From NCBI GenBank assembly GCA_017552325.1, contig JAFZQE010000044.1:1-53064 (forward strand): 53,064 nt of DNA, read 5' to 3'. Numbering within the stretch: position 1 is the first letter of the stretch; the number at the start of each line of letters is the position of its first letter. This DNA is from Oscillospiraceae bacterium. Lineage in GTDB: Bacteria > Bacillota > Clostridia > Oscillospirales > Oscillospiraceae. Made by a program: the position numbers and the translations under genes. The notes beneath the pieces were generated by a model, which was not told the DNA's origin, made no database searches, and saw only the letters and a program-made list of their open reading frames with translations. This document shows positions 1 to 53,064 of the stretch, in pieces.

Positions 1-1050
1 CCGGACTTTGTAAAAACAGTCGGCTATACGGCGACGGAAGTCATCAACACGTTCGATCTTCCGAAGAAGGCAGTCGAAATGCTGACGCCTTACTGGATCT
101 ACGTCGGCAACCGCATGGACGACCTGCCCTTCACGATCTACGCCTTCCTGATGGCCGACTACTTCACCGGCTCCTACGTCTGCCGCGGCTTCAGCCACGA
201 GATGAGCATGAAGATGCAGGCCAAGTGCGAGGAAAACGGCGCGCAGTACGAGTTCAACCAGGAGGTCGAGAAGATCCTGGTGAAGGACGGCAAGGTCTAC
301 GGCGTGCGCACCGCGCGCGGCGACGAGATCCACTGCGACTACGTCATCTCCGGCCCCTACCCCAACAGGGTCTACAGCCAGATGATCGAGCCGCTGAGCG
401 AGGTTCCCGAGGGCGCGATCCGCATGATCAACAACCGCAAGCTCTCCGTGGTGCCGGTGTCGGTCATTATGGTCATCGAGGGTACGCCCGAGGAAAACGG
501 CATCACCAACTACTCCACCTTCTCCGGCTCCACGATGGACACCAACAAGATCTGGGAGAACTACTCCAACCTCACCGAGCCCTACAACTACATCACCACC
601 ATCTGCCTCAACTACGCCAACCCGACCCTGCCGGAGGGCTACACGCAGCTGTCGATCACGGCGCTCGTGCCCTCCAAGCCCTTCGAGTCGGTCAAGGAAG
701 AGGAATACTTTGATCTGAAGCGCCGCCTCGCTTCCGAGATGATCGAGGAGTGCATCAAGATCACGAAGGTCGACTTCCGGCCCCGCATCACCGAGCTTGA
801 GGTCACGACCCCGATGTCCGTCGCACACTACGTCGGCGCCTGGAAGGGCAACATCTACGGCTACCTCCACTCGATGGAGGACCACGCGGTCGCCCGTCTG
901 CAGATGAAGGAGAAGGATCACTTCATCGAGGGTCTGGAATTCGCCGGCGCGCACGGCATGAGCGGCGACGGCATGGGCCCGCAGATCACCAACGGCCGCG
1001 CGGCCGCCAAGGGCGTGAAGGAAGACATGGAAAAGAAAGGGAGGCTGTAA
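1..1050 (+). CDS. FAD-dependent oxidoreductase, phytoene desaturase (CrtI)-like, C-terminal part
   Basis: The frame is open from base 1 and ends at TAA 1048-1050, so the gene is cut by the left edge; 349 residues remain. The first in-frame Met (base 79) is mid-domain and is not a credible start. The N-terminal Rossmann GxGxxG is off the window. The retained C-terminal segment GAHGMSGDGMG (residues 316-326) followed by QITNGRAAA is typical of the closing FAD-contact motif of CrtI/COG1233 flavoproteins. The FAD/2Fe-2S reductase starts 3 bases after the stop, so the two probably form one redox system, with the reductase passing electrons to the flavoprotein. The substrate is unknown; no carotenoid genes are nearby, so a carotenoid role is not implied. 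Confidence 0.75.
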   Translation, partial: PDFVKTVGYTATEVINTFDLPKKAVEMLTPYWIYVGNRMDDLPFTIYAFLMADYFTGSYVCRGFSHEMSMKMQAKCEENGAQYEFNQEVEKILVKDGKVYGVRTARGDEIHCDYVISGPYPNRVYSQMIEPLSEVPEGAIRMINNRKLSVVPVSVIMVIEGTPEENGITNYSTFSGSTMDTNKIWENYSNLTEPYNYITTICLNYANPTLPEGYTQLSITALVPSKPFESVKEEEYFDLKRRLASEMIEECIKITKVDFRPRITELEVTTPMSVAHYVGAWKGNIYGYLHSMEDHAVARLQMKEKDHFIEGLEFAGAHGMSGDGMGPQITNGRAAAKGVKEDMEKKGRL

Positions 1051-1053
1051 GAG

Positions 1054-2244
1054 ATGAGCATCAAAGTCAAAGGCTTTCTGAAAGACGTCGGCGGCGCCTC
1101 CCGCGTGACGAAGCTGAGAGAGGAGAACTTCGCCAAGGGCTCTCCGATCCCCGATCCGCACGATCCGATCCGTGAGCTGGCCGACAAGCTGCACCCGGCC
1201 TCGATGCAGGTTCGCTGCGTCGATATCCGCGAGGCCTCCCCCAGTTCCCGCACCTACCGTTTCGAGTCCGTCGACGGGCACATCCCCGTGTTCCAGTGCG
1301 GACAGTACGTCAATTTCCGCCTGCAGATCGGCGAGAGCCTGCTCTCCCGCCCCTACACAATCTGCTCCGCCCCCTATGAGGCGCGCGGAGAAAAACCCTT
1401 CTTTGAGGTGACAATCCGCAGGAACGTCCCCTACCTCGTGCCGGACTACTTCTTTGAAAATGTCCGCGTCGGCGACGTGCTCGAGGCCAACCTCCCCTTC
1501 GGCACCTTCTACTGGGAGCCGCTGCGCGACAGCAGAACCATCGTCGCCCTGGCCGGCGGCTCGGGCATCACGCCCTTCCACGGCATGGCCAAGGAGATCG
1601 CCTACGGCAAGATGAAGGGCGTCAGGCTCACGATCCTCTACGGCTCGGTCAAGGCCAACGACATCGTGCTGAAGAAGGAGCTCGACGAGCTCGAGGCCGC
1701 CTGCCCGGACATCAAGGTCGTCCACGTCCTGTCGGACGAGCCCGACTGGCCCGGTGAAAAAGGATTTATCACGAAGGAACTGATCGAGAAGTACTCCGAA
1801 GGCGACGTGACCTACATGTTCTGCGGCCCGCTGCCGATGTTCCGCTTCGTCAAGAAGGCGCTGGACGAGATGGGCGTCACCTGCCGCCGCTTCCGCCACG
1901 ACGTCGTCAATAACCCCGCGGACATCTCCACCTGCCCCGGCTACCCGAAGGGCACCGAGACCAAGACCTTCCGGATCACCGTCGTCCGCGGCATCCAGGA
2001 GGACGTCATCGACGCGAAGGCCAGCGAGCCCGTGGCCGTGGCGCTCGAGCGCGCCGGGATCAAGATCAACACCCACTGCCGCAACGGCGAGTGCGGCTTC
2101 TGCCGCAGCCACCTGCTGTCGGGCGAGATCTTCGTCTCCCCCGTCGGCGACGGCCGCCGCCGCATGGACAAGGAGATGGGCTGGTTCCACGCCTGCTCCT
2201 CCTGGCCGCTCAGCGATCTGAAGATCAAGATTCCGATTATGTAA
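1054..2244 (+). CDS. FAD/NAD(P)-binding reductase with C-terminal 2Fe-2S ferredoxin domain
   Basis: This 396-residue oxidoreductase resembles phthalate dioxygenase reductase/flavodoxin reductase enzymes. An FAD-binding barrel carries RPYTICSAP (residues 99-107). The NAD(P) domain begins with GGSGITPF (168-175) and later has CGPLPMF. A C-terminal plant-type ferredoxin domain has Cys342, Cys347, Cys350 and Cys381 (CX4CX2CX30C), which ligate a 2Fe-2S cluster. It should move electrons from NAD(P)H through FAD to the cluster. GGGAGG about 10 bases upstream supports the ATG at 1054. It is co-transcribed with the CrtI-like flavoprotein just upstream, the likely electron acceptor or partner (inference). 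An N-terminal extension of about 50 residues precedes the FAD domain. Confidence 0.85.
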   Translation: MSIKVKGFLKDVGGASRVTKLREENFAKGSPIPDPHDPIRELADKLHPASMQVRCVDIREASPSSRTYRFESVDGHIPVFQCGQYVNFRLQIGESLLSRPYTICSAPYEARGEKPFFEVTIRRNVPYLVPDYFFENVRVGDVLEANLPFGTFYWEPLRDSRTIVALAGGSGITPFHGMAKEIAYGKMKGVRLTILYGSVKANDIVLKKELDELEAACPDIKVVHVLSDEPDWPGEKGFITKELIEKYSEGDVTYMFCGPLPMFRFVKKALDEMGVTCRRFRHDVVNNPADISTCPGYPKGTETKTFRITVVRGIQEDVIDAKASEPVAVALERAGIKINTHCRNGECGFCRSHLLSGEIFVSPVGDGRRRMDKEMGWFHACSSWPLSDLKIKIPIM

Positions 2245-2268
2245 ACCGTTTTATGTTAATCAGCAGCT

Positions 2269-2298
2269 ACGCCCCGGGCAACCGGGGCGTGGTTTTTT
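2269..2298 (+). terminator. Rho-independent terminator after the redox pair
   Basis: A GC-rich hairpin (ACGCCCCGG 2269-2277, short loop, CCGGGGCGT 2282-2290) is followed by GG and six T (2293-2298). It lies 25 bases past the reductase stop. Confidence 0.85.
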
Positions 2299-2336
2299 CG
2301 CCCTTTGCCCGATCCGGTCAGGCAAAGCGGCCGGGC

Positions 2337-2364
2337 TTGCATTTTCGCGCGTTTGCTGTATACT
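2337..2364 (+). promoter_or_regulatory. Promoter of the lipoprotein esterase
   Basis: TTGCAT (2337-2342), a 16-base spacer and TATACT (2359-2364) match a housekeeping sigma promoter. It lies 33 bases upstream of the ATG at 2397, just past the preceding terminator. Confidence 0.6.
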
Positions 2365-2396
2365 GAAGGCAGATCAATCTTTTACGGAGAACTGCG

Positions 2397-3635
2397 ATGA
2401 AAGCAAGAATGATTCTGTTGTTCTGCCTGTGCCTGCTGCTGCTCGCGGGCTGCGCTTCCGGTGAAGCTGCGCCGGAAACGACAGGCGCGCCGACGGCGAC
2501 GGACGCTCCGGCTGTGACGGAGGCGCCGGCCGTTTCCGCGGCGCCGGAGCTCATGCCGGAACCTGCCTCCGAGCCGACCCCGGAGCCGACGCCCTGCCCG
2601 CATCCGCATTGGGAAAACGGCGTCTGCGCCGACTGCGGCGAGCGCTGCGCGCATCCTTCGCACGACGCGGAGACGAAGGTCTGCGCGGTCTGCGGCGAGG
2701 TCGTGCCGCACAACTATGTGGACAGCGTCTGCAGCCGCTGCGGCGCGGAGCCCGTGTTCGAGACCGTGTGCATCCCGCGCGAGCTGTTCTATCCCTGCGA
2801 GCACGCCGGGACCGTCGAGCTGCTGGATTACACGACCGAGGACTACCGCATCAACACCGACGGCGACGACCGGCTTGCCATCCACAAGCAGATCGCGGTC
2901 TACCTCCCCTACGGCTACGACCCTGAGGAGAAATACGACCTGCTGATCCTGATGCACGGGCTCTACGGCTCCGAGCGCTACTGGCTGGTGGAGCTGCAGG
3001 ATTACTTCTACCCCTATCAGGATTACGTCTCGACCGCAAATCTGCTCGACAACATGATGGACAGCGCCTCCTGCCGGAAAATGATCATCGCCGCGCCAAC
3101 CTTCTACCGCAACAGCAGCAATTCCTACGACTACTCGCGCGGGATCGACCAGGTCTGCTTCACGCGCGAGCTGCGCGAGGACATCCTACCGGCGCTGATC
3201 GCCAACTACAGCACCTGGGCGAAGGACGGCTCGCCGGCCTCGATCTCGGCTGCGCGGGAGCACTTCGGCTACGCGGGGCTGTCGATGGGCTCGATGTACG
3301 CCTACACCTCGATCATCCCGGACTGCCTGGATCTCTTCGGCTGGTTCGGCTGCTTCTCCGGCAGCGACGGCGACATGCCGAGCCTGGCCGAGCAGCTTAA
3401 CCGCCCGCCGCTGAGCGAGTACCCGATCTATTTCTTCTACAACAGCATCGGCACCTCGGACAGCTTCTACTCGCTGCACTGGAACCAGTATCACGATCTG
3501 GTGTGGCGCTGCGACGGACTGGAGGACGGCGTGAACGCCGCCTTCACCGAGTACGAGGCCCTGGGGCATATCTACACCGCCTGGAGCCTCGGCCTGTACA
3601 ATTTCCTGCCGCTGCTGTTTGCCGAGCAGCCGTAG
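2397..3635 (+). CDS. Lipoprotein esterase (alpha/beta-hydrolase) with Cys-rich zinc-ribbon-like linker
   Basis: This 412-residue protein is predicted to be membrane-anchored outside the cell. The signal peptide ends in a lipobox LLAGC (Cys19). A Thr/Ala/Pro/Glu-rich linker runs to about residue 66. Next comes a Cys-rich stretch (residues 67-115) with CxxC pairs at 77/80, 96/99 and 112/115, resembling small zinc ribbons. From about 125 a putative-esterase (PF00756-like) hydrolase follows: LILMHGLYG (183-191, oxyanion region), nucleophile elbow GLSMG with Ser296, and a probable catalytic His391 (GHIYT). This is the fold of feruloyl and acetyl xylan esterases, so release of ester groups from plant polysaccharide is plausible, but the substrate cannot be read from sequence. 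It is monocistronic, with its own promoter and terminator. Confidence 0.75.
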   Translation: MKARMILLFCLCLLLLAGCASGEAAPETTGAPTATDAPAVTEAPAVSAAPELMPEPASEPTPEPTPCPHPHWENGVCADCGERCAHPSHDAETKVCAVCGEVVPHNYVDSVCSRCGAEPVFETVCIPRELFYPCEHAGTVELLDYTTEDYRINTDGDDRLAIHKQIAVYLPYGYDPEEKYDLLILMHGLYGSERYWLVELQDYFYPYQDYVSTANLLDNMMDSASCRKMIIAAPTFYRNSSNSYDYSRGIDQVCFTRELREDILPALIANYSTWAKDGSPASISAAREHFGYAGLSMGSMYAYTSIIPDCLDLFGWFGCFSGSDGDMPSLAEQLNRPPLSEYPIYFFYNSIGTSDSFYSLHWNQYHDLVWRCDGLEDGVNAAFTEYEALGHIYTAWSLGLYNFLPLLFAEQP

Positions 3636-3654
3636 CTTTTGATCAGTATTTTAA

Positions 3655-3686
3655 AACCCGCCCGGGAATTTCCTCCCGGGCGGGTT
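3655..3686. terminator. Bidirectional terminator between convergent genes
   Basis: AACCCGCCCGGGA (3655-3667), a 6-base loop and TCCCGGGCGGGTT (3674-3686) form a 13-bp stem. The minus-strand side is followed by TTTTAAAA, so it best serves the minus-strand gene ending at 3711; it also lies 20 bases past the esterase stop. Confidence 0.85.
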
Positions 3687-3710
3687 CGTCGTTCTTATAT
3701 AAACTAAAAA

Positions 3711-4457
3711 CTAAAAACTGCACACGACGCCCGCGGCGTCGAGCTGGAAGTTCACGGAGAAGGGGTTGACCGAGCCGCGCTTTTCCACGATGGCGCGGAG
3801 CATGGCCTCCGGCTGCGTGATGACCCGGCCGTTCAGCCGGTCGATCCCCAGCTGCAGCAAGCCCGGGCAGCAGCTCACGCTCGGCCCGACAAGGATCACC
3901 TCGGCCAGACGGCTCAGCTCCAGCAGGCGCGGCATCGTCTTGTTGATGGCGGCGCTGCCGGTGATGATGACCAGGTCGCAGGACGGCAGATAGTACTCGC
4001 AGGCGCTGTCGGGCAGCGCGCCGGGCTTTTCCTCGCGGTCCATGACGTAAAAGGCCTTCGTGCAGAGGAAGTCCTCCGCCGTCATGTTGCTGTGGCCGAG
4101 CATCTTTCCGATCATGCCGACCGTCCGCCCCTTCAGCGAAAAGCCGTCCAGGGTCTTGGACCACGGCAGCACATAGCCGCAGTCCTCGGTGTTGTACCAG
4201 GCGTTGACCGCGGCGAGCGCCTCGCTGGCCTCCTCCATGTTCCAGGACATCAGCGCCTCCGCCGCCGTGGGCAGGGGCAGGCCGAGCAGGCTGTCGAACA
4301 TCCGCGGCACCGTCTCGCCGAAGGTGTGCATGGCGACGCCCGTCCTCCCGTCGCTGAGCACCGCCGCCGTCCACGAGATCCCGTGGACGAGCCGCTCGAC
4401 GCGCAGCTTTGCGGGCAGGCCGCGCATGAGAATGTCGTAATAGTCCTTGACTGCCAT
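3711..4457 (-). CDS. DUF4213/DUF364 family protein (putative heavy-metal chelation)
   Basis: This 248-residue cytoplasmic protein looks like the two-domain DUF4213 (N-terminal, about 1-90) plus DUF364 (C-terminal Rossmann-like, about 105-240) family. Visible elements are an N-terminal GISWTAAVLSDGRTGVAM strand pair, a central GRTVGMIGKMLG turn typical of a nucleotide-binding fold, and LVIITGSAAINKTMPRLL followed by VILVGPSVSCCPGL near the end. Members are annotated as possible metal-chelate or cofactor proteins, sometimes near metal transport genes; no such neighbour is seen here. AAAAAAGGAGCC lies just upstream of the ATG. The gene has its own promoter and a terminator 24 bases downstream. 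Precise function is unknown. Confidence 0.75.
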   Translation of the reverse strand: MAVKDYYDILMRGLPAKLRVERLVHGISWTAAVLSDGRTGVAMHTFGETVPRMFDSLLGLPLPTAAEALMSWNMEEASEALAAVNAWYNTEDCGYVLPWSKTLDGFSLKGRTVGMIGKMLGHSNMTAEDFLCTKAFYVMDREEKPGALPDSACEYYLPSCDLVIITGSAAINKTMPRLLELSRLAEVILVGPSVSCCPGLLQLGIDRLNGRVITQPEAMLRAIVEKRGSVNPFSVNFQLDAAGVVCSF

Positions 4458-4488
4458 GATGATGGCTCCTTTTTTGTTCTTTACTGAA

Positions 4489-4518
4489 ATAATAAGCGCA
4501 GGGACGCCGGGCTGTCAA
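4489..4518 (-). promoter_or_regulatory. Promoter of the DUF4213/DUF364 gene
   Basis: On the minus strand, TTGACA (4518-4513), an 18-base spacer and TATTAT (4494-4489) lie about 32 bases upstream of the ATG. Confidence 0.7.
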
Positions 4519-4582
4519 GTCTCCGCCGGAAAAAACCGGCCGCCGTCCGCGGCGGGAAAGAGACGGACACGCCGATTTGTCG

Positions 4583-4631
4583 TTGAAGGATGAGGAAAGC
4601 TGTGATATGATAGTTTAAACTGTAAAACAGT
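4583..4631 (+). promoter_or_regulatory. Promoter and start-site dyad of the membrane protein/M20 unit
   Basis: TTGAAG (4583-4588), a 17-base spacer and TATGAT (4606-4611). A perfect dyad ACTGT-AAA-ACAGT (4619-4631) covers the expected transcription start and could be an operator or a 5' hairpin. Confidence 0.6.
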
Positions 4632-4655
4632 CTGCATAGGAAAGAGGGTATCCGA

Positions 4656-5411
4656 ATGACCGTACAATCCCAGCTGAACAGTCCCTTTCTGTATCTGCTG
4701 TGCGGCTCGATCATCCTGTTCATCGCCCTGGTCAGTCTCTTCTTCCTGATCCGCGCCTATAAGGCCGGCAAGGCGATGGGACTGGACACGGCGAAGATGA
4801 AGCGGGCGATCACCGCCAGCGCGACCTTTACCCTGCTGCCCAGCGTCGGCATCCTGCTCGGCGTCATCGCCCTGTCCGGCAGCCTCGGCGTTCCCTGGCC
4901 CTGGCTGCGGCTGTCCGTGATCGGCGCGCTGCACTATGAGACCCAGGTGGCGACCGCGGCGGCCGAGCGCGTCGGACTCGGAGGGCTGTCCGCCTCGAGC
5001 ATGACGGCGCAGGCCTTCGTCACCATCTGCCTGCTGATGAGCCTGTGCATCATGTGGGGCATGGTCTTCTCCTCGCTGTTCAACAAGCGCTACCTCAGGC
5101 GGCTGAATCAGGGCTCGAAAAAGGGCGGCGGCGTCCCCGGCTTCGGCGACAAGGCCATGACCGCCATGTTCATCGGCCTGATCTGCGCCTATCTCGGCAG
5201 CTATCTCGGCGGCTTCATCTCCGGCGGCGGGCTCTTCAGCTTCGGCGGCTCCTGGCTGCCTCTGGCCGTCGTTCTGGCCGCAAGCCTCGCGATGGCAGGC
5301 TTCCTCTGGCTGTCCGAAAAGAAAAAGCTGGTCTGGGTGGAGAGCTTCTCCATCGCGGGCAGCATGCTCCTGGCCATGGCCTGCGCCGTGCTGCTGGGCA
5401 AGCTTCAGTGA
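4656..5411 (+). CDS. DUF5058-like multi-spanning membrane protein
   Basis: This 251-residue integral membrane protein has about six hydrophobic segments, starting with one at residues 12-32 and ending with one near the C-terminus. A short basic loop (KRYLRRLNQGSKKGGG) lies in the middle. I recognise it as resembling the DUF5058 family, which has no assigned reaction. Its paired position with a second polytopic protein (start 16 bases downstream) and a membrane-tethered M20 peptidase suggests two halves of a transporter or permease feeding an amidohydrolase. That role is inference. The ATG at 4656 has AGAGGG upstream, and the promoter is about 45 bases away. Confidence 0.65.
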   Translation: MTVQSQLNSPFLYLLCGSIILFIALVSLFFLIRAYKAGKAMGLDTAKMKRAITASATFTLLPSVGILLGVIALSGSLGVPWPWLRLSVIGALHYETQVATAAAERVGLGGLSASSMTAQAFVTICLLMSLCIMWGMVFSSLFNKRYLRRLNQGSKKGGGVPGFGDKAMTAMFIGLICAYLGSYLGGFISGGGLFSFGGSWLPLAVVLAASLAMAGFLWLSEKKKLVWVESFSIAGSMLLAMACAVLLGKLQ

Positions 5412-5426
5412 AGGGAGGCGTGAACC

Positions 5427-6152
5427 GTGACTGACAATACCGATCTGTCCTTTGAGAACCGGCCCGAAACCGAGCCCGACCGGGAGCTGTTCGAGGCCTA
5501 CAACGAGCGGACCCATCTCTTCGGGCGCATTGCCAGCGTGATCACGCTGGTCCTGCTGCTCGGCGCGCCTTTCGTGATCGGCGCATACCTCGGCGTCTCG
5601 CCGGATCTGCGCGCCGCGGCCAGCGGATTCCTGGCCATCGGCGTCATCTGGCTCGTCAGCTGCGTCGCGGAATGGCTGGTCTATACGCCGATGCTCGGCG
5701 CCGGCGGCGGCTATCTGGCCTTCATCACCGGCAACCTCATCAACATGAAGATCCCCTGCGCGGTCAACGCCCGTGACATCGTCGGCGTCAAGGCCGGCAC
5801 GCCGGAGAACGAGATCGTCTCCACGCTGTCCATCGCCACCTCCTCGCTGGTGACGATCCTGGTGCTCGCGGTCGGCGTGGCGCTGCTGCTGCCGCTTCAG
5901 CCGCTGCTGCAGTCCCCCGTTCTTACCCCGGCCTTCGACAACGTGGTCCCGGCGCTCTTCGGCGCGATGGCCTACAAGTATTTCCGCAAGAACCTGGACA
6001 TCGCGGCGATACCGCTGCTGGTCATGACGCTGCTGTTCGTGCTCGTGCCCAAGCTGACCGGCTCCACCAGCTTCATGATCCTGCCCAGCGGCGCGATCGC
6101 CATCGCCCTGGCCTGGCTGAAGCATAAAAAGGCGGGGGGCGAGAAGTTGTGA
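5427..6152 (+). CDS. Polytopic membrane protein, partner of the DUF5058-like protein
   Basis: This 241-residue protein starts at GTG 5427, with GGGAGG 8 bases upstream. The first 30 residues are acidic and soluble; after that there are about six transmembrane segments, including VITLVLLLGAPFVIGAYLG, and the end is basic (KHKKAGGEKL). I do not recognise a named family with certainty. A conserved-looking glycine-rich stretch (GAGGGYLAFITGNLINMKIP, near residues 92-111) lies between helices and may be a substrate path. Its stop overlaps the GTG start of the M20 peptidase by four bases, so translation is probably coupled and the three products likely act together. Confidence 0.65.
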   Translation: MTDNTDLSFENRPETEPDRELFEAYNERTHLFGRIASVITLVLLLGAPFVIGAYLGVSPDLRAAASGFLAIGVIWLVSCVAEWLVYTPMLGAGGGYLAFITGNLINMKIPCAVNARDIVGVKAGTPENEIVSTLSIATSSLVTILVLAVGVALLLPLQPLLQSPVLTPAFDNVVPALFGAMAYKYFRKNLDIAAIPLLVMTLLFVLVPKLTGSTSFMILPSGAIAIALAWLKHKKAGGEKL

Positions 6153-7582
6153 CCGTCGTTCTTGTCATCCTCGCGGCGCTGCTGCTCCTGCTGCTGGCCG
6201 CCGTCGTCCGGACGCTCGCGCTCGGACACAAGGTCTCCGCCTACCGTCCCGAGCCTGTGAGCGCGCGCGCGGAGGACTATGCGGAAAAGCTCGCGCGCAT
6301 GGTGCGCTGCGAGACCGTCTCCCGCCCCGGCGAGGCGCAGCGGGAGAAGTTCCTCGCCTTCCACGCGCTGCTCGCGGAGCTCTTCCCGCGCGTCCACGCG
6401 CAGCTTGAAAAGACGGAGCTGGACGGCAACCTGCTTTTTTACTGGAAGGGCAAAAGCGGCGAGCGGCCGCTGGTGCTGATGAGCCACCAGGACGTGGTCC
6501 CGGCCGAGGGAAGCTGGAGCCACGAGCCCTTCTCCGGCGACATCGCCGACGGCAAGGTCTGGGGGCGCGGCAGCTCCGACACCAAATGCTCGGTGATGGC
6601 CTTTTTCCAGGCTGTCGAGGAGCTGCTGGCCGAGGGCTTCGTCCCGCCGCAGGACGTCTATCTCTCCAGCTCCTGCACCGAGGAATTCGCCGGGCCCGGC
6701 TGCGCCATGCTGGTCGAGGAGCTGAAGAGACGCGGCGTGCGCCCCTGGCTGGTCTGCGACGAGGGCGGCGGCATCATCACCGATCCGATCGCCGGGATCC
6801 CCGGCAATTTCGCGATGATGGGCGTATTCGAAAAGGGCAAGGCAGACGTGAAGTTCACCGCCCGCTCCTCCGGCGGGCACGCCAGCGCCCCGCCCGCCAA
6901 CAGCCCGATCGCGCGGCTGGCCGCCTTTGTGGATCGGGTGGAAAAGCGCTCGCCCTTCCGCAAGAGCTTCGAGCCGGAGGTCGCGGCGATGTTCACGCGC
7001 CTCGCCCCCTACGCGCCATTCGGACTGCGCCTGCTGTTCGGCAATCTCTGGCTCTTCGCTCCGCTCCTGAAGCTCGTCATGCCGAAGCTGTCAGCGCAGG
7101 CGGGCGCGCTGCTCAAGACGACGGTCGCCTTTACGATGCAGTCCGGCTCCGACGCCTGCAACGTTCTGCCGCAGGAGGCCTCGGTCTGGGCCAACATGCG
7201 CTTTATCCCCCACCAGGGCATGGAGGAGAGCCTCGGCATCATCCGCGCGCTGGCCAAACGTTACGGCCTGGAGACGCAGGTGCTCGCCGCCAGCGACTAC
7301 ACCGAAGCCGCGGATATCAAGGGCGAAGCCTGGCAGTACACAGTGCGCACGGTGGAAAAGACCTTCCCCGGTCTTCCCGCCTGCCCCTATGTGATGACCG
7401 GCGCCACCGACGCGCGCTTTTACCAGGAGATCAGCGAAAACGTGATCCGCTTCGCCCCCGTCGTATACGGGCCGGAGCAGATGAAGGGCATGCACGGCGT
7501 CAACGAGAATATCGAGATCGCCTGCCTGCCCGGCGCGGTCGATTTCTACAGGAATCTGATCGCAGGGCTCTCCGGAGAATAA
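6149..7582 (+). CDS. M20 family zinc metallopeptidase (PM20D1/carboxypeptidase-like), membrane-tethered
   Basis: This 477-residue di-zinc hydrolase starts at GTG 6149, overlapping the preceding stop. Residues 3-21 form a single N-terminal hydrophobic helix, so the enzyme is probably membrane-bound. M20 metal ligands and catalytic residues are visible: SHQD (His113, Asp115), GRGSSDTKC with Asp144, CTEEF with Glu178/Glu179, CDEGG around Asp204, and the late GMHGVNE with His449. A dimerisation/lid domain lies between about 215 and 350. The family cleaves dipeptides, N-acyl amino acids and similar amides. Together with the two upstream membrane proteins it may process an imported or exported amide. 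A strong terminator follows 17 bases downstream. Confidence 0.85.
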   Translation: MTVVLVILAALLLLLLAAVVRTLALGHKVSAYRPEPVSARAEDYAEKLARMVRCETVSRPGEAQREKFLAFHALLAELFPRVHAQLEKTELDGNLLFYWKGKSGERPLVLMSHQDVVPAEGSWSHEPFSGDIADGKVWGRGSSDTKCSVMAFFQAVEELLAEGFVPPQDVYLSSSCTEEFAGPGCAMLVEELKRRGVRPWLVCDEGGGIITDPIAGIPGNFAMMGVFEKGKADVKFTARSSGGHASAPPANSPIARLAAFVDRVEKRSPFRKSFEPEVAAMFTRLAPYAPFGLRLLFGNLWLFAPLLKLVMPKLSAQAGALLKTTVAFTMQSGSDACNVLPQEASVWANMRFIPHQGMEESLGIIRALAKRYGLETQVLAASDYTEAADIKGEAWQYTVRTVEKTFPGLPACPYVMTGATDARFYQEISENVIRFAPVVYGPEQMKGMHGVNENIEIACLPGAVDFYRNLIAGLSGE

Positions 7583-7598
7583 CAAAGCGAATAAGCAG

Positions 7599-7635
7599 AC
7601 ACGCCCGCCGGGAAACCCGGCGGGCGTGTTTTTCT
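7599..7635 (+). terminator. Terminator of the M20 unit
   Basis: A perfect 14-bp stem (7599-7612 with 7616-7629, AAA loop) is followed by a T-rich tract. The T-run is on the plus strand only. Confidence 0.9.
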
Positions 7636-7645
7636 GTTTTTCCGT

Positions 7646-8902
7646 TCAGCGCGGCGCTGAAGGGCGCAGCAGGACGACCGCCGCGTCGTTGACGTTGGTG
7701 CCGGTGGGGCCGGTGACGATCAGCGCATCCGCGCTCTGCAGGGCGTGATAGGCGTCGTTGTTTCGCAGCGCGGCCTCGACCGGAAAACCCTTCGCGGCCA
7801 TCGCGGCGGCCGTATTACCGTCCGCGAAGCCGCCCGCGGCGTCCGTCGGGCCGTCCGTGCCGTCGGAGCCGAAGGAGAAAACAGCGGCGTTATCCATGCC
7901 AGCGATCTCCGCCGCGGCGGCCAGCGCGAGCTCCTGATTGCGCCCGCCGAGGCCCGTTCCCCTCACGTGCACGACGGTCTCGCCGCCTGCGATGAAGGCC
8001 AGGGCCTTTCCCGTTTGACTGTGGCTGCGGGCGATCGCGCCGAGGAAGCGCCCCGCCTCCCGCGCCTCGCAGGCGAGGCGGTCGGTCAGGATCAGCGGCT
8101 CGTAGCCCAGGGCGCGGCAGGCCTCCGCCGACGCGGCGCAGAGCTCGCGCACGCTGCCGGTGATCTCGGTCGTTACGTTGTCAAGGCTCTTGGGCGTCTC
8201 CGTCCGGAGACAGGCCATCGCCCGCGCCGAGAGCTCCAGCCCGTATCTTTCGGCGATCGCGAGCGCCTCCTCGCAGCGGCTGCCGTCCGGATACGCCGGG
8301 CCGGAGGCGATGCTGTCCAGCGGGTCGCCGATGATATCCGACAAGACGATGCCGAACACCCGCGCCGGGGCGCAGTGCGCGGCAAAGCGGCCGCCCTTCA
8401 CGGCGGACAGGCGCTTGCGCAGCGTGTTGATCTCGACGATGTCCGCCCCGCAGGCGAGGAGCCGCCCGGTGATGCTTTGCAGCTCTGCCGGCTCGATCAG
8501 CGGCTGCTCGAACAGGGCGCTGCCGCCGCCGGAGAGCAGGAAGAGCACCGTGTCCTCCGGGCGCAGATCGGCCGTCAGCCTCAGCGCCTCCGCCGTCGCA
8601 GCAAAGCTGTTTCCGTCCGGGACGGGGTGCCCGGCCTCCCGGATCTCCAGCGGCGGGATCGGTCCCTGCGCATGGCCGTATTTTGTGATGACGACGCCGC
8701 CGTCGATCCGCGCTCCGAGGGTATCGGCCGCGGCGCGGGCCATCGACCAGGCCGCCTTGCCGACGGCGACAAGGATCAGCCGCCCGGCGCCGAAGTCCTT
8801 TCCTTCGAGCGCGCGGCGGACGGCTTCGTCCGGCTGCACGCGCCGGATCGCCTCGCGGACGATATACCCGCAGTCCTCGCGGAATGTTCTTTTGCTCTCC
8901 AC
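7646..8902 (-). CDS. Glycerate 2-kinase, MOFRL/DUF4147 family
   Basis: This 418-residue kinase converts D-glycerate to 2-phosphoglycerate, based on family membership. Visible motifs are LFLLSGGGSALFEQP in the N-terminal DUF4147 domain, and FSFGSDGTDGPTDAAGGF plus GPTGTNVNDAAVVLL in the C-terminal MOFRL domain. I place the start at GTG 8902 (VESKRTFRED). GGGGGAGAGGGG lies just upstream, and a longer reading from TTG 8956 would begin inside the promoter -10 box. The gene is convergent with the M20 unit and appears monocistronic. Its product would feed glycolysis; no glycerate-producing gene is adjacent. Confidence 0.85.
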   Translation of the reverse strand: MESKRTFREDCGYIVREAIRRVQPDEAVRRALEGKDFGAGRLILVAVGKAAWSMARAAADTLGARIDGGVVITKYGHAQGPIPPLEIREAGHPVPDGNSFAATAEALRLTADLRPEDTVLFLLSGGGSALFEQPLIEPAELQSITGRLLACGADIVEINTLRKRLSAVKGGRFAAHCAPARVFGIVLSDIIGDPLDSIASGPAYPDGSRCEEALAIAERYGLELSARAMACLRTETPKSLDNVTTEITGSVRELCAASAEACRALGYEPLILTDRLACEAREAGRFLGAIARSHSQTGKALAFIAGGETVVHVRGTGLGGRNQELALAAAAEIAGMDNAAVFSFGSDGTDGPTDAAGGFADGNTAAAMAAKGFPVEAALRNNDAYHALQSADALIVTGPTGTNVNDAAVVLLRPSAPR

Positions 8903-8955
8903 GCCGCAGCCCCTCTCCCCCGTCTGTCGGGATCCTGTCAAAAAAACACAGGACA

Positions 8956-8984
8956 AGCATACAATAGCCGCGGATCGCTGTCAA
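8956..8984 (-). promoter_or_regulatory. Promoter of the glycerate kinase
   Basis: Minus strand TTGACA (8984-8979), an exact 17-base spacer and TATGCT (8961-8956). This is a near-consensus promoter about 54 bases ahead of the chosen GTG start, and it rules out the longer TTG-initiated reading. Confidence 0.75.
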
Positions 8985-9040
8985 GGGCGAGCTCTCCCGC
9001 AAATTCAACTCAAAATAGAATATGTTCAATTATTCGGTTA

Positions 9041-9069
9041 TTTACGAAACGCGCCGTATGCGGTATGAT
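9041..9069 (+). promoter_or_regulatory. Promoter of the XRE regulator
   Basis: TTTACG (9041-9046), a 17-base spacer and TATGAT (9064-9069), 46 bases ahead of the ATG at 9115. Confidence 0.65.
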
Positions 9070-9114
9070 GCGATTGCGGGCCGCGAATAACACCAATTCA
9101 TGGAGGACAAAATC

Positions 9115-9657
9115 ATGGACAATCTTAAAATCGGACGGTACATCCAGCATCTGCGCAAGACGGCCGGTCTGACGCAGAAAGAACTGGCCGAGAAGCTGAA
9201 CATCTCGTTTCAGGCCGTCTCCAAATGGGAAAACGGCGACACGCTCCCCGACACGGGCATTCTGCTCGAGCTGTGCGACACGCTGAACACCACGGCCGAC
9301 AAGCTGCTCAACGGAGGCAGCCTCGCAGCCGTCGAGCGCAGGATGATGCGCCTGGAGGACGTTCTCACCGGCTTTCAGTATATCGAGAGCATCGGCAGGC
9401 TCTTCGGCGAGGACTGTACCTTCTTCACCGGCATGATCGAGGGCATCAACAGCAAAATGAACATCGACCTGCTGAGCTATCTGAAGGATCCGATGACCCG
9501 GGACGTCATGGTCGCGGAGGTCCTGATCCAGGGCATCCTCTCCGGAAGGACCGTAGACATGGACGAGATCGAGGCAGGCTTCCGGAACAAAGCGATGGTC
9601 GAAACGATCCGCCGCTATATCGCCAAGGCGAGCGAGAGCCCGGTGACGACGGCATGA
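9115..9657 (+). CDS. XRE-family transcriptional regulator
   Basis: This 180-residue DNA-binding protein has an N-terminal lambda-repressor-type HTH (residues 5-60): KTAGLTQKELAEKLNISFQ is helix 2-turn-helix 3, followed by AVSKWENGDTLPD, a very typical XRE signature. The remaining 120 residues are mostly helical, with no sensor domain that I recognise. The ATG at 9115 is preferred over the one at 9100 because GGAGG at 9102-9106 is then correctly spaced. It is monocistronic, between its own promoter and a terminator. Its target is unknown; the divergent glycerate kinase is the nearest candidate besides itself. Confidence 0.85.
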   Translation: MDNLKIGRYIQHLRKTAGLTQKELAEKLNISFQAVSKWENGDTLPDTGILLELCDTLNTTADKLLNGGSLAAVERRMMRLEDVLTGFQYIESIGRLFGEDCTFFTGMIEGINSKMNIDLLSYLKDPMTRDVMVAEVLIQGILSGRTVDMDEIEAGFRNKAMVETIRRYIAKASESPVTTA

Positions 9658-9677
9658 TCCGCCGGGCATACGCGCGC

Positions 9678-9713
9678 AAAAAGACCTGATTTCGGAAGAA
9701 ATCAGGTCTTTTT
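9678..9713. terminator. Bidirectional terminator (XRE gene / GT2 operon)
   Basis: A perfect 16-bp stem: AAAAAGACCTGATTTC (9678-9693), GGAA loop... paired with 9698-9713, flanked by A- and T-runs so it works on both strands. It ends the XRE gene (plus) and the GH3-to-GT2 operon (minus). Confidence 0.9.
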
Positions 9714-9725
9714 GTCTTTTTCGTT

Positions 9726-10736
9726 TCAGTTGAAGCGCACCACGCGGTGGGCCACATGGTACATGAAGCGGACAAAGGCGGCGCCGCCCTTCCCGGGGAC
9801 GCAGACGAAGCGCAGGGCCGTCCTCCAGCGGAAGTAATCGGCCCATTTTTCGTCGTAGGCGCGGCAGCTCTCCCAGAGCTGAGCCAGGTCGGCCTCCGCC
9901 TGGTCCGAGCCGTTCAGCCGCGCGTAGAGGATCGAGATGCCGAACATGATGAACAGCTCGTGCCGGCAGTAGGCCAGCTTGCGCCTGTCGCCCAGTTCGT
10001 CCAGATGAAAGGCCCTGAAGCAGAGCTCGGTGGCCTTGAGCTGGTGGGCGTAGCGCCGCTTCATCACGTCCTCCTGCACGCTCTGCCCGGCGCGGCCGAT
10101 GAAGTAGCGGTAGAGGTCCGAATTCATGTAGTACAGCCGCTCGGCCGAGCGCAGGTTGCCGTAGATCATGTAGTTGTCTTCGTAGAAGGTGTGCTTCGGC
10201 ATTTCGAGCCCTGTCTGCCGCAGCAGCTCCGTGCGGTAGGTGCAGGCGTGGATCATCAGGATCTGATCGACCCGGAAGGGCTTCGTCTCCGCCCAGCCGA
10301 AGATCCTGCCCTCGGGCAGGGCGTTGGAGAAGTTGATGGAGCGGTCTCCCTTGCCGTCGGCGTGCTCGTAGTAGTAGTTCGTGACGAAGAGATCGACGCC
10401 GCCCTGCCTCTCGCAGGCCTCCAGCGTGTCGAGGAAGCGCTGGAAATCGGCGCTGACCCAGTCGTCGCTGTCCACGGTCTTGAAGTACTTCCCCGTCGCG
10501 TGGCGCAGGCCCTGGTTGATGCCCTCGCCGTGGCCGCCGTTTTCCTGATGGACGGCCCTGACGATCGTCGGATATTTCGCCGCGTAGGCGTCCGCGATCT
10601 CGCCGGTGCGGTCCTTCGAGCCGTCGTTGATGACGATGATCTCCACCCGCTCGCCCCCGGCAAGCAGGCTGTCGAGGCACTTTTCCATGTAATCCTGAGA
10701 GTTGTAGCAGGGTACCGTGACTGTCAGGAGCTTCAT
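9726..10736 (-). CDS. Glycosyltransferase family 2
   Basis: This 336-residue GT-A fold transferase has TVTVPCYNSQDYM at the start, VINDGSKDRT (35-44) for nucleotide-sugar binding, ENGGHGEGINQGL (65-77) and the metal-binding VDSDDW (88-93). The C-terminal 130 residues are helical with no membrane span, so it likely acts at the inner face of the membrane. It lies 19 bases after the UDP-galactopyranose mutase gene, so a galactofuranosyl or related surface-glycan transfer is a reasonable inference. Acceptor and donor cannot be read from sequence. GGAAAAGGAT precedes the ATG. It is the last gene of the operon. Confidence 0.85.
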   Translation of the reverse strand: MKLLTVTVPCYNSQDYMEKCLDSLLAGGERVEIIVINDGSKDRTGEIADAYAAKYPTIVRAVHQENGGHGEGINQGLRHATGKYFKTVDSDDWVSADFQRFLDTLEACERQGGVDLFVTNYYYEHADGKGDRSINFSNALPEGRIFGWAETKPFRVDQILMIHACTYRTELLRQTGLEMPKHTFYEDNYMIYGNLRSAERLYYMNSDLYRYFIGRAGQSVQEDVMKRRYAHQLKATELCFRAFHLDELGDRRKLAYCRHELFIMFGISILYARLNGSDQAEADLAQLWESCRAYDEKWADYFRWRTALRFVCVPGKGGAAFVRFMYHVAHRVVRFN

Positions 10737-10755
10737 ATCCTTTTCCTCTGTCTTC

Positions 10756-11850
10756 TTACAGTTTTTCCGCCTGATCCAGCGCGGCGGCGATCACCGCGTC
10801 CATATCGTAATAACGGTATTCGCCGAGACGCCCGCCGAAGATGATGTTCGTCTCAAGCCCCGCCAGCGCCCGGTACTGCTCGTAGTGGGCGTTATTTTTC
10901 TCGTCGTTGACGGGATAGTAGGGCTCGTCGCCGGGCTGCCACTCGGCGCTGTATTCGCGGGAGATGACTGTTTTCGGCTGGGTGCCGAATTCGAAGTGCT
11001 TGTGCTCGATGATGCGGGTAAAAGGCGTTTCGCGGTCGGTGTAGTTGACGACCGCGTTGCCCTGGTAGTTGGGCGTGTCCAGCAGCTCGGTCTCGAAGCG
11101 GACGCTGCGGTACTGCAGCGGGCCGAAGCGATAGCCGAAATAGCGGTCGATCGGCCCGGTGTATACCACAGTCTTCGCCATGCGGTCCCAGGCGGACTTC
11201 TCCGCGAGGTAGTCCACGCCGAGTCTGACGTCCGCGCCCTCGAGCATTTTCTCCACCATCGCCGTGTAGCCGCCGACGGGGATGCCCTGGAAGCGGGCGT
11301 TGAAGTAGTTGTTGTCAAAGGTGAAGCGCACCGGCAGCCGCCGGATGATGAAGGCGGGCAGCTCCGTGCAGGGGCGGCCCCACTGCTTTTCGGTGTAGCC
11401 CTTGACGAGCTTCTCGTAGATGTCCGTCCCCACGAGGGAGATCGCCTGCTCCTCCAGATTCTTCGGCTCGGCGATCCCGGCTGCCGCGCGCTGCTCGGCG
11501 ATCTTCTCCTCCGCCTCCTGCGGTGTCACGACGCCCCACATTTTGTTGAAGGTGTACATGTTGAAGGGCAGGGAGAAGAGCTCGCCGCGGTAATTGGCGA
11601 CCGGAGAATTCGTGTAGCGGTTGAAGTCCGCAAAGCGGTTCACATAGTCCCACACGCGCCTGTCGTTGGTGTGGAAGATATGCGCGCCGTACCTGTGGAC
11701 CTGGATGCCCTCGATCTCTTCGGTGTAGACGTTGCCGCCGATATGATCGCGCTTTTCCAGCACCAGGACCTTTTTTCCCTTTTCCCGCAGGCGCTGGGCC
11801 ACGGTCGCGCCGTAAAGCCCTGCGCCCACGATCAGACAATCGTACTTCAT
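10756..11850 (-). CDS. glf: UDP-galactopyranose mutase
   Basis: This 364-residue flavoenzyme interconverts UDP-galactopyranose and UDP-galactofuranose in the cytoplasm. The N-terminal FAD Rossmann motif is VGAGLYGATVAQ (about 8-19), followed by EKRDHIGGN (32-40). Further Glf hallmarks are VHRYGAHIFHTN, RYTNSPVANYRGELFSLPFN, the GYTEKQWGRP segment and RYFGYRFGPLQYRS with conserved Arg. Length matches bacterial Glf (about 365-390). It supplies the donor for galactofuranose-containing surface glycans and is followed by a GT2 gene. It lies 40 bases downstream of the GPH symporter and is probably in the same transcript. Confidence 0.95.
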   Translation of the reverse strand: MKYDCLIVGAGLYGATVAQRLREKGKKVLVLEKRDHIGGNVYTEEIEGIQVHRYGAHIFHTNDRRVWDYVNRFADFNRYTNSPVANYRGELFSLPFNMYTFNKMWGVVTPQEAEEKIAEQRAAAGIAEPKNLEEQAISLVGTDIYEKLVKGYTEKQWGRPCTELPAFIIRRLPVRFTFDNNYFNARFQGIPVGGYTAMVEKMLEGADVRLGVDYLAEKSAWDRMAKTVVYTGPIDRYFGYRFGPLQYRSVRFETELLDTPNYQGNAVVNYTDRETPFTRIIEHKHFEFGTQPKTVISREYSAEWQPGDEPYYPVNDEKNNAHYEQYRALAGLETNIIFGGRLGEYRYYDMDAVIAAALDQAEKL

Positions 11851-11890
11851 AGGATCACAAACTCCCGCTCAGGATCTGTCCCAATTCCTC

Positions 11891-13708
11891 TTATTCCTGA
11901 TAAGCCGGTCTGCCGGCAGCCTCGCGGAGCGCGTTGAACTCCTCGAGGAGCTTTCTCTCGGCTTCCGCCTCGGCCTGGCGCTTCTCGGGCGTCAGCTTCG
12001 CGATGCGGGCCTCTTCCTTGGCGGCAGCGTCGGCCTGCTTCTTCAGCTCGGCCTCGTAGGCCTCCTCGCCTTCCTCGATGCGGATCTTCTCCTCCGCGGA
12101 GATGTACTGGCGTCCCTCGGCCGCAGCGGCGGCCTTCTGGTCGGCCACGATGGCGTGGTGGTCGATCTTCGAGAACTTCTCGACGCCCATGAAGATGAAG
12201 ATCAGGAAAATGCCGGCGTAGCAGATCGTCTCGCCGCCGATGAAGACCCAGGGCATCGCGCCGCGCAGGGCCTCGTTGGTCTGCAGGGTGCTGACGTCGT
12301 AGTTGACGCCGGAGAGCACCATGTTCAGCACGCCGGTGGTGAGGCCGGTCATGCCCGCCATGATCGCGCCGTAGATCGTCATCGACAGACCGTCGGTGCG
12401 CACGCCGTGCACGGCCTCCTGGTGGTCAAAAACGTCCGCCAGCAGGGCCAGGGACAGGTACATGGCCGGGGTGGAGCCCAGGGCCTTGATGACGAAGGAG
12501 ATCACGACGACCCACCAGTTGTTCGGAGCGATCAGACCGATCAGACCGCCGATCACGGCCACAATGGCGCCGGAGAGGATGGCCTTGCCCTTGCTGCCGA
12601 GGAGATTGGCAAGCGGCAGGGCGAGCACCATGCCGACGGCCGTCGGGACGGCGCCGATGATGGACAGGGACGCGTGCAGCGTGCCGCCGTGCGCCACGGA
12701 GTACAGGCCGGTCTCCGCTTCCTTGAACATCGCCGTGCAGAAATAGACCTGAGAGACGTTCTTGATCATGCCGCCAAACTGGTACAGGAAGAAGAACACC
12801 ATCATGATGATCCAGAACCTGTCCTTCGAGCAGATCTTCCACTGCTCCTTGATGGGCAGCGCGGCCTTGGGCGCCACGTCCTGGCCCATGCTCTCTTCGG
12901 TGACACGCTCGCGGGTGAAGAAGTACTCGATCAGCGCGCCGGCGAAGGTGACGACGATCAGCGCGATGACGAAGATCTTCCAGTGGTTGTAGCTGGCAAG
13001 CTCGTCATAAAGCACGTTGCCGTTGGCGTCCACATAGTTGACGATCTCCTTCGCCTCGTTGTAGACGGGCGTGCCGTTGGCGCCGCTCAGATCCGGAACG
13101 AAGAGCAGATCGAAGAAGAAGGGCAGGATCATGTTGGTCAGGCCGATGGCCGCCAGCATCGTCGCGTTGGAGATCGTGGCCAGCAGGCCGCGGTCCTTGC
13201 CGTTGCGCGTCGAGAGGCTGACCAGCGCCGCGTGCGGGGTGTAGTACATCGGATAGGCAAAGGCAAACCACAGGTTGTAGCCGATCGCGATGCACAGCAG
13301 CGCGCCGATATGCCAGCTGGTGTCGGTCGCGTTATACGGGGAGAAGATAAACAGGAACAGCAGCGCCAGCAGGCTGATGGGCACGGAAACGAGCAGCAGC
13401 GGACGCGCCTTGCCGTTTTTGGACTTGATTTTGTCCATCAGACGGCCGACCAGGATGTTGCCGATCACGACGAAGATGACCGAAATGACCGGCAGCCAGG
13501 TGAAGAAGGCAGGCGCCCAGTTGTTGACGTGCAGCACGTCGGACATATACTTGTTGAAGTAAGCCGACAGCACGGAGTTGCCCAGCAGAGCAAGGGTGGG
13601 TCCCAGCAGGTAGCCGATCGCGCCCTCCGGGATCAGGGTGACGTTGTTTTTCTTGATGAGGCTCGGCGGCAGCTTGTCAAAAAAGCTGCCCTTTTTCGTT
13701 TCGCTCAT
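11891..13708 (-). CDS. GPH-family (MelB-like) sugar:cation symporter with long charged C-terminal tail
   Basis: This 605-residue protein is a glycoside-pentoside-hexuronide:cation symporter of the MFS class, with about 12 hydrophobic helices over residues 28-520. Typical GPH features include the N-terminal YLLGPTLALLGNSVLSAYFN helix and IGNILVGRLMDKIKSKNGKARP, the conserved intracellular loop after helix 2. It is longer than usual MelB proteins (about 470): a loop around residues 205-235 is extended, and the last 80 residues form a highly charged Glu/Lys/Ala-rich helix that probably sits in the cytoplasm. It is placed after a GH3 glucosidase and a tiny membrane protein, so import of glucoside oligosaccharides is likely. 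AGGAGG lies ahead of the ATG. Confidence 0.85.
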   Translation of the reverse strand: MSETKKGSFFDKLPPSLIKKNNVTLIPEGAIGYLLGPTLALLGNSVLSAYFNKYMSDVLHVNNWAPAFFTWLPVISVIFVVIGNILVGRLMDKIKSKNGKARPLLLVSVPISLLALLFLFIFSPYNATDTSWHIGALLCIAIGYNLWFAFAYPMYYTPHAALVSLSTRNGKDRGLLATISNATMLAAIGLTNMILPFFFDLLFVPDLSGANGTPVYNEAKEIVNYVDANGNVLYDELASYNHWKIFVIALIVVTFAGALIEYFFTRERVTEESMGQDVAPKAALPIKEQWKICSKDRFWIIMMVFFFLYQFGGMIKNVSQVYFCTAMFKEAETGLYSVAHGGTLHASLSIIGAVPTAVGMVLALPLANLLGSKGKAILSGAIVAVIGGLIGLIAPNNWWVVVISFVIKALGSTPAMYLSLALLADVFDHQEAVHGVRTDGLSMTIYGAIMAGMTGLTTGVLNMVLSGVNYDVSTLQTNEALRGAMPWVFIGGETICYAGIFLIFIFMGVEKFSKIDHHAIVADQKAAAAAEGRQYISAEEKIRIEEGEEAYEAELKKQADAAAKEEARIAKLTPEKRQAEAEAERKLLEEFNALREAAGRPAYQE

Positions 13709-13722
13709 TGCTTATGTTCCTC

Positions 13723-13896
13723 CTATGCTTTTTTGAACGACAGAACGACGTCCGCCAGGAAGTCCAGGGTGATCAGGGCGAAGACGACGCCCCAGAAAAT
13801 GTGATGAGTGACGAAGAATACCACGCACAGCACGGCGACCAGCACCGTCAGGAGGATCGCCACGATCGGGTTCAGGCCGTTCAGTCCTTTGCTCAT
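13723..13896 (-). CDS. 57-residue membrane protein between GH3 and GPH symporter
   Basis: A small reading frame runs from ATG (13896-13894) to TAG (13725-13723) and encodes MSKGLNGLNP followed by two hydrophobic stretches: IVAILLTVLVAVLCVVFF (11-28) and, after THHIF, WGVVFALITLDFLADVVL (35-52). It ends in a basic SFKKA tail. AAGGAGGGG lies at ideal distance upstream. It fills the otherwise unexplained gap between two tightly packed genes, 14 bases from each, so I regard it as real. It may be a helper or stabiliser of the GPH symporter (inference). No named family is recognised. Confidence 0.7.
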   Translation of the reverse strand: MSKGLNGLNPIVAILLTVLVAVLCVVFFVTHHIFWGVVFALITLDFLADVVLSFKKA

Positions 13897-13909
13897 GTCT
13901 CTCCCCTCC

Positions 13910-16336
13910 TTATTCGAGCTGTTTCTGGCGTTTGGCGACGCCCATCTGCTTGAAGAAGCCGCCGATCACCTTGCCGAGGCCCTTGCAGAAGGCGATGCCG
14001 TGGCCGTTGATGATGTCGAGGATACCGTCGCACATCTCGGTCGATACCATGCCGCCGGCCATCTTGCCGATCGCGCGGACGGGCATGTTATAGATGAAGG
14101 TGATGTTCAGATCCGGCTCGCCCTTCTTGATGGAGTTCTGCAGGATCGTGTCCATGATCTTCCAGATGAAGCGGGCCTTGAGGGCCTTGGCGTAATAGAG
14201 CTGGCCGATCGCGTCGTTGGCCCGGATCATGCCGGACCAGCTGCCGTCCGGGATCGGGCGGCCCAGCAGGGCCTCATACTCCGCGTCGGGCACGGCCTTG
14301 ATGTCGCAGGCGTAGTAGCTCGGCAGCTTCGCCGGATCCTCGCAGGCGGGGGCTTCGGTGCCTTTGACGGCGACCATGCCGCAGAGCTTGATATCCGCGA
14401 CGTTCGCGCCGATCAGGATCTCGTATTCGCCGCCGTCGATCTCGAAGCGGTTCGTGACGCTGTTCCAGTAGCGGAAGGCCTTGTCGTCGAGCTCGATCGT
14501 GACTTCCTTGCTCTCGCCGGCCTTGAGGAAGACCTTGGCGAAGCCCTTGAGCTCCTTCGCCGGGCGGTAGACCGTCGGGTTCTTGGCGTGGACGTAAAGC
14601 TGCGCGACCTCCGCGCCTTCGACGGCGCCGGTGTTCTTCAGAGTGAAGGTCGCAGCCTTGTCGGTCACCCTGAGATCGCTGTACTCAAACGTGGTGTAGC
14701 TCAGGCCGAAGCCGAAGGGGAACAGGACGGGGATCTTCGCGCTCTCGTACCAGCGGTAGCCGACATAGAGGCCCTCGCGGTACTCGACGTTGCGCTGCAC
14801 GGCCGGGAAGTAGGGCGCGCTGGAGCAGTCCTCATACTTGACGGGGTAGCTCTCGCTGAGCTTGCCGGAGGGGTTGACCTCGCCGAGGATGACCTTCAGC
14901 ACCGCGCTTGCACCGGCCTGGCCGCAGAGATAGCCGTGGACCATGGCCTTGCAGCGGTCGAGCCAGGGCATTTCGACGCTGGAGCCGGCGGACATGACGA
15001 TGATGACGTTCGGGTTGGCCGCAGCCACGGCCTTGAGCGCCTCGATCTGGCACTCCGGGATCGCGAGCGTCGAGCGGTCGAGACCCTCGGACTCGCTGAT
15101 CTCGTCGAGGCCGAGATAGAGCAGCACGTAGTCGGCCTTCTTCGCGAGCTCCGCGGCCTTGGCCATCATCTCCGCGTTCGGCGCGCCGTGGCGCGGATAG
15201 GCGGGCTCAAATCCGACGACGTCAAGCGGGAAGTTTCCGATCACGTCCATCGTGTGGTCGAGCTTGGTGCAGTTGACGACCGAGGAGCCGGCGCCCTGGT
15301 AGCGGGCCTTCTGCGCAAATTCGCCGATGACGGCGACCTTGCTGCCGGGCTTGAGGGGCAGGATGTTCTCCTCGTTCCTGAGCAGGACGATGCTCTGCTC
15401 GCTGGCCTTCTGGGCGAAAGCGTGGTGCGCTTCGACGTCGAAGGGCTTGCCCTTGAGCGGGTCGACGGCGGCTCTGGTGGACAGCATTACGTCCAGCAGT
15501 TCGTCCACGCGGACGTCCACCTCATGCTCGGTGATCCTGCCGTCGGCCACCGCCTGCATCAGCTGACGCGGGCCGTCGCCGCCGGTGCCGGGCATCTCGA
15601 GGTGGGAGCCGGCGCGCACGCCTTCGGTGAAGTCGTTGTTCGCGCCCCAGTCGGACACGACGAAGCCGTCGAAGCCCCAGGTGTCGCGCAGGATCTCCTG
15701 CAGCAGGTGGGCGTTCTCGTTGGCGTAGACGCCGTTGACCATGTTGTAGGAGGACATGATGGACTTCGGATGGCCCTCGGTGACGGCGATCTCGAAGCCG
15801 GTGAGGTAGATCTCGCGGAGCGTGCGCTCGTCCACAACGGAGTCGGATGCCATGCGGCGCAGCTCCGTGTTGTTGGCGGCGAAGTGCTTCGGGCAGGCGG
15901 ACACGCCGTTGGCCTGGATGCCCCGGACGTAGCCCGCGGCCATCTTGCCCGCGAGATAGGGATCTTCGCTGAAATACTCAAAGTTGCGGCCGCAGAAGGG
16001 GCTGCGCTTGATGTTGAGGCCCGGGCCCAGCAGCACGCAGACGTCCTGCGAAGCGGCCTCCTCGCCGAGCATTTTGCCGAGCTCCTCGCCCAGCGCCGGG
16101 TCCCAGGAGTTGGCCATCGTCGCGGCGGTCGGATAGCAGGTGGCGGGCAGCGAGCCGTTCAGACCGAGCTGGTCCCCCGCTCCCTCCTGCTTGCGGATGC
16201 CATGCGGGCCGTCGGAAAGCGTCATATTGCCGACTCCCAGCCGATTGACGCTTTGGCTCTGCCAGAAATCCCGGCCGGAGAGCATATGGGCCTTCTCCTC
16301 CAGGGTCATCTGACTGATGATATCCAGATGTTTCAA
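13910..16336 (-). CDS. GH3 beta-glucosidase, cytoplasmic
   Basis: This 808-residue glycoside hydrolase family 3 enzyme should release glucose (or another beta-linked sugar) from imported oligosaccharides. Order: GH3 N-domain (about 10-290) with LSDGPHGIR (40-48), GRNFEYFSEDP (116-126), CPKHFAANN (148-156) and nucleophile Asp229 in VVSDWGANND; GH3 C-domain (about 310-560) with IVMSAGSSVEMPW; fibronectin-III-like domain (about 580-670) with PFGFGLSYTTFEYSD. A C-terminal extension of about 120 residues follows. There is no signal peptide. The start appears to be TTG 16336, with GGAGG 10 bases upstream; the first ATG alternative (Met10) has no better site. It heads the operon with the small membrane protein, GPH symporter, glf and GT2. 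Confidence 0.9.
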   Translation of the reverse strand: MKHLDIISQMTLEEKAHMLSGRDFWQSQSVNRLGVGNMTLSDGPHGIRKQEGAGDQLGLNGSLPATCYPTAATMANSWDPALGEELGKMLGEEAASQDVCVLLGPGLNIKRSPFCGRNFEYFSEDPYLAGKMAAGYVRGIQANGVSACPKHFAANNTELRRMASDSVVDERTLREIYLTGFEIAVTEGHPKSIMSSYNMVNGVYANENAHLLQEILRDTWGFDGFVVSDWGANNDFTEGVRAGSHLEMPGTGGDGPRQLMQAVADGRITEHEVDVRVDELLDVMLSTRAAVDPLKGKPFDVEAHHAFAQKASEQSIVLLRNEENILPLKPGSKVAVIGEFAQKARYQGAGSSVVNCTKLDHTMDVIGNFPLDVVGFEPAYPRHGAPNAEMMAKAAELAKKADYVLLYLGLDEISESEGLDRSTLAIPECQIEALKAVAAANPNVIIVMSAGSSVEMPWLDRCKAMVHGYLCGQAGASAVLKVILGEVNPSGKLSESYPVKYEDCSSAPYFPAVQRNVEYREGLYVGYRWYESAKIPVLFPFGFGLSYTTFEYSDLRVTDKAATFTLKNTGAVEGAEVAQLYVHAKNPTVYRPAKELKGFAKVFLKAGESKEVTIELDDKAFRYWNSVTNRFEIDGGEYEILIGANVADIKLCGMVAVKGTEAPACEDPAKLPSYYACDIKAVPDAEYEALLGRPIPDGSWSGMIRANDAIGQLYYAKALKARFIWKIMDTILQNSIKKGEPDLNITFIYNMPVRAIGKMAGGMVSTEMCDGILDIINGHGIAFCKGLGKVIGGFFKQMGVAKRQKQLE

Positions 16337-16452
16337 AGCAAGAATTCCTCCTTTACCACTGTGTTTACCGAGAGAGAATACGATTCAAACACCGTATTGC
16401 CGGGGCTGCTTCCATGCGGAAAGCGGGTAATCCGTATTCTTTGCTACTGTCT

Positions 16453-16481
16453 ATTTTACCGAGCGCAGAGGCGCTTGTAAA
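16453..16481 (-). promoter_or_regulatory. Promoter of the GH3/GPH/glf operon
   Basis: Minus strand TTTACA (16481-16476), a 17-base spacer and TAAAAT (16458-16453). It predicts a leader of about 110 bases before the TTG start. Confidence 0.6.
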
Positions 16482-16554
16482 GTGCCGATTGCGTCCGAAA
16501 ACCGACCGTTTGTGTACAGTGCGGCTTGACAAACTGCAGGCCGCAACGACAGGA

Positions 16555-16597
16555 CAGGGCTGTCACTGTCCCCGGGCGGAGAACGGTGACAGCCCTG
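16555..16597 (-). terminator. Hairpin downstream of the permuted GH3 gene
   Basis: CAGGGCTGTCAC (16555-16566) pairs with GTGACAGCCCTG (16586-16597). It is a 12-bp perfect stem 29 bases past the stop of the minus-strand GH3. There is no T-run, so it is a weak terminator or a 3' stabilising structure. Confidence 0.5.
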
Positions 16598-16625
16598 AGA
16601 GATCGCTGCGCGGCAGAGCGGTTAA

Positions 16626-19610
16626 TTATGCCGCCGCCTTCTTTTTCTTGCTGTAGCGGCCGAGCAGGATCGCCTCGATCGCGATCAGGAGGACCGCCAC
16701 GCCGATGTCGGCGCCGAGGAAGATCTTGGTCATGTTGTCCATGCCGCCGGCGGCGCCGTTGGTGTAGTAGCCGGAATTGCCGATGGTGTAGAGGATGTTC
16801 TTGCAGGCCTGACGCATGGCCAGAGTCGCCGTGGCGCTCTTGTCGGAGAAGACGTTGGTGGGATTCATGCCGAAGCCCAGCATCAGGTCGTTGCCGGAGC
16901 GGACGCAGTGGTCGGAGCTCATGTAGCCGTAGGAGCCGTTGTAGTCGCTTTCCACGAAGCCCCTGAAGCCCCATTCGTCGCGCAGGACGGTCTTCAGCAG
17001 GTTCGGGTTCTCGCAGCTCGGAACGGTGCCGATGAAGTTGAAGGAGCTCATCGCCGCCTGGAGGCCGCTGGTGTTGCCCTTCACAGCCAGCTCAAAGGGC
17101 TTGAGGTAGATCTCACGGATCGCCTGCTCGGAGGCAAAGGTGAGCAAGAAGGAGCAGCGGCTGCCCTCCTGGTCGTTCAGGGCGAAGTGCTTGATCTCGG
17201 TGTAGACGCCGTTTTTGGCAATGCCGTTGACCTCAGCGGCAGCCAGCTTGCCGGCGAGCACGCCGTCCTCGGAGTAGTACTCAAAGTTGCGGCCGGCGAA
17301 GGCGTTGCGGTGCGTGTTCATGGCCGGGCCGTACTGACCGTAGTTGTTGACCTCGGCGTACTCCTTGCCCATCGCCTCGCCCATCTCCTCGAGGAGCTCG
17401 GTGTTCCAGGTCTGGGCCATCAGCACCTCGGCCGGATAGGCCGTGCCGTAGGCGCCGGTGATGAAGTTCGACAGGCCGGCGGGGCCGTCGCAGTCGGAGG
17501 TCGCGACCTTGCCGACGGAGTCGATCGCCGCGGTCTGCCAGCCGCCGATGTTGATCATCGTGACCATCTCGTCAAAGCTCAACTGATCGAGCAGCTTGTC
17601 CCAGTTGGGATCGTCGTAGCTCTTGCCGGTCAGATCCGCGAGGGTCAGGCCGTTCTTCGCGCCCAGGGTGGGCATCGCGTCGTTGGCGTCGTCAAGCGCG
17701 GTCGGGTCATAGAAGCCGGTAGCGACCTTCTCCAGCTCGGCGCGGGTCGCGGCGCTCATCTCGAAGTTCGTGGGAGCGGCGGTGGCGGCGTCGTAGTTGG
17801 CGAAGCCGTCCTTGCGGCTGAGCTGCTCAAAGTCGCCGCGGGAGTAGGACTCGAACTGGCTGGTGGCCGGGACCTTGTCGCTGGCGCGGCCGTCGACGTA
17901 GCTGATGTCGGCGTCCACGGTGAACTTCGCTTCGGCCGCGACGGTGTGGGAGTCGCTGCGCAGGGAGATGACGTACTCGCCCTTCTCCAGGATGTAGCCG
18001 CCGACGCCGCCGAGCGTGGCGTCATAGGAGGCCATGTCTTCCTTGGCGATGGTGAAGCTCAGGGTCTCGGAAGCGCCGGGCTCGAGGGTCTTGGTCTTGG
18101 CAAAGTCGACCAGGTTGACGGAGGCCTTTTCAATGCCGCCGTTGGTGTAGGGCGGGGTGAAGTAGATCTCGGCCACGTCCTTGCCGGCCACGGCGCCGCT
18201 GTTGGTGATCTTGACGTCGAAGCTGACGGTGTCGCCGTTGTCCTTGAAGTTCTCGATGCTGCGGTCGAAAGTAGTGTAGCTCAGGCCGTAGCCGAAGGGA
18301 TACAGGACATGCTCGTCATAGTTGATCAGGCCTTCTTCGGCGGCCGTCTCGTAGAACTTGTAGCCGACGTAAATGCCCTCTACGTAGTTGACGAAGGCCA
18401 TGCCGCCTTCATAGGCGCCGTCGTTTTCAGCGATGGCCTGCTTGAAGTCTTCCACATTGGAGTAGTAGAAGCTGCCGAAGTTGTTCCAGGTCGGGGTCGC
18501 GGTCAGATCGTAGACAAAGGTGTCGACGGTGTGGCCGGAGGGGTTGACAGCGCCGGAGATGATCTCGCCGAGGCCGGCCAGACCGCTGTTGCCCGCGCCG
18601 GGCGCCAGGATGACAGCGCCGATCGACGGATAGTCGCGGACCCAGCCAAGCTCCATGGAGTTGTTGGCGTTGATGATGACGATGACCTTGTCAAACTCGG
18701 AGCAGACCTTCTCGACCATGTTCTCTTCGGTCACGGACAGCTCGAGGTAGTGCTCGCCCGGCTCGAAGTCGTCATAGCTGCCGTTGTTGGTGTAGGTGCC
18801 GTTGTAGTAGCCGAACTTGTCGGGAACGACGGAGATCTCGGCGGCCACGTTGTAGGTGCCCTTGATGACGGCGTTCATGTCGGTGGGCAGGTCGGCGCCT
18901 TCGCCGCCGGAACGGGAGATGACGATGACGGCCACGTCGGAGAAGCCCTTGGCCTGGCTCATCACCGCGTCGGTGTAAGCGTCAACGGTGGGCTCGGGAA
19001 GCGTCCAGTCCTGGGCGTACATGCCCACGCTCGGACGGTCGGCCCGGTAGTTCTTGTACATGGCGGTCAGCTCTTCGTTGGTGGCGAAGCCCGCGTCGTT
19101 GAGCGACTGCAGGATGCCGACGGCGGTGGAGCCGTCAGACGAGCCGGAGCCGGTGCCGCCCAGGATCGGGTTCGTGGAGCCCCAGCCGAAGACGTTGAGC
19201 GCCTTGACGTCCTTCAGCGGGAGCAGACCGTTGTTCTCGACGAGGACAAGGCCCTCCTCGCCGACTCTCTTGATAACGTCTTTGCTCGCGGCAACGGTCT
19301 CTTCGGTCAGCTCGGCCTTCGAGGCGTTGAGGAAGCCGGAGACGTTGCTCTTCAGGGGGCCGAAGCATATCAGGTTGACGACCAGCGCCAGGATCGCGAT
19401 GAAGGCGACCACGGCATGCCAGCGCCACAGATGCCTCTTGCCCTTCTTCGCCAGTCTCGCCAGGAACATCACGACGATCAGGGCGGCCAAAGCGATCAGG
19501 ATGACCCAGACATAGCTCTTGACCATGGTCAGGTAGCTGGTCAGGTCCGCCTGGCTGACGCCCATCGGCTCAAAGATGGGGCTCAGCAGTTTGGACAAAA
19601 ATTCTACCAT
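16626..19610 (-). CDS. Domain-permuted GH3 glycosidase anchored by N- and C-terminal membrane helices
   Basis: This 994-residue protein starts at ATG 19610 (GGAGGAGAG upstream); reading back to 19691 would cross the promoter. Two transmembrane helices (33-54, 65-85) flank a basic loop KKGKRHLWR, then the extracellular body, then a last helix (966-984) and a KKKK tail inside. Domain order is reversed compared with the other GH3 gene: the GH3 C-domain comes first (LVLVENNGLLPL; INANNSMELGW), then an Fn3-like domain (YPFGYGLSYTTFD), then the GH3 N-domain (DCDGPAGLSNF, GRNFEYYSED, EIKHFALND) with probable nucleophile Asp889 in VESDYNG. Such reversed order is known in some rumen GH3 enzymes. The positive-inside rule puts the active site outside the cell, as a tethered surface glycosidase feeding oligosaccharides to importers (inference). 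Confidence 0.85.
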   Translation of the reverse strand: MVEFLSKLLSPIFEPMGVSQADLTSYLTMVKSYVWVILIALAALIVVMFLARLAKKGKRHLWRWHAVVAFIAILALVVNLICFGPLKSNVSGFLNASKAELTEETVAASKDVIKRVGEEGLVLVENNGLLPLKDVKALNVFGWGSTNPILGGTGSGSSDGSTAVGILQSLNDAGFATNEELTAMYKNYRADRPSVGMYAQDWTLPEPTVDAYTDAVMSQAKGFSDVAVIVISRSGGEGADLPTDMNAVIKGTYNVAAEISVVPDKFGYYNGTYTNNGSYDDFEPGEHYLELSVTEENMVEKVCSEFDKVIVIINANNSMELGWVRDYPSIGAVILAPGAGNSGLAGLGEIISGAVNPSGHTVDTFVYDLTATPTWNNFGSFYYSNVEDFKQAIAENDGAYEGGMAFVNYVEGIYVGYKFYETAAEEGLINYDEHVLYPFGYGLSYTTFDRSIENFKDNGDTVSFDVKITNSGAVAGKDVAEIYFTPPYTNGGIEKASVNLVDFAKTKTLEPGASETLSFTIAKEDMASYDATLGGVGGYILEKGEYVISLRSDSHTVAAEAKFTVDADISYVDGRASDKVPATSQFESYSRGDFEQLSRKDGFANYDAATAAPTNFEMSAATRAELEKVATGFYDPTALDDANDAMPTLGAKNGLTLADLTGKSYDDPNWDKLLDQLSFDEMVTMINIGGWQTAAIDSVGKVATSDCDGPAGLSNFITGAYGTAYPAEVLMAQTWNTELLEEMGEAMGKEYAEVNNYGQYGPAMNTHRNAFAGRNFEYYSEDGVLAGKLAAAEVNGIAKNGVYTEIKHFALNDQEGSRCSFLLTFASEQAIREIYLKPFELAVKGNTSGLQAAMSSFNFIGTVPSCENPNLLKTVLRDEWGFRGFVESDYNGSYGYMSSDHCVRSGNDLMLGFGMNPTNVFSDKSATATLAMRQACKNILYTIGNSGYYTNGAAGGMDNMTKIFLGADIGVAVLLIAIEAILLGRYSKKKKAAA

Positions 19611-19654
19611 TTTCTCTCCTCCTTTTTTATTGTTCCGAAGAACACTGTATTTGA

Positions 19655-19683
19655 ATTTTAACATTTTTTTAATAAATAGTAAA
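19655..19683 (-). promoter_or_regulatory. Promoter of the permuted GH3 gene
   Basis: Minus strand TTTACT (19683-19678), a 17-base spacer and TAAAAT (19660-19655) in an AT-rich stretch, about 45 bases ahead of the ATG. Confidence 0.65.
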
Positions 19684-19685
19684 AT

Positions 19686-19720
19686 GCGCATTTTGCATCT
19701 CAGTATGCGCTATATGCATA
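19686..19720. promoter_or_regulatory. Overlapping dyads, candidate LysR operator
   Basis: GCGCAT (19686-19691) and ATGCGC (19705-19710) form an inverted repeat with a 13-base centre. A second, overlapping dyad is ATGC (19705-19708) / GCAT (19716-19719). They sit directly upstream of the GH3 -35 box, the usual place for LysR activator binding. Confidence 0.45.
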
Positions 19721-19819
19721 CCGAGACACAGGCTTTGTGCGATGTGCACCAAATAAACGGACCCTTTTTGGTTGTTTCATCGCATCATGAGCGGATTATC
19801 CCTTTTTCTTCAATTTTGA

Positions 19820-19847
19820 TTGCTATACGTTTTTTTCGTGCTATAAT
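19820..19847 (+). promoter_or_regulatory. Promoter of the LysR regulator
   Basis: TTGCTA (19820-19825), a 16-base spacer and a consensus TATAAT (19842-19847), 34 bases ahead of the ATG. Confidence 0.6.
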
Positions 19848-19881
19848 GAAAATAACGATAAAAAAGGGAGGCTGAACCTGC

Positions 19882-20709
19882 ATGATCGATTTCCAGCAGC
19901 TCCTTCAGTTTGTCACGGTTGCGGAGACGGGCAGCCTGTCCGCGGCCGCGGAGCAGCTGCATCTCTCGCAGCCGGCGCTGAGCCGTTCTATGCAGCGGCT
20001 GGAAGCTGAACTCGGGCTCACGCTCTTCGTGCGCCGCCGGAACCGGATCGCCCTCGGCGAGTTGGGCCTGTACGCGGCGGAAAGCGCGAGGGAGCTGCTT
20101 CGCGAGGCGCAGCGCTACGTCGAGGATCTGCGGGACTATGCCGAAAGGCTGTCCACGATCCGCATCTGCGCAAGCTCCCCTTCTCCCCTGTGGAGGCTTT
20201 CCGCGCAGATCCACGAGCGCTTCCCCAACAGCATCATCGCCAAGGAGCAGCAGGAAACCGAACTGCTCCTGCCCGGTCTGCGGGAAGGCCGCTTCCGCCT
20301 GATCCTGACGCATGTCCCCGTCGAGGAAAAGGGGATCCTGTGCGGGAAATACCTCGAGGAACGCCTGCTGCTGGAGATGCCGACCTCTCACCCGCTCGCC
20401 GGAAAGAGCGCGCTGGAGGAACAGGATCTGAACGGGCTGACCGTGCTGGCCTACCGGCACATGGGCATCTGGCGCGACCGGCTGAGCTGGCTGGAGGGCC
20501 TGCACCGGATCGAGCAGGAGGATCTGGACGTGCTGGAGGATCTGGCGCTGTCCACCGGGCTGCCGCTGCTGACCTCCTCGCTGTTCTCCTCCCCCACGGC
20601 GGGCCGCGCAGGCCGCGTCTCTCTGCCGATCCCGAGCAGGGAGGCCGTGCTGACCTTCTATCTCTGCGCCCGCGACTGCGACCGCGAGCTGTACGAAAAA
20701 TTTTGCTGA
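19882..20709 (+). CDS. LysR-family transcriptional regulator
   Basis: This 275-residue regulator has an N-terminal winged HTH: MIDFQQLLQFVTVAETGSLS, then AAEQLHLSQPALSRSMQRLE (residues about 21-40) and GLTLFVRRRNRIAL, the classic LysR pattern. The effector domain (about 90-270) is somewhat short and begins RICASSPSPLWRL. GGGAGG lies 11 bases ahead of the ATG. Divergent placement from the permuted GH3 gene, with dyads in the shared region, suggests it controls that gene in response to a sugar or metabolite (inference). It is followed by a terminator. Confidence 0.9.
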   Translation: MIDFQQLLQFVTVAETGSLSAAAEQLHLSQPALSRSMQRLEAELGLTLFVRRRNRIALGELGLYAAESARELLREAQRYVEDLRDYAERLSTIRICASSPSPLWRLSAQIHERFPNSIIAKEQQETELLLPGLREGRFRLILTHVPVEEKGILCGKYLEERLLLEMPTSHPLAGKSALEEQDLNGLTVLAYRHMGIWRDRLSWLEGLHRIEQEDLDVLEDLALSTGLPLLTSSLFSSPTAGRAGRVSLPIPSREAVLTFYLCARDCDRELYEKFC

Positions 20710-20758
20710 GAGCAGTTATCCTGCAACATGATGCTGCTTTCCCGCCCCGGAAAGCAGC

Positions 20759-20796
20759 AAAAAAGGCTTGATTTCTTTCGAAATCAAGCCTTTTTT
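20759..20796. terminator. Bidirectional terminator (LysR / ROK operon)
   Basis: GGCTTGATTTC (20765-20775), a TTTC loop and GAAATCAAGCC (20780-20790), flanked by A6 and T6. It ends both the LysR gene (plus) and the phosphorolysis operon (minus). Confidence 0.9.
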
Positions 20797-20806
20797 ATTT
20801 TTTTCT

Positions 20807-21745
20807 TCAGATCCGGTAGCGCGGCAGCATGGCCGCTCCGATCAGCCCGGCGTCGTTGCCCAGCAGGGCGCGCAGAACACGCGTCTGCTGTCTGCTGTCC
20901 CGCGCGTAGGCCTCGCGCTGCACCGTCTCGCGTACCGGGGCCATGATGCGCTCCCCGGCGCCGGCCAGGCCGCCGCCGATGCAGAAGACCTCCGGCTGAA
21001 AGACGTTGATGAGGCTCGTGACGCCGGAGCCCAGGTAGTCCAGGAACTCCTCCAGCACGCGCGTCGCGGCGGCGTCCCCTTCCCCTGCGGCATCGAACAC
21101 CAGCTTGCCGTTGAGCTTCTCCGGCGATCCCGCCAGGGCCCACATCCGGGAAGCCGGGTCCTCTGCCATGGCCTTGCGCGCCTCGCGGATCAGGGCCGTG
21201 GCGGAGCAGTAGGTCTCGAAGCAGCCCCTGCGCCCGCAGGTGCATGGTCTGCCGCCGTGCTCGATCACCATGTGCCCGACCTCGAGCCCGCCGCCGTTGA
21301 GACCGGTGGCAAGGCGTCCGTTCAGTACCGCGCCGCCGCCGATTCCGGTGCCAAGCGTGATGACGATCAGCGAGCGGCTGCCCTTGCCCGCGCCGGCGAC
21401 GTATTCGCCCAGCGCGGCGCAGTTGGCGTCGTTTTCCATCACCGCGTCCAGCCCGGTGCGGCTGCGCACCATCTCCGCCAGCGGCACCTCGTGGAAGTTG
21501 AGGTTCGACCAGTACTCGATCACGCCCCGCTCCGTATCGAGAGAGCCGGGCGCGCCGATGCCGATGCAGGGGGCGAGCTCATCCGCGCCTTCGGAAAGCG
21601 CTTTCACATGCGCCGCGATCGCATCCGCCACGCCCTCCGGCGTACGGGGCGTGGGGACGCTGCGCGTCTGAAGGATTTCGCCTTCCTCGCTGACCAGCGC
21701 CGCAGCCGTGTTGATGCCGCCGAGATCAATGCCGATATAGTTCAT
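20807..21745 (-). CDS. ROK-family glucokinase
   Basis: This 312-residue sugar kinase starts YIGIDLGGINTAAALV (3-18, ATP-phosphate loop) and has the catalytic Asp106 in ENDANCAALGE. It carries the ROK zinc motif, with His158 in EVGHMVIEHGG and Cys168, Cys170, Cys175 (CTCGRRGC). The sequence and the operon partner point to glucose as substrate; N-acetyl sugars are a less likely alternative. In the pathway it would phosphorylate the free glucose released by the GH65 phosphorylase, while beta-phosphoglucomutase handles beta-glucose 1-phosphate. It lies 6 bases after the GH65 stop. Confidence 0.85.
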   Translation of the reverse strand: MNYIGIDLGGINTAAALVSEEGEILQTRSVPTPRTPEGVADAIAAHVKALSEGADELAPCIGIGAPGSLDTERGVIEYWSNLNFHEVPLAEMVRSRTGLDAVMENDANCAALGEYVAGAGKGSRSLIVITLGTGIGGGAVLNGRLATGLNGGGLEVGHMVIEHGGRPCTCGRRGCFETYCSATALIREARKAMAEDPASRMWALAGSPEKLNGKLVFDAAGEGDAAATRVLEEFLDYLGSGVTSLINVFQPEVFCIGGGLAGAGERIMAPVRETVQREAYARDSRQQTRVLRALLGNDAGLIGAAMLPRYRI

Positions 21746-21751
21746 GGAAGC

Positions 21752-24070
21752 TCACTCCCGCTCAACCGTCAATTCCTTCGTAAAGGTGTATTCCTTCCCC
21801 CAGATCTCCAGCGTGACCGGCTCCCGCGCCGTGTCGTTGACGATGTGCACACTGTCCTTCCCGACCCTCACGTCGAGACGCTGGCCCTTCCAGAGGATCG
21901 TGTAGCGCAGCCCGTTCCAGGCCTTCGGCAGGGTCGGGCTGATGCGGAGCTTGCCGCCCAGCATCCGCAGGCCGCCGAAGCCGTAGACCGCGCACTGCCA
22001 CAGCCCGCCGTAGCTTGCGGCGTGTATGCCCGCGTCGGAGGAATGGGGATTGGCGTTGTCCAGGTCGATCAGGCAGGCCTTGCGGAACATCTCATAGCCG
22101 AGCTCCGGGTCGCCGATATCGCTGGCCAGCACCGAGTGCGTGGACAGGGACAGGCTGGAATCGTGCAGGCAGCGGGGCTCGTAGTAGTCCCAGCTCGCCT
22201 TCTTCACGGCCTGGCCGAACTTCTCCTCCAGCAGATAGAAGAGCACCATGACGTCTGCCTGCTTGGAGACCTGGATCTTTGTGATCTGCTCCTGGTTGAA
22301 GTCCTTGTAGATGCCGCCGACGTGCGCCTGCTTCTTGTACTTCGACAGGTCGATGTCCCGCAGCGTCAGATAGGTGGAGTCCTGCGGCAGGACGCCGTTC
22401 TCGTTCGGTCTGGTCAGGAAGATGCGCGCGGTCTTCTCCCGCCAGAGCGGCAGGCGCTTGGAGAGGCCGAGCCTGTCGTCCAGCGCCGCGTAGAGCGCGG
22501 GCTTTCCGGCCTGCAGCTCGTCCGCGTATTCCAGGGCCTTGTCGATCGTCCACTTGGCCATGTAGTTGGTGAAAGCGTTGTCATCGACGTGCTCCTTGTA
22601 CTCGTCCGGGCCCACAACGTCGTTGATGTGCAGCAGACCGTCCGATCCCTCCTCCAGGCGGCTGGCCCAGAACTTGGCGCAGTCGAAGATCAGCTCGTAG
22701 CCATAGCGGTCCATGAAGTCCTGGTCGCCGGTGCAGACGTAGTACTGCCAGGCGCCAAAGGCCACGTCCGCCGTGATGTGGATCTCGATGAAGCCGGTCC
22801 AGACCTTGATAAGCTGGCCGGTCACGATGTCGGTGCCCATGTACTCCGGCGTCACCTCGCCGTCGTCCAGCCAGGCGCTCTCCCAGGGGAACTGCGCGCC
22901 CTCGTAGCCGTTGCGGCGGGCCTTTTCATGCGCGCCGGAGAGGGAGAGATAGCGGTACTCTTCCAGACTGCGCGCGATCTCGGGCATGGAGAAGATGAAA
23001 TAGGGCAGCAGGAAGATCTCCGTGTCCCAGAAGGTGTGGCCCTTGTAGCCCTCGCCGGAGAAGCCCTTCGCGCCGATGTTCATGCGGTTGTCGTGCGCGG
23101 GGGTCATCAGCTGCATGTGATACTGCGCGAAGCGGATCAGAAGCTGGTCGTAATCCGGGCCGTCGATCTCGACGGGCGCGCGGCGCCAGACCTTCTCCTC
23201 CCAGGTCTCCGCGCTCTCGGCCGCCAGCGCGTCGAAGCCTGCGGCCTCGTCTGCCTGCAGCTGCTCCAGGCCCAGGGCCTGCAGCTCGTCCAGGCTCAGC
23301 GCCGCCGCCTCTCTGTCGCGCGTCGTGAAGACGGTCGCGAACTTCTCCATCGTCAGCGTCTGCCCGGCCTTCAGCTCCTGCGTGAAGTTGGAGAACATGC
23401 GGCGGCGGACGATGTTGATGTCGCTCTTCGGGCTGATCGCTTCGCCGTCCGCGTTGAAGCGGTGCGCCGCGCTGAGCACGAAGCTGATGTTCGACTGGAT
23501 CGTGCGCGGGACATACTGCAGATAGCGCTTGTCGTAAAAGCGCGTCTGCCCCTCGGTGAAGTGCTGGGAGCCGTCGCAGCTCACGCGCCCGTCGATGCCG
23601 GAGCGGAGCTTCACCGTGCAGTCGGACTCGGGCGTCACGGAGATGCGCAGGGCGATGCTGTGCAGACGGCGGAGGGAGACGACGCGCTCGAAATGCAGCG
23701 TATAGGTCTTCCCCTCCTTCGAGCGCCAGACCACCCGGCGGTCGAGCAGCCCGGTCTTCAGATCGAGAGATCGCTCGTAGGAGAGGATCTCGCCCCGGGT
23801 CAGGTCAAAGCGCTCGCCGTCCAGCGTGATCTCAATGTTGGTCACGTCGGCGGCGTTGGGCAGCTCCGTGACCTCCTCCGGGGAGAAGCGGTCGAAGGTG
23901 CCGGCCACCAGCAGGTCTCGCGTCTCGCCCAGGTACTGCTCCTCCGTGGCCGAGCGCAGGCCCAGATAGCCGTTGCCGAGACAGAAGTTGGCCTCGACCT
24001 TGCCGAGCGCGGAGGGGTCAAAATCCGTTTCGATGATCTTCCATTCGGAAGCCCTTGTAAAATCCAGCAT
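21752..24070 (-). CDS. GH65 inverting disaccharide phosphorylase (maltose/trehalose/kojibiose type)
   Basis: This 772-residue cytoplasmic phosphorylase converts an alpha-glucosyl disaccharide plus phosphate to beta-glucose 1-phosphate plus sugar. The N-terminal beta-sandwich (about 1-270) begins with ETDFDP and NGYLGLR. The (alpha/alpha)6 catalytic domain has GHTFWDTEIF (344-353), NGYEGAQFPWESAW (387-400) and VVGPDEYKEHVDDN (485-498), where Glu490 is the expected catalytic acid. A C-terminal beta domain closes the protein. Numbering is close to maltose phosphorylase, but trehalose, kojibiose or nigerose specificity cannot be separated by eye. Neighbours pgmB and ROK kinase fit exactly. No dedicated transporter is in the operon. 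Confidence 0.88.
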   Translation of the reverse strand: MLDFTRASEWKIIETDFDPSALGKVEANFCLGNGYLGLRSATEEQYLGETRDLLVAGTFDRFSPEEVTELPNAADVTNIEITLDGERFDLTRGEILSYERSLDLKTGLLDRRVVWRSKEGKTYTLHFERVVSLRRLHSIALRISVTPESDCTVKLRSGIDGRVSCDGSQHFTEGQTRFYDKRYLQYVPRTIQSNISFVLSAAHRFNADGEAISPKSDINIVRRRMFSNFTQELKAGQTLTMEKFATVFTTRDREAAALSLDELQALGLEQLQADEAAGFDALAAESAETWEEKVWRRAPVEIDGPDYDQLLIRFAQYHMQLMTPAHDNRMNIGAKGFSGEGYKGHTFWDTEIFLLPYFIFSMPEIARSLEEYRYLSLSGAHEKARRNGYEGAQFPWESAWLDDGEVTPEYMGTDIVTGQLIKVWTGFIEIHITADVAFGAWQYYVCTGDQDFMDRYGYELIFDCAKFWASRLEEGSDGLLHINDVVGPDEYKEHVDDNAFTNYMAKWTIDKALEYADELQAGKPALYAALDDRLGLSKRLPLWREKTARIFLTRPNENGVLPQDSTYLTLRDIDLSKYKKQAHVGGIYKDFNQEQITKIQVSKQADVMVLFYLLEEKFGQAVKKASWDYYEPRCLHDSSLSLSTHSVLASDIGDPELGYEMFRKACLIDLDNANPHSSDAGIHAASYGGLWQCAVYGFGGLRMLGGKLRISPTLPKAWNGLRYTILWKGQRLDVRVGKDSVHIVNDTAREPVTLEIWGKEYTFTKELTVERE

Positions 24071-24082
24071 GGCGCTTCCCTC

Positions 24083-24727
24083 TTACAGGATGTTCAGCAG
24101 GTCGGAGAAGGAGGCCAGATCGTAGTCCTCCAGTCCGCAGCCCGCCGCGTCGCCGAACAGAGCCAGAGCCGTCATGCCGCCCGCCTTGGCCGCCTGGATG
24201 CCCGCCTTGGCGTCTTCGACCACGGCGCAGTCCGCCGGATCGATGCCGACCTTCGCGGCGGAGATGAGGAAGACCTCGGGATCCGGCTTGGAGCGGGTGA
24301 TGTCGGTGCCGTCGGCGATGGCGTCAAAGAAGTCCGACAGGCCGATGCGGCTGAGGATGAACTTGGTATTTTTGCTGGAGGAGCCGATGGTCAGCTTGTA
24401 GCCACGGCGGCGCAGCTCGTCGAGGGTGTTCTTCACCTCGTCGCTCAGGTCGGCGGGGCTCATGTTCTTCAGGAGCTCGCGGTAGTTTTCGTTCTTCTCT
24501 GCGGCGAAGGCTTCCTTCTCCTCGGGCGTATATTCCTTCGTCGAGCGCTCGAGGATGATCTCCAGGCTCGCCATGCGGCTCACGCCGCGCAGGCGGTTGT
24601 TGATCTTCTCGTCAAAATAGATGCCCAGGCGGTCCGCCAGCATCTTCCACGCCTGATAGTGGTACTTGTCGGTAAAGCAAATGACGCCGTCCAGGTCGAA
24701 AATGATTGCTTTCTTCTCGAATTTCAT
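24083..24727 (-). CDS. pgmB: Beta-phosphoglucomutase
   Basis: This 214-residue HAD-superfamily mutase converts beta-glucose 1-phosphate to glucose 6-phosphate. Motif I is FDLDGVICFTD with nucleophile Asp11 and acid/base Asp13. The cap has the substrate-recognition stretch NNRLRGVSRMASLEIIL, followed by motif II GSSSKNTKF, KPDPEVF and motif IV VVEDAKAGIQAA. These fit beta-PGM rather than a general phosphatase. It is the first gene of the pgmB-GH65-ROK operon (12-base gap to GH65). AAGGAGGAA lies 6 bases ahead of the ATG, and the promoter is about 75 bases upstream. Confidence 0.92.
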   Translation of the reverse strand: MKFEKKAIIFDLDGVICFTDKYHYQAWKMLADRLGIYFDEKINNRLRGVSRMASLEIILERSTKEYTPEEKEAFAAEKNENYRELLKNMSPADLSDEVKNTLDELRRRGYKLTIGSSSKNTKFILSRIGLSDFFDAIADGTDITRSKPDPEVFLISAAKVGIDPADCAVVEDAKAGIQAAKAGGMTALALFGDAAGCGLEDYDLASFSDLLNIL

Positions 24728-24800
24728 GCGGGTTCCTCCTTAAAGAATTTGGGATCCGGATCCGGTTGCATTCCATGTGATGGCAATGCCTGTTGATTTC

Positions 24801-24828
24801 ATTATACTGGATAAAAAGTATTTTTCAA
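24801..24828 (-). promoter_or_regulatory. Promoter of the pgmB-GH65-ROK operon
   Basis: Minus strand TTGAAA (24828-24823), a 16-base spacer and consensus TATAAT (24806-24801). The leader (about 67 bases) contains a GGATCC direct repeat of unknown meaning. The rest of the 340-base gap 24728-25067 holds only the next terminator; I see no gene in it. Confidence 0.75.
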
Positions 24829-24918
24829 GCTTTGATTTTGTAATTCATGCAAAGCGCAAGCCGCCGGTCCTCCCCGGCGCGGTCCGTCTCAGTCCCGCAA
24901 AGGGCCTTTGGACTGATA

Positions 24919-24964
24919 AAAAACGAAAAGAGAGGCATGCTTTCGCATGCCTCTCTTTTCGTTT
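24919..24964 (-). terminator. Terminator of the partner-switching operon
   Basis: A perfect 20-bp stem (24921-24940 with 24945-24964, TTTC loop) is followed on the minus strand by TT and ATCAG. It lies about 100 bases past the stop of the last operon gene and is the longest stem in the window. Confidence 0.85.
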
Positions 24965-25067
24965 CGGGCGTCCGGATCAGAACAGAAAAGTACTACTCTT
25001 TTTTCCGGCTTTTTCTATGCATGTCCGACCGTGATCCTGTATGCACAAGATCCGTCCCGCCGATTAT

Positions 25068-25931
25068 TCATTTCAGCGGCGGAAGCTCGTGGATGTCGTA
25101 GGTGTCGTAGTAGATCTCGAAGGCTGTCTCCACATCGCCGGAGAGCTCGATCAGGGCTCCGGCCTGGAACATGGTGGAGAGCGTGCCGGAGGGCGCTTTC
25201 CACGCGGCGTTGGAGACCACGCTGATCGCGGGCTCCCCTTCCGGATTGTCGGCGCGCAGGATCGCCTCCGCGCCGAACAGGAGCGTACCGGTGGCGATGT
25301 GGTAGTCGCTGGAGACGATGACCAGCTCCTTCACCTGCGGATACCTCGCCTCCAGGATATCAAAGGTATAAATGGCGTTCTGCGCCGTGGTGAGGGATTT
25401 GTCCTCCACGATCACCCGCCCGGCGGCGACGCCGTTTTCGATCAGCCACTCCGCCATGCGCCCGGCCTCCGTGGCCGTCTCGTCCTCGGCCGCTGTGCCG
25501 CCGCCGGTGCAGACGATCAAGGCGTTCGGATACTTCTCCGCGCAGCGCTGCGCGACCGTCAGGCGTTCGACCAGCTCGTCGCGCATCGTGCCGTCCGGGG
25601 CAAGCTGAAAGCCCAGCACGACAAAGCACAGTTCGTCGGTATCCGTGAGGCCCTCCGGAAGCACGTCAACGTTGAGCTCAAGCTGCGAATTGGCCTTCCA
25701 CCACAGCATCATGATGCGGTCCCAGCGCGCGCCGAGATTCGGGTCCGTCTCCTTCAGCTCGCGCAGAAGCTCCTCCACCCGCTGATCGGCCTCGCCGCCG
25801 TAGCTGCCGTAGTCGACGACCATCTCCTCGATGATCTCCTGCGCGCCGCGCTTTTCGGCCTTTTGCCCGCAGCCTGCGCACAGAAGCAGCAAAAACAGAG
25901 GGATCAGGATGAAAACCGCTTTTCGTTTCAT
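25068..25931 (-). CDS. DUF218 (YdcF/SanA/ElyC-like) lipoprotein
   Basis: This 287-residue surface lipoprotein has the signal peptide MKRKAVFILIPLFLLLLCAG with lipobox Cys21. After a helical region (about 30-95) the DUF218 Rossmann-like domain has CFVVLGFQL, VCTGGGTAAEDETATEAGRM, a VEDKSLTTAQNA segment and IVSSDYHIAT. In other bacteria this family is linked to envelope integrity and vancomycin sensitivity, but its reaction is unproven. It lies 25 bases after the MATE-GHKL gene, so it is the last member of the long signalling operon and suggests an envelope-related output (inference). GAAGGA lies ahead of the ATG. Confidence 0.8.
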   Translation of the reverse strand: MKRKAVFILIPLFLLLLCAGCGQKAEKRGAQEIIEEMVVDYGSYGGEADQRVEELLRELKETDPNLGARWDRIMMLWWKANSQLELNVDVLPEGLTDTDELCFVVLGFQLAPDGTMRDELVERLTVAQRCAEKYPNALIVCTGGGTAAEDETATEAGRMAEWLIENGVAAGRVIVEDKSLTTAQNAIYTFDILEARYPQVKELVIVSSDYHIATGTLLFGAEAILRADNPEGEPAISVVSNAAWKAPSGTLSTMFQAGALIELSGDVETAFEIYYDTYDIHELPPLK

Positions 25932-25956
25932 AACCGGGCTTCCTTCTTTCCGATAT

Positions 25957-27729
25957 TCAAATGCTGATCGTCAGCACGTTGAGTCCGAGGATATTCTGGT
26001 ACTGCACGTCCCGCGCGATCTTGAAGACCATGCGGATCCCGATGTTCTTCGTGATATCGTCGCCCTCAGTGAGCTGCTGCCGCTCGCCCGGGTCAAAGGG
26101 CACGCAGTCGTCCTTGATGCGCAGGATCACGACGTCGTCCTTATGTACGACGCGCACGTCCACGGAATGGCTCTTTTTGTCCTTCCTGAAGCCGTGATCC
26201 ACGACGTTGCCAGCCATCTCCTCCATGGAGAGGCCGGCCAGATAGGCGCGCCGTGCATCGACTCCACGCGCCAGGCAGAAGGTCTGTACGCGCTCAGCGA
26301 CGGAGACGACGTCCTCCATGCTCCTGACGCTCAGATCCAGGCGTTCGTCGGCCCGGGCGCCAAAGTCGTCGGGGACGACCATCAGCTCGTCCATATTCCG
26401 CGGGAAGCGCTTCTTTTTGATCCAGGCGTAGCCGACGATAACAAGGGTCGTGACGACGCCGTTGAGGAAATTGGAAATGTAGACGCTGTTCATGCCGATA
26501 AAACGGATCAGCAGCGCCGTGAAACCGGCTACGCAGATCACGCCGTCCAGCGCCGCGAGCAGATAAACCAGGCCGGTCCTGCCGAAGCTCTGGCTGTAGG
26601 AAATGAAGTGCATGAGGATGATAGACAGCGGCATGCACAGGGGCAGAAGCCGCAGGCCCCAGACCGTCATCATATAGACGGGCTCGGCCGGGTCGCGGAA
26701 AAAGATCCGCGTCAGAGGCTCGGCGCAGAGGACGAGCAGCACGCAGATCGCGCCCATCAGCGGCAGGAAGCGCCGGAACATGACGCGCATGACGTCGGTC
26801 AGCGTCTGCCGGTCCTCCTCGCCGATGCTGACGGAAAACAGCAGACGGGAGACGGCCATCATGCCGACGGGCACGGACCAGAAGATGCTGAGCAGATTGT
26901 TGGCCGCCGCAAAGGCGGAGATGCCGACGCTTCCGACGAAGACGTCGAGCAGATAGTTGACGATAAAGCCGCGCAGCGTCTGGTAGCTGTTGGAGGCGGC
27001 GCCGGGCAGCCCTGTCTTGTAAAGCAGGAAGGCGTCTTTCCAGCGGAGCTTCTGCAGGCGGATCCGCAGATGCGTCTTTCCGGCGAGGAAAGGCTGGACC
27101 TCCACCGCGAGGAAGAACCACAGGCCCAGCGAAGAGGCCAGCGCAAGGCCGAAGGCCTCCATGTGCAGCAGCTGCACGAACAGGAAATTAAAGATGATGT
27201 TGGCGAGGATATAGATCAGGCTCGCGAACATGGTATGCCGGCTCTTGCTCTCGATCGAGAGGAAGGGGACGATGGCGTTGCCGAGCAACAGCGGGATCAG
27301 GCCGATTGCCTGGCCCAGCAGATAGCGGTTGAACAGCAGGCGCACCTTTTCGTCTCCGGTCAGGATACCCGTCAGGTCAAAAAGGCCGAAGAAAAGAAAA
27401 AGCACGGTCAGGACCGCGGCAAGCATCGGAGCAAGGAACAGCGCCAGCGAAAACACCCGCTGCAGATCGTCCTGCCGGTTCCGGCCCAGGTACTTCCCGC
27501 AGAGGATGACCGAACCGCCGACCATGATTAGGCTGACCGAGTTGAGGAACATGCTGATGGGGCTGTACAGACCGACGGCGCTCATCGCGTCGACGCCGAC
27601 ATAGTTGCTGGCAAAGTAGCTGGACACGATGCCGTTGACCGAGCCCACCGCCGCCAGAAAGATCTGGATCGGCAGCAGCCGGAACATCAGCCTCGTAACA
27701 ACTTTCGCATTTGCCTTCTGTTCGTTCAT
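25957..27729 (-). CDS. MATE-type transporter fused to C-terminal GHKL (RsbW-like) ATP-binding domain
   Basis: This 590-residue protein has about 12 transmembrane helices over residues 10-440 in MATE/PST style (YFASNYVGVDAMSAVGLYSP; GNAIVPFLSIESKSRHTMFA). Its cytoplasmic C-terminal domain runs from about 450 to 590. That domain carries an N-box AGLSMEEMAGNVVDHGF (Glu503/504, Asn508, His512), a G1-like IKDDCVPFDP and a G2-like NIGIRMVFKIARD, so it looks able to bind ATP. Normal MATE exporters are about 450 residues and lack this. Fusion to an anti-sigma-type kinase domain, beside a stand-alone RsbW-like kinase and STAS proteins, suggests that the transporter itself is the switch target. Exported substrate is unknown. 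Confidence 0.85.
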   Translation of the reverse strand: MNEQKANAKVVTRLMFRLLPIQIFLAAVGSVNGIVSSYFASNYVGVDAMSAVGLYSPISMFLNSVSLIMVGGSVILCGKYLGRNRQDDLQRVFSLALFLAPMLAAVLTVLFLFFGLFDLTGILTGDEKVRLLFNRYLLGQAIGLIPLLLGNAIVPFLSIESKSRHTMFASLIYILANIIFNFLFVQLLHMEAFGLALASSLGLWFFLAVEVQPFLAGKTHLRIRLQKLRWKDAFLLYKTGLPGAASNSYQTLRGFIVNYLLDVFVGSVGISAFAAANNLLSIFWSVPVGMMAVSRLLFSVSIGEEDRQTLTDVMRVMFRRFLPLMGAICVLLVLCAEPLTRIFFRDPAEPVYMMTVWGLRLLPLCMPLSIILMHFISYSQSFGRTGLVYLLAALDGVICVAGFTALLIRFIGMNSVYISNFLNGVVTTLVIVGYAWIKKKRFPRNMDELMVVPDDFGARADERLDLSVRSMEDVVSVAERVQTFCLARGVDARRAYLAGLSMEEMAGNVVDHGFRKDKKSHSVDVRVVHKDDVVILRIKDDCVPFDPGERQQLTEGDDITKNIGIRMVFKIARDVQYQNILGLNVLTISI

Positions 27730-27745
27730 ACGGCGTATTCCCCGT

Positions 27746-28168
27746 TTACAGCAGTTTTCTCAGCGTCAGAACATTCTCTCCGTCGCGGTACTCGTAGCTC
27801 ATCTCATCCACGAGCTTCTTGGTCATAAAGATGCCCAGGCCGCCGATCTCGCGCTCGTCGGCGCTCAGCGTCACGTCCGGGTCGCTGTTGGCCAGCGGGT
27901 CGTACGGGACGCCTTTGTCCCTGAAGGTGATCGCGGCCGCGGCCGGCGATCCGGAGAGAGTCACGGTAACGACGGCTTCGCCCGTGCCGGGAGCGTAAGC
28001 GTAGTGCGCGATGTTGATAAAGACCTCTTCGACGGCAACGCTCATCTGCATCTGCGTTTTCATCGAAGCGCCGCCAGCATCCAGGCACTCTTCCACAAAG
28101 CCCTGCACGGCTTCCAGATTGCCGGGCACGGCCAGACCCTTCCATTCATTCGTAATCGGTGTCAGCAT
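27746..28168 (-). CDS. RsbW/SpoIIAB-like serine kinase (ATP-binding anti-sigma-type protein)
   Basis: This 140-residue GHKL protein has all ATP-binding elements: N-box SVAVEEVFINIAHYAY (about 43-58, Asn52), G1 FRDKGVPYDPL, G2 GGLGIFMTKKLVDE and closing strands RDGENVLTLRKLL. In partner switching such proteins phosphorylate a STAS antagonist on Ser and hold a target (usually a sigma factor). It is the only stand-alone GHKL protein in this operon with intact catalytic motifs, so it is the best candidate kinase for the four STAS proteins. It lies 16 bases before the MATE-GHKL gene. Confidence 0.88.
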   Translation of the reverse strand: MLTPITNEWKGLAVPGNLEAVQGFVEECLDAGGASMKTQMQMSVAVEEVFINIAHYAYAPGTGEAVVTVTLSGSPAAAAITFRDKGVPYDPLANSDPDVTLSADEREIGGLGIFMTKKLVDEMSYEYRDGENVLTLRKLL

Positions 28169-28178
28169 AAGCGATCCC

Positions 28179-28673
28179 TCACCCGTTTCGTTGTTCTCTC
28201 ATGAGCTGTTCTTTCTTCTGTACGTCTTTCGCTTTCTGCACGATCTTTTCCTTCCAGTCGTCATCCTGGGCGTTGAGCTGATAGGTACTGAACCCGTATT
28301 CGCGCCCCCAGGAGCAGACCACGCTCTCGTCGTCCACATGCAGCGAGATGCGGTAGCGGTTCGGCATCTTCTGCGGCAGCGGCGTCCGGTTGCTGCGCTG
28401 TACCTCGCGCAGGTGGCGGTCGCCGTTGACGATCCCGTCGAGGCGCACGCCGTAGCATCGGAACAGCCGGCGGATGTACTTCTCCGTGCGGAAAGAAGAG
28501 GTATAGATCCACACCTCGTAGCCGAGCTCCTGCAGCTCGCGGATCAACGCCGGCGTCCCCAGCCGCAGCCGCTCCCTGAATATCAGACCGAGCGGGAACG
28601 GGAGCGCCGGCTCGGTTTTGTGCGTTTCCGGCGAGACGAACAGGACCTCGTCCAAATCAAAGGATACTCTCAT
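28179..28673 (-). CDS. HAD-like phosphatase, paralogue of the ParB-HAD C-terminal domain
   Basis: This 164-residue protein opens directly with HAD motif I, SFDLDEVLF (Asp6, Asp8), followed by WIYTSS (motif II, Thr58) and a late acidic motif HVDDES (Asp114/115). The cap is minimal. The stretch around TEKYIRRLFRCYGVRLDGIV and the C-terminal half align well with the C-terminal domain of the preceding ParB-HAD protein, so the two are duplicates. It overlaps that gene by 4 bases (ATGA), implying coupled translation. No close named family is recognised; a phosphoprotein or small-molecule phosphatase role is inference. Confidence 0.7.
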   Translation of the reverse strand: MRVSFDLDEVLFVSPETHKTEPALPFPLGLIFRERLRLGTPALIRELQELGYEVWIYTSSFRTEKYIRRLFRCYGVRLDGIVNGDRHLREVQRSNRTPLPQKMPNRYRISLHVDDESVVCSWGREYGFSTYQLNAQDDDWKEKIVQKAKDVQKKEQLMREQRNG

Positions 28674-29569
28674 GGCGTTTCGCTTTCCGGACTGCTATTT
28701 TCGATCTCTTCGATCGCGGCCATGACCTCCTTCGACCAGTCCGCGGCCTCGCCGCTGAGCTCGAATTCCCGGAAGTCTTTGCTGCCGCCGAAGATCTGCA
28801 GGACCATGCCGCTGTCGATGTGGACCGTGTAGCGGTATTTGTCCGTGATCAGCTTTTCGAGCTTCTTCCCGGCGTCTCCCGCCGCTTTGGCCCGTTTGCC
28901 GATCGCCGTCATGACGCCGTCGATCCCGACATGGTATTTGCGGAAATAGTTCCGGATGTAGTCCGTGGAATAGTATTTCGCGGAATACAGCCAGATATCG
29001 TAGCCGTTTTTGGCAAGGAAGTGGAACAGGGCCGGCACGCCGAGACGGATCCTCTCCGGGTAAAACCTGCTCCACGGGAAGGTCATGGCGCTTTCCAGCG
29101 GCCCTTCCTCCCGGAAGATCACCTCGTCGAGGTCGAGCGCCGCGCGCTTGGTGTGCCGGGAATTCTCGAGGATCTTCCTGACGTCCTCCTCATGCGTGAG
29201 GTTAACGATCCGGATCGGGATCTTCGGCTGCCCGATGCGCAGCGCGGCCGCCCAGCGGTGATGCCCGTTGATGATCCGGTATCCGTCCGGATGCGTCCGC
29301 TCGACGATGATCGGCTCATCGTCGTAATAATGGTCGGAGGTCTTGAGCGCGTTGACGAACATCTGCTGATACTCGGAGATGATCTTGTAGTTCGGGCCGA
29401 TCTTCGGCATGCAGAACTCGTCCTCCGGGTTCGGATGGAGATTGTCGCAGCGCGCCTGACGGGTCAGCAGACGGCGCAGGATCCCGGTCTTGACCGGGAA
29501 ATACACGCCCCTGCTGCTCTCCACCTCCTGCGCGAGATACTCGTCAAAAAGCGATTTGCTTCCTGCCAA
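28670..29569 (-). CDS. ParB/sulfiredoxin-like domain fused to HAD-like domain
   Basis: This 299-residue protein has an N-terminal region (about 55-130) with DEPIIVERTHPDGYRIINGH and the motif NGHHRWAAAL (101-110), the hallmark of the ParB/sulfiredoxin fold that includes nucleases and small phosphotransferases such as SerK. From 143 a HAD-like domain follows: ALDLDEVIF (Asp146, Asp148), DIWLYSAK (motif II) and HIDSGMV (250-256), where the second motif IV acid seen in the paralogue is replaced by Ser. There is no HTH, so a chromosome-segregation ParB role is unlikely. It lies three bases after the PP2C phosphatase gene. A kinase/phosphatase pair acting on a switch component is one possibility (inference). 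Confidence 0.7.
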   Translation of the reverse strand: MAGSKSLFDEYLAQEVESSRGVYFPVKTGILRRLLTRQARCDNLHPNPEDEFCMPKIGPNYKIISEYQQMFVNALKTSDHYYDDEPIIVERTHPDGYRIINGHHRWAAALRIGQPKIPIRIVNLTHEEDVRKILENSRHTKRAALDLDEVIFREEGPLESAMTFPWSRFYPERIRLGVPALFHFLAKNGYDIWLYSAKYYSTDYIRNYFRKYHVGIDGVMTAIGKRAKAAGDAGKKLEKLITDKYRYTVHIDSGMVLQIFGGSKDFREFELSGEAADWSKEVMAAIEEIENSSPESETP

Positions 29570-29572
29570 GGC

Positions 29573-31249
29573 TCAGTCTCCTTTCTTTCCGTTCCCGCGG
29601 TAGTCCAGGCAGAGCATCGTCAGATCGTCGAACTGCTCCGCGTCCCTGACGAAAGCGTCCACATGGCGGCGGACGTTTTTCAGGATCTGCTCGGGCGTTC
29701 CGTCCGCATCCTCGTTGAGCGCGGCAAGCATCCGTTCCGTTCCGAAGAGCCTGTTTTCCGCGTCGGTCGCCTCCGGCACGCCGTCCGTATAGAGAAAGAT
29801 CTTCTCCCCCGGATGCAACGAGAGCTCGTACTCCCGGTATTTTGCGCCGTCCATAGCGCCGATCACAAGACCGTGCTTGTCCTTGAGCAGCTCAAACCGC
29901 CCGTCGGGCTTTTTGAGCACCGGATACTCGTGCCCGGCGTTGGCCGCCGTCAGTTTTCCGGTGGAGATCTCCAGGATGCCCAGCCAGACCGTGACAAACA
30001 TCTGAGCTTCATTGTTCGAGCAGATGGCCTCGTTGGTCTTGTTCAGGATCTCTCCGGGAGATCTGCCCAGCATCGCGACGCTCTGCAGGATGATCTTGCA
30101 GACCATCATAAACAGCGCCGCGGGGATGCCCTTGCCGGACACGTCCGCCATCACCATGCACAGATGGTCCTCGTCGATCAAAAAGAAGTCATAGAAGTCT
30201 CCGCCGACTTCCTTGGCCGGGTCCATGGAGGCGAAAACGTCGAACTCCGTCCGATCCGGAAAGGGCGGAAAAACATGCGGAAGCATGGCCGCCTGAATGC
30301 GGGTCGCCAGGGACAGCTCCGCACCGATGCGTTCCTTCTCGGCAGTCACCGTCTTCAGATTGGTCATATAGGTCGAAACTCCGTCGGCAAGGCTCTTTAC
30401 GTTGTCCGCAAGCAGACGGAGCTCGCCGCTGGATCCTGCCGGCATGGTCACGTCTTCAAAGTCGAGCTCCTCCGGATCGGCGTTGTTCTGCATTTTCCGG
30501 ACGAAAGAGTCGCTGCTCTGCGTGAGCTTGACGATCGGCCCGGTCAGATAGCGATCGGTGTTGATAAGGTACACAAAAGCCACAAGCGCCGTCAGGACGG
30601 CGGCGATCAGCACGAGCGTGCGCAGATAGTGATGCAGGTCAATGTTGATCCGGTTGATGTCGATCTCGACACAGATCAGGCCGACCGCCTGATCCTCACT
30701 GTCGAAGATGACCCGGTAGCCGTTGAGCATATGCCCGTATTCCGAGGAGTTGCCGTCCAGCGTGCCGTTTTCGCGCATGCCGCTTCTGACCGCCTGCTGA
30801 AAGATGGTAAGCGTGTCGTCCTCAAAGCTTCCTTCCTCGCAGGGCCTTCCCATGTAGCTGTAGATCTCAGACAAAGGAGCGCCCGTGGACAGCTCCTCCT
30901 TTGTCTTTGCGTTGATCGCATAGTGGAGGCTGTGGATATCGTTGATATCCTCAAAATAGATCGCGTAGAGATACTCGATCCGGGAGGAGTCCTTGATCTC
31001 ATTAAGCTCGGAGCGGAATTCTTCATATCCTTCCGGCATTTCGCGCGAGGCGATCATATCGCCGAAAGCGTATTCTTCGCTCGCCCGGTATGCGTATTCC
31101 AGGACCGTTTCCGCATACGTGACATAGCTCTCCTTAACGCTGTCGTGATACAGTTTATAACCGACCACGGCAATGACAGCCGTGAGGACAACCATAAAGG
31201 TGATCGCCATGAGCGCCACTTTTGTTTTGATTTTCATTCCTTTTTTCAC
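29573..31249 (-). CDS. Membrane-bound PP2C (SpoIIE/RsbU-type) phosphatase with extracytoplasmic sensor and HAMP
   Basis: This 558-residue protein dephosphorylates STAS antagonists (family role). TM1 (about 10-31), an extracytoplasmic sensor region of about 175 residues (33-208), TM2 (211-229), HAMP and coiled-coil (232-310), then the PP2C domain: ATRIQAAMLPHVFPPF (316-331), EVGGDFYDFF (347-356, Asp351), MADVSGKGIPAALFM (367-381, Asp369), LYTDGVPEAT and FDDLTML near the end. All metal-binding Asp are present. It is the input of the switch: an external signal would activate dephosphorylation of one or more of the four STAS proteins. The start is GTG 31249; an in-frame ATG at 31237 is an alternative. 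Confidence 0.9.
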   Translation of the reverse strand: MKKGMKIKTKVALMAITFMVVLTAVIAVVGYKLYHDSVKESYVTYAETVLEYAYRASEEYAFGDMIASREMPEGYEEFRSELNEIKDSSRIEYLYAIYFEDINDIHSLHYAINAKTKEELSTGAPLSEIYSYMGRPCEEGSFEDDTLTIFQQAVRSGMRENGTLDGNSSEYGHMLNGYRVIFDSEDQAVGLICVEIDINRINIDLHHYLRTLVLIAAVLTALVAFVYLINTDRYLTGPIVKLTQSSDSFVRKMQNNADPEELDFEDVTMPAGSSGELRLLADNVKSLADGVSTYMTNLKTVTAEKERIGAELSLATRIQAAMLPHVFPPFPDRTEFDVFASMDPAKEVGGDFYDFFLIDEDHLCMVMADVSGKGIPAALFMMVCKIILQSVAMLGRSPGEILNKTNEAICSNNEAQMFVTVWLGILEISTGKLTAANAGHEYPVLKKPDGRFELLKDKHGLVIGAMDGAKYREYELSLHPGEKIFLYTDGVPEATDAENRLFGTERMLAALNEDADGTPEQILKNVRRHVDAFVRDAEQFDDLTMLCLDYRGNGKKGD

Positions 31250-31295
31250 GGCTCGTCATCCGTCCTTTTCGCGTTATTTTACCCCGTCTTCCTGC

Positions 31296-31592
31296 TTATT
31301 CGACAGTCAGGATCTCCGAAAAGCCCGTGACCTCGAAGATCTCCATGATGATCTCTCTCACGCGGACGAGCTTCATCCCGCCCTGCCGGTTCATGGTCTT
31401 CTGCGCGGAAAGCAGCACGCGCAGGCCGGCCGAGGAGATGTACTCCAGCCCGGCAAAGTCCAGCGTCAGCTCGCTCACGCCGGGGAGCGACTCCTTCAGC
31501 GTTTTTTCCAGCTCGGGAGCCGTGCTTGTGTCCAGTCTGCCCTCGAGGGCAAGGGTCAGTGCGCTTCCGTTTTCCGTTTTGCCTATCGTCAT
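31296..31592 (-). CDS. STAS-domain antagonist, copy D
   Basis: This 98-residue SpoIIAA/RsbV-like protein consists of a STAS domain only. YISSAGLRVLLSAQK places the phosphorylatable Ser at 54 (aligned with Ser58 of SpoIIAA). RLDTSTAPELEK is the family start motif. The usual Asp before the Ser is replaced by Ser53, as in all four copies here. It stands next to the PP2C gene and has no GHKL-like partner of its own after it, unlike copies A-C. It could be the copy that pairs with the intact RsbW-like kinase (inference). GAGGAGG lies ahead of the ATG. Confidence 0.9.
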   Translation of the reverse strand: MTIGKTENGSALTLALEGRLDTSTAPELEKTLKESLPGVSELTLDFAGLEYISSAGLRVLLSAQKTMNRQGGMKLVRVREIIMEIFEVTGFSEILTVE

Positions 31593-31605
31593 CGAAAGCT
31601 CCTCC

Positions 31606-32181
31606 TCATTCCAGGTTTCTGTATACGGTCATCTCCACTTCGCTGCCGCGGATGCTGACCTTGACGTCCTTGGCCAGGTGGGAGACCACGGATTTCTCCA
31701 GCTCGTCCCAGGCTTCCTCTGCGTCCGTTTTGTTCTGGCCGATGTACTGATGCAGCCGCTCCTGATAGGATCGCATGGACCATACCATATCGCCGTAAGA
31801 ACCGTCGGAGCTCGTGTCATAGAGGATCGGCAGACCCTCCGCCGGCTCAAAGAAGGCCCGCAGCTTTCCCATGAAGCCGCGCGTGGCTTCGTTTTTCCCG
31901 CTCGTCGACGCGGAAAGAAGCTGCCTGCGCTTATACTCGTCCATGAAGGTATTGCAGTGCAGGTGCAGTTCATACTCCTGTCCCTTGTTTTCGATCCAGA
32001 ACTGGCCGTCGACGTCTCCGGTGATGGCGCGCATCAGGCACATCATTTCCTCGGCCAGGAGGCGAAGATGCAGCGCGCCTTTGTGTGACAGCTTCTGCGT
32101 GAACGCCATCCGATCGGCCTGATCCAGCACCAGGTCGGTCCGGTCATCCTTGCTGGAGACCTTGATCACATCACTTTTCAT
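31606..32181 (-). CDS. Degenerate GHKL-like protein, copy C
   Basis: This 191-residue protein is a paralogue of the products ending at 32508 and 33387. It has the helix LRLLAEEMMCLMRAITGD, which corresponds to the GHKL N-box, but the Asn and His that coordinate Mg-ATP are absent (Leu and Ala there). No glycine-rich G1/G2 box follows; the middle is instead FWIENKGQEYELHLHCNT plus an acidic insert. The closing strands DVKVSIRGSEVEMTVYRNLE resemble RsbW C-terminal strands. I infer a non-catalytic anti-sigma-like partner for the adjacent STAS (copy C upstream or copy D downstream). It is the most diverged of the three. RBS is weak. Confidence 0.6.
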   Translation of the reverse strand: MKSDVIKVSSKDDRTDLVLDQADRMAFTQKLSHKGALHLRLLAEEMMCLMRAITGDVDGQFWIENKGQEYELHLHCNTFMDEYKRRQLLSASTSGKNEATRGFMGKLRAFFEPAEGLPILYDTSSDGSYGDMVWSMRSYQERLHQYIGQNKTDAEEAWDELEKSVVSHLAKDVKVSIRGSEVEMTVYRNLE

Positions 32182-32194
32182 GCCGCTATCTGTT

Positions 32195-32491
32195 TTATTC
32201 GATCGTCAGGATGTCCGAGAAACCCGTGACCTCAAAGATCTCCATCACGATCTCTCCCACATGGATGAGCTTCATGCTGCCCTGGCGGTTCATGGTCTTC
32301 TGCGCGGAAAGCAGCACGCGCAGACCGGCCGAGGAGATGTACTCCAGTCCGTCCAGATCCAGCGTCAGCTCGCTGACGCCGGGCAGAGAGCCCATCAGCA
32401 TCTTTTCCAGATCGGGCGCCGTGACCGTATCCAGACGGCCCTCCAGCGCGATCACAGCCGCCGTTCCGTCCTGCTTTTTGGTAATCGTCAT
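32195..32491 (-). CDS. STAS-domain antagonist, copy C
   Basis: This 98-residue STAS protein has start motif RLDTVTAPDLEK and phosphosite YISSAGLRVLLSAQK with Ser54. I use ATG 32491 (MTITKKQDG), which has GGGGAGG 8 bases upstream and matches the length of the other copies; the longer reading to 32515 would overlap the preceding gene. It differs from copies B and D mainly in the first 15 and the 30-50 regions, so each copy may have its own partner specificity. It precedes the GHKL-like gene copy C by 13 bases. Confidence 0.88.
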   Translation of the reverse strand: MTITKKQDGTAAVIALEGRLDTVTAPDLEKMLMGSLPGVSELTLDLDGLEYISSAGLRVLLSAQKTMNRQGSMKLIHVGEIVMEIFEVTGFSDILTIE

Positions 32492-32507
32492 ACCAGGATC
32501 CTCCCCG

Positions 32508-33041
32508 TCAGGCAAAGCTCTTGACGACCGTCATATCCACTACACCGCCGCGGATCGCGATCTTCACGTCGTCCGCCACACGGCGCAGGACCGAACGCTC
32601 GTAGTGATCCCACTCGGTGTCGTCGGGATGATAGTTCGGGATGTCCGCCGCGATCTCCGCCGGCAGCTCGTAATAGACGTGATCGGCCTCGGCGGTCATG
32701 GCCTCCTCGAACTTGTCGCGCAGCTTGCCCAGGAAGCTGTTGGCCGCTTCGTTCTTGCGGGAGGTGGCGGCGGAAAGGAGCTGATAGCGCTTGTCCTTGT
32801 CCATGGTGGTCTTGGTGTTCAGGTGAAGCTCAAAGGTCTTTCCCTCGCTCTCCAGCCAGAAGGACGCCGTCAGTTCGCCCGTAACGATGCGGGCCATGCT
32901 CAGCATTTCTTCCGTGCAGAGAGTCAGCTGCAGGGTCTCCTTGTGGCTCAGGCCGCGGAACGCCGCGACCTTTTCGGTCTGCTCCAGCGCCTCATCAAAG
33001 CCGACGCCCTGATTGTCAATGCGGATGATGTCAGATTTCAT
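32508..33041 (-). CDS. Degenerate GHKL-like protein, copy B
   Basis: This 177-residue protein is close to copy A in its first 110 residues (MKSDIIRIDNQG; LCTEEMLSMARIVTGE; FWLESEGKTFELHLNTKT; SRKNEAANSFLGKLRD) but differs in the 115-145 acidic stretch. N-box Asn and His are replaced (Met, Ile) and no G-box is found, so ATP binding is unlikely. The closing strands are DDVKIAIRGGVVDMTVVKSF. The conserved shell with a variable segment suggests an interaction surface tuned to one STAS. AAGGAGGAAG lies ahead of the ATG. The start of STAS copy C follows 16 bases after its stop. Confidence 0.62.
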   Translation of the reverse strand: MKSDIIRIDNQGVGFDEALEQTEKVAAFRGLSHKETLQLTLCTEEMLSMARIVTGELTASFWLESEGKTFELHLNTKTTMDKDKRYQLLSAATSRKNEAANSFLGKLRDKFEEAMTAEADHVYYELPAEIAADIPNYHPDDTEWDHYERSVLRRVADDVKIAIRGGVVDMTVVKSFA

Positions 33042-33071
33042 GTTTCTTCCTCCTTGTATTCAGCTTCCCGC

Positions 33072-33368
33072 TTACCCGATGGTCAGGATATCGGCAAAGC
33101 CGGTGACTTCGAAGATCTCCATGATGGTCTCGTTCACATGGACGAGCTTCATCGCGCCCTGCCGGTTCATGGTCTTCTGCGCGGAAAGCAGCACGCGCAG
33201 ACCGGCCGAGGAGATGTAATCAAGCCCGGCAAAGTCCAGCGTGAGTTCCTTCACGCCGTCCAGAGAAGCTTTCAGCTCCTTCTCCAGCTCCGGCGCGGTC
33301 ACGGTGTCCAGTCTGCCCGCCAGGGCGAGCTCGAGCGCGCTCTCGTTCTGTTTCTTGGAAATGGTCAT
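33072..33368 (-). CDS. STAS-domain antagonist, copy B
   Basis: This 98-residue STAS protein has RLDTVTAPELEKELKASLDG, DFAGLDYISSAG with phosphosite Ser54, and the shared C-terminus EIFEVTGFADILTIG. It is the second copy in transcription order, 18 bases after GHKL-like copy A and 30 bases before GHKL-like copy B. The pairing STAS-then-GHKL suggests each unit acts as a cognate pair. AGGAGGAC lies ahead of the ATG. Confidence 0.9.
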   Translation of the reverse strand: MTISKKQNESALELALAGRLDTVTAPELEKELKASLDGVKELTLDFAGLDYISSAGLRVLLSAQKTMNRQGAMKLVHVNETIMEIFEVTGFADILTIG

Positions 33369-33386
33369 TTCGGTGTCCTCCTTCTG

Positions 33387-33911
33387 TTATTCAAAGCTTT
33401 TGCTTACGGTCATATCCACCGTGCCGCCGCGGATGGCGATCTTCACATCGTCCGCCGCGCTGCGCAGGATCGACTGCTCATACTCGTCCCACTCGGGGAT
33501 CTCAATGGCGTGGTTTGCCAGATCGGGCAGCGCCTCATCCGGGATCTCGGAAATCGGATCGGAGACCATGGCGGCCTCGAAGGCGTCGCGGAGCCTGCCG
33601 AGGAAGCTGTTGGCCGCCTCGTTTTTGCGGGAGCTCGCGGAGGCGATCAGTCTCTCGCGCTTCTCTCTGTCCATGACGGTCTTCGTGCTCATGTGCAGAT
33701 CGAACTTCTTTCCTTCGCTCTCCAGCCAGAAGCTCGCCTGCATCTCTCCGGTCACGCTGCGCGCCAGGCTCAGCATTTCCTCCGTGCAGAGACGGAGCCG
33801 CAGTTCCTCCTTATGGTTCAGGCCTCTGAAGCTTGCTGCCTTTGCGGTCTGCTCCAGGGCTTCCTGGAAACCGTTGCCGCGGTTGTCGATGCGGATGATA
33901 TCAGATTTCAT
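33387..33911 (-). CDS. Degenerate GHKL-like protein, copy A
   Basis: This 174-residue protein is a paralogue of copies B and C. N-box-like helix LRLCTEEMLSLARSVTGE keeps the two Glu but has Leu and Ser where RsbW has Asn and His. FWLESEGKKFDLHMSTKT follows, then SRKNEAANSFLGRLRDAFEA, an acidic variable loop (DPISEIPDEALPDLANHAIE) and closing strands DDVKIAIRGGTVDMTVSKSF. The fold resembles RsbW but the ATP site is gone, so it is probably a binding-only anti-antagonist (inference). Automatic tools might call it an ATP-binding protein; I would treat that with caution. GGAGGAGC lies ahead of the ATG. Confidence 0.62.
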   Translation of the reverse strand: MKSDIIRIDNRGNGFQEALEQTAKAASFRGLNHKEELRLRLCTEEMLSLARSVTGEMQASFWLESEGKKFDLHMSTKTVMDREKRERLIASASSRKNEAANSFLGRLRDAFEAAMVSDPISEIPDEALPDLANHAIEIPEWDEYEQSILRSAADDVKIAIRGGTVDMTVSKSFE

Positions 33912-33950
33912 GATGCTCCTCCTGTCAATAATTGCTTTCGTAATTCCGAT

Positions 33951-34250
33951 TCACTCGACGGTCAGGATGTCCGAGAAGCCGGTGACCTCGAAGATCTCCG
34001 CGATGGTCTCGTTTACATGGACGATCTTCATCTCTCCCTGGCGGTTCATGATCTTCTGGGCGGACAGCAGCACGCGCAGGCCGGCCGAGGAGATGTACTC
34101 CAGCCCGGCGAAGTCCAGCGTCAGCTCGCTCAGGCCGGGAAACGACTCCTTCAGCGCCTTCTCCAGCTCCGGCGCGGTCGTGGTATCCAGGCGGCCCTCC
34201 AGCGCGAAAAGCGCTTTCCCGTTTTCGATGCTTTTGTTGATGTTCAGCAT
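33951..34250 (-). CDS. STAS-domain antagonist, copy A
   Basis: This 99-residue STAS protein is one residue longer at the N-terminus than the other copies. It has RLDTTTAPELEKALKESFPG and phosphosite EYISSAGLRVLLSAQK with Ser55. It lies 43 bases after the FtsX permease gene, the largest gap inside the operon, and no separate promoter is evident there. AGGAGGAAAAC lies ahead of the ATG. Family role: it binds an anti-sigma-type GHKL protein when unphosphorylated and releases that protein's target. Confidence 0.9.
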   Translation of the reverse strand: MLNINKSIENGKALFALEGRLDTTTAPELEKALKESFPGLSELTLDFAGLEYISSAGLRVLLSAQKIMNRQGEMKIVHVNETIAEIFEVTGFSDILTVE

Positions 34251-34293
34251 GGTGTTTTCCTCCTGTATGTTTATTATTTTATCATTTTTCAGT

Positions 34294-37200
34294 TCAGACG
34301 ACGTCCGTCAGCTTCAGGTTTTTGACCGGACGAAGCGCAATGATATTGACGAGCACGGTGAACAGCACCGTCAGCGCGGCGCCTGTGATCCATGCCATCG
34401 CGCTCGGCTCTTTCACGACCTGCAGGAAAGGCTGCTCCATCGAAAGGCAGATCCTGCGCCCGATCCCGGAACCGACGAACATGCCGATAATGATGCCCAG
34501 CGCCGTCGTGATCACAGTCTCCCGCAGCATATAGCCGACGACTTCCTTCACGGTGAAGCCGTTGACGCGCATGATGGTCAGTTCGCGCTTTTTCTGCAGC
34601 ACGTAGATATTCGTCAGATTCATCAGCACCACGCCTGCCATAACAGCCGCCATGAAGATGAACAGCATCACAAGCGAATCGATCACGCTCGTTGACGCGT
34701 CGAATACCGCCCTGCCGGACTCGGCGGTGGCCAGACCGGCAAAGCCCTCCACGTCGCGAAGCGCTTTGTCCAGCGCGTCGGCATCAGCCCCGTTCAGGCG
34801 CACAAAGAACGCGTTGATCTCGCTTTTCTCTCCGAATACCTGTTCGTAATAAGACGGGCTGATGACCATGGGGCGGCCTATGTAATGGTCGAACACCCCG
34901 GCGACGACCACATCCGCCGTTTTGACTCCGCCGAGGGCGATCTGAAATGTGCTGCCCGGAGCGAGATGATAGTATTCCGCCACACGGAGCTGAATCAAGA
35001 TCCCCTCGTCGGTATTCGTGACCGGCTCGGCGGTCTTCCAGTCGCGCAGATGGTACAGCTTTCCGATCTCCTCCGCGTCGCCGCAGAAGAGCTCGGCGGT
35101 CTGGATGTCTCCGAAACGGTAAGTGATGTTGGCAATGGACAGCGGCGTATATTCCGTTCCCGCTTCATTCAGCAGCGTTTCGATCTCATCCCTGGCCGTT
35201 TCCGACTTCCCGGGGTTGAAGGTCACACGCCAGTCATACTCTTCGATATCGACATACTGCCTGTCCAGCGAGCCGTTCATGGCGGCCTTGAGCGTCATGC
35301 CGATCACGACCAGCGCGCAGCAGCCCGCCACGCTCACGATCGTCACAAGCACGCGCTTGATATCCGTGCGCATGTTCAGCAGGATCAGGCGCGAGTAGAG
35401 AGACAGCGCGGAGCCTTTGCCCTTCTTCTCTTTTTTCGCGCTGGTCGGCACCTTCGCCTGCAGCAGCCGGATAGCGGGCGTCCGAAGCAGACGCGAGCAG
35501 GCGGCCCATACCGCAACCACGGCCAGCCCTGCGGCGGCGAGCAGCACGATGACGGTCGGCAGCACGGTGATCCCCGGCCGCATGAGACTGAATGTATAAT
35601 AGATGTTATAGCCCTTCAGGACGATGCCTTCCATGGCGAAGCGAGCCACCAGCACGCCGATGACCGCTCCCAGCAGGGCGGCGGAAACACCGAAGCTCAG
35701 GTACTTGCGGAAAATCTCTCTGTTGAAGAAGCCCAGCGCCTTGGTAGTCCCGACCTGTGTGCGCTGTTCGTCCACCATTTTGCTGACGGTGGCAAAGATC
35801 ACCAGCGCGCCGACCAGCACAAACAGCAACGCGAAAGTGCTCTCCAGGCTTTTCAGGTTATCTCCGGCCATTCTAAGCTGCACATAACCGGGATTGCCTT
35901 TCATATTCAGAACAATCCACCGGCAGGGCGTCGTATCGTCGAGCTTACCGCGCGCCTCTTCGAGCTGATTCTCGCCGTCGGCGATCGCAATCATCGCGTC
36001 CTGATAGGAGGTCTCGCCCTCTTCCAGCTGCTTTCGGCCGTCCTCCAGCTCCTTTCGGCCGGCTTCCGCGTCGGCCAGCCCCTGCTCATAATTTGCTTTG
36101 GCTTCCTCGTACCGGGTCTTTCCTTCCTCGTACTCCGCCTTTCCTTCCTCCAGCAGCGCCAGGCCGACCTGATAGTCGTTCAGACCCTTGTTGTATTCGT
36201 CCTGACCTGCCTGATATTCTTTCGCCCCTTCGTTGTAGGCGTTCAGTCCCTCGATATATTTCGCATGACCCTCGTCCCACTGCCGGCAGCCGGACTGAAG
36301 GGCCGCATAATCGCTCTCATACGCCGCTGACTGCTGAACGGCCGCCGCAGCGACCAAGGACCTCATCATGTTCGCGTCGAAGCCCTCTTCGGTACCCATG
36401 GCGCTCACATAGGCTTCCTTCAGCATCTCGTCCGTGATGTTGTCGGAATAAACAAAAGCCCTGATGTTTTCTTCCAGAGTGAGGTTCAGATCACAGTAGT
36501 AGGTCGTTGTGATCCAGAAGTACATGGCCGTCGCATTCGGGTCGTCCACATTGGCGGGCATTTTCCGCGCCCACGCGATCGATCCCGAGGTATCGCCGAC
36601 CTGCTCCTCCAGCGCGCCGCGGACGCCGTCGCGGATCTGCGCCTTGCCGTTCTCCAGCTCGTTCCATCCGGATTCGAGCTCCGCTTTTCCTTCGTCGAGC
36701 TGTTCCCCGGCGGTGGCAAGCTCCTCGTAGCCCGCGTCAAGCTTTTTCTTGGCGCGCCAGAGCTCAACTCTCGCCTGCTCCAGCTTGTTCTCCGAGTCCT
36801 CGATCTCCTTCTGCGCGTCATCCAGCTCTTTCTGCGCGTCGTCCAGCTGTTTTTCGGCGTCCTCCAGCTCCTGCTGTCCCTCGGCCAGCTCCCGCTCGCC
36901 GTCGGCGAGCTCCTTCCAGCCCTCGTCCAGCTCGATCCGGGCGTCGGCAAGATCGCTCTTCGCCTGCTCCAGCTCCTGCTGCTTTTCGTCGATCAGAGCC
37001 AGAGCCTGTTCGTGAACGTCTGCGTCACGGCGGGCGGCGGCAGTCGGTGCGAGCGCCTCCAGGCGCTCCTGTACGGCGGTGAGCGCCGCGTTGTATTCTT
37101 CGCCGTAGCGGTCCGGGTTCTCCGGTTTTTCTATCGCCACCTCCGCCTTCATGAAGCAGCCGTCCAGCGCTTCCATGTCAAAGGCGTCGACCGTCAGCAG

Positions 37201-37764
37201 AACATCATAGGTATCGGCAACCATCGTGTTGCTGTTGTCGGCATGGTTGGCGATCCCCGTAACGGTAAAGCGGTTGCCGCGCAGATACTGCACGGTTTCG
37301 CCGTTGTCGTCGTTCACCCGGATCTCGCTGCCTACCTCCAGGCCCAGTTCCTCGGCCAGATTGCGCTCCACGGCACATTCTGTCTCCGTCTCCGGAAGAC
37401 GTCCCTCCAGAAGCAGCGGCTGATTGAGCCGCTCTGTCAGCGAGACCGCGTTCGCGTCCACGCTGTCGCCGCCGGTCGACGCCTTGACGCCGACCTGCCA
37501 CACGGGCTCGACGTCAGCGACGCCCTCGGTGCCCCGGATTTCCTCAAGGTCTTCCTGGGAAAAGAGAAGCGTGGACACCAGTTCGATATCGCGGAAATTC
37601 TGCGTATTGAAGTAGTCCGATCCGTTTCTCGTGAGAATGACGGAAGAGTAGTTCAGCCCGAGGAAGATCGACACGCCGAGCACGGCGATGACAATGATCG
37701 AAATAAAGGACACCTTGTTTCGGGCGATGTTCCGAAGAAGGTCCTTAAGCTGTGTTCTCTTCAT
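34294..37764 (-). CDS. FtsX-type ABC permease with two long coiled-coil arms
   Basis: This 1156-residue membrane protein pairs with the GAF-ABC ATPase (6-base gap). TM1 is at about 18-37, followed by a MacB-type periplasmic-like domain (50-235), coiled coil 1 (about 250-388; repeats such as ELEDAEKQLDDAQKELDD), a globular insert (395-480), coiled coil 2 (about 490-610; repeats EYQAGQDEYNKGLNDYQVG) and then two FtsX blocks. The first has helices from about 644, and the second lies at the C-terminus with IDSLVMLFIFMAAVMAGVVL, LGIIIGMFVGSGIG and a last helix. These mechanotransmission permeases move no substrate through the membrane; they pull on or deliver envelope molecules. Coiled-coil DNA is repetitive. 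Target unknown. Confidence 0.88.
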   Translation of the reverse strand: MKRTQLKDLLRNIARNKVSFISIIVIAVLGVSIFLGLNYSSVILTRNGSDYFNTQNFRDIELVSTLLFSQEDLEEIRGTEGVADVEPVWQVGVKASTGGDSVDANAVSLTERLNQPLLLEGRLPETETECAVERNLAEELGLEVGSEIRVNDDNGETVQYLRGNRFTVTGIANHADNSNTMVADTYDVLLTVDAFDMEALDGCFMKAEVAIEKPENPDRYGEEYNAALTAVQERLEALAPTAAARRDADVHEQALALIDEKQQELEQAKSDLADARIELDEGWKELADGERELAEGQQELEDAEKQLDDAQKELDDAQKEIEDSENKLEQARVELWRAKKKLDAGYEELATAGEQLDEGKAELESGWNELENGKAQIRDGVRGALEEQVGDTSGSIAWARKMPANVDDPNATAMYFWITTTYYCDLNLTLEENIRAFVYSDNITDEMLKEAYVSAMGTEEGFDANMMRSLVAAAAVQQSAAYESDYAALQSGCRQWDEGHAKYIEGLNAYNEGAKEYQAGQDEYNKGLNDYQVGLALLEEGKAEYEEGKTRYEEAKANYEQGLADAEAGRKELEDGRKQLEEGETSYQDAMIAIADGENQLEEARGKLDDTTPCRWIVLNMKGNPGYVQLRMAGDNLKSLESTFALLFVLVGALVIFATVSKMVDEQRTQVGTTKALGFFNREIFRKYLSFGVSAALLGAVIGVLVARFAMEGIVLKGYNIYYTFSLMRPGITVLPTVIVLLAAAGLAVVAVWAACSRLLRTPAIRLLQAKVPTSAKKEKKGKGSALSLYSRLILLNMRTDIKRVLVTIVSVAGCCALVVIGMTLKAAMNGSLDRQYVDIEEYDWRVTFNPGKSETARDEIETLLNEAGTEYTPLSIANITYRFGDIQTAELFCGDAEEIGKLYHLRDWKTAEPVTNTDEGILIQLRVAEYYHLAPGSTFQIALGGVKTADVVVAGVFDHYIGRPMVISPSYYEQVFGEKSEINAFFVRLNGADADALDKALRDVEGFAGLATAESGRAVFDASTSVIDSLVMLFIFMAAVMAGVVLMNLTNIYVLQKKRELTIMRVNGFTVKEVVGYMLRETVITTALGIIIGMFVGSGIGRRICLSMEQPFLQVVKEPSAMAWITGAALTVLFTVLVNIIALRPVKNLKLTDVV

Positions 37765-37770
37765 CGGCGC

Positions 37771-38991
37771 TCACCAGACCAGCTCTTCCGCGTGAACGGG
37801 GTGCATGTTCTTCTTGATGGAGGCGATTTTGCCGTTTCTCACCTTCACCACACGGTCGGCCATCCTGGCGATCTCCGGGTTGTGGGTGACCATCATCACG
37901 GTGGCGCCCTGGTTCCTTACGATGCCCTCAATGACTGAGAGCACCTCGATGCTGGTCGAATAGTCCAGCGCCGCGGTCGGCTCGTCGGCCAGGATCAGCT
38001 TGGGCTTCTTGACGATGGCGCGGGCGATGGACACGCGCTGCTGCTGACCGCCGGACATCTGCCCGGGGTAGTTGTTCGCGCGGGACGTGAGGCCGACCTT
38101 TTCGATCGCCTCCTCCGCGTCCATGGGATCGTCCACCAGCTCCGCGATGAACTGCACGTTTTCCAGCGCCGTCAGGTTCGGCATCAGGTTGTAGGCCTGG
38201 AAGATGAAGCCCACGGTCTCGCGCCGGAATCTGGTCAGCGCATCGTCGGAGGGATGGGAAAAGTCCACGCCCTCGATGGTAAGCGTGCCGTCCGTGAGGA
38301 AATCCATGCCGCCGATGATGTTCATCATCGTGCTCTTGCCGCAGCCGGATTCTCCCAGCACCACGACGAATTCGTTCTTGTATATTTCCAGGTTGACGCC
38401 CTTGAGCACCTGCAGCACGGTGTCGCCCGTCTGAAACTCCTTGGTGACGTCCCGGAGCACCGCGAGAACTTCCTTTTTCTCGCCCAGGTCGACGAGCAGG
38501 CCCTTTTCATCGATGGTGATGGCGGCCAGCGAGGCCATGCGCTCGCAGAGCTGCAGCTCCTCGGCGTCGTAAAGCGTGCCGTCCTTTTTGTTGACGACCT
38601 GCACGCAGCCGATGATATCATGGAGATTGTTCAGCGGCACGCAGATCATCGTCTTGGTCGTCAGCCCGTTGTCGTCGAAGACCGTGCCGTCGAAGCGCGG
38701 GTCGTTCGCCGCATCCTCCACGATGACGGATTTCCCCGTTTTGGTAACGATGCCCTCGAGCCCCAGGCCGTTCTCCACCGTGATGTTGGAGATGTCGGCC
38801 GGGCCGATGTGGAACAGGGGGCTCAGCCGGTCGGTCTTCGGATCGAGGAACCAGATCGCTCCCGCCTCGCTGTTGAGAGTCCTGACAATGGTCTCCAGGC
38901 TGCCGGACAGCGCGTCCTCGAGACTGTCCACCTCAAGCAGCTGCTCCATGATCTGCCAGGTCGCTTTGGCAAAACGCTTTTCTTCCGCCAT
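37771..38991 (-). CDS. GAF-domain/ABC transporter ATPase fusion
   Basis: This 406-residue protein starts at ATG 38991 (AAGGAGAG upstream). Residues about 20-165 are a GAF sensor domain (SEAGAIWFLDPKTDRLSPLF; GLEGIVTKTGKSVIVEDAAN; CVPLNNLHDIIGCVQVVNKK), and about 175-395 a MacB/LolD-type ABC ATPase: Walker A GESGCGKST (213-221), Q-loop FIFQAYN, signature MSGGQQQR (312-319), Walker B LILADEPTAALD (332-343) and H-loop His370. All catalytic residues are present. GAF domains bind small ligands such as cyclic nucleotides, so ATPase activity may be gated by an intracellular signal, which is rare in this transporter class. It is the first gene of the partner-switching operon. Confidence 0.88.
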   Translation of the reverse strand: MAEEKRFAKATWQIMEQLLEVDSLEDALSGSLETIVRTLNSEAGAIWFLDPKTDRLSPLFHIGPADISNITVENGLGLEGIVTKTGKSVIVEDAANDPRFDGTVFDDNGLTTKTMICVPLNNLHDIIGCVQVVNKKDGTLYDAEELQLCERMASLAAITIDEKGLLVDLGEKKEVLAVLRDVTKEFQTGDTVLQVLKGVNLEIYKNEFVVVLGESGCGKSTMMNIIGGMDFLTDGTLTIEGVDFSHPSDDALTRFRRETVGFIFQAYNLMPNLTALENVQFIAELVDDPMDAEEAIEKVGLTSRANNYPGQMSGGQQQRVSIARAIVKKPKLILADEPTAALDYSTSIEVLSVIEGIVRNQGATVMMVTHNPEIARMADRVVKVRNGKIASIKKNMHPVHAEELVW

Positions 38992-39057
38992 TTTCTCGTT
39001 CTCTCCTTCTGCGTTCTGATGTGTGTTCTTTCCGCACATTTATATTCAGTTTATCAT

Positions 39058-39086
39058 ATCATATCATGCGTTCATACGCAACTCAA
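39058..39086 (-). promoter_or_regulatory. Promoter of the partner-switching operon with spacer dyad
   Basis: Minus strand TTGAGT (39086-39081), a 17-base spacer and TATGAT (39063-39058), about 67 bases ahead of the GAF-ABC start. The spacer holds a perfect dyad TGCGT-4-ACGCA (39067-39080), a candidate operator. Confidence 0.65.
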
Positions 39087-39141
39087 ATTCGACAAACCGA
39101 GCGAGATTCTTTGCATTCTTTTCCATGGAGCCAACGGAAAA

Positions 39142-39173
39142 AGAGACGGACACGCTTCCGCGTGTCCGTCTCT
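39142..39173 (-). terminator. Second terminator after the uxu operon
   Basis: A perfect 14-bp stem (39142-39155 with 39160-39173, TTCC loop) is followed on the minus strand by CTTTTTCC. It stands between the uxaC terminator and the promoter of the signalling operon, insulating it from read-through. Confidence 0.85.
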
Positions 39174-39242
39174 ATCGAAGGAAAGCGCCGAATCCTGCTC
39201 AGCCGTCGTTCGCCGCGCTGTGCCGGGAGGCGCCGGAACGGC

Positions 39243-39271
39243 AAAAAAGCCGCCTTCCGGCGGCTTTTTGC
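39243..39271 (-). terminator. Terminator of the uxu operon
   Basis: AAAAAGCCGCC (39244-39254), TTCC loop, GGCGGCTTTTT (39259-39269), with the T-run on the minus strand, 10 bases past the uxaC stop. Confidence 0.9.
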
Positions 39272-39281
39272 GTATCCCCTC

Positions 39282-40667
39282 TTATTCCGCGAGGCCGAAA
39301 TATCGCTCCGCGTTTTTGTAGCTGATCCCTTCGACGATCGTGCGAAGGGCCTTGTCGTCGTTCGGGTATTCGCCGTTTTCCACCCAGGAGCCGAGCAGCT
39401 CACAGAGGATGCGGCGGAAGTACTCGTGCCGGGCGTAGCTGAGGAAGCTGCGGGAGTCGGTCAGCATGCCGACGAAGCCGGCGAGATAGCCGTCCGCGGC
39501 CAGGGTCGTCAGCTGCTCGACCATGCCGGCCTTGTGGTCGTTGAACCACCAGGCGCTGCCGTGCTGTACCTTGCCGACGGCCTCGCCGGTCTGGAAGGCG
39601 CCCATGACGGTGACCAGCGCGGCGTTGTCGTTCGGGTTGAGCGAGTACAGGATCGTCTTCGGCAGCTCGTCCGTGTCGTCCAGCGCGCCGAGGAAGGCCG
39701 CCAGCTCCTTGATCGAGGGCTGGTCGCCGATCGAGTCGATGCCGGCGTCCGGGCCGAGCGCGCGGAAGACGCGGTGGGAATTGTCGCGGATGACGCCGAA
39801 GTGGAGCTGCATCACGACGCCGAGGCGATGATACTCCCGCCCCAGCTCCAGCAGCAGCGCGGTCTTGAACTGCTTCTGCTCGAGTGCAGAGGGGATCTCC
39901 CCTGCCAGACGCTTTCGGAAGATCGCCTCGACCTCCGCCTCGGTCGCCTCGGCATACGGAACGGATTCCATGCCGTGGTCGGAGACCCGGCAGCCGAGCG
40001 AGACGAAGAACGCCAACCGCTCCTTCAGCGCCCCGGCGAGCTCCGCGAAGCTGCGGATCGTGCCGAGCCTGGCAAGATAGTTTACATAATCCTCTTTCTC
40101 GATGCCCAGGGCCTTGTCCGGCCGGTAGCTGGGCAGGACCTTCACGCCGAAGCTTCCGTCTTCGGCGATCTTCTTGTGCCACTCGAGAGAATCCGCCGGG
40201 TCGTCGGTCGTGCAGAGGGCTTTCACGTTCGAGTTCACGATCAGCCTGCGCGCCGACAGCTCTTTCAGCTTTTCGTTGCAGAGCTGCCAGACCTCCTCCG
40301 CCGTGTCGCCGTTCAGGGCGCCGGTATAGCCGAAGTAGTTGCGCAGCTCGAGGTGGCTCCAGTGGTACAGCGGGTTGCCGGCGGCAAGGCCGAGGGTCTC
40401 CGCCCACTTCTGGAATTTCTCGCGGTCCGTCGCGTCGCCGGTGATATAGCGCTCGTCCACGCCCGCCGAGCGCATCAGCCTCCACTTGTAGTGGTCGCCG
40501 CCCAGCCAGACCTGCGTGATGTTCTCGAACTTCCGGTCCTCGAAGATCTCCTGCGGGCTCAGATGGCAGTGGTAGTCGATGATGGGCTGCGGCGCGGCAA
40601 AGTCATGATACAGATGCTTCGCCGTTTCGGTGCTCAGCAGGAAGTCCCTGTCCATAAATGCTTTCAT
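39282..40667 (-). CDS. uxaC: Glucuronate isomerase
   Basis: This 461-residue enzyme isomerises D-glucuronate to D-fructuronate (and galacturonate to tagaturonate). The amidohydrolase-like start PIIDYHCHLSPQEI carries His33 and His35, followed by ITQVWLGGDHYKWRLMRSAG, CTTDDPADSLEWH and TDSRSFLSYARHEYFRRILC near the end, all typical of UxaC. The length is standard (about 465). It is the last gene of uxuA-uxuB-eda-kdgK-uxaC, though it catalyses the first step. GAGAGGA lies 8 bases ahead of the ATG, and a terminator follows. Confidence 0.95.
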   Translation of the reverse strand: MKAFMDRDFLLSTETAKHLYHDFAAPQPIIDYHCHLSPQEIFEDRKFENITQVWLGGDHYKWRLMRSAGVDERYITGDATDREKFQKWAETLGLAAGNPLYHWSHLELRNYFGYTGALNGDTAEEVWQLCNEKLKELSARRLIVNSNVKALCTTDDPADSLEWHKKIAEDGSFGVKVLPSYRPDKALGIEKEDYVNYLARLGTIRSFAELAGALKERLAFFVSLGCRVSDHGMESVPYAEATEAEVEAIFRKRLAGEIPSALEQKQFKTALLLELGREYHRLGVVMQLHFGVIRDNSHRVFRALGPDAGIDSIGDQPSIKELAAFLGALDDTDELPKTILYSLNPNDNAALVTVMGAFQTGEAVGKVQHGSAWWFNDHKAGMVEQLTTLAADGYLAGFVGMLTDSRSFLSYARHEYFRRILCELLGSWVENGEYPNDDKALRTIVEGISYKNAERYFGLAE

Positions 40668-40678
40668 GCTTCGTCCTC

Positions 40679-41776
40679 TCAGCGCTTGACGCGCGCGCCC
40701 GCGCCGCCCATGATCGCTTCAACTTCCTTGCGGCTCGCCATCGAGGTGTCGCCCGGGGTGGTCATCGCCAGCGCCCCGTGGGCCGCGCCGTAGTTGACCG
40801 CCTTTTCGGGGTCTCCCGTGGTCATCAGACCGAAGACCAGACCGGAGGCGAAGGAGTCGCCGCCGCCGACGCGGTCGAGGATCTCCAGCCCGTTGTATTC
40901 CTTGGACTGATAGATCTCGCCGTCCGCCCAACAGATGGCCTTCCAGTCGTTGACCGTCGCAGTCTTGACCGTGCGCAGCGTCGTCGCCACGACCTTGAAG
41001 TTGGGATAGGTCTCGGCGGCCTTGCCGATCATCTTCTTGTAGCCTTCAAGATTCAGCTCCTTGAGGTTCTCGTCGTTGCCCTCGATCTCGAAGCCGAGAC
41101 AGGCGGTAAAATCCTCCTCGTTGCCGATCATGACGTCGACGTACTTCGCGACCTCGCGGTTGACCTCGCGCGCCTTCTCCAGGCCGCCGATCGCGCTCCA
41201 CATGGAGGGGCGGTAATTGAGGTCGTAGGAGATCACGGTGCCGTACTTCTTCGCGATCTTGCAGGCCTCGATGACGGTCTGGCAGCTCTGCTCGCTGAGG
41301 GCCGCGTAGATGCCGCCGGTGTGCAGCCAGCGCACGCCCAGCTTGCCGAAGATGTACTCGAAGTCAAAGTCCTCGGGCGTGGCCTGGGAGATGGCGGTGT
41401 TGGCCCGGTCGGAGCAGCCCACCGCGCCGCGGATGCCGAAGCCGCGCTCGGTGAAGTTGATGCCGTTGCGGCAGAGGCGGCCGATGCCGTCGGTCTTCTT
41501 CCAACAGATCAGATCCGTCGCCACGCCGCCCTGCTCGATGAAATCCTTCATCAGCATGCCGACCTCGTTGTCGGCAAAGGCGGTGATGACCGCGGTGTTC
41601 ATGCCGAAGCACTTGTGCAGGCCGCGGACGACGTTGTACTCGCCGCCGCCCTCCCAGGCGCGGAAGGAGCGCGCGGTGCGGATGCGTCCCTCGCCGGGAT
41701 CCAGGCGGAGCATGATCTCGCCAAGGCTCACGGCGTCATAGCGGCACTCTTCTCTCGGTCTCAGATTCAGTTCCAT
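40679..41776 (-). CDS. kdgK: 2-keto-3-deoxygluconate kinase (PfkB family)
   Basis: This 365-residue sugar kinase phosphorylates KDG to KDPG with ATP. PfkB features are LGEIMLRLDPGEGRI at the start, AWEGGGEYNVVRGLH for sugar binding and DRVGGGDSFASGLVFGL (301-317), with catalytic Asp307. It is somewhat longer than E. coli KdgK (about 310) because of an insertion in the middle. Its position between eda and uxaC makes the KDG assignment firm. It starts 3 bases upstream of the eda stop in transcript order, i.e. the gap is 3 bases. GAGGGG lies ahead of the ATG. Confidence 0.92.
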   Translation of the reverse strand: MELNLRPREECRYDAVSLGEIMLRLDPGEGRIRTARSFRAWEGGGEYNVVRGLHKCFGMNTAVITAFADNEVGMLMKDFIEQGGVATDLICWKKTDGIGRLCRNGINFTERGFGIRGAVGCSDRANTAISQATPEDFDFEYIFGKLGVRWLHTGGIYAALSEQSCQTVIEACKIAKKYGTVISYDLNYRPSMWSAIGGLEKAREVNREVAKYVDVMIGNEEDFTACLGFEIEGNDENLKELNLEGYKKMIGKAAETYPNFKVVATTLRTVKTATVNDWKAICWADGEIYQSKEYNGLEILDRVGGGDSFASGLVFGLMTTGDPEKAVNYGAAHGALAMTTPGDTSMASRKEVEAIMGGAGARVKR

Positions 41777-41779
41777 GAT

Positions 41780-42421
41780 TCAGCCCCTCACTTCTTTGAC
41801 GATCTCGCGGGATTTTCTGCAGAGCTCCGTGATCTCGTCCCACTTGTTGTTGTCGATCTGGTCGGCGGTGACCATATAGCTGCCGCCGCAGGCTGCGATG
41901 ACCGGGCAGGACAGGTATTCTTTCAGGTTTTTCAGCGAGATGCCGCCGGTCGGCATGACGCGGAACATCGGGAACGGGGCGGAAAGGGCCTTGATCTTTG
42001 CCAGTCCCCCGCTCTGCTCGGCCGGGAAGAACTTGATGAGCTCCAGGCCGAATTTCAGCGCCTGATGGTACTCGCTCGCCGTGGTGCAGCCGGGATAGAT
42101 GGGGATATTCTTCTCCTGCGCATAGGCCACCAGCTCGGGATCGAAGCCCGGCGTCACGATGAAGTCGCCGCCCGCTGCGAGCACGGCGTCGATCTGCGCG
42201 GTGTTCGTCACGGTGCCCGCGCCGACGAGCATATCGGGGCATGTCTCTTTCATGATCCGGATCGCCTTGTCAGCGCCGGCAGCGCGGAAGGTGACCTCTG
42301 CCACCGGCACATCTCCGTCACAAAGGGCCTTTGCAAGACCGTCTGCATCCCGCTCGGGGTGATTGAGCTTGATGACCGGCACGACGCCGATCGCGCTGAT
42401 CTTTTCGTTCATGGCGTTCAT
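41780..42421 (-). CDS. eda: KDPG aldolase (2-keto-3-deoxy-6-phosphogluconate aldolase)
   Basis: This 213-residue class I aldolase splits KDPG into pyruvate and glyceraldehyde 3-phosphate. The catalytic Glu is in VAEVTFRAAGA (Glu42), VGAGTVTN (66-73) is the phosphate loop, and the Schiff-base Lys130 is in LIKFFPAEQSGG. A GGIS loop follows. The start at 42421 has GGAGG 8 bases upstream; Met4 is spaced too far. The gap to uxuB is 3 bases. It completes the glucuronate pathway. Confidence 0.95.
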   Translation of the reverse strand: MNAMNEKISAIGVVPVIKLNHPERDADGLAKALCDGDVPVAEVTFRAAGADKAIRIMKETCPDMLVGAGTVTNTAQIDAVLAAGGDFIVTPGFDPELVAYAQEKNIPIYPGCTTASEYHQALKFGLELIKFFPAEQSGGLAKIKALSAPFPMFRVMPTGGISLKNLKEYLSCPVIAACGGSYMVTADQIDNNKWDEITELCRKSREIVKEVRG

Positions 42422-42424
42422 CGC

Positions 42425-43981
42425 TTATTCCTCCGTCACATATTTGTGCAGGGTCGCGCGCACGGCGCCGACGCCCGCGGTAAGCTCGGCAAAATAGCCG
42501 CAGACCTTTTCGGCAAGTCCGGCCTCGACGAGATCAACGCCGAAAATCGTCCTGTTTCTCAGCAGGCCCTCGAGCCTCGCGCAGTCGGGCTTCTCGCCGA
42601 GCTTCACGTCGGCGACATAGGCCTGCGCGGTCTCGAGCAGCGGGTCGGGGCTCGGCTCGAAAGGCCTGCCCCCGTCGTCGACGGCCATCAGATAGCGCAG
42701 CCAGCCGGCGAACACCAGCGGGATCAGCTTGAGATCCTTCACGTCCAGCGTGTCGGAGGCAAGGTAAGCCTTGATCGTCTCGCCGAAGCGGATCGGCAGC
42801 TTCTGCGAGGTGTCGGTGGCGATGCGCTGCGGGGTGTCGGGCATGAAGGGGTTCGGGAAGCGCACGGTGAGCACGGTGCGGATGAAGTCCTCCGGGCGGA
42901 TGATGCCGGGGTCCGTGACCACGGGCAGGCCTTCTTTATAGCCGATCGTGTAGATCAGCTTCTTCAGATCCTCGTCCTGCAGCTCCTGCCAGATGTGCTG
43001 ATAGCCAAGCAGGCAGCCGTAGACGGCGAGAGAGGTGTGCAGCGGGTTGAGGCAGGTGCAGACCTTCATGCGCTCGACCTTGTCCACGGTCTCGCGCGCG
43101 GTGAAGAAGAAGCCAGCCTTCTCGAGCGGCGGGCGGCCGTTCGGGAAGTCGTCCTCGAGCACCAGGTACTCGCTCTCCTCGGCGTTGACATAGGGCGCCT
43201 TCACGGTGCCGCGGGCGTTGCGCACGGGGGCGAAGCCCTCGAGACCGTCGGTCTTGAGCATCTCGCCGACCTTGAGGTCCGGGCTGGGCGTGATCTTGTC
43301 GATCATGGTCCAGGGGAAGGAAACCTTTTCGCCGTCCTCGATATAGGCACGGAAGCCCTCGTCGCCCCAGGCCTCGGCGAAGGCGGTCATGGCGGCCTTG
43401 AGCTTGTCGCCGTTGTGGGAGCAGTTGTCGGTGCTGACCATCGCGATCGGGTACGCGCCCGCGCGATAGCGTGCCAGCAGCAGCGCCGCGACCTTGCCCA
43501 TGTAGCTCTTCGCTTCCTCGGGCGCGGCGCTCAGATCGGCCTTCACGTCGTCGCCGGCCAGGCTGTAGCCCTTCTCGGTAATGGTAAAGCTCGCCAGCTG
43601 CAGGGAGGGCTTGCGGAAAATCTCGCTCAGGCGCTCTTCCCCGCCGTAGAGATAGCAGGTCTCGGCCATCGCGCCGAGGATGTTCTTCTCCACGGTGCCG
43701 TTGGCCTTCAGCGTCACGACGACCGCCAGGTCGTCATATTTCTCGCCGCCGCGGTCCACGCGCTCCACGGCGATGATGCCGCGGTCGAGCACGCCCTCGT
43801 TCAGAAGCCGCTCGGCGGCCATGCCGTGCAGGGCCTTGAAGATGTTGCCCGCGCCGAAGTGCAGCCAGCTCGGGTTTCCCTTCGTCCGCGCGATCATGGC
43901 CTCGCGGTCATACTGCGGCAGGCGGTAGCCCTTGGCCTCCCATTCCGCCCGGTTTTTCAGCGCTTCGTTGTTCAGGATCAT
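42425..43981 (-). CDS. uxuB: Fructuronate reductase (mannitol dehydrogenase family)
   Basis: This 518-residue NAD(H)-dependent enzyme reduces D-fructuronate to D-mannonate. The N-terminal nucleotide motif is LHFGAGNIFKA (40-50), AVERVDRGGEKYDD follows, and the catalytic signature is K-x5-N-x2-H in MKVCTCLNPLHTS (Lys306, Asn312, His315). The family also includes mannitol and tagaturonate enzymes, but the uxuA neighbour (4-base ATGA overlap with uxuA) and the absence of uxaA point to fructuronate. The length matches UxuB (about 490) plus a short extension. Confidence 0.88.
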   Translation of the reverse strand: MILNNEALKNRAEWEAKGYRLPQYDREAMIARTKGNPSWLHFGAGNIFKALHGMAAERLLNEGVLDRGIIAVERVDRGGEKYDDLAVVVTLKANGTVEKNILGAMAETCYLYGGEERLSEIFRKPSLQLASFTITEKGYSLAGDDVKADLSAAPEEAKSYMGKVAALLLARYRAGAYPIAMVSTDNCSHNGDKLKAAMTAFAEAWGDEGFRAYIEDGEKVSFPWTMIDKITPSPDLKVGEMLKTDGLEGFAPVRNARGTVKAPYVNAEESEYLVLEDDFPNGRPPLEKAGFFFTARETVDKVERMKVCTCLNPLHTSLAVYGCLLGYQHIWQELQDEDLKKLIYTIGYKEGLPVVTDPGIIRPEDFIRTVLTVRFPNPFMPDTPQRIATDTSQKLPIRFGETIKAYLASDTLDVKDLKLIPLVFAGWLRYLMAVDDGGRPFEPSPDPLLETAQAYVADVKLGEKPDCARLEGLLRNRTIFGVDLVEAGLAEKVCGYFAELTAGVGAVRATLHKYVTEE

Positions 43982-45069
43982 TTCGCGGCAGCCTCCTTGT
44001 CCATCAGGTCCCAGGCGCCCAGCATGTACATGATGCCGAGAGCCCTGTCATACAGGCCGTAGCCGGGGCGCACATTGCCCGGCTTCTCATCCCAGAGGTG
44101 ACGGCCGTGGTCGGGGCGGATATATCCCTCCCAGCCGCCGTCATGGTAGGCGCGCAGGATATCCAGGATCCCGGTCTCGCCGTCGCAGTCACGGTGGCTG
44201 GCCTCGGAGAAATCCCCGTTCGGGAAGTGTTTGACGTTGCGGATGTGGGCAAAAGCGATGCGGTCGACGTGCTTTCTGACGATCTCGGCCACGTTGTTCT
44301 CGGGGTTTGCGTTGAGCGAGCCGGAGCAGAGCGTCAGGCAGTTGCAGGGATCGTCCACCATCTTCAGGAAGCGGTCGATGCTCGCCTCATCCACCAGCAG
44401 GCGCGGCAGGCCGAAGATGTCCCAGGGGGGATCGTCCATGTGCACGGCCATTTTGATGCCGGTCTCATGGCAGACGGGCATGATCGCCTCGAGGAAGTAC
44501 TTGAAGTTGGCCCAGAGCTTTTCCTTGGTCACGTCTTTGTACTTTTCAAACAGCTCGTCCAGCTTCGCCATGCGCTCGGGCTCCCAGCCGGGGAAGGTCA
44601 TGTGATACTTCTCGGTAAAGCCCATGACGTAGTCGGCCATCTCCTTGGGGTCGTCCTGGATCATGTCCTTCTGGTAGAACAGGGCGGTCGAGCCGTCGCC
44701 GACAGGATGGAACAGGTCGCTGCGCGTCCAGTCGAAGATCGGCATGAAGTTGTAGCAGATGACCTTCACGCCGAAGGGTGCGAGGTTGCGGATGGTCTGA
44801 ATGTAGTTGGCGATGTACCCGTCACGGCTCGGCAGGCCGATCTTGATGTCGTCGTGGACGTTCACGGACTCGACCACGTCGGCGTTGAAGCCTGCGGCCG
44901 TGATCTGCGAGACCACCTTTTCGATCTCCTCCGGCTGCCAGATCTCGCCGGGCATTTTGTCGTGCAGCGCCCAGACGATCGTGCTCACGCCGGGGATCTG
45001 CCGGATGTCGCTGAGAGAGATTTTGTCGTTTCCTTCGCCGTACCAGCGAAAACCCATTTGCATCGGCAT
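43978..45069 (-). CDS. uxuA: Mannonate dehydratase
   Basis: This 363-residue enzyme dehydrates D-mannonate to 2-keto-3-deoxygluconate. It begins MQMGFRWYGEGNDKISLSDI and keeps UxuA landmarks: VVESVNVHDDIKIGLPSRDG, VICYNFMPIFDWTRSD, MAVHMDDPPWDIFGLPRL (metal-site His/Asp), LCSGSLNANPENNV, HIRNVKHF and IRPDHGRHLWDE. Its length is that of the shorter Gram-positive form (E. coli about 394). It is the first gene of the operon, with AGGAGG 8 bases ahead of the ATG, divergent from the AraC regulator. Confidence 0.95.
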   Translation of the reverse strand: MPMQMGFRWYGEGNDKISLSDIRQIPGVSTIVWALHDKMPGEIWQPEEIEKVVSQITAAGFNADVVESVNVHDDIKIGLPSRDGYIANYIQTIRNLAPFGVKVICYNFMPIFDWTRSDLFHPVGDGSTALFYQKDMIQDDPKEMADYVMGFTEKYHMTFPGWEPERMAKLDELFEKYKDVTKEKLWANFKYFLEAIMPVCHETGIKMAVHMDDPPWDIFGLPRLLVDEASIDRFLKMVDDPCNCLTLCSGSLNANPENNVAEIVRKHVDRIAFAHIRNVKHFPNGDFSEASHRDCDGETGILDILRAYHDGGWEGYIRPDHGRHLWDEKPGNVRPGYGLYDRALGIMYMLGAWDLMDKEAAAK

Positions 45070-45074
45070 GTGCT

Positions 45075-45194
45075 GTTCCTCCTGTTGTATTTTGTAGTTC
45101 TATTGTAGCATCGGCGGGCTGCGGGTTCTATTGCGATTATTGTTGCATTGATTACCGATCTTGTGGTATATTGCAAGAAGAAGGGGGCGTGCGG
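45075..45194. promoter_or_regulatory. Divergent promoters of uxuA and araC-type gene
   Basis: Toward the AraC gene: TTGCAT, an 18-base spacer, TATATT, just ahead of its RBS. Toward uxuA: a good -10 TACAAT with a poor -35 (TAGAAC, 17-base spacer), as expected of a promoter that needs an activator such as the AraC protein. Confidence 0.5.
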
Positions 45195-46088
45195 ATGAAA
45201 AAGAAGCTGCGCAGTGATTTCAACAGCCGCCAGTATATGCTGGCGCAGGATTTTGAACTGTATTATTACAGCGATCTGCACTTTTCTTCGGTGGGAAAGC
45301 ACAGTCACGCCTACACCGAAGTGTACCTTTTCTGCGAGGGCGAGGTGGACATGGAGATCCGCGGACGCCGCCGCTCGCTGCACCCGGGCGACGTGCTGGT
45401 GCTCCCGCCCGGCACCGAGCACCGGGCGATCGTCCGCAGCGGAGAGACGCCCTACCGTCGCTTCGTCTTCTGGCTCAGCGAGGGCTTCTGCGAGACGCTG
45501 CGCGCCGAAGCGCCCGAATACCTGTATCTCTTTGACCTTGTCCGGGAGAACAGGGAGCATGTCTATCCGATGGATCCCCTGGAGTTCAACAGCCTGCGCA
45601 GCCAACTGTTCACGCTGCTCGAGGAGCTGCACACCGACCGCTTCGGCCGGGACGCGCAGATCGCTCTGCATGTGCGCGCGCTGCTGCTGACGCTCGGCCG
45701 CACGGTCTGGCAGAGGACGAATAAGCAGGCAAAAAGAGAGACGCGGTCAAGCTATCAGCTCATTACCGACCATATCGCCGATAATCTGAGCGGCGATCTG
45801 AGTCTCGACGCGCTGAGCCGCAAACTGTATCTGAGCAAATATCACATCGCCCATCTGTTTCAGGAGAACACCGGCCTGTCCCTGCACCAGTACATCACGA
45901 AAAAGCGTCTCGCCGCCTGTGTGGACGCCATGCAGAGCGGGCAGCGCATCAACGACGTCTTTCATCAGTTCGGCTTTTTGAATTATTCCAGCTTCTACCG
46001 CGCCTTTTTGAAGGAATACGGCTGCTCCCCCAGCGTCTATATGCAGGAGCGCCTTTCCACCGCGGCGGCGGAGGAGCGGACGCCTTAA
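45195..46088 (+). CDS. AraC-family regulator, likely of the glucuronate operon
   Basis: This 297-residue protein starts at ATG 45195 (MKKKLRSDFN), which has GAAGGGGGC upstream; the frame also opens earlier at 45171 but without a site. The N-terminal cupin sensor (about 15-120) has GKHSHAYTEVYLFCEGEVDM and HPGDVLVLPPGTEHRA. The C-terminal double HTH (about 195-292) has LSLDALSRKLYLSKYHIAHL and INDVFHQFGFLNYSSFYRAF followed by GCSPSVYMQ, the AraC signature. Divergence from uxuA implies activation of the uxu operon by a uronate or its intermediate (inference). Confidence 0.9.
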   Translation: MKKKLRSDFNSRQYMLAQDFELYYYSDLHFSSVGKHSHAYTEVYLFCEGEVDMEIRGRRRSLHPGDVLVLPPGTEHRAIVRSGETPYRRFVFWLSEGFCETLRAEAPEYLYLFDLVRENREHVYPMDPLEFNSLRSQLFTLLEELHTDRFGRDAQIALHVRALLLTLGRTVWQRTNKQAKRETRSSYQLITDHIADNLSGDLSLDALSRKLYLSKYHIAHLFQENTGLSLHQYITKKRLAACVDAMQSGQRINDVFHQFGFLNYSSFYRAFLKEYGCSPSVYMQERLSTAAAEERTP

Positions 46089-46096
46089 AACAGAGA

Positions 46097-46135
46097 ACAC
46101 CGGCAGCCTTCACCAGCGGCGAAGGCTGCCGGTGT
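46097..46135 (+). terminator. Hairpin after the AraC gene
   Basis: A perfect 15-bp GC-rich stem (46097-46111 with 46121-46135, 9-base loop), 8 bases past the stop. There is no T-run, so termination would be weaker or factor-assisted. Confidence 0.6.
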
Positions 46136-46174
46136 CAGCAACTATAAAGAAATCTGAATTTTTCGCTTTCACCC

Positions 46175-46203
46175 TTTCTCTTTTCTCCCGTTTTCGTTAT
46201 AAT
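46175..46203 (+). promoter_or_regulatory. Promoter of the unknown lipoprotein gene
   Basis: A consensus TATAAT (46198-46203) with a weak TTTCTC -35 at 17 bases. The leader that follows holds a 10-bp stem AGAGGAGCCG (46221-46230) / CGGCTCCTCT (46253-46262) enclosing a smaller GGCGC/GCGCC hairpin. No riboswitch consensus is recognised. Confidence 0.55.
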
Positions 46204-46297
46204 ACGGAGCGGAAGCCTTGAGAGGAGCCGGAGGCGCTTGGCGCCGATACTGCGGCTCCTCTATCGCAGGAAATGAGAAAGAGAGTGAGAATCGATC

Positions 46298-48229
46298 ATG
46301 AGAAAAACAATTGCACTGATTATACTGCTTGCCATGCTGGCGCTGACGGCCTGCGGGCAGACCGCGCCCGCTGCCGAAACGCAGCCTGCCGACAAAACGG
46401 CTCCCGCCGCTGAAACGCAGCCTGTCGTTGAAACGGAGCCCGCCGCCGAAACGGAGCCTGTTGCCGAAACGGAGCCCCCCGCCGAAACGCTGCCTTCTGC
46501 CGAGGAGCAGCGGCGCATCCTGGAGGAAAACCGCAGCCTCTGGACCTTTGACGAGGAATACTACAGCCCGGACTGGTACTACGCCTTCACCGATCTCGAT
46601 CACAACGGTCTGCTGGAGGTGATCTCCGCCTCCACGCAGGGCAGCGGCATCTTCACCTATGCCCGTTTCTATGAGGTGCTGCCCGACGGCTCCGGCGTCA
46701 GGAATCTTTATCACGCCGATATGGAGTTCGAGGGGCCGGACGACTGGCCGGAGATCGTCCTCGATTCGATCCCCTGCTATTACGACCGCGCGGCGGATCG
46801 CTACTACTATGTCTGTGAAAACTATGTCCGGGACGGCGCGGCGCACGGCATGACCATCCTCGCGGCGCTCTGTCTGAAGGACGGAGTCGCCGAATGGGAG
46901 ACCCTCGCCGTGAAGGACGTTCAGCGGACCGAGGACGGCGAGCAGATCAGCTGCACGGACGCCGCGGGCGATCCGATCCCGGAGCAGGACTTCGACAGCG
47001 CCGCCGAGCGCCGCTTCGCCGGGATGGAGCAGTCGGAGCTGCGGCCCGAATGGGTCGCCGTCACTTCGGCCGAGCCCGCCGAAGCTGAGGCCGAAACCGG
47101 AAGGGAGGACGGCGAGCGCTTTGAGGCGGTCATCATCCTCGAGGGCATGGAGGAGACCGTCCGGTACGAGCATCTCCGCCGCGAAACGCTCGGCTTCGAG
47201 ATGGACTACGACTATGAGAGATTCGTGCGGCAGAGCGAGGCGGACCGCGAGCGCTTCGTCTCCGTCTGGGACGACCCTCAGAATCCCGAGAACTATCTCG
47301 ATCTGAGCTTTGTCGCGGAGGACGCCGATGCCGCCGCCGAGGTCGTGAGGGCGGAGCTTTCCGCGGAGTATGAGCTCCTCGAGGGCACGCGCGAGCTGGA
47401 AGGCACGGGCAGCTGCCTGCGGATCGAAGCCTCCGTGATTAAGGGCACCAACAACATGGCGGATCAGCTGCAGGCGGTGTATATCATCCCGGCGTCCGAG
47501 GGCTGCATCGTCGCCAGAGCGCACTACGCCGCCGAGGCGGCCGAGGGCTTCGGCAGACGCTTCAACTATCTCCTGAACACCCTCACGCTCATCGAAAGAG
47601 AAGCACAGAGCAAGCTGTCGGACGAGCAGGCGCTACTTGCGGTCAGAAACTATTGCTTTGCCCAGAACCCGGATCTGGAGGAGATCATAAACGCCGAAGA
47701 GTATCCGGTCTTCTGGGAGCTCTCTTCGATTACCGATTCCGAGATCGTCGTCCTGTTCCGCTCGTATACGGGAGCGCAGATACGCTATTATATCGACGCA
47801 GCTTCGGGCGAAACCTATGTCACGGAGTTCGTTTCCGGGATCACGCCCGAGGAACAGCGGACGGAGGAGAGCTTTAACGCAAGAGATTTCCTTCTTTCCA
47901 TCCCGGGGACCTGGCAGACGGCGTCCTTTATCTATCAGAACGACGGAACGGCAGTTCCGGAATACCATGTGCGCTTTACGGACACGGAGATCCTCTACGG
48001 ACACATGAAGGACGGAGCTTTCGTTTCCGATCACGCCGATCCGATCATCCGCCTTGAGGAAAGCGCGGCAGGCGGATTCAGGCTTTGGGCGGAGGCCGCC
48101 AACGGCGTACGGTACAGCTATCGGACCAGCGAGAGCGATAACGACGTGCTGGAGTACTTCGAGACATGGAATGAGACCGATTATCCTGAAAGCTACCGGG
48201 GCGGCGCTTCCCTGAGCCGGTGTATCTGA
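46298..48229 (+). CDS. Large lipoprotein of unknown function with Glu-Thr-Pro repeat linker
   Basis: This 643-residue secreted lipoprotein has signal MRKTIALIILLAMLALTAC with lipobox Cys19. Residues 22-66 are a hexapeptide repeat (A/V)(A/V)ET(E/Q)P, a flexible spacer from the cell surface. A first globular part (about 70-250) has RRILEENRSLWTFDEEYY and DLDHNGLLEVISAS, an EF-like acidic pattern common in secreted Clostridia proteins. A second part (about 265-435) has GFEMDYDYERFVRQSE and ends GFGRRFNYLLNTLTLI. A third part (about 445-640) resembles a lipocalin-like or DUF-type domain. I do not recognise a named family. It is downstream of a consensus -10 and has no operon partners that I can confirm. 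RBS is weak. Confidence 0.7.
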   Translation: MRKTIALIILLAMLALTACGQTAPAAETQPADKTAPAAETQPVVETEPAAETEPVAETEPPAETLPSAEEQRRILEENRSLWTFDEEYYSPDWYYAFTDLDHNGLLEVISASTQGSGIFTYARFYEVLPDGSGVRNLYHADMEFEGPDDWPEIVLDSIPCYYDRAADRYYYVCENYVRDGAAHGMTILAALCLKDGVAEWETLAVKDVQRTEDGEQISCTDAAGDPIPEQDFDSAAERRFAGMEQSELRPEWVAVTSAEPAEAEAETGREDGERFEAVIILEGMEETVRYEHLRRETLGFEMDYDYERFVRQSEADRERFVSVWDDPQNPENYLDLSFVAEDADAAAEVVRAELSAEYELLEGTRELEGTGSCLRIEASVIKGTNNMADQLQAVYIIPASEGCIVARAHYAAEAAEGFGRRFNYLLNTLTLIEREAQSKLSDEQALLAVRNYCFAQNPDLEEIINAEEYPVFWELSSITDSEIVVLFRSYTGAQIRYYIDAASGETYVTEFVSGITPEEQRTEESFNARDFLLSIPGTWQTASFIYQNDGTAVPEYHVRFTDTEILYGHMKDGAFVSDHADPIIRLEESAAGGFRLWAEAANGVRYSYRTSESDNDVLEYFETWNETDYPESYRGGASLSRCI

Positions 48230-48387
48230 CGCCTGTCGCGGACCGATTCGGTCAGGACCGGGAAACGGTTCACGCAATACCCGGAGACAGTGGAACTTTT
48301 CCCGGGTGAAGGCGTCATACCGCACAGGACAACGGAAAACAGAACCGTTATTCATCATCCGTTTTACTGAGACAGGAGGATCCCGGT

Positions 48388-49134
48388 ATGAAAAAAATAA
48401 TGACAGCAGTCTGTGTCGTGCTTTGCCTTGCGATGATCCTTGGCCTGGCAGGCTGCGGCACAGCGCCGACAGCCGCTTCGCCCTCGGCCGAAGCCGTGTC
48501 CCAAATCACGGTTTCCGCTACCGGCACGGTCCGGCTGGTGCCGGACAAGGCGACCGTCTCCTTCGGCGTGACGACGCAGGAGCAGACCGCAGAGCTGGCG
48601 CAGAGCAAAAACAGCGAGGCGGTAAAGAAGGTCATCGAAGTGCTGACAGGGCGCGGCGTCGAGGAAAAGAGCATCCGCACCGCCTATTACAGCATGTACC
48701 CGCAGTATGACTGGTCCGACGGCGATCAGCGCATCATCGGCTATACCGCCAGCACAACGATGACCGTACAGGATCAGAACATCGAGGACCTGGGAGCGCT
48801 GCTTTCCGCCTGCGTGGCCGCAGGGATCAACAACGTCGACAATGTGACTTTTCTCTGCAGCGGGTATGACGAGGCCTACCGGCAGGCGCTCGCGCAGGCC
48901 GTCGCAGCCTCGAAGGACAAGGCGGAGGCGATGGCCGAAGCTTCGGGCCGGAAGCTCGGCGAGGCGATCACCATCACCGAGGGCTGGCAGGACAGCTCCG
49001 CCCGCTACGGACGGACGGCAAATATGCCCCTCGCCATGAGCGAAGCCGCCGCCGGAGACGCGGTCGGCCCGTCTCTCCAGCCGGGCGAAACGGAGATCGT
49101 CGCAAGCGTGACGGTAAGCTACCGGCTGAATTGA
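48388..49134 (+). CDS. SIMPL-domain (DUF541) lipoprotein
   Basis: This 248-residue envelope protein has signal MKKIMTAVCVVLCLAMILGL and lipobox LAGC (Cys23). The SIMPL domain starts at about 38 with QITVSATGTVRLVPDKATVSFGV and has KKVIEVLTGRGVEEKSIRTA, the YTASTTMTVQDQNIEDLGAL strand-helix, NVTFLCSGYDEAYRQALAQAVAASKDKAEAMA (split over helices) and a closing VASVTVSYRLN. The family is widespread, secreted and linked in a few cases to stress or membrane protection, with no reaction known. AGGAGGATCC lies ahead of the ATG. It is followed by a terminator. Confidence 0.88.
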   Translation: MKKIMTAVCVVLCLAMILGLAGCGTAPTAASPSAEAVSQITVSATGTVRLVPDKATVSFGVTTQEQTAELAQSKNSEAVKKVIEVLTGRGVEEKSIRTAYYSMYPQYDWSDGDQRIIGYTASTTMTVQDQNIEDLGALLSACVAAGINNVDNVTFLCSGYDEAYRQALAQAVAASKDKAEAMAEASGRKLGEAITITEGWQDSSARYGRTANMPLAMSEAAAGDAVGPSLQPGETEIVASVTVSYRLN

Positions 49135-49167
49135 AAGAAATTCTTTTTATTCTCATAAACCTTAAAC

Positions 49168-49213
49168 AACTGAGCGGGGCTTAAGCATGAAGCTCAAGTC
49201 CCGCTCAGTTTTT
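49168..49213. terminator. Terminator after the SIMPL gene
   Basis: A long stem with one or two mismatches (49168-49186 with 49192-49210) is followed by a run of T. It also overlaps the last bases of the convergent minus-strand gene ending at 49212. Confidence 0.8.
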
Positions 49214-49595
49214 ATTTCGCTTCAGGCAGGGGCAGGCATACATTTGTGAGGCCCAGTAGCATCAGGATACCGCCTGCGATGGGATAAACAACAATCAGCG
49301 AGTTTGTCGTCCCGTAGATCGCCAACACCCCTTGAAACACGCTGCCCACGCTCAGACACGCGACGCCCGCGTTCCATAGGTTCAGGAACACCCGCCCGGG
49401 TGCTTTTCCGACATGCAGCAGCAGCGCATAGAGCAGCGCGCCCAGGAGAAGCGGCACGGCGAAGGAGAAGATCATCCAGCCGGAGTATACCTCGTGACTG
49501 AAGAGCTCATAGATCCCGCCGAAGACGGCCAGGAAGCCCGAGGCGATCAAATGCCCGCGCAGATGCTGTTTCAGTTCTTTCTCAGATGTAGACAA
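49212..49595 (-). CDS. Small four-helix membrane protein
   Basis: This 127-residue protein has four hydrophobic segments: LIASGFLAVFGGIYELF, GWMIFSFAVPLLLGALLYALLL, LWNAGVACLSVGSVFQGVLAIYG (split by Ser) and LIVVYPIAGGILMLLGLTNVCL. The N-terminus is basic and polar. It starts at TTG 49595 inside the end of the glycosidase gene (14-base overlap), with AAAGGAG 11 bases upstream, so it is translated from the same transcript. No family name can be given with confidence. Length and topology recall small regulatory or tetraspan DUF proteins. Confidence 0.6.
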   Translation of the reverse strand: MSTSEKELKQHLRGHLIASGFLAVFGGIYELFSHEVYSGWMIFSFAVPLLLGALLYALLLHVGKAPGRVFLNLWNAGVACLSVGSVFQGVLAIYGTTNSLIVVYPIAGGILMLLGLTNVCLPLPEAK

Positions 49596-50637
49596 TGTCG
49601 CTCACGCTCCTTTCGCTGATGCGGCCCGTGGTCGTCGGCTTGTTGATGACCTGACCGTTGAAAACCATCGTAGACGAGCCGCCGCCGTCCAGATTATAGG
49701 CTGTCTGGACGCCGAGGCTCTGCATGAAGCTCGCCAACTCATAGATACTCAGGCCTGCACTCTCCGAGGTCCTGCCGTCGGACACGACGAAAATGAAATG
49801 ATTTTTGTCGATCATGCCGATCGCGGTTCTCGGGTTGCTGACCATGCCTCTGCCGACCTCGGTATTCACACCGACAGTGACCGAGCCGTTTTCCACGAGA
49901 GCCGGGCCGAAGGAGAAAGACTGCCAGACGCCCTTCAATACCAATTCATCGGCGGTATACTCGCGGTCACTGACGACTTCCATAGAGCCGTCGGCATAGA
50001 CGCACAGCACGTCGGCGCCTTTCGCGGTGTCGCGGTAGACGACGCCGTTTCGGATCACATAGCCCTTTTCCTGCACGCCGTAGTAATCGCCGTTGATGGC
50101 CAGGATCGCGTTGTTCGCCTGCGCGATCGACGAGGTCGTCGCGGTAACGTTCTTACCGTAGGTGTCGTTCGCAAAGGCGGTTTTCAGATATTGCGCGGAG
50201 CTCAGCGTCACGTCGGCCACATAGACCGTCGTGTCATTCACGCGATAGGTGTTCAGTGTGATCGAGACGTTGTCGTCCCGGTAGCTCGTGCTGCCTGCAC
50301 TTGAAGCTGCGGCGGACGATGAGCTGCTGTCAGCATTTGCGGAGCTGCTGGGGAAGGAGGGGCTTGTGCGATTCATGTTTGGCCTTCCTCCACGGCCATG
50401 GCTGCGGTGATATCCGAACGAGCCGCTTTTCTGCTGTGAAGCCTGTTCTTCTGCCTGCCCGGCTGAGGATGTGCCTTGTTCGCTGCTTGCGTCAGCGGAT
50501 GCTTCCGCAAACATGGCCGTGTTGATTTCGACGGCGCTGCCATAGCTTTTGCTGATCACGAAGGTATCCAAGGCAAAATAGGCGGAAAACACGACCAGCG
50601 CCGCCGAAAAAACAATGGCAAATAAATGCTTTTTCAT
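49582..50637 (-). CDS. Phosphodiester glycosidase (NAGPA/DUF2233) with signal anchor
   Basis: This 351-residue enzyme is expected outside the membrane. It has an N-terminal anchor (about 5-25, FAIVFSAALVVFSAYFALDTF split) and a low-complexity Ser/Ala/Gln-rich stalk (about 43-115) containing a short Gly/Arg/His patch. The NAGPA-type domain (about 120-350) has VTLSSAQYLKTAFAND, AILAINGDYYGVQEKGYVIRNG (in parts), NPRTAIGMIDKNHFIFVVSDGR and the final DGGGSSTMVFNGQVINKP motif, all typical. The family cleaves phosphodiester-linked sugars or wall teichoic/exopolysaccharide links. AAAGGGG lies ahead of the ATG. It is followed by the tetraspan gene. Confidence 0.88.
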   Translation of the reverse strand: MKKHLFAIVFSAALVVFSAYFALDTFVISKSYGSAVEINTAMFAEASADASSEQGTSSAGQAEEQASQQKSGSFGYHRSHGRGGRPNMNRTSPSFPSSSANADSSSSSAAASSAGSTSYRDDNVSITLNTYRVNDTTVYVADVTLSSAQYLKTAFANDTYGKNVTATTSSIAQANNAILAINGDYYGVQEKGYVIRNGVVYRDTAKGADVLCVYADGSMEVVSDREYTADELVLKGVWQSFSFGPALVENGSVTVGVNTEVGRGMVSNPRTAIGMIDKNHFIFVVSDGRTSESAGLSIYELASFMQSLGVQTAYNLDGGGSSTMVFNGQVINKPTTTGRISERSVSDIVYI

Positions 50638-50698
50638 ATTGCGACCCCTTTCTTAAGGATTACTTTTCCCTTTGTGATCCTCATGATACAGGGTCAAC

Positions 50699-50714
50699 CT
50701 TAAAACTACTTAAG
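50699..50714. promoter_or_regulatory. Candidate MerR-like operator upstream of the NAGPA gene
   Basis: CTTAA (50699-50703), six bases, TTAAG (50710-50714). Dyad spacing resembles sites bound by MerR-family regulators, but no MerR gene is in the window. It lies 62 bases ahead of the NAGPA start. Confidence 0.3.
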
Positions 50715-50730
50715 TAAACATCCTGAAAAC

Positions 50731-50760
50731 CGGCGTTCGCCGCCAAATGAAGGAACGCCG
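50731..50760 (-). terminator. Terminator of the GNAT gene
   Basis: CGGCGTTC (50731-50738) pairs with GAACGCCG (50753-50760) immediately after the GNAT stop. On the minus strand it is followed by GGTTTTC. Confidence 0.7.
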
Positions 50761-51303
50761 TCACCTCATCCGCTTCTCAAAGCGGAACATCCCGTCGAAG
50801 TCCTCACCGCTGTAGTCGTTTTCTTCTCCGGTCTCCGGGTCGTGCGGATCGGGATGGTGGCTGTTAAAGAACTCCACGATATGGAAGCCGCATTTGTTCA
50901 CATAAAAGTGGATATTCCTCGTCTCAAAGTATGGCGTGCAGGTTTCCCAGACCTTCGTTTCCGGGTAAAGGCGCTCTACTTCTCTCCAGGCCGCTGTGCC
51001 GACGCCCTTGCTGTGGGCCGAGGGCGTGACGAACAGCAGATCCAGATGGTTGTGCTGAGTCTCCTCGTCGATCTGCAGGACAAGCCCGCCGACGATCCTG
51101 CCGTCTTCCCGAATACGGTAGGCAAAGCCCTTTTCGATGCAGTTTTCAATGGTCCTGCGGGAGATGATCTCTTCGCCCTCTTCAAAGTGCTTGTCCCTTT
51201 CTCCGAATTCCTCCGTCGCGCCGTATTTGAACGCGCGCTGATTATCGAGGATGAATTGTTCCCGATCGTCTGCGGTGAGCGGGGTGAGCGTGATGATTGC
51301 CAT
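50761..51303 (-). CDS. GNAT-family N-acetyltransferase
   Basis: This 180-residue acyl-CoA transferase starts MAIITLTPLTADDREQFI. Core strands are GRIVGGLVLQIDEETQHNHL and LLFVTPSAHSKGVGTAAWREVE, where the acetyl-CoA pyrophosphate loop (S-x-KGVGTAA) lies at about 97-106. The end has FETRNIHFYVNKCGFHIVEF, the usual GNAT C-terminal Y/F-N-x-GF motif. The acidic tail DPETGEENDYSGEDFDGM is distinctive. Substrate is unknown (small amines, peptides or antibiotics are possible). AAGGAGGAAAT lies ahead of the ATG. It is monocistronic with its own terminator. Confidence 0.88.
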   Translation of the reverse strand: MAIITLTPLTADDREQFILDNQRAFKYGATEEFGERDKHFEEGEEIISRRTIENCIEKGFAYRIREDGRIVGGLVLQIDEETQHNHLDLLFVTPSAHSKGVGTAAWREVERLYPETKVWETCTPYFETRNIHFYVNKCGFHIVEFFNSHHPDPHDPETGEENDYSGEDFDGMFRFEKRMR

Positions 51304-51527
51304 ATTGATTTCCTCCTTAACAAAAAGCCCGGCAACAAAAGACTTGATCTCTCAAGCCAAATGTTCCGAGCTCACTCGACATCTTATCTGACAGGCGGCC
51401 TGCAAAGCTTTCGCTTTACGATCCCCTACGCTACGGCGTACTGTCCTCCGATGACCGATATTCGATTGCGTCTGCGATTATCGCATAAAAATCATAAAAA
51501 AGCAAGAAGAAAGGAAATTCTTCGTTA

Positions 51528-51572
51528 TTGACATATGTCTGAAACGGTGATATATTATTTTCGACATAAGTC
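51528..51572 (+). promoter_or_regulatory. Promoter and 33-bp-spaced direct-repeat operator of the DUF134-NifX gene
   Basis: TTGACA (51528-51533), 17 bases, TATATT (51551-51556). A palindrome GACATATGTC (51530-51539) covers the -35 end. A second, GACATAAGTC (51563-51572), lies between -10 and the RBS. Each continues TGAAA or AGAAA, giving 17-base direct repeats three helical turns apart. Confidence 0.65.
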
Positions 51573-51589
51573 AGAAAGGAGGCGTGCCT

Positions 51590-52387
51590 ATGCCCAGAAA
51601 ACCGCGCTGCCGCTGTATCGGCGGCTATCCGGATCATTGGGAATTCTCGCCCGAGGAAGCGTCCGGCGAAGAGCCCGTCGTGATGAGCCTGGATGAGTTC
51701 GAGACGATCCGGCTTCTTGACAGAGAAGGGCTGACGCAGGAGCAGTGCGCCGAGCGCATGGGCGTCGCGCGCACGACGGTCACGGCCATCTACGAGAGCG
51801 CCCGCCGCAAGACGGCGGAGGCCCTGGTGGACGGCAAACGCCTTCTGATCCGCGGCGGAAATGTCCGGCTCAACGATCAGGGGGCGGAAAACATTACGGA
51901 GAAAGGAACGAACAGCATGAGAATCGCAGTCACTTACGAAAATGGAGAGATCTTTCAGCATTTCGGACACACGGAGCAGTTCAAGCTCTACGACGTGGAG
52001 GACGGCAGGATCGTCTCGGAGCAGATCGTGCCCACCAACGGCAGCGGTCACGGCGCGCTGGCCGGTTTTCTGAAAGCCGCGCAGGCGGACGCCCTGATCT
52101 GCGGCGGGATCGGCATGGGCGCGCAGAGCGCGCTGGCGGAGGCCGGGATCAGACTTTACGGCGGCGTGAGCGGATCGGCTGACGCGGCGGCGAAAGCGCT
52201 GGCCGAAGGAAAGCTCGCGTATGATCCAAATGCCCAATGCGACCATCACGGCCATCACCACGGCGAAGGCCACAGCTGCGGCCATCATCACGGCGAGGGG
52301 CACGAGTGCGGACACCACCACGGGGAAGGGCATGACTGCGGACACCAGCACGGCGACGAGGGCTGCCGCCGTCATCACGGAGAGTAA
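51590..52387 (+). CDS. DUF134 DNA-binding / NifX-NifB-type cofactor domain fusion with His-rich tail
   Basis: This 265-residue protein starts at ATG 51590 (AAGGAGG 7 bases upstream). Residues 1-95 are a DUF134 HTH-type domain (PRKPRCRCIGGYPDHWEFSP; VMSLDEFETIRLLDREGLTQ; MGVARTTVTAIYESARRKTA). From 110 to about 213 is a dinitrogenase iron-molybdenum cofactor (NifX/NifB) domain: MRIAVTYENGEIFQHFGHTE, ICGGIGMGAQSALAEAGIRL, GGVSGSADAAAKALAEGKL. The tail has four CGHHHGEGH-type repeats, likely metal-binding. An internal ATG at 51917 (Met110) has AAAGGA about 10 bases upstream, so a separate NifX-type product is possible. It is followed by chromate-type transporters. It may sense a metal or Fe-S state and repress its own operon (inference). 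Confidence 0.85.
   Translation: MPRKPRCRCIGGYPDHWEFSPEEASGEEPVVMSLDEFETIRLLDREGLTQEQCAERMGVARTTVTAIYESARRKTAEALVDGKRLLIRGGNVRLNDQGAENITEKGTNSMRIAVTYENGEIFQHFGHTEQFKLYDVEDGRIVSEQIVPTNGSGHGALAGFLKAAQADALICGGIGMGAQSALAEAGIRLYGGVSGSADAAAKALAEGKLAYDPNAQCDHHGHHHGEGHSCGHHHGEGHECGHHHGEGHDCGHQHGDEGCRRHHGE
52238..52360 (+). repeat. 30-bp tandem coding repeats for a His-rich tail
   Basis: Repeats encode (S/E/D)CGHHHGEGH units, about four copies in the 3' end of the DUF134-NifX gene. Such CxHHH clusters bind Zn, Ni, Co or Cu in other proteins. Confidence 0.8.
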
Positions 52388-52401
52388 AACCAAAGAAAAC
52401 C

Positions 52402-52977
52402 ATGAGTCTTCTTTTTGAGCTGTTTCTGACCTTCGCCAAGGTCGGGCTCTTCACCTTCGGCGGCGGTTACGCCATGATCGCGCTGATCGACCATGCCTGC
52501 GTGGAAACGAAACAGTGGATCACGCATGACGAGATAATGAACGTCACGGTCATCGCGGAATCGACCCCGGGGCCGATCGCGATCAACTGCGCGACTTACG
52601 TCGGGTACAGGCAGAAGGGCCTGCCCGGCGCCGTTGCCGCCACGCTTGGGATCGTGCTGCCGTCCTTTTGCATCATCTTTCTGATCTCTCGCTTCCTGGA
52701 CGGTTTTCTGGAGATCGCATGGATCGCGCACGCCTTTATGGGGATCAGGCTTGCCGTCGGCGTCCTGATCCTTGACGCGGGGATCAGGATGCTTCGAAAG
52801 ATGCAGAAGAAAGCGCTGCCGAGAGCGATCATGCTCTGCGCATTCGCCGCCATGCTGCTGGTCGATCTCTTTGCGCTGCGGGTATCCTCTATCATGCTGA
52901 TGCTGACAGCCGGATTTATCAGTCTGATCCTCTTTCTGGCAAAAAGGCCCGCGGAAAAAGGAGGCGTCGGAAAATGA
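52402..52977 (+). CDS. chrA: Chromate transporter-type protein, first half (short CHR)
   Basis: This 191-residue membrane protein has about six helices. Typical CHR motifs are KVGLFTFGGGYAMIALID (13-30), ESTPGPIAINCATYVGY (53-69) and the LPGAVAATLGIVLPSFCIIF helix. Two short CHR genes together make one full transporter, and the second begins here at 52974 with ATGA overlap. The family exports chromate, but in organisms without chromate stress other anions are suspected. It is 14 bases after the DUF134-NifX gene, hence probably controlled by it. RBS is weak. Confidence 0.88.
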   Translation: MSLLFELFLTFAKVGLFTFGGGYAMIALIDHACVETKQWITHDEIMNVTVIAESTPGPIAINCATYVGYRQKGLPGAVAATLGIVLPSFCIIFLISRFLDGFLEIAWIAHAFMGIRLAVGVLILDAGIRMLRKMQKKALPRAIMLCAFAAMLLVDLFALRVSSIMLMLTAGFISLILFLAKRPAEKGGVGK

Positions 52978-53064
52978 CCCTTCTTGAACTATTTATCGGT
53001 TTTCTAAAAGTCGGGTGCTTTGCTTTCGGCGGCGCTTACGGGGCCATTCCGCTGATCCGGGACG
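52974..53064 (+). CDS. Chromate transporter-type protein, second half (partial)
   Basis: The gene starts at ATG 52974, overlapping the preceding stop by four bases, and runs off the right edge. The visible 30 residues MTLLELFIGFLKVGCFAFGG plus AYGAIPLIRD repeat the first-half motif (FK-VG-FAFGGAYGAIPL), confirming it as the paired short CHR subunit. AAAAAGGAGGCG lies ahead of the ATG. Confidence 0.85.
   Translation, partial: MTLLELFIGFLKVGCFAFGGAYGAIPLIRD

Follow-up and report, generated by a model that had tools for sequence, protein, structure and literature searches.

The closest described relatives of the locus analysed here are the RsbU-RsbV-RsbW and SpoIIE-SpoIIAA-SpoIIAB sets, with which it has in common a PP2C phosphatase, a single-domain STAS protein with a conserved serine and a GHKL serine kinase with intact boxes. 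The operon in the window (the whole 53,064-nucleotide stretch of Oscillospiraceae DNA that was analysed) differs from both in having no sigma factor, four STAS proteins, three degenerate GHKL proteins and a GHKL domain on a MATE transporter. The RsbR-type STAS protein with N-terminal sensor domain of the stressosome (RsbR/RsbS/RsbT) is absent, the STAS proteins of the window being all single-domain; these also lack the wHTH DNA-binding domain of the STAS protein in CapK-CapS. In VapK-VapS-VapC and CapK-CapS, a GHKL kinase and a STAS protein have a non-sigma output (EMBO J 2026, PMC13373217). In the passages cited from that paper, VapS without phosphomimetic change holds VapC directly, the switch ends in an RNase toxin or in a DNA-binding repressor, and neither a membrane PP2C nor a transporter is named. 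An earlier note on this DNA stated that known partner-switching loci end in a sigma factor or a DNA-binding output; VapKSC, with neither, was already published (PMC13373217, same passages).

Direct binding of a STAS protein to a transporter is described for MlaB of the MlaFEDB ABC transporter, where binding becomes weaker after a phosphomimetic change at the equivalent site, phosphorylation itself not being shown in the passages cited (PMC7367683). MlaB binds the ABC ATPase itself, whereas the receivers of the window STAS proteins would be GHKL-type domains (PMC7367683, same passages). The cluster does not have an MlaB-like arrangement: the adjacent permease is of the FtsX/MacB type, and none of the 15 proteins matched MlaE or MCE in Pfam. 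SypE-SypA, BtrU-V-W, RbaV-W and HmpU-V-W are partner-switching sets in which the STAS protein has no known target or one that has not been shown to be a sigma factor, and the cited part of section 6 of PMC8256260 mentions no transporter-fused GHKL domain for them. Literature searches, judged by their result listings, found no published account of the combination of genes described below.

The cluster comprises 15 closely spaced genes on the minus strand (39039-25068) with intergenic gaps of -8 to 46 bases in the ORF reading (Table 1). All 15 genes named in the earlier note were recovered as minus-strand open reading frames, and Pfam backed its calls of GAF plus ABC_tran, FtsX/MacB, four STAS, a SpoIIE-type PP2C, an RsbW-like HATPase_c_2, MatE plus HATPase_c_2 and DUF218. 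Its promoter was matched by a scan and comes after a 14-pair terminator-like hairpin (39173-39142) 3' of uxaC; its terminator agrees with a hairpin read by eye, a putative terminator. The scan detected no minus-strand promoter-like site within the cluster, and its six minus-strand terminator-like matches all lie in coding sequence (21 such matches in the whole region on both strands, with 13.6 expected, sd 3.7). A known anti-phage defence system was considered and rejected, as a PADLOC scan of 9 of the 15 proteins matched the ABC ATPase only (three models, best 5.4e-31, ATPase part only).

Table 1. Features of the cluster in transcriptional order, with positions in the window
Feature	Position	Strand	Evidence and remarks
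Promoter-like site, sigma-70-type extended -10, upstream of cluster	39058..39086	-	scan score 9/12
GAF-ABC ATPase	37771..39039	-	Pfam GAF_2 1.2e-14, ABC_tran 3.9e-34; start perhaps 38991; probably separable from module
FtsX/MacB-type permease, long coiled coil, 1156 aa	34294..37764	-	Pfam FtsX 2e-23, MacB_PCD 2.3e-12; probably separable from module
STAS1, single-domain anti-anti-sigma-like protein	33951..34250	-	Pfam STAS 5.3e-15; YISSAGL motif
K1, degenerate GHKL-like protein	33387..33911	-	no Pfam match; K profile vs MATE-GHKL probability 81.9
STAS2	33072..33368	-	Pfam STAS 8.6e-17
K2	32508..33041	-	67-68% identity to K1
STAS3	32195..32515	-	Pfam STAS 8.6e-15
K3	31606..32181	-	77% identity to second K of L044
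STAS4	31296..31592	-	Pfam STAS 6.3e-15
Membrane PP2C/SpoIIE phosphatase	29573..31249	-	Pfam SpoIIE 2.8e-52
SerK/ParB-fold domain (GHHR motif) plus HAD domain	28670..29569	-	free serine kinase 5x0j E 5.5e-4
HAD-type protein	28179..28673	-	weak Pfam Hydrolase 0.026
RsbW-like serine kinase	27746..28168	-	Pfam HATPase_c_2 7.2e-22
MATE transporter plus C-terminal GHKL domain	25957..27729	-	Pfam MatE 3.3e-22; HATPase_c_2 3.9e-10 at 472-588
DUF218 protein, probably lipoprotein	25068..25931	-	Pfam DUF218 2.5e-18; lipobox-like LCAGC by eye
Putative terminator, 20-pair hairpin 3' of last gene	24921..24964	-	by-eye reading; absent from scan list

The phosphatase has two N-terminal hydrophobic segments (11-29 and 205-223) flanking an apparently extracytoplasmic region and contains the motifs EVGGDFYD, DVSGKG, YTDGV and DDLTM, which we take to be the catalytic ones. 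A third, weak hydrophobic segment (370-388) lies within its catalytic domain. The boxes of the RsbW-like kinase are intact (N-box EEVFINIA, G1 DKGVP, G2 GGLGI). For the protein named ParB-HAD in the earlier note, a plain DNA-binding ParB was rejected on comparison with PDB chains, in which the free serine kinase SerK (5x0j, E 5.5e-4) is closer than ParB-family chains (7bnr, E 0.011). NCBIfam nevertheless scores both (parB_part 3.5e-7, SerK 1.4e-6), and ParB_N falls just under the Pfam cut-off (26.0 vs 26.3 bits). This protein and the second HAD protein, which is related to its HAD half, each show 79% identity to their counterparts in L044, a locus of a goat-reticulum Oscillospiraceae MAG; in L044 the second HAD protein also cross-matches ParB-HAD at 31%.

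All four window STAS proteins are single-domain (98-106 aa), gave no HTH match in Pfam at E 0.1 and contain SSAG; the serine is kept in 85/85 sequences of the STAS set. They are the sole STAS proteins found in the source genome (75% complete). After SpoIIAA, we presume the second serine of SSAG to be the phosphosite. The STAS partners K1-K3 had no Pfam match at E 0.1, and K1 and K3 no NCBIfam match at 0.01, so that their earlier description as GHKL-like is borne out by profile-profile comparison only. A profile of 61 K sequences matched MATE-GHKL with a probability of 81.9 (score 38.8) and RsbW with 68.9 (34.6), the homology spanning about 83 of 202 columns; six unrelated profiles reached at most 13.7 and 60 shuffles at most 17.0, and smaller K alignments gave probabilities of 2 (small sets) or 50.6 and 67.1 (40 sequences). 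By this comparison K is classed as a remote, degenerate GHKL protein. The glutamate pair EE is kept in 40/40 K sequences, and the N-box Asn position is occupied by M, L, I or F in all 40. As K lacks the N-box Asn, its role is probably that of a docking or adaptor domain rather than of a kinase. None of K, RsbW and the MATE GHKL domain matched an entry in the PDB. K alignment A1 excludes a broken copy in L010, and a genome scan based on the K alignment gave no result, no conserved stretch being found.

Among 106 MATE-GHKL fusions, EE is present in 105, the N-box Asn in 98 and the G1 Asp in 100, and the G1 Gly is changed to Cys in 94. Of 124 MATE-GHKL relatives, 80 were kept. The G2 loop of the window protein reads NIGI, not GGLGI. 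In a congener (L011), an MscS-type channel carries K as its C-terminal domain.

Gene-neighbourhood comparison recovered the STAS/K/PP2C/RsbW module across genera, families and orders of Clostridia, adjoining or fused to transporters in part of the cases. L044 has the same order of PP2C, SerK/ParB-HAD, HAD, RsbW, MATE-GHKL and DUF218 at 62-87% identity, with three STAS, two K and two extra genes. L221, from another order of the class, reads MATE-GHKL-K-STAS-PP2C-RsbW, its GHKL part being recognised by a profile built for this analysis and not by Pfam at 1e-5. Within 5 kb of 60 K loci, on either strand, STAS was found in 50, PP2C in 31, RsbW in 34 and all three in 28, compared with 0/19 control regions for each. 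The K loci comprised 40 from the family and order and 20 from the class (20 regions, 20 genomes; from 24 genomes, 19 new ones and one additional locus were chosen, with G240 already represented, G487, G702 and G734 excluded, and G497 and G647 carrying further K loci, one of which was also examined); G340 (match in two pieces) was left out, and G077 was already represented as L016. Control regions were placed arbitrarily within 14 of the genomes that had supplied the family and order K loci, L164 (3.5 kb) being left out of the centred control.

A recognised same-strand transporter lay within 5 kb of K in 20/60 loci vs 1/19 controls (p=0.012). This enrichment may be overstated, as the control is small and its 307 kb contained not a single ABC ATPase, an unusually low number; checks of the sequence content and of the profile, together with a motif search, revealed no fault, and the control was kept. 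The transporters were MATE-GHKL, plain MATE, ABC exporters, amino-acid-type ABC importers, one FtsX and the MscS fusion; FeoAB (L225) and an MFS protein (L222) were added by eye, outside the 20/60 and with no matched control. Same-strand PP2C or STAS genes within 5 kb accompanied MATE-GHKL in 29/100 rows (28/99 distinct loci, L023 and L051 being one) and plain MATE in 0/20 (p=0.002 against 29/100), where the 20 family MATE-GHKL regions were the best-scoring rows and the plain-MATE loci were hand-picked among the best rows. Twelve of the 41 named MATE-GHKL loci with 4 kb on either side had PP2C or STAS. Gene content, gene order, domain identities, motif conservation, recurrence and the MATE-GHKL and MscS-K fusions are direct observations.

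We tentatively read the conserved part of the operon as a partner-switching relay with membrane transport as its output, and put this reading a little below an even chance. We infer that phosphorylation and STAS docking would gate the transport of a substrate in response to a signal. The membrane PP2C would sense something extracellular and dephosphorylate the single-domain STAS proteins, which the RsbW-like kinase would phosphorylate on the second serine of SSAG by analogy with SpoIIAA. Unphosphorylated STAS may dock on GHKL-type receivers, namely the C-terminal domain of the MATE protein and the degenerate K proteins, and docking would change transporter activity post-translationally. The earlier note had called the transporter the natural output. 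In favour of this, a module without a sigma factor in the window recurs partly beside or fused to transporters; against it, 71/100 MATE-GHKL rows lack a same-strand PP2C or STAS gene within 5 kb, and 40/60 K loci have no profile-recognised transporter within 5 kb. Because of these unlinked loci, a transporter output is a sound hypothesis and not a rule. More doubtful, though a serious possibility, is its extension to a Clostridia-wide control of transport, in which GHKL or K domains fused to or beside MATE, MscS, ABC, Feo and MFS proteins would be STAS receivers and a phosphatase/kinase sensor pair would open or close transport within seconds, without transcription.

It seems rather unlikely that the operon performs classic partner switching in trans, with RsbW sequestering an unlinked sigma factor, STAS freeing it and the transporter genes being mere neighbours or targets. 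By their motifs RsbW, STAS and PP2C are all complete, and a SigB/F/G-type sigma factor scores over the cut-off in the source genome (C76:57656, outside the window), as in 14/20 genomes searched. However, in agreement with the earlier note, no sigma factor was detected within the window, either by phmmer with 14 sigma-region ORFs (the longest ORF per fetched region, about 4 of which look like wrong-frame reads) or by Pfam of the 15 cluster proteins. A sigma-like match within 5 kb of K occurred only in L126 among the 40 family and order loci; L027, L113, L119 and L121 had one within 5 kb of MATE-GHKL. Three genomes, each about 95% complete (G109, G250, G265), had no SigB/F/G match that passed the curated cut-off and yet carry K: G250 and G265 carry the module as K-STAS-PP2C-[STAS-APH-RsbW], and G109 carries MscS-K and a MATE-GHKL adjoining PP2C. 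A sigma factor in trans would also leave the GHKL-type fusions to MATE and MscS unexplained. The transporter might instead be the input, MATE-GHKL being a STAS kinase that reports transport or substrate to a switch with its output elsewhere. The retention of EE, N-box Asn and G1 Asp among the fusions is in line with this, and the MscS-K fusion could equally be a sensor; we nevertheless consider it unlikely, given the G1 Gly to Cys change, the NIGI loop, the separate intact RsbW already in the operon and a K without N-box Asn, which probably does not work as a normal kinase.

The earlier note had also joined two transport systems in a single unit, which the comparison with other loci does not support. 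The GAF-ABC/FtsX pair, whose permease has eight hydrophobic segments, is missing from the 2.9 kb examined upstream of the L044 operon, the closest relative, and no partner-switching genes were seen around two complete close homologues of the pair (L149, L150), where 20 and 18.7 kb were examined. Because of these arrangements the pair seems a separable neighbour, most likely one that shares a promoter with the module. The same loci, and the many MATE-GHKL genes that stand alone, could suggest that the whole operon unites unrelated transport and signalling genes under one promoter by chance, with no joint work. This is improbable for the operon as a whole, given the fusions and given that different orders of Clostridia share STAS/K/PP2C/RsbW, some with MATE-GHKL and some without, against controls near zero; it is likely to be correct only of the ABC/FtsX pair.

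The targets of several partner-switching sets are still an open matter (PMC8256260, cited part of section 6). GHKL domains fused to transporters, and likewise the MscS-K fusion, are concrete candidate targets for such sets. The cultured Butyrivibrio hungatei DSM 14810 carries a MATE-GHKL adjoining PP2C, a STAS-K next to FeoAB and also a K-K/STAS pair, so the question is open to testing in a cultured strain. Genes resembling a switch that normally controls gene reading sit, here and in many relatives, beside or fused to transporters, which suggests that bacteria may toggle transport directly.

All 15 genes that the earlier note had claimed were found in the cluster, and the domains that it had named were confirmed in their proteins: a GAF-ABC ATPase, an FtsX permease, four STAS proteins (STAS1-4), three GHKL-like proteins encoded beside them (K1-K3), a PP2C phosphatase, ParB-HAD and HAD proteins, an RsbW-like kinase, a MATE transporter with a C-terminal GHKL domain (MATE-GHKL) and a DUF218 protein. 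A promoter-like site and a putative terminator hairpin lie where it had placed them. The note had described the operon as lacking a sigma factor, and none was detected anywhere in the window. A consensus scan revealed no minus-strand promoter-like site within the cluster. Downstream follows a HAD/GH65 pair, and no link of the cluster to this pair or to the hexuronate genes was visible. The source assembly comprises 2.09 Mb in 83 contigs (75% complete), of which the window is one 53-kb contig.

Coordinates of features in the window, in its own genome and at compared loci (L numbers)
Feature	Position	Remarks
uxaC, PfkB-type kinase, KDPG aldolase, mannitol dehydrogenase family, uxuA (hexuronate catabolism)	39282-45069	directly upstream of cluster
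Promoter-like site	39086-39058	after hairpin behind uxaC
Cluster of 15 genes	39039 to 25068	minus strand; gaps -8 to 46 bases
Putative terminator hairpin, 20 pairs	24964-24921	ends cluster; identified by eye
MscS-type channel, 1310 aa	L011:9492-13421	G109, window's genus; K as C-terminal domain
STAS-APH-GHKL or STAS-APH fusion	L024:14350-15942	
STAS-APH-GHKL or STAS-APH fusion	L113:7525-8733	
Sigma-like gene	L113:12879-13508	shortly 3' of MATE-GHKL, directly after DUF218
Sigma-like gene	L119:12908-13507	shortly 3' of MATE-GHKL, directly after DUF218
Sigma-like gene	L121:5908-6462	shortly 3' of MATE-GHKL
SigB/F/G-type sigma factor	C76:57656	own genome; over cut-off

The window PP2C (558 aa) carries SpoIIE-type motifs, and its hydrophobic segments (residues 11-29 and 205-223) make it probably a membrane sensor phosphatase. 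STAS1-4 are single-domain proteins, each with an SSAG motif, the serine of which is kept in 85/85 STAS sequences of the compared set; N-box, G1 and G2 of RsbW are all intact. Pfam places the GHKL domain of the MATE protein at residues 472-588. Among solved structures, the N-terminal region of ParB-HAD matched the free serine kinase SerK best (E 5.5e-4), and NCBIfam gave parB_part (3.5e-7) and SerK (1.4e-6).

Searches with K1-K3 revealed no Pfam match at E 0.1, and a search with 16 K proteins at E 10 gave four families, each matching a single K protein (best 0.087); no PDB sequence matched K at E 1. A profile of 61 K sequences matched MATE-GHKL (probability 81.9, score 38.8) and RsbW (68.9, 34.6), with controls reaching at most 13.7 for six unrelated profiles and 17.0 for 60 column shuffles. 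The corresponding values were 67.1 and 50.6 for a 40-sequence profile, and 2 for small alignments. The K-GHKL match spans about 83 columns. An EE pair is kept in 40/40 K, and the N-box asparagine position is occupied by M, L, I or F in all 40; from the loss of this asparagine we infer that K would be an adaptor.

K is present in 14/200 family, 28/295 order and 25/291 class genomes (overlapping draws, the own genome counted each time). Sixty K loci were examined: 40 in family and order genomes, spanning 29 genera and 12 families, and 20 elsewhere in the class. Counting both strands up to 5 kb away from K, STAS was found at 50 of these 60 loci, PP2C at 31, RsbW at 34 and all three at 28, and each at 0/19 arbitrary regions of 14 family and order genomes with K. 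A frequent arrangement is K-STAS-PP2C with a STAS-APH-RsbW fusion, APH being an aminoglycoside/choline-kinase-like phosphotransferase domain; DUF218 follows at L134, L136 and L143, MATE-GHKL occurs at L135 and L137, and L143 has a plain MATE. STAS-APH fusions (also at L134, L136 and others) join an anti-anti-sigma domain to APH, some with an RsbW-like kinase, and adjoin PP2C, K or MATE-GHKL. Where many loci have APH, the window, L044, L073 and, by profile only, L211 have SerK/ParB-HAD and HAD genes. SerK and APH are both small-molecule kinase folds, a parallel between the two groups of loci. At L224, L226 and L228 (a genus including Butyrivibrio hungatei), a single ORF of about 400-410 aa encodes K domains in tandem and stands beside STAS. 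K is fused to a glyoxalase-like VOC domain, also beside STAS, at five loci, of which L018, L020, L130 and L132 lie near ABC transporter genes and L021 adjoins MATE-GHKL.

The closest relative, L044 (JAFSJZ010000096.1, Oscillospiraceae, goat reticulum), displays STAS-K-STAS-K-STAS and then the window gene order with two extra small genes. Identities to the window are 87% for PP2C, 79% each for SerK/ParB-HAD and HAD, 62% for RsbW, 71% for MATE-GHKL and 78% for DUF218. Window K1 and K2 are 67-68% identical, and the first K of L044 pairs with K1 (71%), the second with K3 (77%), which indicates that the STAS-K unit was duplicated once more in the window lineage. The ABC/FtsX pair is absent from the 2.9 kb upstream of the L044 operon. 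The GAF portion of the ABC ATPase has matches in 9/200 family genomes (own included), close in G181 (74%), G196 (42%) and G174 (56%, contig edge) and weak in five. In G181 and G196 GAF-ABC adjoins an FtsX permease, and the 20 and 18.7 kb examined there contain no genes for partner switching.

The GHKL part of MATE-GHKL has matches in 46/200 family genomes (own included), most in frames of about 580-640 aa. The 80 of 124 relatives kept in a named-genome scan are mostly from ruminant-gut Clostridia, with others from Erysipelotrichaceae, Treponema and further Spirochaetes, and one Olsenella MAG. A PP2C or STAS gene on the same strand, no more than 5 kb away, accompanies MATE-GHKL in 29/100 rows (28/99 distinct, L023 and L051 being a single locus) and is absent in 71, versus 0/20 for plain MATE (p=0.002 for 29/100); it was near in 12/41 of the named loci flanked on each side by 4 kb or more. 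No PP2C or STAS was detected near MATE-GHKL in the MAGs of other phyla (Treponema and other Spirochaetes, L112, L116, L118, L120; Olsenella, L109), where the fusions may stem from horizontal spread or a binning error. Looking outward from K, 20/60 loci have a recognised transporter gene on the same strand at a distance of up to 5 kb, versus 1/19 arbitrary regions counted on both strands (p=0.012); this enrichment may be overstated, because the control held zero ABC ATPases in 307 kb, unusually few. These transporters comprise MATE-GHKL, plain MATE, ABC exporters, amino-acid-type ABC importers, one FtsX and the MscS fusion. By reading with Pfam check, without matched control, FeoAB was found beside STAS-K (L225) and an MFS protein beside K-STAS (L222).

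Anatomy and recurrence lead us to propose, at slightly less than an even chance, that a signal would set the membrane PP2C against RsbW, that their balance would fix STAS phosphorylation, and that STAS would dock onto GHKL-type receiver domains and alter transport. MATE-GHKL could also act in the opposite direction, as a kinase; among 106 fusions, the N-box asparagine is present in 98 and the G1 aspartate in 100, but the G1 glycine is cysteine in 94. An unlinked sigma factor may be the partner in the own genome, since one SigB/F/G-type gene there exceeds the cut-off. However, among 20 genomes searched (18 with K), six had no match over it, and two of these, G250 and G265, have the K-STAS-PP2C-[STAS-APH-RsbW] module (L125, L128). 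Their best match, like that of G109, was RpoD-like (E about 1e-40, 380-414-aa frame); G004 and G174, the two outside the K set, were just under the cut-off, and G376 gave a partial match. Sigma-like matches lie within 5 kb of K at 1/40 family and order loci (L126; two, in unusually long frames) and of MATE-GHKL in 4/100 rows (L027, L113, L119, L121).

Published work describes partner-switching systems with a target that is not known (PMC8256260), a STAS protein directly holding an enzyme in VapKSC (PMC13373217) and one acting on a transporter, MlaB (PMC7367683). Among the matches listed from open-licence literature, titles and abstract openings held no description of MATE-GHKL, MscS-K or the K family together with STAS/PP2C modules. 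In G497, identified as Butyrivibrio hungatei DSM 14810 by exactly identical stretches (L227, L081), MATE-GHKL adjoins PP2C, STAS-K stands beside FeoAB, and a K-K/STAS pair is present; this is a cultured strain.
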